A stretch of 44,375 nucleotides of DNA, taken from Oceanicaulis sp. BBD 1991-10. Its GTDB lineage: Bacteria > Pseudomonadota > Alphaproteobacteria > Caulobacterales > Maricaulaceae. Within the stretch, counting starts at the first letter, position 1. The number at the start of each line of letters is the position of its first letter. This document shows, piece after piece, positions 1 through 44,375 of the stretch. The notes beneath the pieces were generated by a model. The model was not told the origin of the DNA, did not search any database, and saw nothing but the letters and a program-made list of their open reading frames with translations. Both the position numbers and the translations under genes were made by a program. Where the stretch lies: positions 1-44,375 of the forward strand of contig LYSW01000017.1 in NCBI GenBank assembly GCA_001657295.1, read 5' to 3'.

Positions 1-1832
1 GCGTGCCGGTGCCGATCTACGCGGAAGACAGCGTCGACCCGGAGAAGGGCACCGGCGTGGTCATGTGCTGCACATTCGGTGATGTCACCGACATCCAGTG
101 GTGGCGCACTCACAAGCTGCCTTTGCGCCTGGTGATCGACCAGGCCGGCAAGATGATCGCCGATCTGCCCATCGGTTCGGAGGACTGGCCGAGCGTGGAC
201 GCGGCTGGCGCGAAAGCGACCATGGAAGCCTTAGCGGGCTTGAAAGCCGCCAAGGCCAAGGACGCGATCCTGGAGCTCCTCAAAGAGAAGGACTTGGTCC
301 TTAAGCAGGAGAAGACCCAACAGGTCATCCCGATCGCGGAGCGCTCCGGCGCGCCGCTGGAGATCATCGTCACGCCGCAATGGTTCATCAAAACGCTCGA
401 ATTCAAGGATCAGATCCTTGAAAAGGCCAATGAGATCACCTGGCGGCCGGCGTATATGAAGCAGCGCCTGGAAAGCTGGGTCGAAGGCCTGAAATGGGAC
501 TGGCTGATCTCCCGCCAGCGCCATTTCGGCGTGCCGATTCCGGTCTGGTATTCCAAGCGCGAGGGCGAAGAGGGCAAGGTCATTTTGCCGTCAAAGGCCG
601 AGCTGCCGGTTGATCCCACGCTCACCCCGCCCGCGGGCTACGCCATGGACGAGGTGATCGGCGAGAAGGACGTGATGGACACCTGGGCGACCTCCTCGGT
701 CAGCCCGCAGCTCAACACGCGCTCGATCAATGAAGACTACGCGCTCGATATCGAAGCGCACCGGCGGCAATTCCCGATGGCGCTTCGCCCGCAGGCCCAT
801 GAGATCATCCGCACCTGGGCCTTCTACACCATCGTCAAGGCGCTCCACCATGAGAACAAGATTCCATGGACGGATATCGCCATCTCCGGATGGTGCCGTG
901 CGGCGGACGGTTCGAAGATGTCCAAGTCCAAAGGCAATGTGGTCGATCCGATCCGCCTGATCGATCAGTACGGCGTCGACCCGGTGCGATTCTGGACCGG
1001 CACGTCCCAGCTGGGCCAGGACACGGTCTTGAGCGAGAACACGCTCAAACAGGGCAAGCGCCTCGTCACCAAGATGTGGAACGCCACCAAGCTGGCGCAT
1101 ATGAGCTTCAGCGCCGCGGCGCAGGCGGGCGCGTTCAGTCCGGCGACGCCGGCGGAAGACATCGCATCGGGCGCCGTCTTTCACCCGCTGGACCGCTGGC
1201 TGCTTGGCCGCCTCGCCGAGACGGTGGATGCGGCCACCGAGGCGTTTGAGGCCTATGAATACGCAGCCGCCCAGCGCGTGATCGAAGACTTCTTCTGGCG
1301 CACTTACTGCGACAATTATCTGGAGATCGTTAAGCGCCGCACCCGGTTTGAGGGCGCGCCGAACGATGAGGAGATGTCGGCCTGCCTCACGCTCTGGCAC
1401 GCCTCCGACGCCATTATCCGGCTCTATGCGCCGTTCACGCCTTATGTCACCGACGCCCTGTTCGACATCCTGCATGGCGAAGGCGAGGCTTCACCGGGCA
1501 CGGTGCACGCGCGCGGCGCCTGGCCGAAGGCGGAGGCGCAGGCCGAGAAAGGCGTGTTCGCCGAAGAGGGCGAAGCCTTCGTTCAGATTCTGGCGGCGGC
1601 CCGCAAGGTGAAGTCGGAAGCCCAGGTCTCCATGAAGACCCCAGCCGCCTCGCTCACCGTGGCCGGAAACGGCGATCTGGCCGATCTGATCGGCCCGACG
1701 GCGGCGGATTTGCTGGCGGTGACGAACGCCGAGACGGCCGCATGCGGTGATGCGCCCGCGGGCGCGGTGTCCGCGGCGTCTCCGGATGAACGCTTTACGG
1801 TGGCGCTGGCGCTGGTCCCCTCCGGGGACTGA
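1..1832 (+). CDS. valS: Valyl-tRNA synthetase, 3' part (runs in from the left edge)
   Basis: Class I aminoacyl-tRNA synthetase that charges tRNA-Val in the cytoplasm. The open frame continues to the left edge, so the GTG at position 3 is internal and the N-terminal HIGH domain is missing. Seen here: the end of the CP1 editing domain (GTGVVMCCTFGD), the catalytic-core signature ISRQRHFGVPIPVW, the DTWATSS segment, KMSKSKGN near fragment residue 304 (ATP binding), and an alpha-helical anticodon-binding domain at about 400-530. The tail ends soon after that and lacks the C-terminal tRNA-arm coiled coil of the usual bacterial enzyme. Together with the CCTFGD-type editing motif this points to the archaeal-like ValRS lineage known from Rickettsia and some other alphaproteobacteria. 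It ends 9 bp from the convergent sensor kinase gene. Confidence 0.96.
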   Translation, partial: VPVPIYAEDSVDPEKGTGVVMCCTFGDVTDIQWWRTHKLPLRLVIDQAGKMIADLPIGSEDWPSVDAAGAKATMEALAGLKAAKAKDAILELLKEKDLVLKQEKTQQVIPIAERSGAPLEIIVTPQWFIKTLEFKDQILEKANEITWRPAYMKQRLESWVEGLKWDWLISRQRHFGVPIPVWYSKREGEEGKVILPSKAELPVDPTLTPPAGYAMDEVIGEKDVMDTWATSSVSPQLNTRSINEDYALDIEAHRRQFPMALRPQAHEIIRTWAFYTIVKALHHENKIPWTDIAISGWCRAADGSKMSKSKGNVVDPIRLIDQYGVDPVRFWTGTSQLGQDTVLSENTLKQGKRLVTKMWNATKLAHMSFSAAAQAGAFSPATPAEDIASGAVFHPLDRWLLGRLAETVDAATEAFEAYEYAAAQRVIEDFFWRTYCDNYLEIVKRRTRFEGAPNDEEMSACLTLWHASDAIIRLYAPFTPYVTDALFDILHGEGEASPGTVHARGAWPKAEAQAEKGVFAEEGEAFVQILAAARKVKSEAQVSMKTPAASLTVAGNGDLADLIGPTAADLLAVTNAETAACGDAPAGAVSAASPDERFTVALALVPSGD

Positions 1833-1841
1833 GCCAGGCCG

Positions 1842-3710
1842 CTAGGCCGCCGGCACGGTGAAACAGAAGCGCGCGCCTAGGCCGGGCGCGCTGTCGACCC
1901 AGATTCGCCCGCCCATGCGTTCAGCCGCCTGCTGGCAGATCGCCAGACCGATGCCGGTGCCGGAATACGCCTCCCGGCCATGCAGGCGGGAAAACGGAGC
2001 GAATATCTTCTCGGAAAACTGCGGATCGATGCCGATTCCGTCGTCGGCGACACAGATTTCAATGAACCCGTTTTCCAGTTCGCGCGCCGATAAGGTGATC
2101 CGGACGCCCGCCTGCTTGCGATATTTCAAGGCGTTGGAGATCAGATTCAAAAACAGGGCGCGCAGCAGGCCGCGGTCGCCCCGCACCATGGGCAGCGCGC
2201 ACAGATCGATGCGCGCTTGCGCCTCGGTGATGCGAAGGTCCAGTTCGCCGAGCACGGCGTCGACGAGCGAGCCAAGCTCGACCGCTTCGGTCTCCAATGC
2301 GCGATTGGACGCCCGCGAATAGGCCAGAAGGTCGTCGATGAGATGCCGCATGCGTCCTGCGGCGTCGATCAGGAATTCAAGCGCCTGATCGGATTCTTCG
2401 CCCAAACCGTCCGCGTGCCGGCGCTGCAACAGGCTGGCGAAGGCGGAGATCTTGCGCAACGGCTCCTGGAGATCATGGGACGCCACGGTGGCGAAACGGT
2501 TGAGTTCGCGGTTTGAGCGCTCCAGGGCTTCGGCGTGCGCTTCGATATCCTGGCGGGCCTGGGTCAGGGTCGTCACGTCGGAGAACACGCCATGAGCGGC
2601 CACGGGGTCTCCGTCGGCGCCCCGTTCGATGAAGGCTGACAAGCGCAACTCCAGCCTTTCGCCCGATGCGGTGAAGGAGACGATCGGCTCATTCTCAACG
2701 ACGCCGCGTTCGAAGGCGCGCGGGATGATGTCGGATTTCACCCGCTCGGCGCTTTCTTCATCCATGAACGCCCAGCCTGGAAGGCCGATCACGTCCTCGC
2801 GCACGCGGCCCATGCGCTGAAGCCAGTAATCGCTGACCATGGTGGTCAGACCGTCTGCGTTGATGGAATGCAGCAAGGCGGGCATGGAGTGATAAATCGA
2901 TTCAAACCGCGCCTGCTCCTCTGTCAGAGCCTGCGCGAAACGGCGTTCCGCATCGATGTCCAAAATCACCCCCGCCGCGCGCAGGGGCGCCCCTTCCAGC
3001 GTGTGCGAGATGACCCGGCCCATGGTGCGCACCCAGCGCGGACCCTCCGGCGCCATCATTCTCACATCCATGGGCTGGACCGGCCGGCCCTCGCGCAGGC
3101 GCAGATGAGCCGCCCGCATGACGGCCTGATCTTCCGGGAAAGTAACGGCTCGCCAGTCTTCCGCTTCGACGGAGGTGGCGTCTCGTGACCGCCCCATCCA
3201 GTCGAGAATCTTGCCATGGGCGGCCTGGTCGCCGGTCAGGAAATCATAGGTCCAGATGCCCACCATGCCGGCTTCGACGCCATCGGCCAGCTGCCGTTCG
3301 CGCACCAGGCCGCGCTGTTCGGCTTCGCGCTGCTCCCCGAGCTCGTAAATAAAGCCGGTCAGAACAGGGCCCCGCCCAACCTCGCCCGCCGGCGCGCCCC
3401 CGCGCAGGGCTAGCCAGACCAGCTCGCCGTCTTCCGCGCGCACCCGGTAGGCGACATCGGTGAAGCGGTCGGCGTCCAGCGCCCGGGTGGCGGCGTCCAT
3501 GATCGGATGATCGTCCGCGCACACGCGGGCGCGCCAGTCCGCGATTTCGAACACGGCCGCCGATCCGGGCAATCCCAGCCGGGCGACGACATCGCCCGTC
3601 AGGATCAGGCGCCGTTCATCCAGATCGTACCGCCAAAGGCTGACCCGTGCGGCCTCGGCCGCCTCCAGGAAGGCCGGGTCGAAACCGTTTGAAGGTTCAG
3701 GCTCGGACAT
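1842..3710 (-). CDS. PAS-domain sensor histidine kinase
   Basis: Predicted cytoplasmic sensor kinase of 622 aa. The start ATG at 3710 is chosen because AGAGG lies about 8 nt upstream; the frame stays open 23 codons further without a better site. Three PAS-like segments cover roughly residues 20-120, 130-260 and 270-400. HisKA follows with SHDLQEPLRK (phospho-acceptor His near 411, the phytochrome/cyanobacterial style of H-box). The HATPase domain has NLISNALKYRK (N box), VADDGIGI (G1) and GTGIGLAI (G2), ending at FCFTVP. No transmembrane segment is visible, so the signal is probably intracellular or bound by PAS. No response regulator lies next to it, so it is an orphan; the input and target are unknown. 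Confidence 0.9.
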   Translation of the reverse strand: MSEPEPSNGFDPAFLEAAEAARVSLWRYDLDERRLILTGDVVARLGLPGSAAVFEIADWRARVCADDHPIMDAATRALDADRFTDVAYRVRAEDGELVWLALRGGAPAGEVGRGPVLTGFIYELGEQREAEQRGLVRERQLADGVEAGMVGIWTYDFLTGDQAAHGKILDWMGRSRDATSVEAEDWRAVTFPEDQAVMRAAHLRLREGRPVQPMDVRMMAPEGPRWVRTMGRVISHTLEGAPLRAAGVILDIDAERRFAQALTEEQARFESIYHSMPALLHSINADGLTTMVSDYWLQRMGRVREDVIGLPGWAFMDEESAERVKSDIIPRAFERGVVENEPIVSFTASGERLELRLSAFIERGADGDPVAAHGVFSDVTTLTQARQDIEAHAEALERSNRELNRFATVASHDLQEPLRKISAFASLLQRRHADGLGEESDQALEFLIDAAGRMRHLIDDLLAYSRASNRALETEAVELGSLVDAVLGELDLRITEAQARIDLCALPMVRGDRGLLRALFLNLISNALKYRKQAGVRITLSARELENGFIEICVADDGIGIDPQFSEKIFAPFSRLHGREAYSGTGIGLAICQQAAERMGGRIWVDSAPGLGARFCFTVPAA

Positions 3711-3860
3711 GGGCAGGCCTCTGACAAGGCGAATCGCGGCGCTGAACCTAGCACATATGCGCCTGGGCGCCCTGACCACTGGTATCGCCGGGCAGGCCCG
3801 CTATCCTGCGCGCCGCATGGCCGCTGGCCGAACCGACCGTATTGACGAGGGAAGACCGCA

Positions 3861-5723
3861 TTGACCGATAGCGCCGCACCGATTTTCCAGGTCGAGAATC
3901 TGAATGTTCGGTTCGACACCCCTGACGGCGAAGTCCACGCCGTTCGCGGGATCAGCCTCGAGATCAAGCCGGGTGAATGCCTCGCGGTGGTCGGCGAATC
4001 CGGCTCGGGCAAAAGCCAGACCTTCCTGGCGGCGATGGGGCTTTTGGCCTCCAACGGCAAGGCGGAAGGCTCGATCCGTTATGCCGGTGAGGAGATCTTG
4101 AACCTGCCGCCGAAAAAGCTGAATGCGGTGCGCGGCAAGTCCATGACCATGATCTTCCAGGATCCGCTCACTTCGCTGACGCCGCATATGAAGGTCGGCG
4201 ACCAGCTCAAGGAAGTCCTGGACGTCCACCTGGGCCTGAAGGGTGAAGCCGCCGAGCAGCGCTGCGTGGACTGGCTGGAGCGGGTGCGCATCCCGGAAGC
4301 CCGCCGCCGTCTGAAGCAATTCCCGCACGAATTGTCCGGCGGCATGCGCCAGCGCGTCATGATTGCCATGGCGATGCTGTGCGAGCCCGATCTGCTGATC
4401 GCTGACGAGCCGACCACGGCGCTGGACGTGACCGTCCAGGCCCAGGTGCTCGACATCATGGACGAGCTCAAGAGCGAGATCGGCGCCGCGATCGCTTTGA
4501 TCACCCATGATATGGGCGTGGTCGCCCGCATGGCGGACCGCGTCGAGGTGATGAAGCACGGCGAATACGTCGAGGGCGGCGACGTTTACGACATCTTCAA
4601 ATCGCCCAAACACGACTATACCAAGATGCTTCTGGATGCGATGCCGCGCATCGACCAGCCCGACAAGCCGGGCCATGAAACCTTGCCGCCGCGCCAGGTG
4701 GAGGGCGCCGACGAGCCCATCCTGGTCGGTGACGACGTGAAGGTTCACTTCCCGGTCGCCGTCTCGGGCGGGCTGTGGCCGACGCGCAAGCCGCTGAAAG
4801 CGGTCGACGGCGTCAGCTTCGAGCTGAAAAAAGGTGAGACGCTGGGCATTGTCGGCGAGTCCGGCTGCGGCAAGTCCACGCTGGCGCGGGCCGTCCTGCG
4901 CCTGGTGCCCGCCACCGCCGGCGCCGTCAGCTGGATCGGCAAGGATTTGCTGGCCATGGGCTCGCGCGAAATGCGCAAGTCGCGCGAGGATTTGCAGATC
5001 GTCTTTCAGGACCCGCTCGCCTCGCTCAACCCCCGCATGACGATCGGGGCTTCGATCGCCGAGCCGATGCTCACCTTTCGCAAGTCCATGCGATCAGCCG
5101 AGCGGGAGGCGGAGGTGAAGGCCATGATGGCGCGGGTCGGGCTCGATCCGAACATGATCAACCGCTATCCGCACGAATTGTCCGGTGGTCAGAACCAGCG
5201 CGTCGGCATCGCCCGGGCGATGATCCTCAAACCCAAGCTGGTCATCTGCGACGAAGCGGTCAGCGCCTTGGACGTGTCGATCCAGGCCCAGATCATCGAG
5301 CTCCTGATCGGGCTTCAGAAAGATTTCGGCCTGTCGATGATGTTCATCTCCCACGACCTTTCGGTGGTGCGCGAAATCTCCCACCGCGTGATGGTGCTCT
5401 ATCTGGGCCGTATCGTGGAGATGGCCGATCGCGACGCGATCTATGAGGACGCCCGCCACCCCTATACCAAAGCCTTGATCAGCGCGGTGCCGATCCCGGA
5501 TCCTGAAGTTGAGAAGACGCGCGCGCGCCTGAAGCTGTCCGGCGACCTGCCCAGCCCGATGGACAGCCGGGCGCAGCTCCGCTTTCTGAAGTCGAAGCTG
5601 ATCGATGATCCCGATGCGGAGCAGTACCGCCCCCGGCTGATCGAAGTGGCGCCCGGCCATTGGGTGGCGGAGCATGATCCCGTCGAGGCCGTGCTTGAAT
5701 CCGGCCAAACCGAGCCGGCCTGA
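3861..5723 (+). CDS. Peptide-type ABC transporter ATPase with two fused nucleotide-binding domains (YejF/DppDF-like)
   Basis: 620-aa protein that energises import of small peptides or similar solutes. The start is TTG at 3861, supported by GAGGGAAG about 8 nt upstream. NBD1: Walker A GESGSGKS near residue 45, signature LSGGMRQR near 159, Walker B LLIADEPTTALDV near 178. NBD2: Walker A GESGCGKS near 331, signature LSGGQNQR near 440, and Walker B ICDEAVSALDV near 459, where Ala replaces the usual Pro. Each half carries the HxYTK C-terminal segment of oligopeptide ATPases (HDYTKMLLDAMP, HPYTKALISAVP). The fused arrangement matches YejF. No permease or binding protein is within reach on either side, so its partners must be elsewhere. 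It is divergent from the sensor kinase with 150 bp between. Confidence 0.93.
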   Translation: MTDSAAPIFQVENLNVRFDTPDGEVHAVRGISLEIKPGECLAVVGESGSGKSQTFLAAMGLLASNGKAEGSIRYAGEEILNLPPKKLNAVRGKSMTMIFQDPLTSLTPHMKVGDQLKEVLDVHLGLKGEAAEQRCVDWLERVRIPEARRRLKQFPHELSGGMRQRVMIAMAMLCEPDLLIADEPTTALDVTVQAQVLDIMDELKSEIGAAIALITHDMGVVARMADRVEVMKHGEYVEGGDVYDIFKSPKHDYTKMLLDAMPRIDQPDKPGHETLPPRQVEGADEPILVGDDVKVHFPVAVSGGLWPTRKPLKAVDGVSFELKKGETLGIVGESGCGKSTLARAVLRLVPATAGAVSWIGKDLLAMGSREMRKSREDLQIVFQDPLASLNPRMTIGASIAEPMLTFRKSMRSAEREAEVKAMMARVGLDPNMINRYPHELSGGQNQRVGIARAMILKPKLVICDEAVSALDVSIQAQIIELLIGLQKDFGLSMMFISHDLSVVREISHRVMVLYLGRIVEMADRDAIYEDARHPYTKALISAVPIPDPEVEKTRARLKLSGDLPSPMDSRAQLRFLKSKLIDDPDAEQYRPRLIEVAPGHWVAEHDPVEAVLESGQTEPA

Positions 5724-5829
5724 CATGGACGCAGCCTGACCAAGGGCTAACGCGAGTTTCATTTGCTCCCCGGCGCCGCTTGACTATCTTCTGCGGCTGT
5801 TACGCCCGCTTCCGGTGCGAGGACCCTCC

Positions 5830-8757
5830 ATGAACGCTCAACCTCGTCTCAAACTCTTCGGCGCCGCGCTTGCGGCCTTCGCGGTCTGGGCGTGTTCGCC
5901 CGGCGAGGAACCGCGTGGTCACGGCGACGATCAGGCGCTGCGGGCGGCTTTTGAGGCGGCGGCATTCCCGCATGAAGTCAGCGATATCCCGGCCGATTCC
6001 GGCGTGCGCTACGGGGTCCTGTCCAACGGGATGCGCTACGCGATAATGGAGAATGACACGCCGTCGGGGACAGCGGCCCTGCGGCTCGTCTTCAATGTCG
6101 GCTCGCTGGCCGAGGACGAGGACCAGCGCGGCCTCGCTCATTTCGTCGAGCACATGGCGTTCAACGGCACGACGAATGTTCCGGAAGGCGAAATGGTCTC
6201 GCTGCTCGAGCGTTATGGCCTGGCGTTCGGTCCGGACACCAACGCCTTCACCAGCCGCGAGCTTGTCGGGTATCAGCTCGACCTGCCGTCGACCGAAGCC
6301 CAGGTGATCGATGTCGGTCTGTTCTTGATGCGCGAGACGGCGTCCGAAATCGTCTTCGACGCGGGCGCGATCGATCGCGAGCGCGGCATCATCATGGGCG
6401 AAATGCGCTTTCGCGATACGCCTGTCGCGCGTTATTTCGAAGCCTTCTATGGCTTCCACTATCCCGACACGCTGATCACGGAGCGCAATCCGATCGGCGT
6501 CGCCGAGGTGATTGAGAACGCCGGCCCGGAGCCGTTCGAGCGTTACTATCGCGATTTCTACACCCCGGAACGCGCCATGCTTGTGGTGGTGGGTGATGTC
6601 GACGCCGATGACATCGAAACGAAGATCCGTGACGGCTTTCCTTTCTCCACCCCGGAGCTGGACGTCACCTTCTCGGAGGGCTTCTCCACCTGGGAGCAGC
6701 CGGACCCGGCGCGCACGCCGCCGGATATCGGCTGGGTGTCGGAATCAGAAGCCAGCGCGTTCGGGTATTTCCATGATCCGGACGTCTTCACGATCATCAA
6801 TGTCGATGTGATCGCTCCGGGTCCGGCGGAACTGGACACCCGCGCCGGCCGTCTCGCCAATTTAAAGCGACAGCTGGGCAATGCGATCGTGCAGCGCCGC
6901 ATTCAGAGCCGGATCAATCGCGGCGATTCAGCCCTTGTGCAGGCCAATCTCAGCTATTCGAACGAGTTTTCGTTGGCCAATCGGGCCGGCATGCTGGGCG
7001 TCGCCACCCCTGATCGCTGGCGTGAAGGCGTGGCGGTGCTGGAGAACGAGCTGCGCCGGGCTCTGGAATACGGCTTCACCCAGTCCGAGCTCAACGAGCA
7101 GCTGGCCAATCTGCGCACCGCGCTGCGCAATGGCGTCGATCAGGCCGATACGCGCGATTCCACGGCGCTGGCCGATGGAATCTGGGGCGCCTGGATGGAA
7201 GACACGGTCTTCGTCCACCCGGATTTTGCGCTGGAATGGTTTGAGTCCGTTGAGGCCGAGCTCACCGTTGAAGCGATTGAGTACGCCTTCAAGAAGATCT
7301 GGAAGGCTGCGCCGGCGCGCGTCTTCGTTGCGCTGAACGAAGAGTTTGAGGATGGGTCTGCGGCGGTCCGTGAAGCCTGGCTGTCGGCCTCGGCCGAACC
7401 GGTCCAGGCGCCGGAGGATTATGCCGACGAGACCTTTGCCTACACTGATTTCGGCGCGCCTGGCGCGGTCGTAAGCGAAACTGTCATCGAGGATTTGAAT
7501 CTCACTCAAGTCGTCTTTGAGAACGGCGTGCGGCTGACGGTGAAGCCCACCGATTTTGAAGACGGAGTCATCCGCGTGCGCGTGGATTTCGGCGCTGGCG
7601 ACCTCACCCCGCAACCCACGCCGGCCGCCGGCTCGATCCTCGGCGCCGCGTTCGGCGGCGGCGGGCTGGAGGCCCATGACCGCGACGCCCTGCAGCGCCT
7701 CTTCGCGGGCCGTTCGGTGGGCTATGGCGTCGGCGTCGCCGACGACAGCTTCTTCTTCGGCAACGCCACCACGCCGACCGATTTCGAGCTTCAAATGCAG
7801 GTGCTGGCGGCCTTCATGACCGCGCCGGGCTGGCGCGACGACGGGCTGAACCAGTTCCGCGGCATCGCCGAGGAGGTGCGCCGCGGCCAGAATGCTCAGG
7901 CGGTTCAGGTCGCCACGAACCGGGTCAGCCGCATGCTGCGCAGCGGCGACCCGCGCTGGGGCTTCCCCACCCGCGAGGAGGTCGCCGCCTTCACCATGGA
8001 TCATGCGCGCGCGCTCCTCGAGCCCGCCCTGCAAGGCGCTCCGGTCGAAATCACGCTGGTCGGCGATGTCACCGTTGATCGCGCCGTCGAGGTGGTCGCA
8101 GCGACGTTCGGCGCCCTGCCGCCGCGCGATGAGAGCTGGCCTGAGTACGAAGACAACGCTCAAGTCGCGTTTCCGGCCGCGACGGCCGACGCCGAGATCG
8201 TCCGCTTCAACGGCGAGCCGGATCAGGCGATGGCGAATATCTATTACCCTGCAGGGGATGCGAAGGACGCCGAGCGCCGTGTCGGTCTCGCTTTGATGCG
8301 CGCGGTCTATGACCTCAAGGCCACCGATCGCTTCCGGGAGGAGGAAGGCGCGACTTACTCCGCCATCGTCTCGGGCCAGTTCTCGCGCGTCTTCGACGAG
8401 TATGGATTTTTGTGGGTCGGCCTTGATGTGACCCGCACGGACGTGCCGGCCATGTACGGCATCGCAGACGAGATCGCCGTGGCGATGGCCGCCGGCGAAA
8501 TCAGCGAGGATGAGCTGCAGCGCGCCCGGCAGCCGATTCTGGAGAGTCTGGAAGAAAGCCTGGAGCGCAACGCCTATTGGGTGAACGCCCTGGCGCGCTC
8601 GCAGAGCGATCCGGACCGGCTGGAGGACATCCGCACCGTGAGGGCGCGTTATGAAGCCGTCACCGTAAACGACATCACCGCGCTGGCGGCCGAGGTCCTT
8701 GATCCCGACGCCGCCTACCGGGTCACGATTCTGGCCGAAGGCGCAGACGCGCCCTAG
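5830..8757 (+). CDS. M16-family zinc metalloprotease (insulinase/pitrilysin-like), probable lipoprotein
   Basis: 975-aa two-lobed M16 peptidase. ATG at 5830 follows GAGGA at 8 nt. The N-terminus has a hydrophobic stretch ending AVWAC at about residue 22, a somewhat irregular lipobox, so it is probably exported and membrane-anchored. The inverted zinc motif HFVEH (within RGLAHFVEHMAFNG, about residues 103-107) is intact, and the distal Glu is probably in ERGIIMGEMRF near 183. Further M16 domains extend through the second half, where no HxxEH is seen, as expected for the non-catalytic lobe. It is followed after 67 bp by the S9 peptidase gene in the same direction. The likely role is degradation of peptides at the cell envelope. 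Confidence 0.93.
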   Translation: MNAQPRLKLFGAALAAFAVWACSPGEEPRGHGDDQALRAAFEAAAFPHEVSDIPADSGVRYGVLSNGMRYAIMENDTPSGTAALRLVFNVGSLAEDEDQRGLAHFVEHMAFNGTTNVPEGEMVSLLERYGLAFGPDTNAFTSRELVGYQLDLPSTEAQVIDVGLFLMRETASEIVFDAGAIDRERGIIMGEMRFRDTPVARYFEAFYGFHYPDTLITERNPIGVAEVIENAGPEPFERYYRDFYTPERAMLVVVGDVDADDIETKIRDGFPFSTPELDVTFSEGFSTWEQPDPARTPPDIGWVSESEASAFGYFHDPDVFTIINVDVIAPGPAELDTRAGRLANLKRQLGNAIVQRRIQSRINRGDSALVQANLSYSNEFSLANRAGMLGVATPDRWREGVAVLENELRRALEYGFTQSELNEQLANLRTALRNGVDQADTRDSTALADGIWGAWMEDTVFVHPDFALEWFESVEAELTVEAIEYAFKKIWKAAPARVFVALNEEFEDGSAAVREAWLSASAEPVQAPEDYADETFAYTDFGAPGAVVSETVIEDLNLTQVVFENGVRLTVKPTDFEDGVIRVRVDFGAGDLTPQPTPAAGSILGAAFGGGGLEAHDRDALQRLFAGRSVGYGVGVADDSFFFGNATTPTDFELQMQVLAAFMTAPGWRDDGLNQFRGIAEEVRRGQNAQAVQVATNRVSRMLRSGDPRWGFPTREEVAAFTMDHARALLEPALQGAPVEITLVGDVTVDRAVEVVAATFGALPPRDESWPEYEDNAQVAFPAATADAEIVRFNGEPDQAMANIYYPAGDAKDAERRVGLALMRAVYDLKATDRFREEEGATYSAIVSGQFSRVFDEYGFLWVGLDVTRTDVPAMYGIADEIAVAMAAGEISEDELQRARQPILESLEESLERNAYWVNALARSQSDPDRLEDIRTVRARYEAVTVNDITALAAEVLDPDAAYRVTILAEGADAP

Positions 8758-8773
8758 CCGGACCGAAGCTGGA

Positions 8774-8793
8774 GCCCGCCAGCAAGAGCGGGC
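8774..8793 (+). terminator. Hairpin between the M16 and S9 peptidase genes
   Basis: GCCCGC and GCGGGC form a 6-bp G+C stem around an 8-nt loop, 17 bp after the M16 stop. There is no T tract, so it is more likely an attenuating or mRNA-stabilising hairpin than a strong terminator. Confidence 0.35.
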
Positions 8794-8824
8794 CCGGCGA
8801 TCACTGTCACGAGAGGAGACACCC

Positions 8825-10750
8825 ATGAGACTGACCGCCGTCAGCCTTGCCGTAATCGCGCTCGCCGCAGCGCCCGCCTTCGCCCAGCCGGAACGCATCA
8901 CCGAAGGCAATCTGGTGATGGAGAATATCCCGGAGGTCCCCGCCGAAGTTCGCGACCGCCTGCAGCAATACAATAATGTGCGCTCCGCCGGCTTCTCCGA
9001 CTTCGCGCCCGACGGCGGCGTCTACATCACCACCCGCTTCGGCGAAACCACGCAGATCCACCATGTCGCCCAGCCCATGGGCATGCGCCGGCAGGTGACC
9101 TTTTTTGACGAGCGCACCTCCGGCGCCAATGTGCGCCCGGACGGGTCGGGCCACTTCGTCTTCACCCGCGATATCGGCGGGGATGAATTCTTCCAGGGCT
9201 TCCTGTTCGACCCCAACGACGCGTCGGTCACCCGTTTCACTGAAACCGGCACGCGCAACAGCTCGCTGAACTGGAATGACGATGGAAGCCTTGTGGCCTG
9301 GTATCGCCAGACCGACGGCGATCCCGACGCCGACATCCTGATCGCCGATCCGTCCGATCCGGGCAGCCTGCGTGTCGCGCTGGAAGGCGAAGGCCTGATG
9401 ATCCCGGCCGACTGGTCGTCCGATTCCAGCCGGATCCTGGTCCTGCGCTATTATTCCATCACCCATGCCGACATCTACGCGCTGGACGTCGAAAGCGGCG
9501 CGCTGACCGAAATCCTGCCCGATCTGGATGTCGCCTATGGCGGCCTGACCTATGCCCAAGGCGATGAAAGCATCTATGTGATCACCGACTGGGACAGCGA
9601 TTTCCGCCGTATCCTCGAGGTCGATCTCGATGACTTCTCCGCGCGTCAGGTCTCCGGAGACCATGACTGGGATGTGGAGAGCATGGACCTGTCTCCTGAC
9701 GGCTCAAGGCTGGTCTACACGATCAATAATGGCGGCAATGAAGAGCTGCACATGATCGACCCGGCGACCGGCGAGGCGCTGGACGTGCCTGATCTGCCGC
9801 TGGGCCTGATCGGCGGTTTGCAGTTCAACGAAGACGGCACGCGGCTGGGCTTCACCCACATCTCCGCGCGCTCGCCGGGCGATGCGTGGACCTATGACAT
9901 CGCCAGCGGCGAGCTGACCCGCTGGACTCAGTCGGAAGTGGGGGGTCTGGACACGGACGCGCTGGTCGAGCCCCAGCTGATCACTTTTGAGAGCTTCGAC
10001 GGCCTGGAAGTGCCCAGCTTCTACTACCCGGCCGCCGGCGAAGGCCCGCACCCGGTGATCATCGACATCCATGGCGGTCCGGAAAGCCAGGAGCGTCCGA
10101 ACTTCAATTCACGCATCCAGTACTGGGTCAATGAGCTGGGCATTTCGGTGCTGGCGCCGAATGTCCGCGGGTCCGCCGGCTATGGCCGCGAATATCTGCT
10201 GATGGACAACGGCTTCAACCGTGAGGACTCTGTGCGCGATATCGGCGCCTTGATCGACTGGGTCGAGTCCCAGCCAGAGCTCGATAGCGACCGGGTCGTA
10301 GTCTATGGCGGCTCTTATGGCGGCTATATGGTGCTCGCCAGCATGATGCACTATTCCGACCGGCTCGCCGGCGGCGTCAATATCGTCGGCATCTCCAATT
10401 TCGTGACCTTCCTGGAGAACACCAACGGATATCGTCGCGATTTGCGCCGTGCGGAGTATGGCGACGAGCGCGATCCGGCGATGTTTGAGCATCTCCAGGC
10501 GATCTCGCCGTCCAATAATGCGGATCAGATCACCGCGCCGCTCTTCATCATCCAGGGGTTCAACGATCCGCGGGTTCCGGCCTCGGAGGCCGAGCAGATC
10601 CTGACCGCGGTCCGCGAGGCGGGCGGGGACCCCTGGTTCCTTATGGCGATGGATGAAGGCCATGGCTTCAGAAAGCAGTCCAATATCGAGTTTCAGCGCG
10701 AAACCGAAACGCTCTTCCTGAGCGAGGTGCTGAGCCTGGAGGCGGACTAG
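8825..10750 (+). CDS. S9-family peptidase (prolyl oligopeptidase / acylaminoacyl peptidase type), exported
   Basis: 641-aa serine peptidase. ATG at 8825 is supported by GAGAGGAGA a few nt upstream and by the classic signal peptide that starts there (MRLTAVSLAVIALAAAPAFA, cleavage after AFA). The first two thirds have WD/PD40-like propeller repeats (for example SPDGSRLVYT). The alpha/beta-hydrolase domain carries GGSYGGY (nucleophile Ser near residue 497), GFNDPRVP (Asp near 580) and DEGHGF (His near 611), so the triad is complete. The probable role is periplasmic cleavage of oligopeptides, complementing the upstream M16 enzyme. Confidence 0.94.
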   Translation: MRLTAVSLAVIALAAAPAFAQPERITEGNLVMENIPEVPAEVRDRLQQYNNVRSAGFSDFAPDGGVYITTRFGETTQIHHVAQPMGMRRQVTFFDERTSGANVRPDGSGHFVFTRDIGGDEFFQGFLFDPNDASVTRFTETGTRNSSLNWNDDGSLVAWYRQTDGDPDADILIADPSDPGSLRVALEGEGLMIPADWSSDSSRILVLRYYSITHADIYALDVESGALTEILPDLDVAYGGLTYAQGDESIYVITDWDSDFRRILEVDLDDFSARQVSGDHDWDVESMDLSPDGSRLVYTINNGGNEELHMIDPATGEALDVPDLPLGLIGGLQFNEDGTRLGFTHISARSPGDAWTYDIASGELTRWTQSEVGGLDTDALVEPQLITFESFDGLEVPSFYYPAAGEGPHPVIIDIHGGPESQERPNFNSRIQYWVNELGISVLAPNVRGSAGYGREYLLMDNGFNREDSVRDIGALIDWVESQPELDSDRVVVYGGSYGGYMVLASMMHYSDRLAGGVNIVGISNFVTFLENTNGYRRDLRRAEYGDERDPAMFEHLQAISPSNNADQITAPLFIIQGFNDPRVPASEAEQILTAVREAGGDPWFLMAMDEGHGFRKQSNIEFQRETETLFLSEVLSLEAD

Positions 10751-10758
10751 CGCCATCC

Positions 10759-10789
10759 CCCTCTCCCCCTTGGACAAAGGGGGAGAGGG
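10759..10789. terminator. Perfect 13-bp inverted repeat after the S9 peptidase gene
   Basis: CCCTCTCCCCCTT and its exact complement are separated by a 5-nt loop (GGACA), beginning 9 bp after the stop codon. The stem is very stable but has no T run. The C-rich, G-rich form is typical of scattered intergenic palindromes in alphaproteobacteria. It could stop transcription or protect mRNA 3' ends. Confidence 0.6.
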
Positions 10790-10895
10790 CTCCGGTGAGC
10801 CGGCGTTCATCCCCGCCGTCACCGAAACGTCACGCGACCAGGCCGGCCATCGGGCTAAATTCTCCCAAACCATCGTGTTTCATGGGAGCAGCCAG

Positions 10896-11924
10896 ATGCG
10901 CCGGCTTGTCGTGTTATCCGCCCTTTGTCTCGGCGCCTGCAGCCCGGAGGCGCAGCTCAGCCCAGGAAGCGAGCCTGTCGAAGCCGCGGGCTGGGCGACC
11001 CGGACGGGCGAGGCGCCGCTGGTGATCGCCCATCGCGGGGCCTCAGGAGAGCGGCCGGAGCATACTGAAGCCGCTTTCGCCTTGGCGTTGGAGCAGGGCG
11101 CAGATGTTCTCGAACCCGATCTGCAAGTGTCTTCGGACGGCGTTCTGATCGTGCGCCACGACCCGTATTTGTCCAGCAGCACCGACATCGCCAGCCGGCC
11201 CGAATTCACCGACCGCCGGGCCGAGCGCTTTGGCCGGGAAGACTGGTGGGTGGCCGATTTCACGGCCGCCGAGCTCTCCACACTCACCGCGTCACAGGTC
11301 TTTGACGACCGCTCCCAGCTTTATGACGGGCACTTCCCGGTCCTCACCTTTCCCGCCTTTCTCGATTTCGTCGCACAGCAGGAGGCCGCTTGCGGTTGCA
11401 CGATCCCCATCGAGCCGGAGGTCAAACTGCCGGCGCTTTACGCCGCGGAAGGCCTGGACCCGCTGCCGATCTTGATCGCGACGCTGGAGGCGCGCGGGCT
11501 GAACGCCGAGGACAGCCCGGTGGTCATCCAATCCTTTGATCCCGATTTCCTGCAGCGCCTGCGCCCTGAAACGCCGCTGCCGCTCGCCATGCTGATCGCA
11601 TCGCCGGACGAAGCGGGCTATGACGCCGGCGGGCTAAGCCTGTCCCAGATCGCGAATTTCGCCGACGGCGTGGGGGCTAATAAAGCGATGCTCCTAAATC
11701 CCGACGCAAGCAGCACGGGATATCTGGAGGCGGCCCATGCGCTGGGCCTGGACATCCATGTCTGGACCGTCCGCGATGATCGTCCGCCGTTGATCGGCGA
11801 GACCGTGGAGGATGAATTGCGCGCGCTGTACGCGCTTGGAGTCGACGCGGTGTTCACGGACCATCCCGCCACTGCGGTGCAGGTGCGCGAGGCGATGGCG
11901 GCGGCGCTCGATCCGGCCGACTGA
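10896..11924 (+). CDS. Glycerophosphodiester phosphodiesterase, lipoprotein (GlpQ type)
   Basis: 342-aa enzyme that hydrolyses glycerophosphodiesters to glycerol-3-phosphate and an alcohol. ATG at 10896 follows GGGAGC; an upstream open stretch (from 10770) runs through the intergenic hairpin and is not coding. A lipobox LGAC at residues 14-17 predicts a lipoprotein. The catalytic TIM-barrel motifs are HRGASGERPEHT near residue 46, EPDLQVSSDG with RHDP (metal ligands and second catalytic His), and IEPEVK. The C-terminus has the usual HVWTVRDD and FTDHP motifs. It probably recycles phospholipid head groups at the cell surface. Confidence 0.93.
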   Translation: MRRLVVLSALCLGACSPEAQLSPGSEPVEAAGWATRTGEAPLVIAHRGASGERPEHTEAAFALALEQGADVLEPDLQVSSDGVLIVRHDPYLSSSTDIASRPEFTDRRAERFGREDWWVADFTAAELSTLTASQVFDDRSQLYDGHFPVLTFPAFLDFVAQQEAACGCTIPIEPEVKLPALYAAEGLDPLPILIATLEARGLNAEDSPVVIQSFDPDFLQRLRPETPLPLAMLIASPDEAGYDAGGLSLSQIANFADGVGANKAMLLNPDASSTGYLEAAHALGLDIHVWTVRDDRPPLIGETVEDELRALYALGVDAVFTDHPATAVQVREAMAAALDPAD

Positions 11925-11970
11925 CGCGGGGGCTTGCTCTCGGCCCGGCGGTGAGCTCACTCTTCGCGCC

Positions 11971-13263
11971 ATGACGCATTTCTCCCTGCTGCTCGCCGCC
12001 GCACTGTGCGCCGCCGGCCTGACCGCCGCTCCCGTCGCCGCGCAGGACGAAGGCGCAAACCTGCGGGACGCCTCGCTGGCGCTGCGGGCGCAAGTGCGCG
12101 CGGCGGCCGGGATCGAGGATTGGGAAAGCGCCAGGCGCGCCAACGCCGCGGCGCTGGCGCTGCAGCCGGGCCATCCTGGTTTGTTGAATAATCAGCTTGT
12201 GCTCGCACGCCTGTCGGGCGACCAGACCGCCATGCTGGGCGCGCTGGAGGCGATGGCTGATCACGGCCTGACATTTGATCTGAGCGGCCTGGCTGAGCTG
12301 GATGCGCTTCTGGAGCTCGACGCCGATCGCGTCGCCGCGATCGAATCCCGCCTCGCCGTAAACGCCGCGCCGGCGGGGGAAGCCCGCCTGGTCGCAGAGC
12401 CGCCGCTGCGCGACGCCCTGATCGAAGCCCTGGCCGTGGATGGCGAAACCGAGCGGCTCTATCTGGGCTCGGTCGCGGATCGGCGAATCTACCGGGTTGA
12501 GCCTTTCGAGCCGGAAACGGCCGAGGTTTTCGCCGGCGAGGCCCAACCTGTCGGCTCGATCTTCGGCCTCGCCATCGACCGGCGCAACGGCCTGCTCTAC
12601 GCCGCCGAGGGCGCGGTGGACATCACGCCCCGCGAGGCCGGTGAAGAGATCGGCACGGCGCTCCTGGCCCTGGACTTGGAAACCGGCGAGATCGTTCGCC
12701 GGCACACGATCGACGGCGCCGTGCGGATCGGCGACGTGACGGTGCGAGACGGCGTGGTGTACGCCAGCGACGCCGAAGGAGGGCGGATTTATCGTCTGAA
12801 CGGACCGCGTGAAACGCTGGAGCTGTACGCCGAGGACGACCGCTTCGTCTCGCTTCAGGGGCTGGCGCCGGCGCGCGGCGCGCTTTTCGTCGCCGATTAC
12901 ACGTGGGGCGTTTGGCGCATCGATCCGATCACCCGCAACGCCGCCCTTTTGGCCCCGCCGCAGGGCGCCAGCCTGATCGGACTAGACGGCCTGACCGCCG
13001 ATCGGACCGGCCGTCTTTTCGTCGTGCGAAACGGCGCCGCGCCGGTCGGCCTGTTCGAACTGGAATTCGACCGCTTCGGTGCGGAATTGACGGCGCTAAC
13101 GCCGGTCTTGCGGGCGGATTCGCGTCTCGGCGAACCCACCACCGTGCGCATCGCGGACGGCCGCGCCTTTGTGCTCAACGACGCCCAGTGGGCGCTGTTC
13201 GAACCTGATGCGGATTTCGGCGCGCGCACTGATCCGCAGATTCTCAGCCTGCCGCTGCCGTGA
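11971..13263 (+). CDS. Exported beta-propeller protein of SMP-30/NHL-like form, function unknown
   Basis: 430-aa protein. ATG at 11971 is chosen because it begins a clear signal peptide (LLLAAALCAAGLTAAPVAAQ); the open frame upstream of it overlaps the end of the previous gene. Residues 30-120 look like helical TPR-type repeats (WESARRANAAALALQPGHPG). From about 145 on there are repeated strand motifs of the kind seen in SMP-30, gluconolactonase and NHL propellers (ERLYLGSVADRRIYRV, YASDAEGGRIYRL, LFVADYTWGVWRI). I see no certain catalytic set, so enzymatic activity is not claimed. It lies 46 bp after the phosphodiesterase gene and may be cotranscribed with it. Confidence 0.75.
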   Translation: MTHFSLLLAAALCAAGLTAAPVAAQDEGANLRDASLALRAQVRAAAGIEDWESARRANAAALALQPGHPGLLNNQLVLARLSGDQTAMLGALEAMADHGLTFDLSGLAELDALLELDADRVAAIESRLAVNAAPAGEARLVAEPPLRDALIEALAVDGETERLYLGSVADRRIYRVEPFEPETAEVFAGEAQPVGSIFGLAIDRRNGLLYAAEGAVDITPREAGEEIGTALLALDLETGEIVRRHTIDGAVRIGDVTVRDGVVYASDAEGGRIYRLNGPRETLELYAEDDRFVSLQGLAPARGALFVADYTWGVWRIDPITRNAALLAPPQGASLIGLDGLTADRTGRLFVVRNGAAPVGLFELEFDRFGAELTALTPVLRADSRLGEPTTVRIADGRAFVLNDAQWALFEPDADFGARTDPQILSLPLP

Positions 13264-13285
13264 ACGCGCGCGTGCGCCGATTGGG

Positions 13286-13315
13286 TTAACGCGCGTTTAC
13301 CCCGCTTGAAGACTC
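13286..13315 (+). promoter_or_regulatory. CtrA-like site plus GANTC methylation site before ftsK
   Basis: TTAA-N7-TTAC at 13286-13300 differs by one base from the CtrA full site TTAA-N7-TTAA. GACTC at 13311-13315 fits the CcrM target GANTC. Both lie within 40 bp of the ftsK start. The pair suggests cell-cycle control as in Caulobacter, but single sites of this length can occur by chance. Confidence 0.35.
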
Positions 13316-13325
13316 TTGGCGCACC

Positions 13326-15731
13326 ATGGCGGCCATGACCGACGCCGCCGCCGACCGAGACCTTATCGTCGCGCCTAAGCCAGGCTTTCTGGCCCGCGTG
13401 CGCGCCCTGCTGCTTGGCGCAGGGTGCGCAGCGCTGGGCGGTTTCGTGCTCGTCGGGGTTTTCAGCCATAATCCGCTCGATCCGAGCTGGAATGTCGCGA
13501 CCGATGAGCCGATCTCGAATTTGGCGGGCGCGCCGGGTGCGATCACGGCGGACCTGGTTCTTCAGCTGACTGGCTGGGCCGGGGCCGCCGGCGCCCTCGC
13601 CCTGCTGGCCTGGGGCGCGATCCTGATCTTTCGCGGACCGCGCCGTCGAAGCGCCTGGGTCAGCTTTGGACGCATCCTGTCCGGATTGGCGGGGCTCTCC
13701 GGTTTCGCTTTGGCGGTCTCGGCCCTGCCCATGCCCGCCAACTGGCCGTTTGCGGTGGGGCTGGGCGGGCTCCTGGGGGATGGCTTGCTGGGCGCCCTGA
13801 CCGGCCTGTTCGGCGGCTTCGGCGCGCCTTTGCCGGGCGCGCTGGCCGTGGGGCTGGGCCTGGCCTTGGCGGTCGCCGGCGTGTTCTTCTGTTTCGGCCT
13901 GCGCGTCGCCGATCTGATCGCCGCTCGCGATGCGGCGGGCCTGGCCTGGGCGACCGTCCGCGTCTGGGCCGATCAGCTGCTCGGGGCGGCGCCGCGCCCT
14001 TGGCGCAAGGACGAGCCGGAGGCGGCGGAAGCGGCGCCGGACGGCCGCGCGGAAACGGCGCCCGCCTTCCTTCGCCGCAGCTCTGATATTCCGGCCCCCG
14101 CGGACCGCATCGACCCGCCGACGCCGGCGCGCAAGGCGGCGTCCGGCGTCAAAGTCGCCAGGAAGCGCAGCGCCAGGCCCTCCGGCCGCGAAGCGCGCGA
14201 GGCTCAGGGCGCGCTGCCTTTCGCGCAATCCGAGAGCTTTGATTTGCCGCGCCTTGATCTGCTCGCGCCCGCTCCGCCGCGCACGGACGCGGTGGACCCC
14301 CAGGCCTTGCAACAAAATGCGGAGCTGCTCACCGGCGTGCTGGCCGATTTCGGCGTGAAGGGCGAGGTCGTTCAGGTGCGCCCCGGCCCCGTCGTCACGC
14401 TTTATGAGCTCGAGCCCGCGCCCGGCGTGAAGACCAGCCGGGTGATCAATCTGGCCGACGATATCGCGCGCTCCATGGCGGCGGTCGCGTGCCGCGTCGC
14501 GGTGGTGTCGGGGCGCAACGCCATCGGCATAGAATTGCCCAATCAGGACCGGGAGACCGTCTTCCTGCGCGCGCTGCTGGCGTCCCGCCAGTTCGAAGCC
14601 GCGAAAGCCGAACTGCCGCTGGCGCTGGGCGAAACCATCGGCGGGGAGCCTTTCACCGCCGATCTCGCCAAGATGCCGCACCTGCTGATCGCGGGCACCA
14701 CCGGCTCGGGCAAGTCGGTGGGCGTCAACGCCATGATCCTGTCCATGCTCTACCGGCTGCCGCCGGATGAGTGCCGCCTGATCATGATCGATCCGAAAAT
14801 GCTGGAGCTGTCCGTCTATGACGGCATTCCCCATTTGCTCAGCCCGGTGGTCACGGATCCGAAAAAGGCCGTGGCGGCGCTGAAATGGACCGTGCGCGAA
14901 ATGGAGTCGCGCTATCTGAAAATGTCCAAGGTCGGCGTGCGCAATATGAAGGGCTTTAATGAAAGAGCCCGCGCGGCGCGCGAGGCCGGAGAAATGCTGG
15001 AGCGCACGGTCCAGACCGGCTTTGACAAGGAGACCGGCGAGCCGGTCTACGAGACCGAGACGATCACGCCCGACCCCATGCCCTATATCGTCGTGGTGAT
15101 CGACGAGATGGCCGACCTGATGATGGTCGCCGGCAAAGAGATCGAAGGCGCCATCCAGCGCCTCGCCCAGATGGCCCGCGCGGCCGGCATCCACCTGATC
15201 ATGGCGACCCAGCGCCCGTCCGTGGATGTGATCACCGGCACGATCAAAGCCAACTTCCCGACCCGGATCAGCTATCAAGTCACCTCGAAAATCGACAGCC
15301 GCACGATCTTGGGCGAGCAGGGCGCCGAACAGCTTTTGGGCATGGGCGACTTGCTCTTCATGGCCGGCGGGGGCCGCATACGGCGCCTGCACGGACCCTT
15401 CGTCTCCGACCGGGAGGTCGAGGATGTCGCCGCCTTCCTGAAAGCCCAGGGCACGCCGGATTATCTCGACGCCGTCACCGAAGAGATTGAAGACGCCGAG
15501 ACCGGCGACTTGCTGGGCGGTGAAGGCGGCTCCGGCGACGATCTTTTCGACCAGGCCGTGGCGGTGGTCGCCCGCGACCGCAAGGCCTCGACCAGCTATA
15601 TCCAGCGCCGCTTGCAGATCGGATATAACCGCGCCGCCTCCCTGATCGAGCGCATGGAGGACGAGGGCATGATCGGCCCCGCCGACCACGCCGGCAAACG
15701 CGAAATCTTCCTGCCCGAACGCGATGTCTGA
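13326..15731 (+). CDS. ftsK: DNA translocase FtsK
   Basis: 801-aa septal DNA pump that clears the chromosome termini at division and activates XerCD at dif. The start is ATG 13326; ATG 13335 is also possible. N-terminal residues about 20-205 hold four hydrophobic membrane segments, followed by a short charged linker of about 120 residues. The motor has Walker [15 protein letters not shown] near residue 456, Walker [14 protein letters not shown] near 590 and [12 protein letters not shown]. The C-terminal winged-helix gamma domain (about 738-801, [17 protein letters not shown]) reads KOPS. The linker is short compared with E. coli, as is normal in alphaproteobacteria. Confidence 0.97.
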
Positions 15732-15766
15732 GTGGTAGGAGTCGGAGCGCTTTTGACTCCTACTAC
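15732..15766 (+). terminator. Hairpin just after ftsK
   Basis: The 12-bp stem has arms at 15732-15743 and 15755-15766 with one G-T pair; the 9-bp core GTAGGAGTC / GACTCCTAC is perfect. The loop is 11 nt and contains TTTT. It begins at the ftsK stop and is a likely transcription end or 3' stabiliser. Confidence 0.5.
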
Positions 15767-15898
15767 GACTACCACGCGACGATCTTGGCGTTCCGCCAGG
15801 GCGTTCAGAGTTTTCAAGATGTCAAAGAGCGGGCGGGAAGTGTAAGCCCGCCCGGCAAGGGGTCGGATAGCCGCGCCTCGCCCACCCCTCTTTCATCA

Positions 15899-16080
15899 TC
15901 CCCGCGAAGGCGGGGACCCCGGCCCAGCGCCGACGCTGCTGGATCCCAAATCAAGTTTGGGATGACGATAGACGGTCCTCACTCGCTTTCTCTTCCCCGG
16001 CGCAGGCCGGGGCCCAGAGGCCTCAAAAACCGGACTGCGTGGGTCCAGGGCCGGTCTACGCCAGGGAAGAGGGAGAGCGT
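15899..16080. repeat. Cluster of three intergenic palindromes (REP/MITE-like)
   Basis: This 182-bp non-coding stretch contains three short perfect hairpins. TCCCCGC-GAAG-GCGGGGA is at 15899-15916. The 8-bp stem ATCCCAAA / TTTGGGAT is at 15943-15963. CCCCGGC-GCAG-GCCGGGG is at 15995-16012. Outer arms CTCTTCCC (about 15991) and GGGAAGAG (about 16066) are also complementary. The first element has the form widely scattered between genes of alphaproteobacteria. The rest of the 432-bp gap between ftsK and the next gene shows no gene that I can support. Confidence 0.6.
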
Positions 16081-16166
16081 CGCCCAGCGCATCATCGCCG
16101 CACACCCGTTGACGCCGCGCCGCCGCCGCGCTCCCCTGCCCGTCTAAGCTGCAGCACTGACCCGCA

Positions 16167-18341
16167 ATGGCCGAACGCATCCGCACAGATATCGACAAAG
16201 ACCCCGACTGGTGGGCCGCGTGGTTTGAGGCGGATTATAGCTGGGAGGGGCTGGCGAAGAGGCGTTGGGAAGGATGGGTGGTTGATGTCGAAGCTCAAGC
16301 TTGCGTCCCGGCCAACGACGCCCCTGACGGCGCCAAAACCCGCCAGGCGACCCTGCAAGACTATTGGCGCGCCGACCCGGAGCAGGACTGGCGCCTGCGC
16401 GAACGGGCCACCCTCTTTAAACCCCATAAAGGCGAGCCCGTCGCCGAATTGATCGAGGGCGGCGAGACGCCCGACGGTCGTATCTGGCATATCGCGCATC
16501 TGCCGCCCGCCGACCCCGACGGCGCCAATTCCGGCTGGAAATCCGATCTCGGCGACGCCCGCTGGGCGGTGCTGCAACGTCTGTTGCAAGTGCGGATGGA
16601 TGCAGGACGGGAGACGGAATTCGGGTTTAGGTCTGCGTTAAAAGGCCCGGATCGCCACGCCCAGTTGACCGGATGTGTGCTCCGCGAGGCCGCACCCGCT
16701 CCTGAGGATGAGGCGAGTCCGCGCCATATGCGGGCAGACCAATCCGCGCATCTAGGGCCAGCGGGTTATCCTGAGGCGAAATGGGGCGCCGGGGCCGACT
16801 TCTTTGGGACTCGCTTTTCGGACGAGGCGGACTTCTATGCCGCAAACTTCTTAGGCCACGCCATTTTTCGCGAGGCTGGTTTCACAGGCGGCGTTGACTT
16901 CGCAAGCGCCGACTTCGCAGGCCAAACCACTTTCCGAGACGCAAGCTTCTCGCGCTACGCCGACTTCAATGGAACCAGCTTCGCAGGCGACGCCGACTTC
17001 GAAGGCGTCAACTTCGGAGATCTCACCCACTTTCGGAGCGCAAGCTTCTCGGGCTTAACCGATTTTTACAGCGCAAGCTTTTCAGGCCACGCAGACTTCC
17101 AAAGCGCATGTTTCTCAGGCGGCGCCATTTTCCGTGGCGCCAGCTTCCTGCGTGGCTTGCGCCTCGCGCGGGGCGTGGCGCCGGCGAAGGCGACCGGACA
17201 GCTCCACAGGCAGCGCTCGGAAGAGAATCAATCAAAGCTCCGGGAGCGCGGCGTCAAGGAGATGCTCGACGAAGGCGATTTCGCGCTCGTGCTGACGACC
17301 GCCGCCGCACGGCGGGAGATGGGCGGCTTTTCAGGCTTCAGTTTCAAAAACGCGCTCTGCCTTGGGCCCGCCGAATTCAATGATCGCGGTTTCGGCGAGG
17401 CGCCGGATTTTTCCGAAGCGCGGTTTTACGACCGCGCGGAATTTCACCGCGCCGACGTGCATGAGGGCGCACGCTTCTTTCAGGCGAAGTTCCGGCTCGA
17501 TCAGGACTGCCCCCCATTGGACTGGGAGGCTTTGGCGGCCGAGCTCTGCAAACGGCATGGCCTGGCGCCGCCGCCTGAACGCGCCGCCTTGCGAAATCGG
17601 TCGTATGGTCAGGACGATAAGAATCGCACGTTTTGGCGCGCGGCATTTGAGGCTTGGAGCAAATATTGGCGCTCAGCCGGCGCAGAGGGCGCCGCCAGCA
17701 AAGCCCGCCGCCTTCCCGACGCCGACCTCCACGAGGCCGCCTACCGGCGCCTGAAGCTCATCATGCGCGATATCGGCTCCCACATCGAAGAGCAGCGCTT
17801 CTTCGCTTTGGAGCTGAAGGCGCGCCAGATGCGCACCGATGTTAAGCGCTGGGAGCTTTGGGCGGCGGCGGCATATGGCGGGTTGGCCGATTATGGCCGC
17901 AGCGCGGTGCGGCCTTTGTATTGGCTGACCGGGGTGTTGGCCGTCTTCGCCGTGGCTTACAGCGTGCTGGCGCTTTCGGCGGGGGTCGTCACAGCGCCTG
18001 GCGCTGATGCGCCGGCGCGCTCAGCCCTAATCCATGTGGTGGATCGCCCCCACCCCGCAGCGGCGTTCGCGCGTGGCGTCGCAGAAACCCATATCGGGCG
18101 CAAGATTCGCATCCTGGAACAGGGGCGACGGCTGTCCGGCCCCATCATCTTCGCCGCCGAGATCACCGTCGTTCCTGTTGCGAACCCGGTCAGCTATCAC
18201 GACTGGGCGCGGCGGTTGAACGAACGGGACGGCGGCTGGTCGACCGCATTTTCCGCCTTGCGTCTGCTCAACCGCATCCTGGCGGTGCCCCTGCTGTTTC
18301 TGTTCGCGCTGGCGCTGCGGCGGCGGTTCCAGATCGGATAG
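16167..18341 (+). CDS. Pentapeptide-repeat-type membrane protein with 11-residue repeats
   Basis: 724-aa protein of unknown function. ATG at 16167 has no convincing ribosome site. Residues about 209-330 contain at least ten consecutive 11-residue units of the type xDFxxAxFxGx (for example ADFNGTSFAGD, TDFYSASFSGH), with Phe spaced 5, 6, 5, 6. This is the Pentapeptide_3 style of right-handed quadrilateral helix. A second, weaker block lies at about 390-440 (PAEFNDRGFGEAPDFSEARF). A helical region with many charged residues follows. Two membrane segments sit near the C-terminus (around LTGVLAVFAVAYSVLAL and AVPLLFLFALAL). At the DNA level the repeats are diverged 33-mers with recurring GCAAGCTTCTC. 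The repeat array is probably cytoplasmic and tethered to the inner membrane; the partner is unknown. Confidence 0.85.
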   Translation: MAERIRTDIDKDPDWWAAWFEADYSWEGLAKRRWEGWVVDVEAQACVPANDAPDGAKTRQATLQDYWRADPEQDWRLRERATLFKPHKGEPVAELIEGGETPDGRIWHIAHLPPADPDGANSGWKSDLGDARWAVLQRLLQVRMDAGRETEFGFRSALKGPDRHAQLTGCVLREAAPAPEDEASPRHMRADQSAHLGPAGYPEAKWGAGADFFGTRFSDEADFYAANFLGHAIFREAGFTGGVDFASADFAGQTTFRDASFSRYADFNGTSFAGDADFEGVNFGDLTHFRSASFSGLTDFYSASFSGHADFQSACFSGGAIFRGASFLRGLRLARGVAPAKATGQLHRQRSEENQSKLRERGVKEMLDEGDFALVLTTAAARREMGGFSGFSFKNALCLGPAEFNDRGFGEAPDFSEARFYDRAEFHRADVHEGARFFQAKFRLDQDCPPLDWEALAAELCKRHGLAPPPERAALRNRSYGQDDKNRTFWRAAFEAWSKYWRSAGAEGAASKARRLPDADLHEAAYRRLKLIMRDIGSHIEEQRFFALELKARQMRTDVKRWELWAAAAYGGLADYGRSAVRPLYWLTGVLAVFAVAYSVLALSAGVVTAPGADAPARSALIHVVDRPHPAAAFARGVAETHIGRKIRILEQGRRLSGPIIFAAEITVVPVANPVSYHDWARRLNERDGGWSTAFSALRLLNRILAVPLLFLFALALRRRFQIG

Positions 18342-18405
18342 GGCGCTGAGAGGGTCAAGACGGGATCAGGCCGCCCCGGGATGACGGCCGCGGCATCGTC
18401 CGCGC

Positions 18406-18627
18406 CTAATCCCAGAACCGCCACCAGGGCGGCTCTTCTTCGGGTTGGTGGATGCCGAGCCAGGCGCGGATTTGCTCGATCACCGGATCAAGCTGCGTCC
18501 AGACCGGCAGATAGGACTCGATGAAATGATCCGCCGCCGGCCAGGCGACGGACAGGAGGAAGGCGGCGCCGATCACCGTCACAAGCAAGGTCAGTATCGG
18601 TTTAAACAGGTCCGCGAGAAACTGCAT
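18406..18627 (-). CDS. Small single-span membrane protein, 73 aa
   Basis: ATG at 18627 is preceded by GGGAGGG at about 7 nt, a strong ribosome site; the longer open frame upstream is not needed. One hydrophobic segment (ILTLLVTVIGAAFLLSVAW) is followed by an amphipathic stretch and a Glu- and Trp-rich tail (EEEPPWWRFWD). I do not recognise a family. It is divergent from the HAD phosphatase gene with 271 bp between, in which I see no other gene. Confidence 0.65.
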   Translation of the reverse strand: MQFLADLFKPILTLLVTVIGAAFLLSVAWPAADHFIESYLPVWTQLDPVIEQIRAWLGIHQPEEEPPWWRFWD

Positions 18628-18898
18628 GGGACGCCCTCCCAAAGCTTTAGCGCCGCAAGCATATCGCGATCGGGAGCTGAAACGGAGCGGAATCTGGATC
18701 CGTCTTTGAGGCGGGCGTTCAGAGCGAAGACCGGACCGGGCTTGGCCAGGTGCGGAGGCGGCGCGCTCGCCGGTTGTGTCGGGACCCTCGGCCTTTCCCG
18801 GACGGACCGCAGGATCGGCTGTCCCTTTCCTGGCGCAGATGCAAGCATGGCGCGGCGCATCGGCGGGTCTCGCCGACGGCGCCCGAAGAGGGCCGGTC

Positions 18899-19567
18899 AT
18901 GGCGGAGCTGATCATATTCGACGTCGATTCCACGTTGCTGGGCGTGGAAAGCCTCGATTTCGCCGTCGAACGGGCATTGCGCACGGCGCCGGACGGCGCG
19001 CAGCGGTCGCGCGCATTGAGCGCGCTGACCGATCAGGGCATGGCGGGCGAGATTGATTTTCGCACATCGCTGGAGCGGCGCATCGCCATCGCCGGTCTGA
19101 CGCGGACCAGCGTTTATGACGCGCGCGAAGCCTTGCGCGGTCATCTTACCCCCGGCATGGCGGACTTGCTGTCGGCGCTGCGGGCGAAGGGCCGGCGGGT
19201 GGCCGCGGTCTCCGGCGGCTTCGACGATCTGATCGCGCCCGCGCTGGGCGATCTGGGCTTTGCTTCCGGCGATGTCAGCGCCAACAGCTTCGTATTCGAT
19301 GCGGCCGGCGCCGTCATTGATTTCGACCGCGCCAATCCGCTCTCGCGCTCGGGCGGCAAGGCCGAGCGCGTCGCGGCCCTGAAATCACAGGCGCAGGCGC
19401 GCCGCGCGGTTATGGTCGGAGACGGCATGACGGATTTTGAGGCCTGTTCCGGCGGCGCCGCGGACCATTTCATCGGCTTTGGCGGCGTGGTGTCGCGCGC
19501 CGCGGTGAAAGCCAAAGCCCAAGCCTGGGCCGACAGCGTCGCGGAGTTGGATGCGCTGCTGTCCTGA
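18899..19567 (+). CDS. HAD-IB phosphatase, phosphoserine-phosphatase-like
   Basis: 222-aa HAD hydrolase. ATG at 18899 has GAAGAGGG just upstream; an extension to 18776 is possible but unlikely. Motif I is FDVDSTL, with the Asp nucleophile at about residue 8 and the acid/base Asp two later. Motif II is VSGGFDD, and motif III is GDGMTDFEAC. The DVDSTL...ESLDF opening resembles eukaryotic and bacterial SerB, which makes serine from phosphoserine. The related HAD-IB phosphatases cannot be told apart by eye, so the substrate is a family-based guess. No serine pathway gene is nearby. Confidence 0.8.
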   Translation: MAELIIFDVDSTLLGVESLDFAVERALRTAPDGAQRSRALSALTDQGMAGEIDFRTSLERRIAIAGLTRTSVYDAREALRGHLTPGMADLLSALRAKGRRVAAVSGGFDDLIAPALGDLGFASGDVSANSFVFDAAGAVIDFDRANPLSRSGGKAERVAALKSQAQARRAVMVGDGMTDFEACSGGAADHFIGFGGVVSRAAVKAKAQAWADSVAELDALLS

Positions 19568-19594
19568 CCGAGCAACGCCCCCGCCGCCGATCGG

Positions 19595-20047
19595 TCACGC
19601 CGCATCCGGGGTGGATTTTTGTCTGCGCCACGGGTCTCCGGGGCGGGTCACATAGCGCGTCCAGACATGGCCCCACGGCATAATGACAAAGACCACGACG
19701 ATGCCCACGCATTCGTAAAAGGTGGATTCAACATCCTCCCAGCGTCCGTTCTGCGCCGCCGGGACCGCGACCAACGCCAGCCAGATGGTCTTCCACAGGG
19801 TCTCAAACAGAAGCAGAGGCAGCATCTGGAGCGGATATCGAAGGCCCAGAAGAGTGAGCAGCGCCAAGGCGGCGAACATGGACTTCGCGACCCCGGTCAT
19901 CAGCGGCCAATCGGACGATTGAAAAAGCAATTGCTCCCACACAAAGCTGCTCAACCCGAGGAAAATCAGGAGATAAATCAAACGCAAGGCGTTCAGCCGC
20001 CAAAGCGAAACGGGTGGCGGCGTCTTGGCGTCATGGGTCAAATTCAC
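19595..20047 (-). CDS. Four-helix inner-membrane protein, 150 aa, function unknown
   Basis: The chosen start is GTG at 20047 because GGAG precedes it closely; an in-frame start at 20116 has no ribosome site. Four hydrophobic segments are visible: ALRLIYLLIFLGLSSFVW, KSMFAALALLTLLGL, LPLLLFETLWKTIWLALVAV and ECVGIVVVFVIMPWG. A basic tail follows (RPGDPWRRQK). There is no family I can name with confidence. It is convergent with the HAD phosphatase gene, 27 bp apart. Confidence 0.7.
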   Translation of the reverse strand: MNLTHDAKTPPPVSLWRLNALRLIYLLIFLGLSSFVWEQLLFQSSDWPLMTGVAKSMFAALALLTLLGLRYPLQMLPLLLFETLWKTIWLALVAVPAAQNGRWEDVESTFYECVGIVVVFVIMPWGHVWTRYVTRPGDPWRRQKSTPDAA

Positions 20048-20229
20048 AGCTCCAACTCCAGGGATTTTGAGGGCGCGCACGTGCCGAAGGCCGGCGGCCG
20101 GCGCTCGGAGGCGCATCGGAGCTAGATGCAGGTCAGCGGTTCCTGACGTCTTGCTGGTTTGGAAATCGGCGACGGTTTCGCTGCAAATTCAGGCGGATCC
20201 TCGACCCGTCGAGGCCAGGCGTTTCGCGG

Positions 20230-20634
20230 CTAGTCCAGATAGGTCCAGGTTTCAGCGCCATCGAAGGTGCGGATCCTAAATTGTGAGATCGCCGCGGGAT
20301 CCGCCATCGCGGCGTTGACGGCCATGCGCGTATCCGGCGGCGTCGGGGACGGCTTCGGTTCCGGTTCCCAATGGGTCGTGCAGCCACAGCGCTTGCAGCT
20401 CACCATGGCCAGCGTCCCGTCGCCCTGGACATAGCGATGCACCGCCTCCGGCGCGTAGTCGAGCTCGACATGCCGGGCCTCGGCGTGAATCCAGAGCGCC
20501 CGCAGGCGCCGGCAGATCGAGCAGGTGCACCGGGTCAGGTGTTCCGGTTCGCGGGTTATGCGCCATCGCACGGCCCCGCAATGACACGCGCCTTCAAGCG
20601 CGAAGGTCCTGGCGGAGGATGAGTCGGCGCCCAT
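20230..20634 (-). CDS. GFA-family zinc-binding protein
   Basis: 134-aa protein of the glutathione-dependent formaldehyde-activating (GFA) fold. Zinc ligands are visible as ACHCGAVRW (residues 16-19), CTCSICRR (near 36-41) and SCKRCGC (near 79-84). Most members of this family are of unknown function, and activity as an S-hydroxymethylglutathione synthase should not be assumed. It lies 10 bp downstream of the DUF533 gene on the same strand and could share its transcript. Confidence 0.85.
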   Translation of the reverse strand: MGADSSSARTFALEGACHCGAVRWRITREPEHLTRCTCSICRRLRALWIHAEARHVELDYAPEAVHRYVQGDGTLAMVSCKRCGCTTHWEPEPKPSPTPPDTRMAVNAAMADPAAISQFRIRTFDGAETWTYLD

Positions 20635-20644
20635 CCCTTAAGCT

Positions 20645-21352
20645 CTACGCGCTCGCCGCGTCGGCCGAGCGGTGGATTTCCTCGACCAGTCCCGGCTCCA
20701 GCTCCAGGCGGGCGGCCAGCATTTGCAGATAAGCCTGTTCGGCCGCGGTGTCGGCCTCGATCGCGACCAGGCTGGCGGCGTATATCTCGGCGGCGGTTTC
20801 CGGGCAGGTGGCGCCGGCGACCACGGCGTTCACGTCCAGCGGGGCGGACAATTCATCAAACACGAAGGCTTTCGCGCCGGCATCGAGATCCATGCTGTTC
20901 AGGCGTTCGAAGATCGCGGTCTTCTCATCCGCATCGATCTTACCGTCGGCCTTGGCCGCGGCGATCATGGCGCGCACCAGGGATTGGCCCAGCGCGTCCT
21001 GCGCGGCTTCATCGCCCGGCGCGGGCAGGAAGGCGGTGCCGGAGGGCGCAGCCTCATACTCGGCGGGAACGGACGGCGCCGAGCCCGCCGGCGCTGCGGC
21101 CTGAGCGGGCGCCGCGCCGCCGTCAGCGGCGGCCTTGTTCTGCCGATGCTTGTTCCAGGCATGGTAAGCCAGGCCGCCGACCGCTGCGACCGCGCCGTAT
21201 TTGGCCGCCTTGCCCATCATCTTGCGCCCCTTCTTGCCCATCAGCATGGAGGCGGCCAGACCGGCCGCGACCCCGCCGCCGCCCGCCAGCGCGGTGCGCC
21301 GGGCGTTCGGGTCGTTCTGCAGGGCGTCCATGATCTTGTTCACGTCGAACAT
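20645..21352 (-). CDS. DUF533 / TerB-like membrane-associated protein (YebE-like)
   Basis: 235-aa protein. The N-terminus (residues 1-70) has a glycine/alanine segment (LAGGGGVAAGLAASMLMG), a basic patch GKKGRKMMGKAAKYG and a second hydrophobic stretch (GAVAAVGGLAYHAW). An Ala/Pro linker follows. Residues about 120-235 form the helical TerB-like domain (VRAMIAAAKADGKIDADEKTAIFERL). This architecture matches DUF533 proteins such as YebE, found in the inner membrane and linked to envelope stress in enterobacteria. The molecular function is unknown. Confidence 0.85.
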   Translation of the reverse strand: MFDVNKIMDALQNDPNARRTALAGGGGVAAGLAASMLMGKKGRKMMGKAAKYGAVAAVGGLAYHAWNKHRQNKAAADGGAAPAQAAAPAGSAPSVPAEYEAAPSGTAFLPAPGDEAAQDALGQSLVRAMIAAAKADGKIDADEKTAIFERLNSMDLDAGAKAFVFDELSAPLDVNAVVAGATCPETAAEIYAASLVAIEADTAAEQAYLQMLAARLELEPGLVEEIHRSADAASA

Positions 21353-21524
21353 CGGCGAGGCTCTCCATCAATGCCGCAAATGGGCGGTGATCAGCGAAAA
21401 GGTCCGGCGCGGACGCGCCGTGAAATCTGACTGTCAGACTTGGTCTTGAATGCGCCGCCTTGCAAGAGCCTGGCGGCGGAAATCGCCTGCTTCCGCCGCC
21501 CCAAGGCTCAACGGCGACTTCAGC

Positions 21525-21552
21525 TTGACTGGACCGGCGCGTCGGCTAGGTT
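21525..21552 (+). promoter_or_regulatory. Sigma-70-type promoter for tRNA-Ser
   Basis: TTGACT (21525-21530) and TAGGTT (21547-21552) with a 16-bp spacer sit 14 bp before the mature tRNA start. The form is typical of stable-RNA promoters in alphaproteobacteria. Confidence 0.6.
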
Positions 21553-21566
21553 CGCGCGCCTGCGCT

Positions 21567-21656
21567 GGTGAGGTGGCCGAGTGGTCGAAGGCGCACGCCT
21601 GGAACGCGTGTAGGCGGGCAACCGTCTCGTGGGTTCGAATCCCACCCTCACCGCCA
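21567..21656 (+). tRNA. tRNA-Ser (anticodon GGA)
   Basis: 90-nt class II tRNA. The acceptor stem is GGTGAGG / CCTCACC, with discriminator G and encoded CCA at 21654-21656. The anticodon stem CACGC / GCGTG encloses loop CTGGAAC, so the anticodon is GGA and reads UCC/UCU. A long variable arm, as required for tRNA-Ser, and the T loop GGTTCGAATCC are present. It is the last housekeeping gene before the EPS locus. Confidence 0.97.
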
Positions 21657-22401
21657 GTCAGGCCAGCAAGTCTGGTCCCTTTCCAACTCCCACAGAAATT
21701 CTGTCGAATTTCGCCCTTCGCCTTAACAATTCAGCTTCAACTTTTCCGAGCCCAACGGGCAGTGTGATGGGTGTTCAAGGTTTGTAATTTGACCCAAATT
21801 CGAACCCTATGATGCCTGACCTTTCAACACTTTAAGTGGCCAATTGGCGCGTTGGTCTGCGTGTGAGAGCAGAGCTTGCTCTGACGTTTTGGGCTCGCCT
21901 GCGGGATGAGATTCCGTTTCAAGGCAGGCATTGCCGGGCTCGGTGTTGGTGATTTCGAAGCCAACTCAGCCCGCTTTCAGCTCCGCTTCCCGTTCGGCGC
22001 TCGCGGTCGCAGCGGCGGCGCGTCGCTCACAGGGCGGGCGACGGCCTTCGGCGCGCAGCCACGGTGTGAGGATCGAATAAGCCGGGGCTTCGCCTATGCG
22101 GCCGGTCAGGGCGGCCAGTGTGATGCCGGCGGGTTTGATCAGGTCACGCAATAAGACCGAGGGTGGGTCAGAGCTGTCACGTCGGTCCTGTCATAGGAAA
22201 CGGCCCGCTACTGTCGGAGTTTGACCTTCCGTCATCCGGCTTGGCTCCAGCCTGCCCGCATGAACACCCGCCGGTCGCTATTCGAGACTTGTCCGCTTTC
22301 GTCTGCCACCACCGCCAGCCGGACCCGCCGAACGGGTCGCGTTCCGACAACTCCTTAATACCTGCCGATGCTCCGGCCGACGCCGGACCTGCGCACGCGT
22401 G
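21657..22401. other. Gene-poor stretch between tRNA-Ser and the EPS locus
   Basis: About 745 bp without a gene I can support. The first 200 bp are visibly richer in A+T than the surroundings. A perfect dyad, GAAATTC-TGTC-GAATTTC, is at 21695-21712. On the minus strand, 21966-22151 could encode about 61 aa starting at TTG (RDLIKPAGITLAALTGRIGE...). It has no good ribosome site and no family I know, and could be a gene remnant. I found no integrase and no copy of the tRNA 3' end. Confidence 0.5.
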
Positions 22402-22414
22402 TTGCGTTTTGCAA
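22402..22414. promoter_or_regulatory. LuxO-type operator 1 (upstream of rpoN paralogue)
   Basis: TTGCGTTTTGCAA, one change from TTGCA-N3-TGCAA. Its centre is 59 bp before the -24 element of the rpoN promoter and 41 bp before operator 2, about four helical turns. Confidence 0.6.
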
Positions 22415-22442
22415 GCGGATGATCCTCGCCGGTTGGGGCGAT

Positions 22443-22455
22443 TTGCAATTTGCAA
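22443..22455. promoter_or_regulatory. LuxO-type operator 2 (upstream of rpoN paralogue)
   Basis: TTGCAATTTGCAA, a perfect match to TTGCA-W3-TGCAA. It is close to the -24 element (centre 18 bp away), which is unusually near for an enhancer and could allow repression or autoregulation. Confidence 0.65.
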
Positions 22456-22465
22456 CAGAATGCCC

Positions 22466-22480
22466 CGGCCGCGCGTTTGC
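22466..22480 (+). promoter_or_regulatory. Sigma-54 promoter of the rpoN paralogue
   Basis: CGGCCGCGCGTTTGC has GG and GC at the obligatory 10-bp spacing and a TTGC -12 box. Transcription should start near 22492, 27 bp before the ATG. This implies that the sigma-54 paralogue is made from a sigma-54 promoter. Confidence 0.65.
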
Positions 22481-22518
22481 TCCCCTCAAATCGAAGTCGA
22501 TGCGAAAGGGAGTCATTC

Positions 22519-23796
22519 ATGCCGATCTCAACCCGACACGGATTTCGCCAGGCGCTTCACCAGCGTCAAAGGCTGGGTCAGCGCGGCCAGGCGGCGGTTC
22601 ACCTATTGGGGCTGAGCTTTGAAGACGCTGAGGCCATGATTGAACACGAGGCGCTCGGCAATCCCGTGCTCCAGCCGGTGATCAGGCGGACCAGCACGCC
22701 GATCTGCGACATCATTGCGAACACGGTGGCCGAGCAGGTCTCGCTGGCTGACCACTTGTTGCGGCAAGCCGGCGAACTCACCGATCTGGCGCCGCGAGTC
22801 CGGGCGCGCCTGCGCCACCTGATCGGTTGCCTGGACGAGCGCGGGTATCTTCAGGATCGGCCGGAATGGGTCGATGATGACGAAGGCGCTGAAGCCCTGC
22901 GCGCTTTGCGCGCGCTGGATCCGGCCGGCGTCGGCGCTTTCGATCTCCTCGATTGCTTCACCCTCCAGCTCCAGCGGACCGGGCGTTGGTCGGGATTATG
23001 GCGCGCGTTGTTCGACCGCGCCGACTTGATCGAAAAGCAGGACTTTGCGGCGCTGGCCCGCCAGCTTGGCGTTGAACGGGCGGAACTTCGATCCATGCTG
23101 GCGGCCCTTCGGTCCCTGACGGCGGCGCCGGGGTGCGCGTTCAGCGCTGCAGCGCCGCCGGCGCCGCCAGACTTGCTGGTGAGAACGCTGGCCACGGGCG
23201 AGTTGGTGGTGGAGCTGACGCGCGAGCGTCAGGTGCGCGTCAGCGTTTCCAGGGACGCGGTTGCAGCCTTGCGCCGGATCGAGCATCAGCCCGAGCACGC
23301 CGCCTACGTCAAAGGCCAGCTCGCGCACGCGCGCTGGGTGCGCCATATCTGCCGGCAGCGCGGCGACACGCTCCTTAAAGTGGCGCGCTATGCGGTCGCT
23401 TTGCAGCATGGCGCGGTTCAGGACGGGCCGGCGCATTTGCGCCCGCTGACCCTGCGGGCCGCCGCGGCGGCCCTGGATCTTCATGAATCCACCGTGAGCC
23501 GCGCCGTCGCCCACAAAAGCATTGAAACGCCTGGCGGGGTGATCGCGTTGCGCGCGCTGTTCTCCGCCCCATCGGGTGAGGGGGCGTCCTGCGTCACGGC
23601 CGTACGGTCCAGCATTCAGCGCCTGGTCGCCGCAGAAGGCGCGGAGCGCGTCTTGTCCGATCAGGACATCGCGGACCGGTTGGCGCCGGAGGGCGTCGTG
23701 CTTTCACGGCGCAGCGTCGCGAAACACCGCGCAGCGATGGGGCTCGCCAGTGCGCGACTCCGGCGCCGGCGGTTGGCCCTGTTTGATGACGCCTAG
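22519..23796 (+). CDS. Divergent RNA polymerase sigma-54 factor (RpoN paralogue)
   Basis: 425 aa, shorter than typical RpoN (about 480-500). ATG at 22519 has GGGAG 6 nt upstream. Region I is recognisable but diverged (QRLGQRGQAAVHLLGLSFED, then EHEALGNPVL) and lacks the usual Gln-rich, MTPQL-like start. Core-binding motifs are present: LDERGYL and LDPAGVGAFDLLDCFTLQL (canonical LDPxGVGARDLxECL). The helix-turn-helix LDLHESTVSRAVAHK is near residues 320-334. The RpoN box reads SRRSVAKHRAAMGLASA near 395-411 (canonical ARRTVAKYREMLxIPSS), so several DNA-contacting positions differ. It is not in the usual lptB-rpoN-hpf-ptsN setting but beside EPS genes, which suggests a second, dedicated sigma-54. 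It converges on the glycosyltransferase gene with 2 bp between. Confidence 0.9.
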   Translation: MPISTRHGFRQALHQRQRLGQRGQAAVHLLGLSFEDAEAMIEHEALGNPVLQPVIRRTSTPICDIIANTVAEQVSLADHLLRQAGELTDLAPRVRARLRHLIGCLDERGYLQDRPEWVDDDEGAEALRALRALDPAGVGAFDLLDCFTLQLQRTGRWSGLWRALFDRADLIEKQDFAALARQLGVERAELRSMLAALRSLTAAPGCAFSAAAPPAPPDLLVRTLATGELVVELTRERQVRVSVSRDAVAALRRIEHQPEHAAYVKGQLAHARWVRHICRQRGDTLLKVARYAVALQHGAVQDGPAHLRPLTLRAAAAALDLHESTVSRAVAHKSIETPGGVIALRALFSAPSGEGASCVTAVRSSIQRLVAAEGAERVLSDQDIADRLAPEGVVLSRRSVAKHRAAMGLASARLRRRRLALFDDA

Positions 23797-23798
23797 GC

Positions 23799-24809
23799 CT
23801 AGGGAGCAAGCTCCCGCGCACGCGGCCCGGCGGGCCTTCGGCGCAGGATGCGCTGCAAAGCCTCAAACCGGTCCGGCGGCAGGATGCGAAGGGCGATGGC
23901 GGCGCCCAGTGTCACCGCCGTCTTGAGCGGTTCCCGCACCAGGATGCGGGCGTCCTTGCCGATGGCCTGGAGCGCCAGCGATAAGGATAGCCCGCGATCG
24001 CGCATATTGATGGCGCGGCGGGCCAGATAGCGCAGCTGGAACGCCTCGGCGAGCCCGGACCAGCGGGCGGCGAAGTCGGAATGATTGCGGGCCACACGAT
24101 CGCGCATCCGCGTCCAGGTTTCGAACTGCCGCACGATATTCGCCGACAAACCGCCGGAATTGATGCGGTAGTCGGTCAGAATGGCGTCGACGCCCTCAAA
24201 CCGCCACAGCGTGCCCAGAGCGATCCGCATCCAGCATTCGATGTCTTCGGATTGGCGGAAAAACTCGTCGAACCAGCCGGGCGAGCCGTCTGCGCAATAA
24301 GGGCCCTGGATATGATCAAAGACGCTGCGGCGAATGACGGGGGCGGAGCCATTGCCGACCGGATTGCGCAGGAAGATGTCGGCTGCGGTGACATTGCGGA
24401 GCTTGGGCGCTTGCACGATGCCGATCGGGCGGCCGGCGTCGTCGATCAGGCGCGAGCCTGAATAGCTGACGCCGACAGCGGAATTGCGCCTAAGATGGGC
24501 GACATGAATCTCAAGCTTGGTCGGCGCCCAGGCGTCGTCTGAATCCAGAAAGGCGATGAATTCGCCGCGCGCATGGCGGATGCCGGTGTTGCGAGCGCCG
24601 GCGAGGCCGCGATTTTCTTGGCGGATGATCCGGATTCGAGGGTCGCGAAATCCGTTCGCGATCGAGACTGAATCATCGGTCGACCCGTCATCGATGATCA
24701 GCAGTTCAAAAGGCTCATAGGTCTGGCGAAGAACAGACCGGATCGCGATGGCGAGATAGCGCTCGACATTGAAAACCGGCATGACGACGGTGACGGAGGG
24801 CGGGCTCAT
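23799..24809 (-). CDS. Glycosyltransferase family 2 (EPS)
   Basis: 336-aa GT-A-fold glycosyltransferase, cytoplasmic side of the inner membrane. Visible motifs: VVMPVFNVERYL at the N-terminus, IIDDGSTDDS (nucleotide binding), ENRGLAGARNTG, and the metal-binding FLDSDDAW near residue 92. An acceptor-side segment SEDIECWMRIAL follows, where ED is the usual catalytic base region. The last 90 residues are basic and helical. The start ATG overlaps the stop of the upstream glycosyltransferase by 4 nt (ATGA), so they are translationally coupled. The sugar cannot be predicted. Confidence 0.92.
   Translation of the reverse strand: MSPPSVTVVMPVFNVERYLAIAIRSVLRQTYEPFELLIIDDGSTDDSVSIANGFRDPRIRIIRQENRGLAGARNTGIRHARGEFIAFLDSDDAWAPTKLEIHVAHLRRNSAVGVSYSGSRLIDDAGRPIGIVQAPKLRNVTAADIFLRNPVGNGSAPVIRRSVFDHIQGPYCADGSPGWFDEFFRQSEDIECWMRIALGTLWRFEGVDAILTDYRINSGGLSANIVRQFETWTRMRDRVARNHSDFAARWSGLAEAFQLRYLARRAINMRDRGLSLSLALQAIGKDARILVREPLKTAVTLGAAIALRILPPDRFEALQRILRRRPAGPRARELAP
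23802..23815. terminator. Short palindrome at the rpoN/glycosyltransferase junction
   Basis: GGGAGCAAGCTCCC forms a tight hairpin next to GCCTAGGCCTAGG, in the last codons of the leftward glycosyltransferase gene and just after the rpoN stop. It may be a compact bidirectional transcription end, but it has no T run. Confidence 0.3.
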
Positions 24810-25750
24810 GGATGGCTCCTTTCAACAGGCGTTAAAATCAGGCTCGCCAGTACCAGCGCGCAGGCCTTGGCGGTGCGCAGCGGGCTGCGCAGCGGCAGAG
24901 CCGGATCGCTGGCGAGCGCGCGCAGCAGGCTCATGGCGGCGCGAAGCGGGCGTTTGACGCCCCGGATGGCGCGCAGAGCCTGCTGGCGATAGAAAATGGC
25001 GGTCGCGCGCCGGCGGTGAGACCGCACCAGGAGCGGCGCGAAACCCTCCGCCTTGGCCAGCATGCGCCGCCAGCCGGCCTCCATGGGCGTCAGCCGCGCG
25101 GACAGGCTTTGGGTGTTCAGATGGTAGTCGATCAGGACCGCGTTGACGCCCTTGATCGTCCAGGCGGTCAGGCAGGCCAGGCGCAGGACGATGTCCTGGT
25201 CTTCGGCCGCCGACATCTCCGGATCAAAGCCGCCAACCTCTTCAAAGGCTGCACGCCGGAACACGAGATTCGAGCTGGTGGTGATCGCGAACTCGCCGAG
25301 AAGCTCCTCCGACGACAGCCGGTAGATATGGGGCGTGGCGCCGAGCTCCTCGCCGGACCTCGCGTCAATCAGCCGAACCCGGGAGAACAGGCAGCCGGCG
25401 CTGGGGCGCGCGGCGAAGCCGGCGGCCATGCGCGCCAGCCGGTCCGGCGCCCAGACATCGTCGGCGTCCAGAAAGGCGATGACGTCACCTGATCCATGAG
25501 CCGCGCCGAAATTGCGTGCGGCCGCGGGCCCGGAACCTGGACTGTCCAGCACGGTCACCCGACCGTCCAAAGCCGCGGCGGTCTCGCAGATCATCATGCT
25601 GTCATCGGTTGAGCCATCATCAACCAGGACCAGCTCCCAGGCTTGGTGGTTCTGGTCGAAAACGCTCTGGATGGTCCGCGCCAGCGTGGCGTCCGCGTTG
25701 AAGACGGGCACCACGATGGTGAAGCGGGAAGGGGGCGCAGCAAGGGTCAT
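24806..25750 (-). CDS. Glycosyltransferase family 2 (EPS)
   Basis: 314-aa GT2 enzyme. The start is ATG 25750, overlapping the flippase stop as ATGA; the frame is open far upstream but that part lies inside the flippase gene. Motifs: FTIVVPVFNADATL, LVDDGSTDDS, GPAAARNFGA and FLDADDVW near residue 97, with EDQDIVLRLA in the acceptor region. It is diverged from the other GT2 in this operon and likely adds a different sugar to the lipid-linked repeat unit. Middle gene of the leftward operon flippase-GT2-GT2. Confidence 0.92.
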   Translation of the reverse strand: MTLAAPPSRFTIVVPVFNADATLARTIQSVFDQNHQAWELVLVDDGSTDDSMMICETAAALDGRVTVLDSPGSGPAAARNFGAAHGSGDVIAFLDADDVWAPDRLARMAAGFAARPSAGCLFSRVRLIDARSGEELGATPHIYRLSSEELLGEFAITTSSNLVFRRAAFEEVGGFDPEMSAAEDQDIVLRLACLTAWTIKGVNAVLIDYHLNTQSLSARLTPMEAGWRRMLAKAEGFAPLLVRSHRRRATAIFYRQQALRAIRGVKRPLRAAMSLLRALASDPALPLRSPLRTAKACALVLASLILTPVERSHP

Positions 25751-27036
25751 GACGTCTGGGCTCCTAAAAGCTGAGAGTGTGAGAGATGGGACAGGGCGGA
25801 CTGGCTGATCACCGCAGCGGCCAATGCGATCCCGGCGGCGTAACCGGCCGCGGCGCCCGCCAATCCGGCGCCGGATCCGGCCAAAAGTCCCAATAGCGAG
25901 GCGAGCCCCAGCATTGCGGCGCCGATGCATTCGCGTGTCGGCGCCCCGGCGGCGCGCAAGGCTAGCAGGCTGGTCTCGGCGAACAGACGCGCGGCGCCCG
26001 ACAGGCACAGCACCGCGACGAGACCGGAGACATGCGCCCACTGCGCTCCGAACAGGATGGGCACATAGACCAGCGCCGCCAGGCTCTGGATCAGGAACAG
26101 GGTGGCGAAAGCCGGGGCATAGACGCGCAGCACCCGGCCATGGGCTGCTCTGATCCCGCCCGGCTCGGTCGCGGCGGTGCAAAAGCGCGGATAGACGACC
26201 CGGTTGAAGGCGGTGGAGACCGCGCTCGACAGACCGGCGCCGGCGTTGAAGGCGACGTAGTAAACGCCCGCTGCGTCAAGCCCGAACAGAGACGCGACAA
26301 TCAGCTTGTCCGCGTGCAGGCGCAATCCGGCGATCAATTCGGAAATCAGAACCGGCGCGCAGAACCGGCCAAGCGGACCCAGAGGGGCTGGCCGAACGCC
26401 GGGCTTTCGCCGCCATGGGCGGCCCCAGGCCATTCCGATCAGCCAGACCGGCGCGGTCAGGAGCTTGGGCAGAACGATCGCCCAGACTTCGAATCCGGTC
26501 AGCGCCAAGGCGATCGTGAGCGCGTTGTCCAGGATCAGCTGGGCGGCATTGACGCCCGCCATGCGGGCCATGCCTTCGCGGCGCATGATCATCCAGGCGT
26601 GCACGCACCCCATCGGCATGAAGAGATAGACGCCGGCCAGCGCCGCGATCAGCCAGAAAAGTTCCGGTCGATCCGCAAGCGCGCTGACCAAGGCGCCTGC
26701 GCCGACCTGCAGCACGGCGAGCGCGATGGCGACGACCCAGCTGATCCGGTAGGCGGTCTCGGCGACGTTCGCCAGTTCCTCCTGGCGCGCACGGATCACC
26801 GCGGCGCCCAGGCCGTTCTCATTGAACAGGCGGACGATCTCGAAAACCGCAAGCGCCAACGCAGCCGCGCCGAAAACGTCCGGCGTCATCAGGCGCGCGA
26901 GCAGAATTGTCGCTCCCAGGCGTGTGACCCGAATGGCCAGCTCGGCGCCCGCCATCCAGCTCATGCCGCTCACAATCCGGTCCCGGATCAACGCCCGACC
27001 GCGGATTGAAAGAGATTTGAGGCTGATCGCCGGCAT
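25747..27036 (-). CDS. Wzx-type polysaccharide flippase (MOP superfamily)
   Basis: 429-aa integral membrane protein with about 12 hydrophobic segments. The N-terminal GMSWMAGAELAIRVTRLG and LLARLMTPDVFGAAALALAVFEI match the WzxC/RfbX-like flippases that move undecaprenyl-linked repeat units to the periplasm. ATG at 27036 follows AGGAGC at 8 nt. It is first in the leftward operon and overlaps the next gene by 4 nt. The upstream 304-bp region is shared with the divergent WecG-fusion gene. I found no strong -24/-12 promoter facing leftward. Confidence 0.92.
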   Translation of the reverse strand: MPAISLKSLSIRGRALIRDRIVSGMSWMAGAELAIRVTRLGATILLARLMTPDVFGAAALALAVFEIVRLFNENGLGAAVIRARQEELANVAETAYRISWVVAIALAVLQVGAGALVSALADRPELFWLIAALAGVYLFMPMGCVHAWMIMRREGMARMAGVNAAQLILDNALTIALALTGFEVWAIVLPKLLTAPVWLIGMAWGRPWRRKPGVRPAPLGPLGRFCAPVLISELIAGLRLHADKLIVASLFGLDAAGVYYVAFNAGAGLSSAVSTAFNRVVYPRFCTAATEPGGIRAAHGRVLRVYAPAFATLFLIQSLAALVYVPILFGAQWAHVSGLVAVLCLSGAARLFAETSLLALRAAGAPTRECIGAAMLGLASLLGLLAGSGAGLAGAAAGYAAGIALAAAVISQSALSHLSHSQLLGAQTS

Positions 27037-27145
27037 GGGTGTGCTCCTGAAATGTCAGGGCACAGGCCTCATGGTGAGGTCCATCGGCGAGTCGCGGCGC
27101 CGAAAAACACGCTATCGGCTCTGGAAAGATTGGGAAATTCGCGTT

Positions 27146-27159
27146 CGCACACCTGTGCG
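27146..27159. promoter_or_regulatory. Palindrome CGCACACCTGTGCG in the divergent EPS promoter region
   Basis: Perfect 6-bp arms around CC, of a different form from the LuxO-type operators. It lies 110 bp upstream of the flippase start. It could be an operator for another regulator; no cognate is identifiable here. Confidence 0.3.
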
Positions 27160-27196
27160 TGCGCCATCTCGGCCGGCTCTCAATTCGCAATGCCTG

Positions 27197-27216
27197 TCTC
27201 AGTTTGCGAGACGCAA
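27197..27216. promoter_or_regulatory. LuxO/SypG-type operator 3 (composite)
   Basis: TTGCGAGACGCAA at 27204-27216 is a perfect palindrome of the TTGC-N5-GCAA form. It overlaps TCTCAGTTTGCGA at 27197-27209, which resembles the SypG enhancer element (TTCTCA-N3-TGC). It sits between the flippase operon and the WecG-fusion gene. Confidence 0.55.
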
Positions 27217-27277
27217 TATGCGCGCTCCGAACCAGGCCGTTTGAACTTAAGTCTCAGAAATGTCGCGACTTTGAAGC

Positions 27278-27292
27278 CCGAAGGCTGTTTGC
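27278..27292 (+). promoter_or_regulatory. Weak sigma-54-like promoter candidate for the WecG-fusion gene
   Basis: CCGAAGGCTGTTTGC has a good TTGC -12 box at the right distance from operator 3 (69 bp from centre to -24), but the -24 box reads CG instead of GG. It is listed only because position and operator fit the other promoters of the locus. Confidence 0.25.
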
Positions 27293-27340
27293 GCCTCGAT
27301 ATGATTGGGAGCGGTCAGGTCCATAGTTATGGAGTTGACC

Positions 27341-28801
27341 ATGCTCGATACCGCTATTGTCGTGAACGCGCTGGAGCGCCAGGCGCCGAAGCCTGCTCTG
27401 CCTGCTCGCCCTTTGCCGCAAGTCCTATCGCGGGGCGCGGACGATCTTCCCTCGAGGCCCGTCCTGGACTTCGCATTGACGGATGCGAGCCAGGGCGAGG
27501 CCGTTGACTGGATCATTGATCGCGCCCAGCGCGGGGTTCGAACGCGCGTCGGGTTCCTCAATGCGCATTGCGCTAATGTTGCCCGCGCAGACTGGCGTTA
27601 TCGGCTCGCGCTGAAGACGTGCGACGCGGTCTTTCCTGACGGCGCCGGCGTTGATCTCGCCGCCCGGCTCGACGGGGTGTCTTTGAGCGCCAATCTCAAC
27701 GGCACCGATTTGTTCGACCCGCTCTGTGAGGCGATGGCGAAGGCCGGGCTCTCGCTTTACCTGTTGGGCGGCCGCCCCGGGGTCGCCCGGCGTGCGGCTG
27801 AGCAGGCGCGGACAACGCATCCAAACCTCATCATCGCAGGCTGCCGGTCGGGCTTTTTCGCGCCGAATGCGGAGGCGGCGGTCGTCGACGCGATCAACGC
27901 CAGCGGCGCGGATGTGGTCATGGTCGCCCTGGGCGTGCCGGATCAGGATGTCTGGCTGGCCCGCATCGCGCCGCGCTTAAGCGCGCCGGTCAGCCTGGGA
28001 GTCGGCGGCCTGTTCGATTTTGTCTCCGGCCGCATTCCGCGCGCGCCGGAATGGATGCGCGAAGCGGGCCTGGAATGGGTCTACCGTTTGTGGCGGGAGC
28101 CGCGCCGGCTTTGGCGGCGCTATGTTCTCGGCAATGCCGGCTTCCTCGCCCACCTCGCCGTTCGTCGAAGCCGGGCTGAGATCGAGCGTTTTCGTCCGAA
28201 ATTGAGCCTGGGCCTGAAGCGCTTGGTCGACGTCGCCGGCGCCCTTGGCGGGCTGGCGCTTCTAAGCCCTGTGCTGGCCGTCGCCGCGATCGCCGTGAAG
28301 CTCGGCTCCAAAGGGCCGGTCCTGTTTCGACAACGCCGCATCGGCGAAGGCGGCGAGGCCTTCGAGATGTTGAAGTTCCGGTCGATGGTCGCCGACGCCG
28401 AAGCGCGGCGGGCCGCGCTTCTCAAGCAGAGCGACCGGGACGGCCTGACCTTCAAGATGAAGGCGGACCCGCGCATCAACGCCGTCGGACGATTGATCCG
28501 CCGCTACTCGATCGACGAGCTGCCTCAGCTGATCAATGTGCTCAAGGGCGACATGTCGCTTGTCGGCCCGCGGCCCGCCCTTCCCGAGGAGGTCGAACAA
28601 TATGCGCCGCATCACCGCGACAGGCTGAGGGGCCGACCCGGCCTGACCGGCCTCTGGCAGGTCTCCGGCCGCGCCAAAGTCGGATTTGAAGACATGGTCG
28701 TGCTGGACCAGCGCTATCTTCAAACGCGGAGCTTCTGGGGCGATATCGCGATCATGCTCAGGACCCCCAAAGCCGTCTTCGGCGCAGACGGGGCCTATTA
28801 A
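27341..28801 (+). CDS. Fusion of WecG/TagA/CpsF glycosyltransferase and polyprenyl-phosphate sugar-1-phosphate transferase
   Basis: 486 aa from ATG 27341, which has GGAG 6 nt upstream; ATG 27329 is possible but has a poorer site. Residues about 35-270 form a GT26 domain (GFLNAHCANVARAD, DAVFPDGAGVDLAARL, LLGGRPGVA, GVGGLFDFVSGRIPRAPEWM). Residues about 285-486 form the PglC/WbaP-like catalytic domain with its membrane segment (RLVDVAGALGGLALLSPVLA), then VLFRQRRIGEGG, LKFRSM, DELPQLINVLKGDMSLVGPRP and LTGLWQVSGR. So one protein should load the first sugar-phosphate on undecaprenyl phosphate and add the second sugar. This makes it the entry enzyme of the EPS pathway. Confidence 0.93.
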   Translation: MLDTAIVVNALERQAPKPALPARPLPQVLSRGADDLPSRPVLDFALTDASQGEAVDWIIDRAQRGVRTRVGFLNAHCANVARADWRYRLALKTCDAVFPDGAGVDLAARLDGVSLSANLNGTDLFDPLCEAMAKAGLSLYLLGGRPGVARRAAEQARTTHPNLIIAGCRSGFFAPNAEAAVVDAINASGADVVMVALGVPDQDVWLARIAPRLSAPVSLGVGGLFDFVSGRIPRAPEWMREAGLEWVYRLWREPRRLWRRYVLGNAGFLAHLAVRRSRAEIERFRPKLSLGLKRLVDVAGALGGLALLSPVLAVAAIAVKLGSKGPVLFRQRRIGEGGEAFEMLKFRSMVADAEARRAALLKQSDRDGLTFKMKADPRINAVGRLIRRYSIDELPQLINVLKGDMSLVGPRPALPEEVEQYAPHHRDRLRGRPGLTGLWQVSGRAKVGFEDMVVLDQRYLQTRSFWGDIAIMLRTPKAVFGADGAY

Positions 28802-28808
28802 CGGCTTC

Positions 28809-28821
28809 TTGCAGAATGCGA
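28809..28821. promoter_or_regulatory. LuxO-type operator 4
   Basis: TTGCAGAATGCGA, one change from the palindrome. First of three sites before the kinase gene; centre 28815. Confidence 0.6.
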
Positions 28822-28829
28822 AAATAGTC

Positions 28830-28842
28830 TTGCAATATGCAG
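28830..28842. promoter_or_regulatory. LuxO-type operator 5
   Basis: TTGCAATATGCAG, one change from TTGCA-W3-TGCAA. Centre 28836, exactly 21 bp (two turns) from operator 4. Confidence 0.65.
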
Positions 28843-28850
28843 GTCTAGAG

Positions 28851-28863
28851 TCGCATTCTGCGA
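28851..28863. promoter_or_regulatory. LuxO-type operator 6
   Basis: TCGCATTCTGCGA, arms perfectly complementary. Centre 28857, again exactly 21 bp from operator 5 and 60 bp before the -24 box of the kinase promoter. Confidence 0.6.
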
Positions 28864-28915
28864 GACGAATTGGTTTTTATCGAAATAAATCAATGCTCTG
28901 AAAGCAAGCGGTGCC

Positions 28916-28930
28916 TGGCGTCAATATTGC
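28916..28930 (+). promoter_or_regulatory. Sigma-54 promoter of the kinase/response-regulator operon
   Basis: TGGCGTCAATATTGC: perfect TGGC and TTGC boxes with GG and GC 10 bp apart. Transcription should begin near 28942, 20 bp before the ATG at 28962 and just ahead of its ribosome site. Confidence 0.75.
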
Positions 28931-28961
28931 GCGTCCTCCCAAAGGCCGGGAGGTGCAGCTG

Positions 28962-31667
28962 ATGTCTGACGACAAGTCCAAAGTCCAGATTTTCGACACT
29001 CCCGCCCATCCCCGCACGCGCGAGGTTGGGCGGCGCGCCGAAGATCTGACCAATCTGCTCAGTCAGGCGGTGATTTCAACGGCGCTGGACGCCATCGTGG
29101 TGGTCGATGAGGATGGATGCTTCGTCGCGTTCAACGAGGCGGCCGAAGCCCTGTTCGGTCACAAGTCCGAAGATGTGCTCGGCGAGCCGATGGCCGCCCT
29201 CATCATCCCCAAAGAGATGCGCGGCGCGCACCACGCCGGCATGACGCGCTATTTGAAAACCGGCGAGAAGCGGGTGATCGGCAATCGCGTCGAAGTCCCG
29301 GCCACGCACGCCAATGGCGACACCATCTGGGTCGAGCTCACCGTCGCTCCGGTGCCCTTTGACGGCAGGCATTATTTCACCGCCTATATCCGCGACATCA
29401 CCAAGCGGCGGGCCCAGGAAGAAGCGCTCAAGGCGTCCGAAGCGCGTTACGCTGAGCTGTTCGAGAACAGCGTTGACGCTATCATCATCCACGATCTGGA
29501 CGGGCGCATCCACGATGTGAACGCCCAGGCGATGTCGCTTCTGGGCCGGTCCCGGGACGAGCTCCTGGCGACGCCGCTGCCGATGCTGCACCCAAAGGCC
29601 GACCATCCCAAGGCCCGGCAGGCCTTGGCCGAGGTGAGCGAAACCGGGCGCACGCGCTTGGAGATCAGCTTCCTGCACGAGTCCGGCCGCATCATTCCGA
29701 CCGAGATCAACGCCCAACGGTTTGAAAGCGGCGACACCGAGCTGGTTCAAGGAATCGTCCGCGATCAGAGCGAGCAGGCCAAGGCCAAGGCCGAGCGTGA
29801 ACGCTATGAGCGATTGCTGTCCTCGGCTGAATCGATCGCCCAGTTGGGCAGCTGGATGTGGGATGTGGAGACCGGCGAAATCCTCTGGAGCAAGGCGACC
29901 TACGAGATTTTCGGCATGACGCCGGAGGACGCGGTGACGCTGGAAAGCTACACGGCGCGCATTCATCCCGACGACCTGCCGGCCCTTCAAAGCAAGGTGG
30001 AGGCCGCCGTCGCGACCGGTGAAGGCTATGAAATTGAACATCGAATTCACCGTCCTGACGGCCAGGAGGTGATTGTCCGCGCGCAAGCGGTGACCGAAAG
30101 CGAAGACGGCGGGCCAGGCGCGCGCGCGCCTCGGACGCGCCGCTTGCTGGGCACGATCCAGGATATCACCGAGGCCCGGCGTGCTCAGGACGCCCTGGAA
30201 GCCGCCCGTGACGCCGCTGAAGCGGCGAACCGCGCCAAAACCGCATTCCTGGCCAATATGAGCCATGAGATGCGCACGCCGCTGAACGGGGTGATCGGAT
30301 CGCTGTCGCTGATCGAGCTCGATGGCCTGAAGGCGCAAGACGCCACCCATGTGGGCACCGCCCAGCGCTCCGCGGAAAGCGCGGTGACCCTGGTCAATGA
30401 TCTTCTGGACATCTCCCGGATCGAGGCCGGGGAGATTATTGTCGAGCCTGCGCCGTTTGATCTGGGCGAACTTGTCGAACAGACGCGCCAGATGTTTGCG
30501 CCGACCGCCCAGTCGAAGGCGCTGGACTTCACGGTCCGCGCCGACCCGGAGCCCGCCACCTTGTCCGGCGACGCCGGCAGGATTCGTCAGGTCCTGTTCA
30601 ATCTGACCGGCAACGCTCTGAAATTCACCGAGCATGGGCATGTCCGAGTGGCGTTCGCGACGACCGAGACCGATGGCGGCGTGGAGCTGCGCGTCGACGT
30701 CACCGACACGGGTCCCGGCGTGCCCGATCACATGCGCGAAACACTGTTTGAGCGGTTTCAGCAGGCCGATGTTTCGAAATCGCGGATGCATGGGGGAGTC
30801 GGCTTGGGACTGGCGATCAGCCGTGAGCTGGTGCTGGCGATGGGTGGAGACATCAATCTGGAAAATCGCCCGGAAGGCGGTGTCCGCGCCTGGTTCACGG
30901 TGCCGCTTGAGGCGGTGACCGGCGACGCCGTTCCATCGTCATCGGACCGTGACGCGAACCTGACCTTGAGCGGTCATGTGCTGCTTGCCGAGGACAGCGC
31001 GACCAATGCGGCGGTGGCCAAGGCGATGCTCAACCGCTTCGGGCTGACCTGCGATCTGGCGCGCAACGGCGCCGAAGCGGTCAGCCTGGCGATGGCCGGA
31101 GAATACGACGTCGTCTTGATGGACATGGCCATGCCGGTCAAAGACGGGCTGGACGCCACGCGCGACCTGCGCGCGGCTGGATATGAGGGCCCGATCATCG
31201 CCTTGACGGCCCATGCCCTGCCTCAATCGCGCGACGAGGCGCTGGAGGCCGGGGTCACCAGCTATATGACCAAGCCGCTCAATATGGGGCTTTTGAAGAA
31301 GGCGCTGGCGCCATGGCTGGGACGCCATGCCGGTCCGTTGATCGATCAGGCGGACAAGGCCCGTCGATGGGGCGAGCTGCAAGATGTCTATGCTGACGTC
31401 GCGCAGATATTCCTCAGCGAGCTTTCGCAGCGGCTTCAGAGCATCGAGGAGGCGTTCGAGCAGGCCGATTTTGAAACGGTCGCATTGAATGCGCACGCGC
31501 TTAAAGGCGCTGCGGAGAACCTCGCGGCGAAGCGCTTATTCCAGGCCGCACGCACCGTCGAGCACGCGGCGAAAGATAACGCCGTCAAACCGGACGGAAT
31601 TGAGATCTTAAAACGAATTGCGGATCAGACGGCGACCGAATTGGGCCGCGGTCCGCTGGACCCATAA
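28962..31667 (+). CDS. Hybrid histidine kinase PAS-PAS-PAS-HisKA-HATPase-REC-HPt
   Basis: 901-aa sensor. ATG 28962 is chosen over the in-frame GTG at 28911 because GGGAGG lies close upstream and the GTG would lie before the sigma-54 promoter boxes. Three PAS domains (about 36-152, 160-272, 283-405) each end in a typical IRDIT- or IVRDQ-type strand. HisKA has NMSHEMRTPLNG (His near 435), and the HATPase spans about 543-650 with GVGLGLAIS. The receiver domain (670-786) has phospho-Asp in VVLMDMAMP and Lys in MTKPL. The HPt domain has AHALKGAAENL (His near 844). No membrane segment is visible. The full His-Asp-His chain predicts a phosphorelay to the response regulator encoded 12 bp downstream, as in LuxQ/LuxU-LuxO and SypF-SypG. 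Confidence 0.94.
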   Translation: MSDDKSKVQIFDTPAHPRTREVGRRAEDLTNLLSQAVISTALDAIVVVDEDGCFVAFNEAAEALFGHKSEDVLGEPMAALIIPKEMRGAHHAGMTRYLKTGEKRVIGNRVEVPATHANGDTIWVELTVAPVPFDGRHYFTAYIRDITKRRAQEEALKASEARYAELFENSVDAIIIHDLDGRIHDVNAQAMSLLGRSRDELLATPLPMLHPKADHPKARQALAEVSETGRTRLEISFLHESGRIIPTEINAQRFESGDTELVQGIVRDQSEQAKAKAERERYERLLSSAESIAQLGSWMWDVETGEILWSKATYEIFGMTPEDAVTLESYTARIHPDDLPALQSKVEAAVATGEGYEIEHRIHRPDGQEVIVRAQAVTESEDGGPGARAPRTRRLLGTIQDITEARRAQDALEAARDAAEAANRAKTAFLANMSHEMRTPLNGVIGSLSLIELDGLKAQDATHVGTAQRSAESAVTLVNDLLDISRIEAGEIIVEPAPFDLGELVEQTRQMFAPTAQSKALDFTVRADPEPATLSGDAGRIRQVLFNLTGNALKFTEHGHVRVAFATTETDGGVELRVDVTDTGPGVPDHMRETLFERFQQADVSKSRMHGGVGLGLAISRELVLAMGGDINLENRPEGGVRAWFTVPLEAVTGDAVPSSSDRDANLTLSGHVLLAEDSATNAAVAKAMLNRFGLTCDLARNGAEAVSLAMAGEYDVVLMDMAMPVKDGLDATRDLRAAGYEGPIIALTAHALPQSRDEALEAGVTSYMTKPLNMGLLKKALAPWLGRHAGPLIDQADKARRWGELQDVYADVAQIFLSELSQRLQSIEEAFEQADFETVALNAHALKGAAENLAAKRLFQAARTVEHAAKDNAVKPDGIEILKRIADQTATELGRGPLDP

Positions 31668-31679
31668 GGACTTTATTTG

Positions 31680-33116
31680 ATGACTATCGCGCGTGTCCTG
31701 ATCGTTGAAGACAGCCCCTCGCTGGCGCGGACCTATGAGAGCTTTCTGCGCAAGGATGTCGCGGAGACCGCAATCGCGGACACCGGTGCGGCGGCGCGTG
31801 ATCATGTGGCCGGGGCCGGCGCGCCCGACGCCATATTGCTCGACCTGGCCTTGCCGGATGCGAACGGATTGGAGCTGCTTCAGGAATGGCGCGGCGCCGG
31901 GATTGGATGTCCGATCGTGGTGATCACCGCCAACGGCAGTCTGACCGTCGCGGTCGACGCCATGCGGGAGGGCGCCACGGATTTTCTGGTCAAACCCTTC
32001 GGCGCGGAGCGTTTGCTGACCACGCTGCAAAACGCGGCGGACAAGGCCCGGCTGGAGCGGGTGGTGACCACCTATGAAAAGGCCGCCGGCCGCGCCGAGT
32101 TTTCCGGGTTTGTCGGCAAGTCGCTGCCGATGCAGGCGCTCTACCGGATGATCGAAGCCGCCGCCCCCTCCGACGCCAGCGTGCTGATCAGCGGAGAAAC
32201 GGGCACCGGCAAGGAATTGACGGCGCAAGCGGTGCACCGCAACTCCAAGCGCCGCCGCAAGCCGCTGGTGTCGCTGAATTGCGGCGCCATTCCCAAAGAC
32301 CTGATCGAAAGCGAGCTGTTCGGCCACGTGAAGGGCGCTTTCACCGGCGCGACCGGCGACCGGGCCGGGGCTGCGGAGCGGGCCGACGGCGGGACGCTCT
32401 TCCTGGACGAATTGGGCGAGATGCCGATCGAGCTGCAGCCCAAGCTCCTGCGCTTTTTGCAGACCGGCGAGTATATGCGCGTGGGCGACTCAAAGGCCCG
32501 GACCGCGAATATCCGCTTCGTCGCGGCGACCAATCGCGACCCGCTACAGGCGGTGCGCGCGGGCTTGCTGCGTGAAGACCTGTTCTTCCGCCTCAACGTC
32601 ATTCCGATTGAACTGCCGGCCTTGCGAGAGCGCGGCGAGGACATCCTGACGCTCGCCGAGAGCTTTCTCGAGCGCTTCTCGCGCGAGGAGGGCAAGCCGG
32701 CTTCCCGTATGAGCGACGCGATGCGCGCGAGCCTGTTGAACCATGCCTGGCCCGGCAATGTGCGCGAGCTGGAAAACTTCATGCGCCGTTGCGTGATCCT
32801 GAGCGTGTCTGATGGCGGGGCGCTGGATGCGCCGATCCCGCCGAGCGCTGTCGCACCCGCATCCGTCCGAGCGGCGACGTCCGCCGGGCCTGCGTCGATC
32901 GATGCGGCGGACCCGATCCCGGCGGCTTCCGCGGGAAGTGATGTCGAAGCGCCCAAACCGGGCCTCGAGCCCCTTTGGGTGACCGAGAAGAAGGCGATTG
33001 AGACAGCTGTCGCGCTATGCGACGGCAATATCTCTCTGGCGGCCAAGCAATTGGGGGTCGCGCCATCCACGATCTACCGAAAGCGTGATAGCTGGGCGGA
33101 CAAGACACCGGCCTAG
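31680..33116 (+). CDS. Sigma-54-dependent response regulator, LuxO/SypG type
   Basis: 478-aa enhancer-binding protein. The start is ATG 31680 with AAGGA 8 nt upstream. The receiver domain has acidic pair E10-D11, phospho-Asp 55 (LLDLALPD) and KPF at about 104. The AAA+ domain has Walker A GETGTGKE, the sigma-54 contact loop GAFTGAT near residue 219, Walker B GGTLFLDELGEM and the RLNVIPIELPALRER sensor region. An Ala/Pro-rich linker of about 65 residues precedes the Fis-type helix-turn-helix (ISLAAKQLGVAPSTIYRK, about 452-469). The opening VLIVEDSPSLARTYESFL resembles LuxO and SypG. It should bind the TTGC-N5-GCAA sites in this locus and drive the -24/-12 promoters. Its stop overlaps the convergent glycosyltransferase stop by 3 nt. 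Confidence 0.94.
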   Translation: MTIARVLIVEDSPSLARTYESFLRKDVAETAIADTGAAARDHVAGAGAPDAILLDLALPDANGLELLQEWRGAGIGCPIVVITANGSLTVAVDAMREGATDFLVKPFGAERLLTTLQNAADKARLERVVTTYEKAAGRAEFSGFVGKSLPMQALYRMIEAAAPSDASVLISGETGTGKELTAQAVHRNSKRRRKPLVSLNCGAIPKDLIESELFGHVKGAFTGATGDRAGAAERADGGTLFLDELGEMPIELQPKLLRFLQTGEYMRVGDSKARTANIRFVAATNRDPLQAVRAGLLREDLFFRLNVIPIELPALRERGEDILTLAESFLERFSREEGKPASRMSDAMRASLLNHAWPGNVRELENFMRRCVILSVSDGGALDAPIPPSAVAPASVRAATSAGPASIDAADPIPAASAGSDVEAPKPGLEPLWVTEKKAIETAVALCDGNISLAAKQLGVAPSTIYRKRDSWADKTPA

Positions 33117-34315
33117 GCGCTCAGAACACGCTGATAAATTTCCGCCAGGTCTTCGGCTGAGCGCGTCCAGGTGTAGCGCGCCATGACCTTTTCATGGCCG
33201 GTTTCACCCATCGCGAGCGCGATTTGCGGGTTGTCGAGCAGGCTGTTGACGGCGCGTGCGACCTTCCATCCGACCGGATCGGTCAGCAGGCCGTCATCGC
33301 CCTCGCTGATGACGCTCGCCATCACCGGCGTTCGCGCCGCGACGACCGGCTTGGCGAAGCGCCAGGCCTCCAGATAAGCCACGCCAAGGCTCTCCTCTGT
33401 GGACGGGACGCAGACCATGGAGCAGGACGCCAGCGCAGATTGCTTCTCCGCTTCGCCGACCAGGCCCAGCTTGATCACGCGCGCATCCTGGCCCGCGTCA
33501 TTGAAGGCGGCTTCAGACCGCGTGGTCCCGGGCCCGGCGAAGACGAACCGCGCCGCGGGGTGGTGTCGCCAGACATCGTGGCGGGCGTCGAGCAGCGCAC
33601 GATAGCCCTTGTATTCCGCCATGCGGCCGAGGAAGAGGATGATGGGCGCATCTCCAATCCCGTGCTGGCCGCGAAACCAGGCGGCGTCCGTCCGGACCGT
33701 CTCATCCAGCAGGGGCGCCATGGGCACGACATGGGTGTGGTCCGCCCGCGCGCCGCGATCAATCAACCAGTCGCGCTCATAATCCGTCATGGCGATGACG
33801 GCGTCTGCGCGCCGGTAAAGCCGCCTGAAGCCAGGGCTCGACCAGGCCGTTCCTTCAGGCCGGGTGGTGTGAGCGAGCGGGGTGAAAACGAAGGGCTTCC
33901 TGCTCGCCGCCGCGGCCTCGGCCAATGGGGTGCAGCCGTTATAGATCACATGATGGAGATCGGCGCAGGCGAGGCTGGTGCGCAGATTCTTGCTCAAGGC
34001 GCACTGAGCGAGCTTGCGGAACGCCGCGCGGGCATAGCGGTTTCGCTCCGCATGATGCGCCAGCGCGCGGAGCGCCAGACCCGCCAGCGCGGTGGGAGCG
34101 AGCTGATGCGTGGACACGCCCTGATCGTCAAAAGCTTCCGCTTTCCCAAAGGCATAGGCCGTGTCGGTGGCGTGAGGACTGTCCGAGCAGATTTTCGCGA
34201 CCAATGGCTGCACAGTGTCGGGCAGGGCGTGAACCAGGGCGCGTGAATGCTGCTCCGCGCCGCCCATGGCGGGCCAGTAGCGCGGCACCAGAATGGCCGG
34301 TTGGATTGCGGTCAT
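33113..34315 (-). CDS. Glycosyltransferase family 4 (EPS)
   Basis: 400-aa GT-B-fold enzyme. ATG 34315 overlaps the upstream ligase/polymerase stop as ATGA. The N-terminal LVPRYWPAMGGAEQHSRAL is the usual acceptor-domain opening. The C-terminal half has ILFLGRMAEYKGYRALLDA, FVFAGPG and PSTEESLGVAYLEAWRFAKPVVA, the E-x7-E type nucleotide-sugar motif. It is probably retaining, acting in the cytoplasm on the lipid-linked repeat unit. Last gene of the leftward five-gene export operon. Confidence 0.93.
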   Translation of the reverse strand: MTAIQPAILVPRYWPAMGGAEQHSRALVHALPDTVQPLVAKICSDSPHATDTAYAFGKAEAFDDQGVSTHQLAPTALAGLALRALAHHAERNRYARAAFRKLAQCALSKNLRTSLACADLHHVIYNGCTPLAEAAAASRKPFVFTPLAHTTRPEGTAWSSPGFRRLYRRADAVIAMTDYERDWLIDRGARADHTHVVPMAPLLDETVRTDAAWFRGQHGIGDAPIILFLGRMAEYKGYRALLDARHDVWRHHPAARFVFAGPGTTRSEAAFNDAGQDARVIKLGLVGEAEKQSALASCSMVCVPSTEESLGVAYLEAWRFAKPVVAARTPVMASVISEGDDGLLTDPVGWKVARAVNSLLDNPQIALAMGETGHEKVMARYTWTRSAEDLAEIYQRVLSA

Positions 34316-35607
34316 GGAACGCCTCCTTGGCTGAGCGTCTGCTCGCGCCCGCGTGCGCACGCGGCCATCGCGGAACCCAGGATCAAAAGGCCTGGCCAGA
34401 GCAGATAGGCGAGGATTTCCAAATTCTCGCCGATGGTGAACAGGATCATGAGAAGCAGGATGGCGAGCGCGGCCCGCCCGATCCGCCGCGTCAGAGACAG
34501 GGCGGCGCATTCGATGACGCTCCATGCAAGCGCGACGACCAGGGCGCCGGCGCCGACCGCGCCTTTCACGAAGAGCAGGCCGAACCAGGTATGGTGGCTG
34601 CCGATCGGCATGAACTGAACATAGTGCGAGCCGCTCTCGACCACGCCATGACCCCAGACCGGGGCGTCATCGCGCCACCGATCGACGGCGAGGCGGCCGA
34701 GGGCTTCGCGAACCCGCGAAGAGTCCGCGCGCATGCCGCGGATATTCATGTAGAGCTGGTCCAGGACATTCAGGATCGGACCGGACAGCAGCAAGAGCAG
34801 AAACACCGGGGGCGCGGCCGTCAGCCAGACGCCCGGCCGTCCCAGCCGTGAGACGCCCCAGGCGGTGGGCCAGATGATGACCGCAGCGACCAGGCCCAGG
34901 CGCGATTTCGACAGCACGATGATCGTCAAGGCCGAAATGATCCCGATCCATCGCCAGGCTGCGCGCCGATCCTCGATCGCGAGGATCAGATAGAGATTGC
35001 CGATCATCGCCGCAGCCGGGGACCAGGGCGTGAAATAGCGCCAGCGCGGCAGGCCGTCGCCCGGGTCCATGGAATAGAGCTGCACCGCGAAGAATTCCGG
35101 GCCCGGTCCGCCGACGGCTTGCAGCGGCGAAACGAAAAGCGTCGGCGGCAGACCGATCTTGGGCGCCATGAATAAAAGCGGGGTGAGCATGAGCGAGATC
35201 AAGGCGGTCACCGACGCAGCCCGGATGATCGTCTCCGCCTTGATGTTGAGACACGCTCCGGCCAGCGGGAACATGGCGAACAGCGCCCAGCCTTTCGCCC
35301 AGCCGATCGTGGATTTGATGGTCTGGCCCATGGACAGACCTTGGGTCCAATGCCCCATCAACAGCGCCAGCAGCATGACCGCCATCGCCGCAATCCAGAC
35401 CCAGACGCCGAACGGAATGGGCGGCGGCGCGCGGCGCGTTCCGGCGCGCACATAGGCGCGCGCGCAAAAGAGCGCCGTCAGCAAGACCCCGAGCACCGGG
35501 CCGAGCACGTATAGCCCGCCTATGGCGTAGATCGGCCAGGTGCCGACCAGCGCGGCGGCGACTACACGATCTTCCACAGCAGGCGGATGAGCGGCAGGCG
35601 CAGCCAT
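34312..35607 (-). CDS. O-antigen ligase/polymerase-family membrane protein (probable Wzy)
   Basis: 431-aa protein with about 10-12 membrane segments. The large periplasmic loop contains SRLGLVAAVIIWPTAWG, SSRVREALGR and GSHYVQFMPIGSHHTWFGLLFV, the His-containing Wzy_C-type motif. With no lipopolysaccharide genes nearby and no other polymerase in the locus, it most likely polymerises the repeat units. Starting at ATG 35607 it overlaps the preceding gene by 46 nt; GTG 35577 would cut the overlap to 16 nt and is an alternative. Confidence 0.85.
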   Translation of the reverse strand: MAAPAAHPPAVEDRVVAAALVGTWPIYAIGGLYVLGPVLGVLLTALFCARAYVRAGTRRAPPPIPFGVWVWIAAMAVMLLALLMGHWTQGLSMGQTIKSTIGWAKGWALFAMFPLAGACLNIKAETIIRAASVTALISLMLTPLLFMAPKIGLPPTLFVSPLQAVGGPGPEFFAVQLYSMDPGDGLPRWRYFTPWSPAAAMIGNLYLILAIEDRRAAWRWIGIISALTIIVLSKSRLGLVAAVIIWPTAWGVSRLGRPGVWLTAAPPVFLLLLLSGPILNVLDQLYMNIRGMRADSSRVREALGRLAVDRWRDDAPVWGHGVVESGSHYVQFMPIGSHHTWFGLLFVKGAVGAGALVVALAWSVIECAALSLTRRIGRAALAILLLMILFTIGENLEILAYLLWPGLLILGSAMAACARGREQTLSQGGVP

Positions 35608-37028
35608 AACAGCAACACTCCCATGACATAGGCGAGATAGCCGGCCACAGCTGCGCCGGCGGCGATTTTCAGTGAAGGCGAGCTGGGCCGAGCCGGCCGC
35701 GCCGGCGCCTCCAGGACCTGGACCATCGGGTAGGAGGTGAAGAGGTCGGACTGAGCCGTGCTCAATCGCGCGACCGCGCTCGCGAAGACGGTCTCGGCGA
35801 CCCGATGGGCGCGCAGGCGCGCCGCCAGCTCGGCGGCGACCGGCGACAACTCGGCGACCCGGGCGCGGTTGGCTTGAATGCGCTCGGACAAAGCGGCCGC
35901 GGACGCGCGTTCGCCCGCCGCTTCGGCCGCAAGCTCCACCATTTGGCGCAGCATGTTGGCGCGTTCATCATCAAGATTGATGTCGGCCAGCGACAGGGCC
36001 CGATAGCGCGCCACGCTCAGCAGGGCTTCGCCGCGTGACGCCATTTCGGCCAGAAGGCCCGCATGGCGATCGCGGGCTGCCCGCATGTCGGGATGGTTGG
36101 CGCCCAGAACTTCGCGCAGGCCTGCGATCTCGTTCGCGGCCGTTCCCAGCTCCGCCCGCAATGCTTCAAACTGAGGGTCGCCGCGCAGGACCAAAATGGC
36201 GGCGGCGGCGTCCGGCTCCAGGCCGATCAGGCGGGCGAGCGCCTGGCTTTGAGCGGTCAGGAGGGCGGTTCGGTCCAGCGCGGCGCCGCGCTGTTGGTCA
36301 AGCGCGTCGGTCTCGTTGACCAGCGCGTCATATTGCTCGCGCGAAATCAGGCCGGTCTCGGCCTGGAGCGCGATGACCGCCTGGCGCGCCGCGGTGACGT
36401 CCGCTTCATACTGCTCAAGCGCGGCGCGGAAGGCGTCGTCCCGCGCCGCGCGCTCTTCCCGGCGCAGGACGTCTAGCTCGGACTGGAAGACTGAGAGCAA
36501 AGTCTCCGACGCCGCGAATGCTGAGTCCGGCGATCCGGCGTTCATCTGAACAAAGATCATCGGCGTTTGATCCTGCAGGCGGATCTTGAAGCTGGGCAGC
36601 GCGGCGACCTCGATTCCCAGCCTGCGGGCGACCGCGCCGCGAACGCGGTGGGAGTCCATCAGCCGCTTGTACTGAACTGTCGGGCTCAGCGAAGGGCTTG
36701 AGAAGGGGGATGGCGAGCTGGCGTCCGTGCTGCCAAGGCTCTCCAGATTAATCCGCGAGGATGGGCCGGCGCCCGGCAGGATGAGGGAGAAGCCGCTGGT
36801 GTATTGGCGCGGGGGCAGCAGGTAGAAGGCGGAAGCCGCCGCGCCGATGATGAGCGCGCCTGACGCGAGCACGAGCACATAGCGGATCAGGCGGCCGGCC
36901 CCGAAGCCGGCGATCAGCTTTCGAGCGAAGCGCCCCAGCGCGGTCGACGAGATGGAGCCGCGCGGCGCCGGTCCCGAGCCCTGAAGGATCCGGTCGGGGT
37001 GTGGCGGAAAAGGGGGCGGAGGCGTCAC
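35562..37028 (-). CDS. Polysaccharide co-polymerase / chain-length determinant without kinase domain
   Basis: 488-aa inner-membrane protein of the Wzz/GumC type. GTG start at 37028 overlaps the Wza-like gene stop as GTGA. A Pro-rich N-terminal tail precedes TM1 (about 47-68), then a Ser-rich stretch, the periplasmic domain with coiled coil at about 195-390, a Pro-rich segment (EAPARPARPSSP) and TM2 (about 457-480). It ends after TM2 with no Walker A or Tyr cluster, so it is not a tyrosine autokinase of the Wzc kind; control of chain length must occur without phosphorylation in cis. It resembles the holdfast protein HfsA in layout. Confidence 0.9.
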   Translation of the reverse strand: MTPPPPFPPHPDRILQGSGPAPRGSISSTALGRFARKLIAGFGAGRLIRYVLVLASGALIIGAAASAFYLLPPRQYTSGFSLILPGAGPSSRINLESLGSTDASSPSPFSSPSLSPTVQYKRLMDSHRVRGAVARRLGIEVAALPSFKIRLQDQTPMIFVQMNAGSPDSAFAASETLLSVFQSELDVLRREERAARDDAFRAALEQYEADVTAARQAVIALQAETGLISREQYDALVNETDALDQQRGAALDRTALLTAQSQALARLIGLEPDAAAAILVLRGDPQFEALRAELGTAANEIAGLREVLGANHPDMRAARDRHAGLLAEMASRGEALLSVARYRALSLADINLDDERANMLRQMVELAAEAAGERASAAALSERIQANRARVAELSPVAAELAARLRAHRVAETVFASAVARLSTAQSDLFTSYPMVQVLEAPARPARPSSPSLKIAAGAAVAGYLAYVMGVLLLWLRLPLIRLLWKIV

Positions 37029-38254
37029 CGGAAAGCCTCTCGCGTCAGAGCCAGGCTGACCGCCGGCGAGAGCACGTCCCCGAAGGCGCGCACGATATCG
37101 CGCACATTGGTGACGTGGCTGTCATAACACGCGATGGCGTCATTCGGCAGCAAGACCGGGTTGAAGCGGTCCCGGTCCGCGCGGCGCACCAAATCCTCGA
37201 TCGAACGCGCGATCACTTCGCTTTCGCCGGTGATGGGATTGCGCGAGATCAGCACCGCCCAGCGATTCGCATTGGTCGCCTGGACCCCGCCGACGCAATT
37301 GGCCGAAACCAGGCCCTGGAGCAGGCGCGTGCCGTACGGCAGATTGACGGCGTCGCGTCCGATCGCGGACTGGGCGTTGGACGCGGCCGGCTGGGTCAGG
37401 TTCGACATGAAGACCCGCACGCCCGGAGTCGTGATTCGCGACGGCCGCGCCAGCTGGGCCTGGAAACAGGCGCGCGACGGAATGTGAACCTGGTCGCCGG
37501 CGATCAGCACCGGATCTTCGACCCGGGCGCCGGTGAACGCGCCGCTGAGGTCATGAACGGTTCGGCGGCCGGCGCGGATCACCACGACATGGCGCACATC
37601 GGCGTCGGGGCGCACGCCGGCCGCCGCTGAGATCGCCCGGCTCAGCGTCCGGCCTTCGGCGACGTCGCCTGCAGCCTCGACGCGTGCGGTCTGGACCGTT
37701 TCGGCGTTGGTGGAGTTGATCAGCACGTCGCCGGGCTGGAACACCGCGCCGGACACATGCACTTGAACCGGGGCCCACTGAATGATGCTGAGCGAGGGGC
37801 GGGCGTAGCCGGGCTGATAGACGCCTTCATCCACCATCAGACCGGCGATGAAGGTGGCGATGTCGGCGGGCGCAAACCCGGCCGCGGGGAAAGACCGTAA
37901 GCCCGGCAGGTCCAGCCGGCCGTCCGGCGCGATGATATAGGCCCCGTCAAACACGTCGTCGGCGTCGAATCTCAAACGCACCATATCGCCCGGGGACAGC
38001 GGCGGACCGGCCGCGGTCCGGCTGCGCAGGGCGGGCGCTTGGGGGCGCGCCATCGGCAGATCGGCGTCCACGCAGCGGCCTTCTTCGGTGTAGCGGTCCA
38101 GACCCGTGACCCGCGCCTCGTCAGCCGGCTGCATGGGCGAGCGCGTCAGCGTATAGCCGCCGCTGCTCAACTCGACGCTATTGCGCGGCGTTTCGAACGC
38201 GGTCGCGCACGCGGCCGCGCTGAGGCCGCAAATGATGGAGACCAGCGCCCGCAT
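37025..38254 (-). CDS. Wza-like outer-membrane polysaccharide export protein
   Basis: 409-aa protein. ATG 38254 follows GGAGGAG, and its first base overlaps the stop of the small gene upstream. The N-terminus is a signal sequence with LSAAAC (Cys 16) as a probable lipidation site. A Poly_export domain (LSPGDMVRLRF ... DGRLDLPGLRSFPAAG) lies at about 85-170 and SLBB-type beta-grasp domains follow (VHVSGAVFQPGDVLI, IAGDQVHIP). The C-terminal part (RSIEDLVRRADRDRFNPVLLPNDAIACYDS) is another export-domain-like repeat. It forms the exit channel together with the co-polymerase. Confidence 0.9.
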   Translation of the reverse strand: MRALVSIICGLSAAACATAFETPRNSVELSSGGYTLTRSPMQPADEARVTGLDRYTEEGRCVDADLPMARPQAPALRSRTAAGPPLSPGDMVRLRFDADDVFDGAYIIAPDGRLDLPGLRSFPAAGFAPADIATFIAGLMVDEGVYQPGYARPSLSIIQWAPVQVHVSGAVFQPGDVLINSTNAETVQTARVEAAGDVAEGRTLSRAISAAAGVRPDADVRHVVVIRAGRRTVHDLSGAFTGARVEDPVLIAGDQVHIPSRACFQAQLARPSRITTPGVRVFMSNLTQPAASNAQSAIGRDAVNLPYGTRLLQGLVSANCVGGVQATNANRWAVLISRNPITGESEVIARSIEDLVRRADRDRFNPVLLPNDAIACYDSHVTNVRDIVRAFGDVLSPAVSLALTREAFR

Positions 38255-38490
38255 CAGGACGCTCCTCCGATCAGCGCGGGATCAATGCGCTTGATGATGA
38301 GTCTGAGCCGCCTTGCGATCTTCTGATCGCTGCACTCCACACGCCGCACGGAACGCCCGCCGCGCTGGGCGGTGACCACGGCGACCGCCGCATCATCATG
38401 CGGAAAAACAAGCCCGTTGAGCGCCTCGCAGAAACGGCGATTGAAGCCCTCGGGCGTGCGATCAGTCTCAAATTCAGCAACAAGCAGCAT
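38254..38490 (-). CDS. Small protein of unknown function, first gene of the EPS export operon
   Basis: 78 aa. ATG 38490 has GAGGAG 8 nt upstream and lies 26 bp from the -12 box of a leftward sigma-54 promoter. The protein has no signal or membrane segment. It looks like a small alpha/beta domain (MLLVAEFETDRTPEGFNRRF, AAVAVVTAQRGGRSVRRVE, then a basic helix IARRLRLIIKRID). I do not recognise a family. Its leading place and coupling to the Wza-like gene suggest a regulatory or assembly role in EPS export. Confidence 0.7.
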   Translation of the reverse strand: MLLVAEFETDRTPEGFNRRFCEALNGLVFPHDDAAVAVVTAQRGGRSVRRVECSDQKIARRLRLIIKRIDPALIGGAS

Positions 38491-38515
38491 AAAGGCTCTC
38501 CTCGCTGAATAGCCC

Positions 38516-38530
38516 GCAAGGACGCGGCCA
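38516..38530 (-). promoter_or_regulatory. Sigma-54 promoter of the leftward EPS export operon
   Basis: On the minus strand TGGCCGCGTCCTTGC has perfect TGGC and TTGC boxes at 10-bp GG-GC spacing. Transcription should start near 38504, leaving a very short leader that still includes the GAGGAG ribosome site. Confidence 0.7.
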
Positions 38531-38593
38531 TGGCGTGCTTCAGGTTCAAGCCTTTATTTTCAGCTGGTTAGCGAGTCTCGTTCGAATAGCGTA

Positions 38594-38606
38594 TTGCAAA
38601 TTGCAA
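38594..38606. promoter_or_regulatory. LuxO-type operator 7
   Basis: TTGCAAATTGCAA, a perfect match to TTGCA-W3-TGCAA. Its centre is 71 bp from the leftward -24 box. Confidence 0.7.
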
Positions 38607-38626
38607 GCGGGCTGCGGACGCATCGC

Positions 38627-38639
38627 TCGCACTCTGCAA
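38627..38639. promoter_or_regulatory. LuxO-type operator 8
   Basis: TCGCACTCTGCAA, one change from the palindrome. Its centre is 33 bp from operator 7 and 87 bp from the rightward -24 box, so the pair can serve both divergent promoters. Confidence 0.6.
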
Positions 38640-38718
38640 CACGGTCCCAGGCGCCCTGATGCAGTCGAGCGCCAAGCGCGACGGGGCGATCCTTTTCCAC
38701 CTTCGGCTCGCGGTCTTT

Positions 38719-38733
38719 GGGACCCTGTCTTGC
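38719..38733 (+). promoter_or_regulatory. Sigma-54 promoter of the acyltransferase gene
   Basis: GGGACCCTGTCTTGC: GG and GC at 10-bp spacing with TTGC, -24 box less perfect. Start expected near 38745, 22 bp before the ATG. Confidence 0.6.
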
Positions 38734-38766
38734 GAGACCTGTCCTCAAGCAATTGAGGAGGGCTGA

Positions 38767-39867
38767 ATGGCAGCGACACTCGCCGATCATCTGGGCACGC
38801 GTGAAAACCGGATCGATCAAATCCGTCTGGCGGCGGCGGTCGCCGTGGTCTTCGGCCATTCCTGGCATCTCAGCCTGGGCCCCGATGCTGCGGCGCCGCT
38901 TGAGCCCGTGCTCGGGCTCGGCGTTCATGAGCTGGCGGTGCACGTCTTCTTTTTTCTGTCGGGCTTGTTGATCACGCAAAGCGCAAAGCGCCACGCCGAT
39001 CGCCCCGCCCGCTTCGCCTTCGCCCGGTTCAAACGCATTTTTCCCGCGCTCGTCGCCCATGCGCTGATCCTTCCGGTCGCGCTGTTGGCGTTCGGCGTGG
39101 TCGGCTTCGATCAACTCGGCGGGCTCTGCGTCTATTCGGCCAGATTAATGACGATCCTCTTCGTCGAATTCACCCTTCCGGGGGCCTTTGCCGGCAACCC
39201 CTTCCCGGAGGCGATCAACGGATCGATCTGGTCGCTGCGCCACGAAGTCATCGTCTATGCGTTGGCTGGCGGAGCGGCGGTCCTGGGGGTCTTTAAAAGC
39301 GGGCTCCGAGCCGCAGCCTTCCTTGGCGCGATGCTGGCCTGGATCATCACCGCGCATATGATCGCGGATCAGGCGCACAGCGGCCTCGCCTTCATTGTCG
39401 CGGAAGGGCGCTGGGTCATGACGTCGTTTCTGATCGGGGCGGCGTCGCATTTTCTGGCCCGCTGGATCCGTCTTCGACTCGACCTCCTGGCCGCGTTCTG
39501 GAGCGTCGCCGCCGCCGGATTGCTGTTTGCGCCGCCGATGTTCGCAACGCATCTGGTGCTGGCGGCGATTTGCTACACCACGCTGATCGCCGCCTTTCTG
39601 GGCCGTCCGGCAGGCGGGATGTCGTCAGACATCAGCTACGGCGTTTATATCTATGGATGGCCGGTCCAACAGCTCGTCGTGACGGGGTGGATCGCCTTGA
39701 CCGGAACCGCGCCTGATCCGATCACGCTCTTCGCCGCGGCGATAGCGCCGCTCGCCGCAATTGCGAGCCTGTCCTGGCGCTTGATCGAGCGGCCGGCGCT
39801 GCATCTGACCCTGCCCGGACATCATCGCGACAAAAGACGTAAGCGTCAGTCTGCGACCCAGATCTGA
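38767..39867 (+). CDS. Acyltransferase 3 family membrane protein (EPS acylation)
   Basis: 366-aa integral membrane acyltransferase with about 10 segments. ATG 38767 follows GAGGAGGG. The family hallmarks are RIDQIRLAAAVAVVFGHSWH at the N-terminus (conserved R and the functional His), VFFFLSGLLIT, RFKRIFPALV, and SIWSLRHEVIVY near residue 155 (SLxxE). A short basic tail ends the protein. It likely adds acetyl or another acyl group to the EPS. Divergent from the export operon and under the same enhancer region. Confidence 0.93.
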   Translation: MAATLADHLGTRENRIDQIRLAAAVAVVFGHSWHLSLGPDAAAPLEPVLGLGVHELAVHVFFFLSGLLITQSAKRHADRPARFAFARFKRIFPALVAHALILPVALLAFGVVGFDQLGGLCVYSARLMTILFVEFTLPGAFAGNPFPEAINGSIWSLRHEVIVYALAGGAAVLGVFKSGLRAAAFLGAMLAWIITAHMIADQAHSGLAFIVAEGRWVMTSFLIGAASHFLARWIRLRLDLLAAFWSVAAAGLLFAPPMFATHLVLAAICYTTLIAAFLGRPAGGMSSDISYGVYIYGWPVQQLVVTGWIALTGTAPDPITLFAAAIAPLAAIASLSWRLIERPALHLTLPGHHRDKRRKRQSATQI

Positions 39868-40073
39868 CGGCGTCTCGACCCAGCCTGACGGCCCGAAACA
39901 AAGCCCTCATTATTAGAGCGGAAATGGAATAAGATAGAGGCGAATTGGGCACATTAATTCTTAGTTGGAAAATTTTACTTTCCAGGGCGCGCGATACCGC
40001 CTGCGCCGGCGTCCTCCCATATGCCCGCTCGTCACGATGGCCATGCCGGCCGTCTTAACGAAGAGGACTTCCC
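39868..40073. other. A+T-rich intergenic region closing the EPS locus
   Basis: 206 bp. The middle part (about 39900-39990) is much richer in A+T than its surroundings, and contains GGAAA-N7-TTTCC at about 39966-39982. No gene is seen. It mirrors the A+T-rich stretch after tRNA-Ser at the other side of the locus. Confidence 0.5.
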
Positions 40074-40808
40074 ATGCTCACCGCATTCTTCTCCGCCCCG
40101 GTCCGCAGCCTGTCCGTAGCGCTCGCCGCCGCTGCGGTCATGGCGACCGCGGCCTTCGCCCAGACCGCGCCCGTCACCGAAAACGGCCAGCGTCTGCTCG
40201 ACCGTGACGACACAGTGTTCTTGATGCTCGATCACCAGGCCGGCCTGATGCAGATCGTCAACGATATCGATCAGACCCAGCTGCGCCGCAATGTGGCCGC
40301 CAAGGGCATGGTCGCGGAATTTTTCGACATTCCGGTCATCGCATCCACCTCGGTTCCAGAGGGGCCGAACGGTCCGCTGATCGCCGAGGTCACGGAGAAT
40401 GCGCCGTCCGCCATCGTCATCGACCGGGCCGGCCCGATCAACGCCTGGGACGATGTCCGGATCCGCGAGGCGGTTGAAGCCACGGGCCGCCGGACGGTGG
40501 TCATCTCCGGAATCCTGACCAGCGTTTGCGTGGCATTTCCCGCCATTGAGATGGCGCAAGAGGGCTATCACGTGATCGCCGCCATCGACGCCTCGGGCGA
40601 TTATTCCGACCTCGCCAGCCAGACCACGATCGCGCGTCTTCAGCAGGCCGGCGTTGTGGTGGAAAGCACTTTCTCGGTGCTCAGCCAGGTCCATGACGCC
40701 TGGGACGAGGCGAACACGCCGGTGATGGCGCAGGCCTACTCGCTCGTCACGCCGGAATACGGCTCGGTGATCGAAAGCTATGTCGCCCACACGCAGCCCT
40801 CGAACTGA
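40074..40808 (+). CDS. Exported isochorismatase-like cysteine hydrolase (YcaC type)
   Basis: 244 aa. ATG 40074 follows GAAGAGGA. The signal peptide ends at AAFAQT (about residue 31), so the enzyme is periplasmic or secreted, unlike cytoplasmic YcaC. Fold and catalytic motifs: FLMLDHQAGL (Asp), AIVIDRAGPINAWDD, and ISGILTSVCVAFPAIEMAQEG (nucleophile Cys). At the usual catalytic Lys position I read Arg (IDRAGP), by eye only. DASGDYSDL is the typical YcaC segment. The substrate is unknown. A terminator follows directly. Confidence 0.88.
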   Translation: MLTAFFSAPVRSLSVALAAAAVMATAAFAQTAPVTENGQRLLDRDDTVFLMLDHQAGLMQIVNDIDQTQLRRNVAAKGMVAEFFDIPVIASTSVPEGPNGPLIAEVTENAPSAIVIDRAGPINAWDDVRIREAVEATGRRTVVISGILTSVCVAFPAIEMAQEGYHVIAAIDASGDYSDLASQTTIARLQQAGVVVESTFSVLSQVHDAWDEANTPVMAQAYSLVTPEYGSVIESYVAHTQPSN

Positions 40809-40815
40809 CGACGGC

Positions 40816-40850
40816 CCGGAGCCTGGCGCGACCGCCAGGCTCCGGCTTTC
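40816..40850 (+). terminator. Rho-independent terminator after the YcaC-like gene
   Basis: A perfect 13-bp G+C-rich stem (CCGGAGCCTGGCG and its complement), loop CGAC, then CTTTC. It starts 7 bp after the stop codon. Confidence 0.8.
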
Positions 40851-40888
40851 GCCTGATCTCGCAATAGTTTCCGATAGGAGCTGGATTC

Positions 40889-42286
40889 ATGTTTGCTGCA
40901 GTCCTACTCGCCGCGCTGGGTGCGACGGAGCCGGATAGCGATGTCCGGCCGCGCGCGCCCGGTACGGTCCAAGCGCCTGCCGTGCGGGCGCTTCTTCCGC
41001 AAGATGAAGACTGGAGCGCCGCCGATGCGGCGGCCCCCGCCTTCAAGCATCGCAGCTGGGGCGCGAACGGCGCCGTGACGACCTCGCTCGGCCTCGACGC
41101 GCGGCTTCATGCCGAGCACTTTCAGAATGAAAGCTTCGGCGCCGTTCCCGGCGGCGATGAATCGGTCTTCCTGAGGCTGACGCCTTGGGCGTCGGTCACG
41201 TTCAACGACCGCGTCCGCCTTTACGGCGCGTTGAAGCATGCAAGCGTCGGGGGGCGAGACGCCTCCACGCCGGCGGCGATCGACGATCCTCTGGATCTGC
41301 ATCAGGGTTTTGTCGAAGTCGCCCTGGGAGACGCCCTTGGTCAGTCGCGCAACGATCTCCTGGTGCGAGCCGGACGTCAGGAGCTGCATTACGGGGCCGG
41401 GCGCCTGATCGCCATTCGGGCCGGCCGCATCATGCGCGACGACTATGATGGCGCGCTGGTGCGGTATCGCCGCGGTGCGTGGGTAACGGACGCCTTCGGC
41501 TTCTACGGCGTTGAAGATGGCGACGACGTCTTCGACAACGGCGCCGATGACACGGCCAGCCTGAGCGGGATTTATTCGAGCGGAGTCATTGAGGGCCTGA
41601 ATGTCGATCTGTACGGCGTTCGCTGGCGACAGGACGATGTCGCAAATTCGGCCGACGCGTCGGAAACCGTCCGCAACTATGCCGGGCTCCGCGTGTCGGG
41701 CGCCGCACGCGGCCCCTGGTCCTGGGACGTTGAAGCGACGGTTCAATTCGGAACGCGGGACGCCACCGATGAGGACATTGGCGGCTTTCAGATCGGCGGC
41801 CGTGTCGCGCGGCAATTCTCCGATCTGCCCGGTGTGCCGACGCCGACATTGGAGTTTCTTTACAGCTCCGGCGACGATGACCCTGCGGACGGGCGCATCG
41901 ACACCTTCCTGGCCCCGGCCGCCTCCGGCTTGGTCTATGAAGATGTCACCCAGCCTCTAGGTCCGGGGAATCTGGCCTGGGTCAAAGCCTCCCTTCCCCT
42001 GCAGGTCGGCTCCCGGCTCAGGATCGCGCCCTATTTGCACGCCTACTGGCGTGTCGAGGATCAGGACGCTCTTTACACGCTCTTCAATACTCCGTTGCTT
42101 TCGCCCGGCGCAGGAGAGGGTGATTTCGTCGGCCTGGACATAGGCGTCACGGCGCGCCTCACCTTGACCGAACACCTGTCGGGATTCGCCTATGCCGGCC
42201 AGTTCGATCCGGGTGACGTGTTTAGCGCAACGGGGCGCGACGCGTCCGGCGGCAGCGCCATACTCGGCCTGTCCTACCGCTACTGA
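40889..42286 (+). CDS. Alginate-export-family outer-membrane beta-barrel protein
   Basis: 465 aa. ATG 40889 follows AGGAG. It has a rather short N-terminal hydrophobic segment (MFAAVLLAALGA), then an N-terminal extension of about 40 residues. The body has alternating strands of a monomeric barrel, including the family hallmark VRAGRQELHYGAGRLIAIR near residues 165-185 and FEVALGD-like turns. It ends in an aromatic strand, GLSYRY, as required for outer-membrane insertion. The family includes AlgE, but most members are porin-like with unknown solute. It lies 3 kb from the EPS export operon but has no LuxO-type site, so a link to that polymer is only a guess. Confidence 0.85.
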   Translation: MFAAVLLAALGATEPDSDVRPRAPGTVQAPAVRALLPQDEDWSAADAAAPAFKHRSWGANGAVTTSLGLDARLHAEHFQNESFGAVPGGDESVFLRLTPWASVTFNDRVRLYGALKHASVGGRDASTPAAIDDPLDLHQGFVEVALGDALGQSRNDLLVRAGRQELHYGAGRLIAIRAGRIMRDDYDGALVRYRRGAWVTDAFGFYGVEDGDDVFDNGADDTASLSGIYSSGVIEGLNVDLYGVRWRQDDVANSADASETVRNYAGLRVSGAARGPWSWDVEATVQFGTRDATDEDIGGFQIGGRVARQFSDLPGVPTPTLEFLYSSGDDDPADGRIDTFLAPAASGLVYEDVTQPLGPGNLAWVKASLPLQVGSRLRIAPYLHAYWRVEDQDALYTLFNTPLLSPGAGEGDFVGLDIGVTARLTLTEHLSGFAYAGQFDPGDVFSATGRDASGGSAILGLSYRY

Positions 42287-42315
42287 GCGTTCGCCCTTGG
42301 GGCCGCACCGGCGTG

Positions 42316-42385
42316 TTCCCGGCCCGGCCGGGAAACTGTGTCCTCGTCCCGCCTCACCCGCTGGCGATTAATCGCCGGCGGGTGA
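42316..42385. terminator. Two hairpins between convergent genes
   Basis: TTCCCGGC-CCG-GCCGGGAA lies at 42316-42334. A longer inverted repeat with about 16-bp arms and one G-T pair lies at 42354-42385, centred on GCGATTAATCGC. They sit between the barrel gene and the converging peptidase gene and probably end transcription from both sides. Confidence 0.6.
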
Positions 42386-42415
42386 CGGCGTGAGATGGGC
42401 TGTCGTCTCGCGGTG

Positions 42416-44059
<1,644 letters not shown>

Positions 44060-44112
44060 CACTTTGATCTTGGACCCCTGTCAGACGCGTCAGAAAAATT
44101 TTTCACCGTGAT

Positions 44113-44137
44113 GGAATAAAACTGATCCTGAAACGTC
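44113..44137 (+). promoter_or_regulatory. ECF-type promoter for the sigma factor gene
   Basis: GGAAT (44113-44117) and CGTC (44134-44137), spacer 16 bp, fit the usual ECF -35/-10 pattern. Start expected near 44144, 26 bp before the GTG. Autoregulation by the encoded sigma factor is likely. Confidence 0.5.
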
Positions 44138-44169
44138 AACTCAATGACCAACGCAATTGGACGACGCGG

Positions 44170-44375
44170 TGAACGACGCATTGATCTCCATCCTGCCCCG
44201 CTTGCGGCGATTTGCGATCTCGCTGACGGGCGACCGCGCGGACGGCGACGATCTTCTTCAGAAGGCGGTCGAGCGTCTCCTGGCGCGTGACGTGCCGGAG
44301 GATGCGGATCTTTTGAAATGGAGCTTCCGGGTCTGCCGGAATATCTGGATCGATGAAGTGCGTAGCCGAGCCGTC
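44170..44375 (+). CDS. ECF-family RNA polymerase sigma factor, 5' part (runs off the right edge)
   Basis: GTG at 44170 is the only plausible start in frame. The 68 visible codons form region 2 of an ECF sigma factor: LISILPRLRRFAISLTGD, ADGDDLLQKAVERLLARD (core-binding helix, canonical AEDLVQ) and LLKWSFRVCRNIWIDEVRSRA (-10 recognition, canonical NLxxDxxR). The C-terminal region 4 lies outside. Its divergent neighbour is the S8 peptidase, which may be a target or part of its signalling. An anti-sigma gene could lie beyond the edge. Confidence 0.9.

Follow-up and report, generated by a model that had tools for sequence, protein, structure and literature searches.

A LuxO-type regulator, phased enhancer sites and a co-occurring second sigma-54 in an exopolysaccharide locus of Oceanicaulis

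A 17.5 kb exopolysaccharide (EPS) locus in the window, the whole 44,375-nucleotide stretch of Oceanicaulis sp. BBD 1991-10 analysed here, combines a diverged second sigma-54 (RpoN2), a hybrid kinase and a LuxO-type response regulator with enhancer palindromes and sigma-54-type promoters. The genes, sites and promoters, their conservation, phasing and co-occurrence, and the type of the regulator are read directly from the sequence. Sigma-54 is usually one shared factor. Here we infer that RpoN2, rather than the canonical RpoN, is the working sigma, and we regard it as fairly probable that the locus is a portable EPS cassette carrying a sigma-54 switch of its own, RpoN2 supplying some or all of the sigma-54.

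In the proposed mechanism, the PAS-containing hybrid kinase would send phosphate through its own REC and HPt domains to the regulator in a putative phosphorelay, and the regulator would be held off by its LuxO-type linker until phosphorylated. Once phosphorylated, it is predicted to bind TTGCA-N3-TGCAA sites located 10-112 bp ahead of -24/-12 promoters and to activate the kinase-regulator operon (autocontrol) and the sORF-wza-wzc-wzy-GT4 operon, as well as rpoN2 in this genus and, probably, the acyltransferase gene. RpoN2, inherited together with the locus and altered in the modules that read the -24 and -12 elements, would supply some or all of the sigma-54 at this locus.

Genes of the locus and the type of the regulator

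Gene identities are Pfam and NCBIfam profile matches. At the left end, rpoN2 (22519-23796, plus strand; 425 aa) is followed on the minus strand by two family 2 glycosyltransferase genes (23799-24809 and 24806-25750, the start of the second being set within a longer ORF that reaches 26182) and by a Wzx-type flippase gene (25747-27036). The plus strand then encodes a WecG/TagA-sugar transferase fusion, the chain-initiating enzyme (27329-28801), and the 901-aa hybrid kinase (28962-31667), with three PAS domains, HisKA, HATPase, REC and HPt, in which no membrane segment was noticed when the sequence was inspected by eye. The regulator gene (31677-33116, plus) comes next. The minus strand resumes with a GT4-type glycosyltransferase (33113-34315, start set within a longer ORF reaching 34525), a Wzy-like membrane protein (34312-35607) without a Pfam or NCBIfam match, a Wzc-like chain length protein (35562-37028), which matches TIGR03007 at 43.5 bits, below the cut-off, and has no Pfam match, a Wza-like export protein (37025-38254) with a sub-threshold SLBB match only, and a conserved 78-aa protein (sORF, 38254-38490) that leads the wza operon. 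An acyltransferase gene (Acyl_transf_3; 38767-39867, plus) closes the locus. The profiles confirm an earlier, sequence-only reading in placing a sigma-54 paralogue, an HPt hybrid kinase and a GAFTGA regulator amid EPS genes; its 'complete Wzx/Wzy set' holds for Wzx, the WecG fusion, both family 2 enzymes, GT4 and the acyltransferase, whereas Wzy, Wzc and Wza are assigned partly by position and weak similarity.

The regulator has a REC domain (Asp56), a linker with Gly144, an AAA+ domain with GAFTGA and a Fis-type helix-turn-helix (HTH), a layout recognized by Pfam. Its best NCBIfam match is LuxO at 518 bits (NtrC, 384), below the cut-off of 800 of the LuxO equivalog NF041946; the PEP-CTERM regulator profile PrsR (TIGR02915) gives 348 bits, also below its cut-off (502.6). 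Its best solved relative is LuxO 5EP0 (402 bits). Eleven HTH residues are needed for DNA binding by Vibrio cholerae LuxO (PMC11407668), and ten of these are identical here, the last being Arg for Leu, in a comparison whose register was set by spacing and not against a LuxO HTH sequence; the orthologues of genus g13 keep seven or eight. In LuxO, a linker glycine plugs the ATPase site (PMC4878744). In the register of the 5EP0 alignment this glycine is Gly144, conserved in the orthologue of genome G095; G074 and the four g13 orthologues have Glu in its place. We class the regulator as LuxO-type by sequence because of its best solved relative, the ten DNA-binding residues and the linker glycine. 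No Qrr small RNA was found in the window by an Rfam search at gathering level, the sole match being a tRNA.

Enhancer sites and sigma-54-type promoters

LuxO of vibrios binds TTGCA-W3-TGCAA. In the locus, rpoN2 is preceded by a promoter (22466-22481, plus; CGGCCGCGCGTTTGCT) and by two LuxO-form sites, TTGCGTTTTGCAA (22402-22414, one mismatch) at 51 bp and TTGCAATTTGCAA (22443-22455) at 10 bp; a counterpart promoter occurs in G095 only, with sites at 50 and 10 bp. The promoter of the kinase-regulator operon (28916-28931, plus; TGGCGTCAATATTGCG), whose GG and TGC columns are invariant in six genomes, has enhancer sites 94 bp (TTGCAGAATGCGA, 28809-28821) and 73 bp (TTGCAATATGCAG, 28830-28842) upstream and a weak third site with two mismatches (TCGCATTCTGCGA, 28851-28863). 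The promoter of the sORF-wza-wzc-wzy-GT4 operon (38515-38530, minus; TGGCCGCGTCCTTGCG), present in all five genomes that have the region, lies 63 bp from TTGCAAATTGCAA (38594-38606) and 96 bp from TCGCACTCTGCAA (38627-38639, one mismatch). The latter is also 79 bp from a candidate promoter of the acyltransferase gene (38719-38734, plus; GGGACCCTGTCTTGCG), proposed from this genome's sequence alone. All four GG-N10-GC promoters of the sequence-only reading are thus present, at 22466, 28916, 38719 and 38530 minus (previously given as 38516); its spacing of 18-87 bp between sites and promoters gives way to a measured 10 to 112 bp.

The same reading had listed eight palindromes of the form TTGC-N5-GCAA. 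Half of them are exact (22402, 22443, 27204 and 38594); the others carry one mismatch (28809, 28830, 38627) or two (28851). The exact four are the only ones in the window and all fall within the locus, against 1.19 expected, with four or more reached in 3 of 100 shuffles of the window. Across the genome this looser form shows only a mild enrichment (29 sites versus 19 for a reversed control pattern). In the LuxO form, with up to one mismatch, TTGCA-N3-TGCAA occurs 24 times in 3.22 Mb (control, 9), and the locus holds six of the 24 where 0.13 are expected (Poisson P ~6e-9, for a pattern picked after the sites had been seen and identical with the published LuxO site). The only LuxO-form site of the window beyond the locus, at 41231, falls inside a gene.

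The arrangement recurs in other genomes, LuxO-form sites being kept upstream of orthologous genes. Across six genomes, 32 such sites lie in 96 kb of locus and two in 117 kb of flank; four of the 32 are not at any promoter. The six genomes yield 14 -24/-12 elements, each with at least one upstream site (up to one mismatch), making 28 distinct sites and 30 site-promoter pairs, and the 24 distances of the kinase and wza operons are phased at 10.5 bp (R 0.72). The enhancers at the regulator's promoters have the form TTGCAWWWTGCAA, many with one mismatch or a non-W centre. Because the sites are rare genome-wide, and because the same sites and promoters recur at phased distances in five other genomes, the palindromes of the locus are, as sequence features, not chance. 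A LuxO-type regulator acting at LuxO-type enhancers of sigma-54 promoters is supported: of the refuting conditions set by the sequence-only reading, the two that concern sequence did not hold, since LuxO-form sites are neither frequent across the genome nor lacking upstream of orthologous genes. The sites have the LuxO form and not the SypG form.

The reach of the circuit within the locus appears narrower than first claimed. Control of the EPS genes is indicated for the wza operon but not for the wzx-GT2-GT2 and wecG arms: the palindrome in the gap between them (TTGCGAGACGCAA, 27204-27216) is weak, with two mismatches to the LuxO form and degenerate counterparts elsewhere, and no convincing -24/-12 element was found near it or these arms. 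Of the double positive loop, the arm onto rpoN2 is weak, enhancers together with a -24/-12 element preceding rpoN2 in only two of the six.

RpoN2 and the choice of sigma factor

RpoN2 matches the Pfam core-binding (CBD, 114.6 bits) and DNA-binding (DBD, 147.3 bits) domains and has an RpoN box. Its region I appears degenerate in the present genome, the AID profile reaching 21.6 bits against a cut-off of 23.8, and the match to the equivalog TIGR02395 is below its cut-off (262.3 versus 277.35 bits). The predicted structure (pLDDT 70.9, pTM 0.37, region I at low confidence) is of no use for DNA contacts and matches the fold of PDB 8f1k in part (E 4e-21, but TM ~0.3). A second RpoN occurs in six of the 137 genomes surveyed from the family and in none of the others; these six are also the ones with the EPS Wzy gene. 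The six proteins form one clade (support 1.0 and 0.89 in two trees), evolve under purifying selection and faster than the regulator, and share changes in both DNA-reading modules: in the RpoN box AKHR stands in place of AKYR, and in the HTH SRVTSNK has become SRAVAHK (in one, SRAVANK). Regulator orthologues of at least 60% identity are found in these six genomes and in G074, where a broken rpoN remnant adjoins the regulator gene. In the class as a whole, 16 genomes out of 385, the present one included, match RpoN2 at 1e-55 or better; among the best five of the other 15, the four that were assessed (all but L300) have the canonical signature.

The genome also has an intact canonical RpoN (contig C80, 431 bits), which might read the four promoters within the same LuxO-type circuit, leaving RpoN2 redundant, a matter of dosage, or devoted to a few unrecognized promoters. 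Related LuxO-type loci show the same site layout without a second RpoN, and they evidently manage with the canonical factor. Promoters of flagellar genes should be read by canonical RpoN, and the -24/-12 elements near such genes (here and in G071) resemble the local ones, also at -11, so no promoter code of RpoN2 is established and its dedication stays at the level of likelihood. TGGCA was dropped as a distinction, being found in none of the local promoters but in only one of five flagellar elements. One lead remains, a CG after TGGCN, which 2 of the 14 local and 4 of the 5 flagellar elements have, the flagellar regions having been chosen with a CG-demanding pattern. Nevertheless, the co-occurrence of RpoN2 with the EPS locus in six of six genomes, and clade-wide changes in both reading modules kept under purifying selection, speak against a dispensable paralogue, and we consider canonical RpoN as sole reader rather unlikely. 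The 'own sigma-54' of the sequence-only reading is partly supported.

Sigma-54 region I takes part in the response to activators, and the below-threshold, poorly modelled region I of RpoN2 could point to a brake or timer, a poorly activatable holoenzyme occupying the promoters while rpoN2 feedback limits EPS in this genus. By-eye alignment places region I of the four g13 RpoN2 nearer to the canonical form, and there is no direct sign of repression, which makes this improbable. It is more improbable still that the palindromes are due to chance or belong to another regulator, the locus being driven by sigma-70 promoters. Half of the palindromes are imperfect and the genome encodes further enhancer-binding proteins, but the rarity, conservation and phasing of the sites and the LuxO match of the local regulator weigh against such a reading. 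The protein nearest to LuxO among the others, on contig C26, which we take to be TacA, was rejected as owner of the sites, fitting LuxO more poorly than the local regulator does, with 7 of 11 DNA-binding residues and Asp instead of Gly in the linker.

The preferred reading, RpoN2 as a working sigma of the cassette, has a more far-reaching version, in which the cassette was horizontally spread or repeatedly lost and brought with it a sigma-54 co-adapted to its LuxO-type activator through changed residues that read the -24 and -12 elements, so that kinase, activator, sigma factor, enhancers, promoters and product could pass as one circuit between hosts and function independently of the host sigma-54 regulon; we hold this tentatively, as a possibility somewhat short of even.

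Known systems and the wider class

The circuit resembles that of vibrio LuxO, the quorum-sensing sigma-54 activator of qrr genes, in the REC-AAA-Fis layout, GAFTGA motif, linker glycine, HTH residues, TTGCA-N3-TGCAA enhancers and hybrid-kinase/HPt relay; it differs in its place within an EPS locus, in the fusion of HPt to the kinase, in the second sigma-54 alongside, in having no Qrr family in the window and in an NCBIfam LuxO score under the cut-off. Vibrio fischeri, which is not known to have more than one rpoN, offers in SypG/SypF a LuxO-like regulator that receives its input from a hybrid kinase and lies within a polysaccharide locus (syp). For SypG the published binding site, TTCTCANNNTGMDWN, is not of the LuxO form (PMC10162802). 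Cereibacter (Rhodobacter) sphaeroides provides an alphaproteobacterial precedent for RpoN-activator pairs, each RpoN paralogue studied having its own activator (PMC11999139); those paralogues serve nitrogen fixation, flagella and xrpA rather than EPS, and their RpoN1/RpoN2 difference lies at -11 (PMC11999139), where none is visible here between local and flagellar-gene promoters. How sigma-54/activator pairs become insulated is a question raised by that work, and a paralogue tied, along with its activator and enhancers, to a single surface polysaccharide would offer a natural case for testing it. RpoN1 of Aquincola and Zoogloea is likewise a paralogue tied to an EPS phenotype, PEP-CTERM floc formation, in which it drives a PEP-CTERM gene, the EPS biosynthesis genes seemingly not being under its control (PMC9850573); the two-component partner discussed there is PrsK-PrsR, whereas the regulator here is LuxO-type. 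Among open-access PMC papers, searched by title and the opening of the abstract, none was listed that describes a LuxO-type EPS locus containing an RpoN paralogue.

The idea that a LuxO/SypG-like regulator is itself unusual in the class is not supported: 73 of 385 genomes match it at 1e-110, and LuxO-type regulators are widespread. None of 40 fetched class loci has an rpoN near such a regulator. The linker glycine is present in 43 of 57 aligned rows (at least 43% identity), which are not all distinct proteins, since the query is duplicated, as is at least one further protein. A 2023 paper names SypG, to its authors' knowledge, as the sole enhancer-binding protein other than LuxO for which this linker is predicted (PMC10162802); alphaproteobacterial LuxO-type regulators, many with the glycine, would widen this class.

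Eighteen LuxO-form sites lie outside the locus. As to a wider regulon, the six inspected (L059, L060, L061, L063, L065 and 41231) fall in predicted ORFs or border on them, those of L059 and L061 standing at likely gene starts, and none has a good -24/-12 element.

LuxO-form sites and sigma-54 promoters

The gene content of the exopolysaccharide (EPS) locus (22402-39867) was matched by Pfam and NCBIfam profile searches. Eight TTGC-N5-GCAA palindromes had been proposed there from sequence alone; four have the exact form, and the remaining four carry one or two mismatches. Across the window's genome (3.22 Mb, 89 contigs, 98.95% complete), this form occurs 29 times versus 19 for the reversed control, with four sites in the locus (Poisson P ~2e-5). 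TTGCA-N3-TGCAA, with at most one mismatch, occurs 24 times versus 9 for the control, and six of these sites lie in the locus, where 0.13 would be expected (P ~6e-9), in agreement with the enrichment predicted earlier. This second pattern was picked post hoc, with the sites already seen, but it is the LuxO binding site published as TTGCAWWWTGCAA (PMC10162802), and the genomes of relatives provide an independent test of it.

Regulator orthologues with at least 60% identity were found, among 137 family genomes, in G095, G073, G076, G071, G069 and G074. The EPS gene set is common to the first five, although individual genes escaped the basic ORF caller in a few of them and the G095 contig stops within wzc. 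Together with the window's genome, these give six loci, which contain 32 LuxO-form sites (at most one mismatch) in 96,372 bp versus 2 in 117,295 bp of the same stretches outside the loci, the bounds having been set by us. Each locus holds 4 to 7 sites; 40 shuffles of each averaged 0.47 to 0.80 sites and peaked at 2 to 4, depending on the locus. Four of the 32 are away from any promoter. In the five relatives, each genome has between 57 and 76 TTGC-N5-GCAA sites, against 21 to 34 for the control patterns, so this form is unspecific there by itself; as far as sequence comparison goes, the LuxO form is the marker of the locus. Conservation upstream of orthologous genes, the other expectation of the sequence-only reading, was borne out: palindromes precede the kinase gene in all six genomes, and two precede the 78-aa gene heading the wza operon in 5/5 genomes with the region, one of the G069 pair having two mismatches.

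Among the promoters, that of the kinase gene has GG and TGC columns shared by 6/6 locus-bearing genomes, the wza-operon promoter is present in 5/5 (four by alignment, that of G073 located separately) and an rpoN2 promoter in 2/6; with the acyltransferase promoter, these 13 make 14. Within 200 bp upstream, they are associated with 28 distinct sites of at most one mismatch in 30 pairs, two sites being shared by two promoters. At the kinase and wza promoters, the 24 site distances are in phase with a period of 10.5 bp (R 0.72). The nominal p value of 3.5e-6 is too small, since the genomes are related. Judging from the sequences, the LuxO-type enhancers and sigma-54 promoters are very probably real, and the local regulator is quite likely the protein that binds the sites.

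The regulator and the second sigma-54

NCBIfam ranks the window's regulator first as LuxO (518 bits, cut-off 800), with NtrC at 384 bits, and its best solved relative is Vibrio angustum LuxO (402 bits). The unusual LuxO linker places a glycine in the ATPase site that is conserved in LuxO and not in NtrC proteins (PMC4878744); by alignment it is Gly144 here and is also present in G095. It is replaced by Glu in the orthologues of the four locus-bearing relatives of genus g13 (stretches L051, L054, L056, L057) and in G074 (L096). Their control may therefore differ, and autoinhibition may proceed by another route. Eleven helix-turn-helix (HTH) residues are essential to LuxO DNA binding (PMC11407668); the window's regulator shares ten of them, and the g13 orthologues share seven or eight. 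Contig C26 encodes the protein of this genome that ranks second in similarity to LuxO; it has seven, with Asp in the linker, and by HTH count alone is thus distinct from the window's regulator, not from the g13 orthologues. Contig C33 carries an NtrC-like frame (28848-30074) with a partial sigma-54 activation domain match (1-46 of 168); it may encode an enhancer-binding protein that has diverged or decayed.

The window's genome encodes a canonical RpoN (contig C80, 431 bits) and RpoN2 (260 bits). A second RpoN was found in 6/137 family genomes, the same six that have the EPS polymerase Wzy; 18, many incomplete, lacked any RpoN match at that threshold. G074 has kept the regulator while this Wzy and the EPS set are absent; an interrupted rpoN-like remnant adjoins the regulator (L096, about 17300-18300), with nitrate reductase genes nearby by eye. 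The six RpoN2 proteins form one clade apart from 14 canonical RpoN (support 1.0; 0.89 in a second tree containing a wrongly picked ORF, L300). The sigma-54 RpoN box and HTH contact the -24 and -12 elements (PMC7057263, PMC6028918). The box reads [AS]RR[SC][VI]AKHR in 6/6 RpoN2 versus ARRTVAKYR in all canonical proteins compared, and the HTH SRAVAHK (one SRAVANK) versus SRVTSNK or close variants. Within each genus, dN/dS is 0.15-0.27 for RpoN2, with dS near saturation, and 0.04-0.07 for the regulator; by these ratios RpoN2 is kept, but drifting faster. Values between genera (0.3 to 0.56, one without finite dS) are unreliable.

Against a dedicated RpoN2 stands the resemblance of the local promoters to those near flagellar genes in the window's genome and G071 (five elements, genes labelled by eye). 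Cereibacter sphaeroides RpoN paralogues are described as differing at -11 (PMC11999139), whereas here the bases overlap, being A, G or T at local promoters and A or G at flagellar ones. We lean slightly towards RpoN2 as the main sigma factor of the locus. In the double positive loop proposed earlier, the kinase arm has a putative promoter in every locus-bearing genome. The sigma-factor arm is limited: rpoN2 upstream regions in g13 hold at best degenerate palindromes and no visible -24/-12, which confines it to the window's genus at most, where we moderately favour rpoN2 autoactivation. LuxO-type relays, RpoN paralogues with their own activator and Wzy-type EPS are each known; their combination appears new, not being found in the titles and abstract openings of the open-access PMC literature searched.

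Reach of LuxO-type circuits

By themselves, LuxO-type regulators are no rarity in the class: a match at 1e-110 or better is present in 73 of 385 genomes sampled across it, the window's included. In 40 fetched loci (6 to 20 kb), mostly the best-scoring of the 73, tblastn at 1e-8 found no RpoN gene. These loci hold 14 exact LuxO-form sites versus 0.95 in shuffles, more than half having none, and 46 versus 23 with one mismatch allowed. Within the family, another set of LuxO-type regulators (~45-48% identity, one 41%), accompanied by a related kinase, adjoins a second, different polysaccharide-like locus in other genera (L098-L113). By eye, this locus includes a flippase and a membrane protein of ~1000 aa, joined in some cases by an MBOAT-like protein. 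In several genomes it has site pairs ~21 bp apart, at 63 and 84 bp upstream of -24/-12 elements. The RpoN search of the 137 family genomes found no second RpoN with the family's other regulator locus, so the LuxO-type circuit reaches wider than the second sigma-54.

Neighbouring genes

The wza operon is headed, in all five genomes with the region (the others L054, L056, L057 and L051), by a 77-78-aa protein (38254-38490, minus strand), whose relatives share 18-19% identity with the window copy, with one gap in one row. It had no Pfam or NCBIfam match, and its predicted beta-alpha-beta-beta-alpha structure (pLDDT 74) had no PDB match at E 0.001. A tRNA-Ser gene (21567-21656), ~0.75 kb before the locus, is a possible insertion point. 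Near the G071 locus (L058), an ORF that by eye resembles a transposase is repeated in four near-identical copies (231-232 aa), which would fit mobility. At 42416-44062 (minus strand), a subtilase-family protein carries a very long acidic run near its N-terminus.
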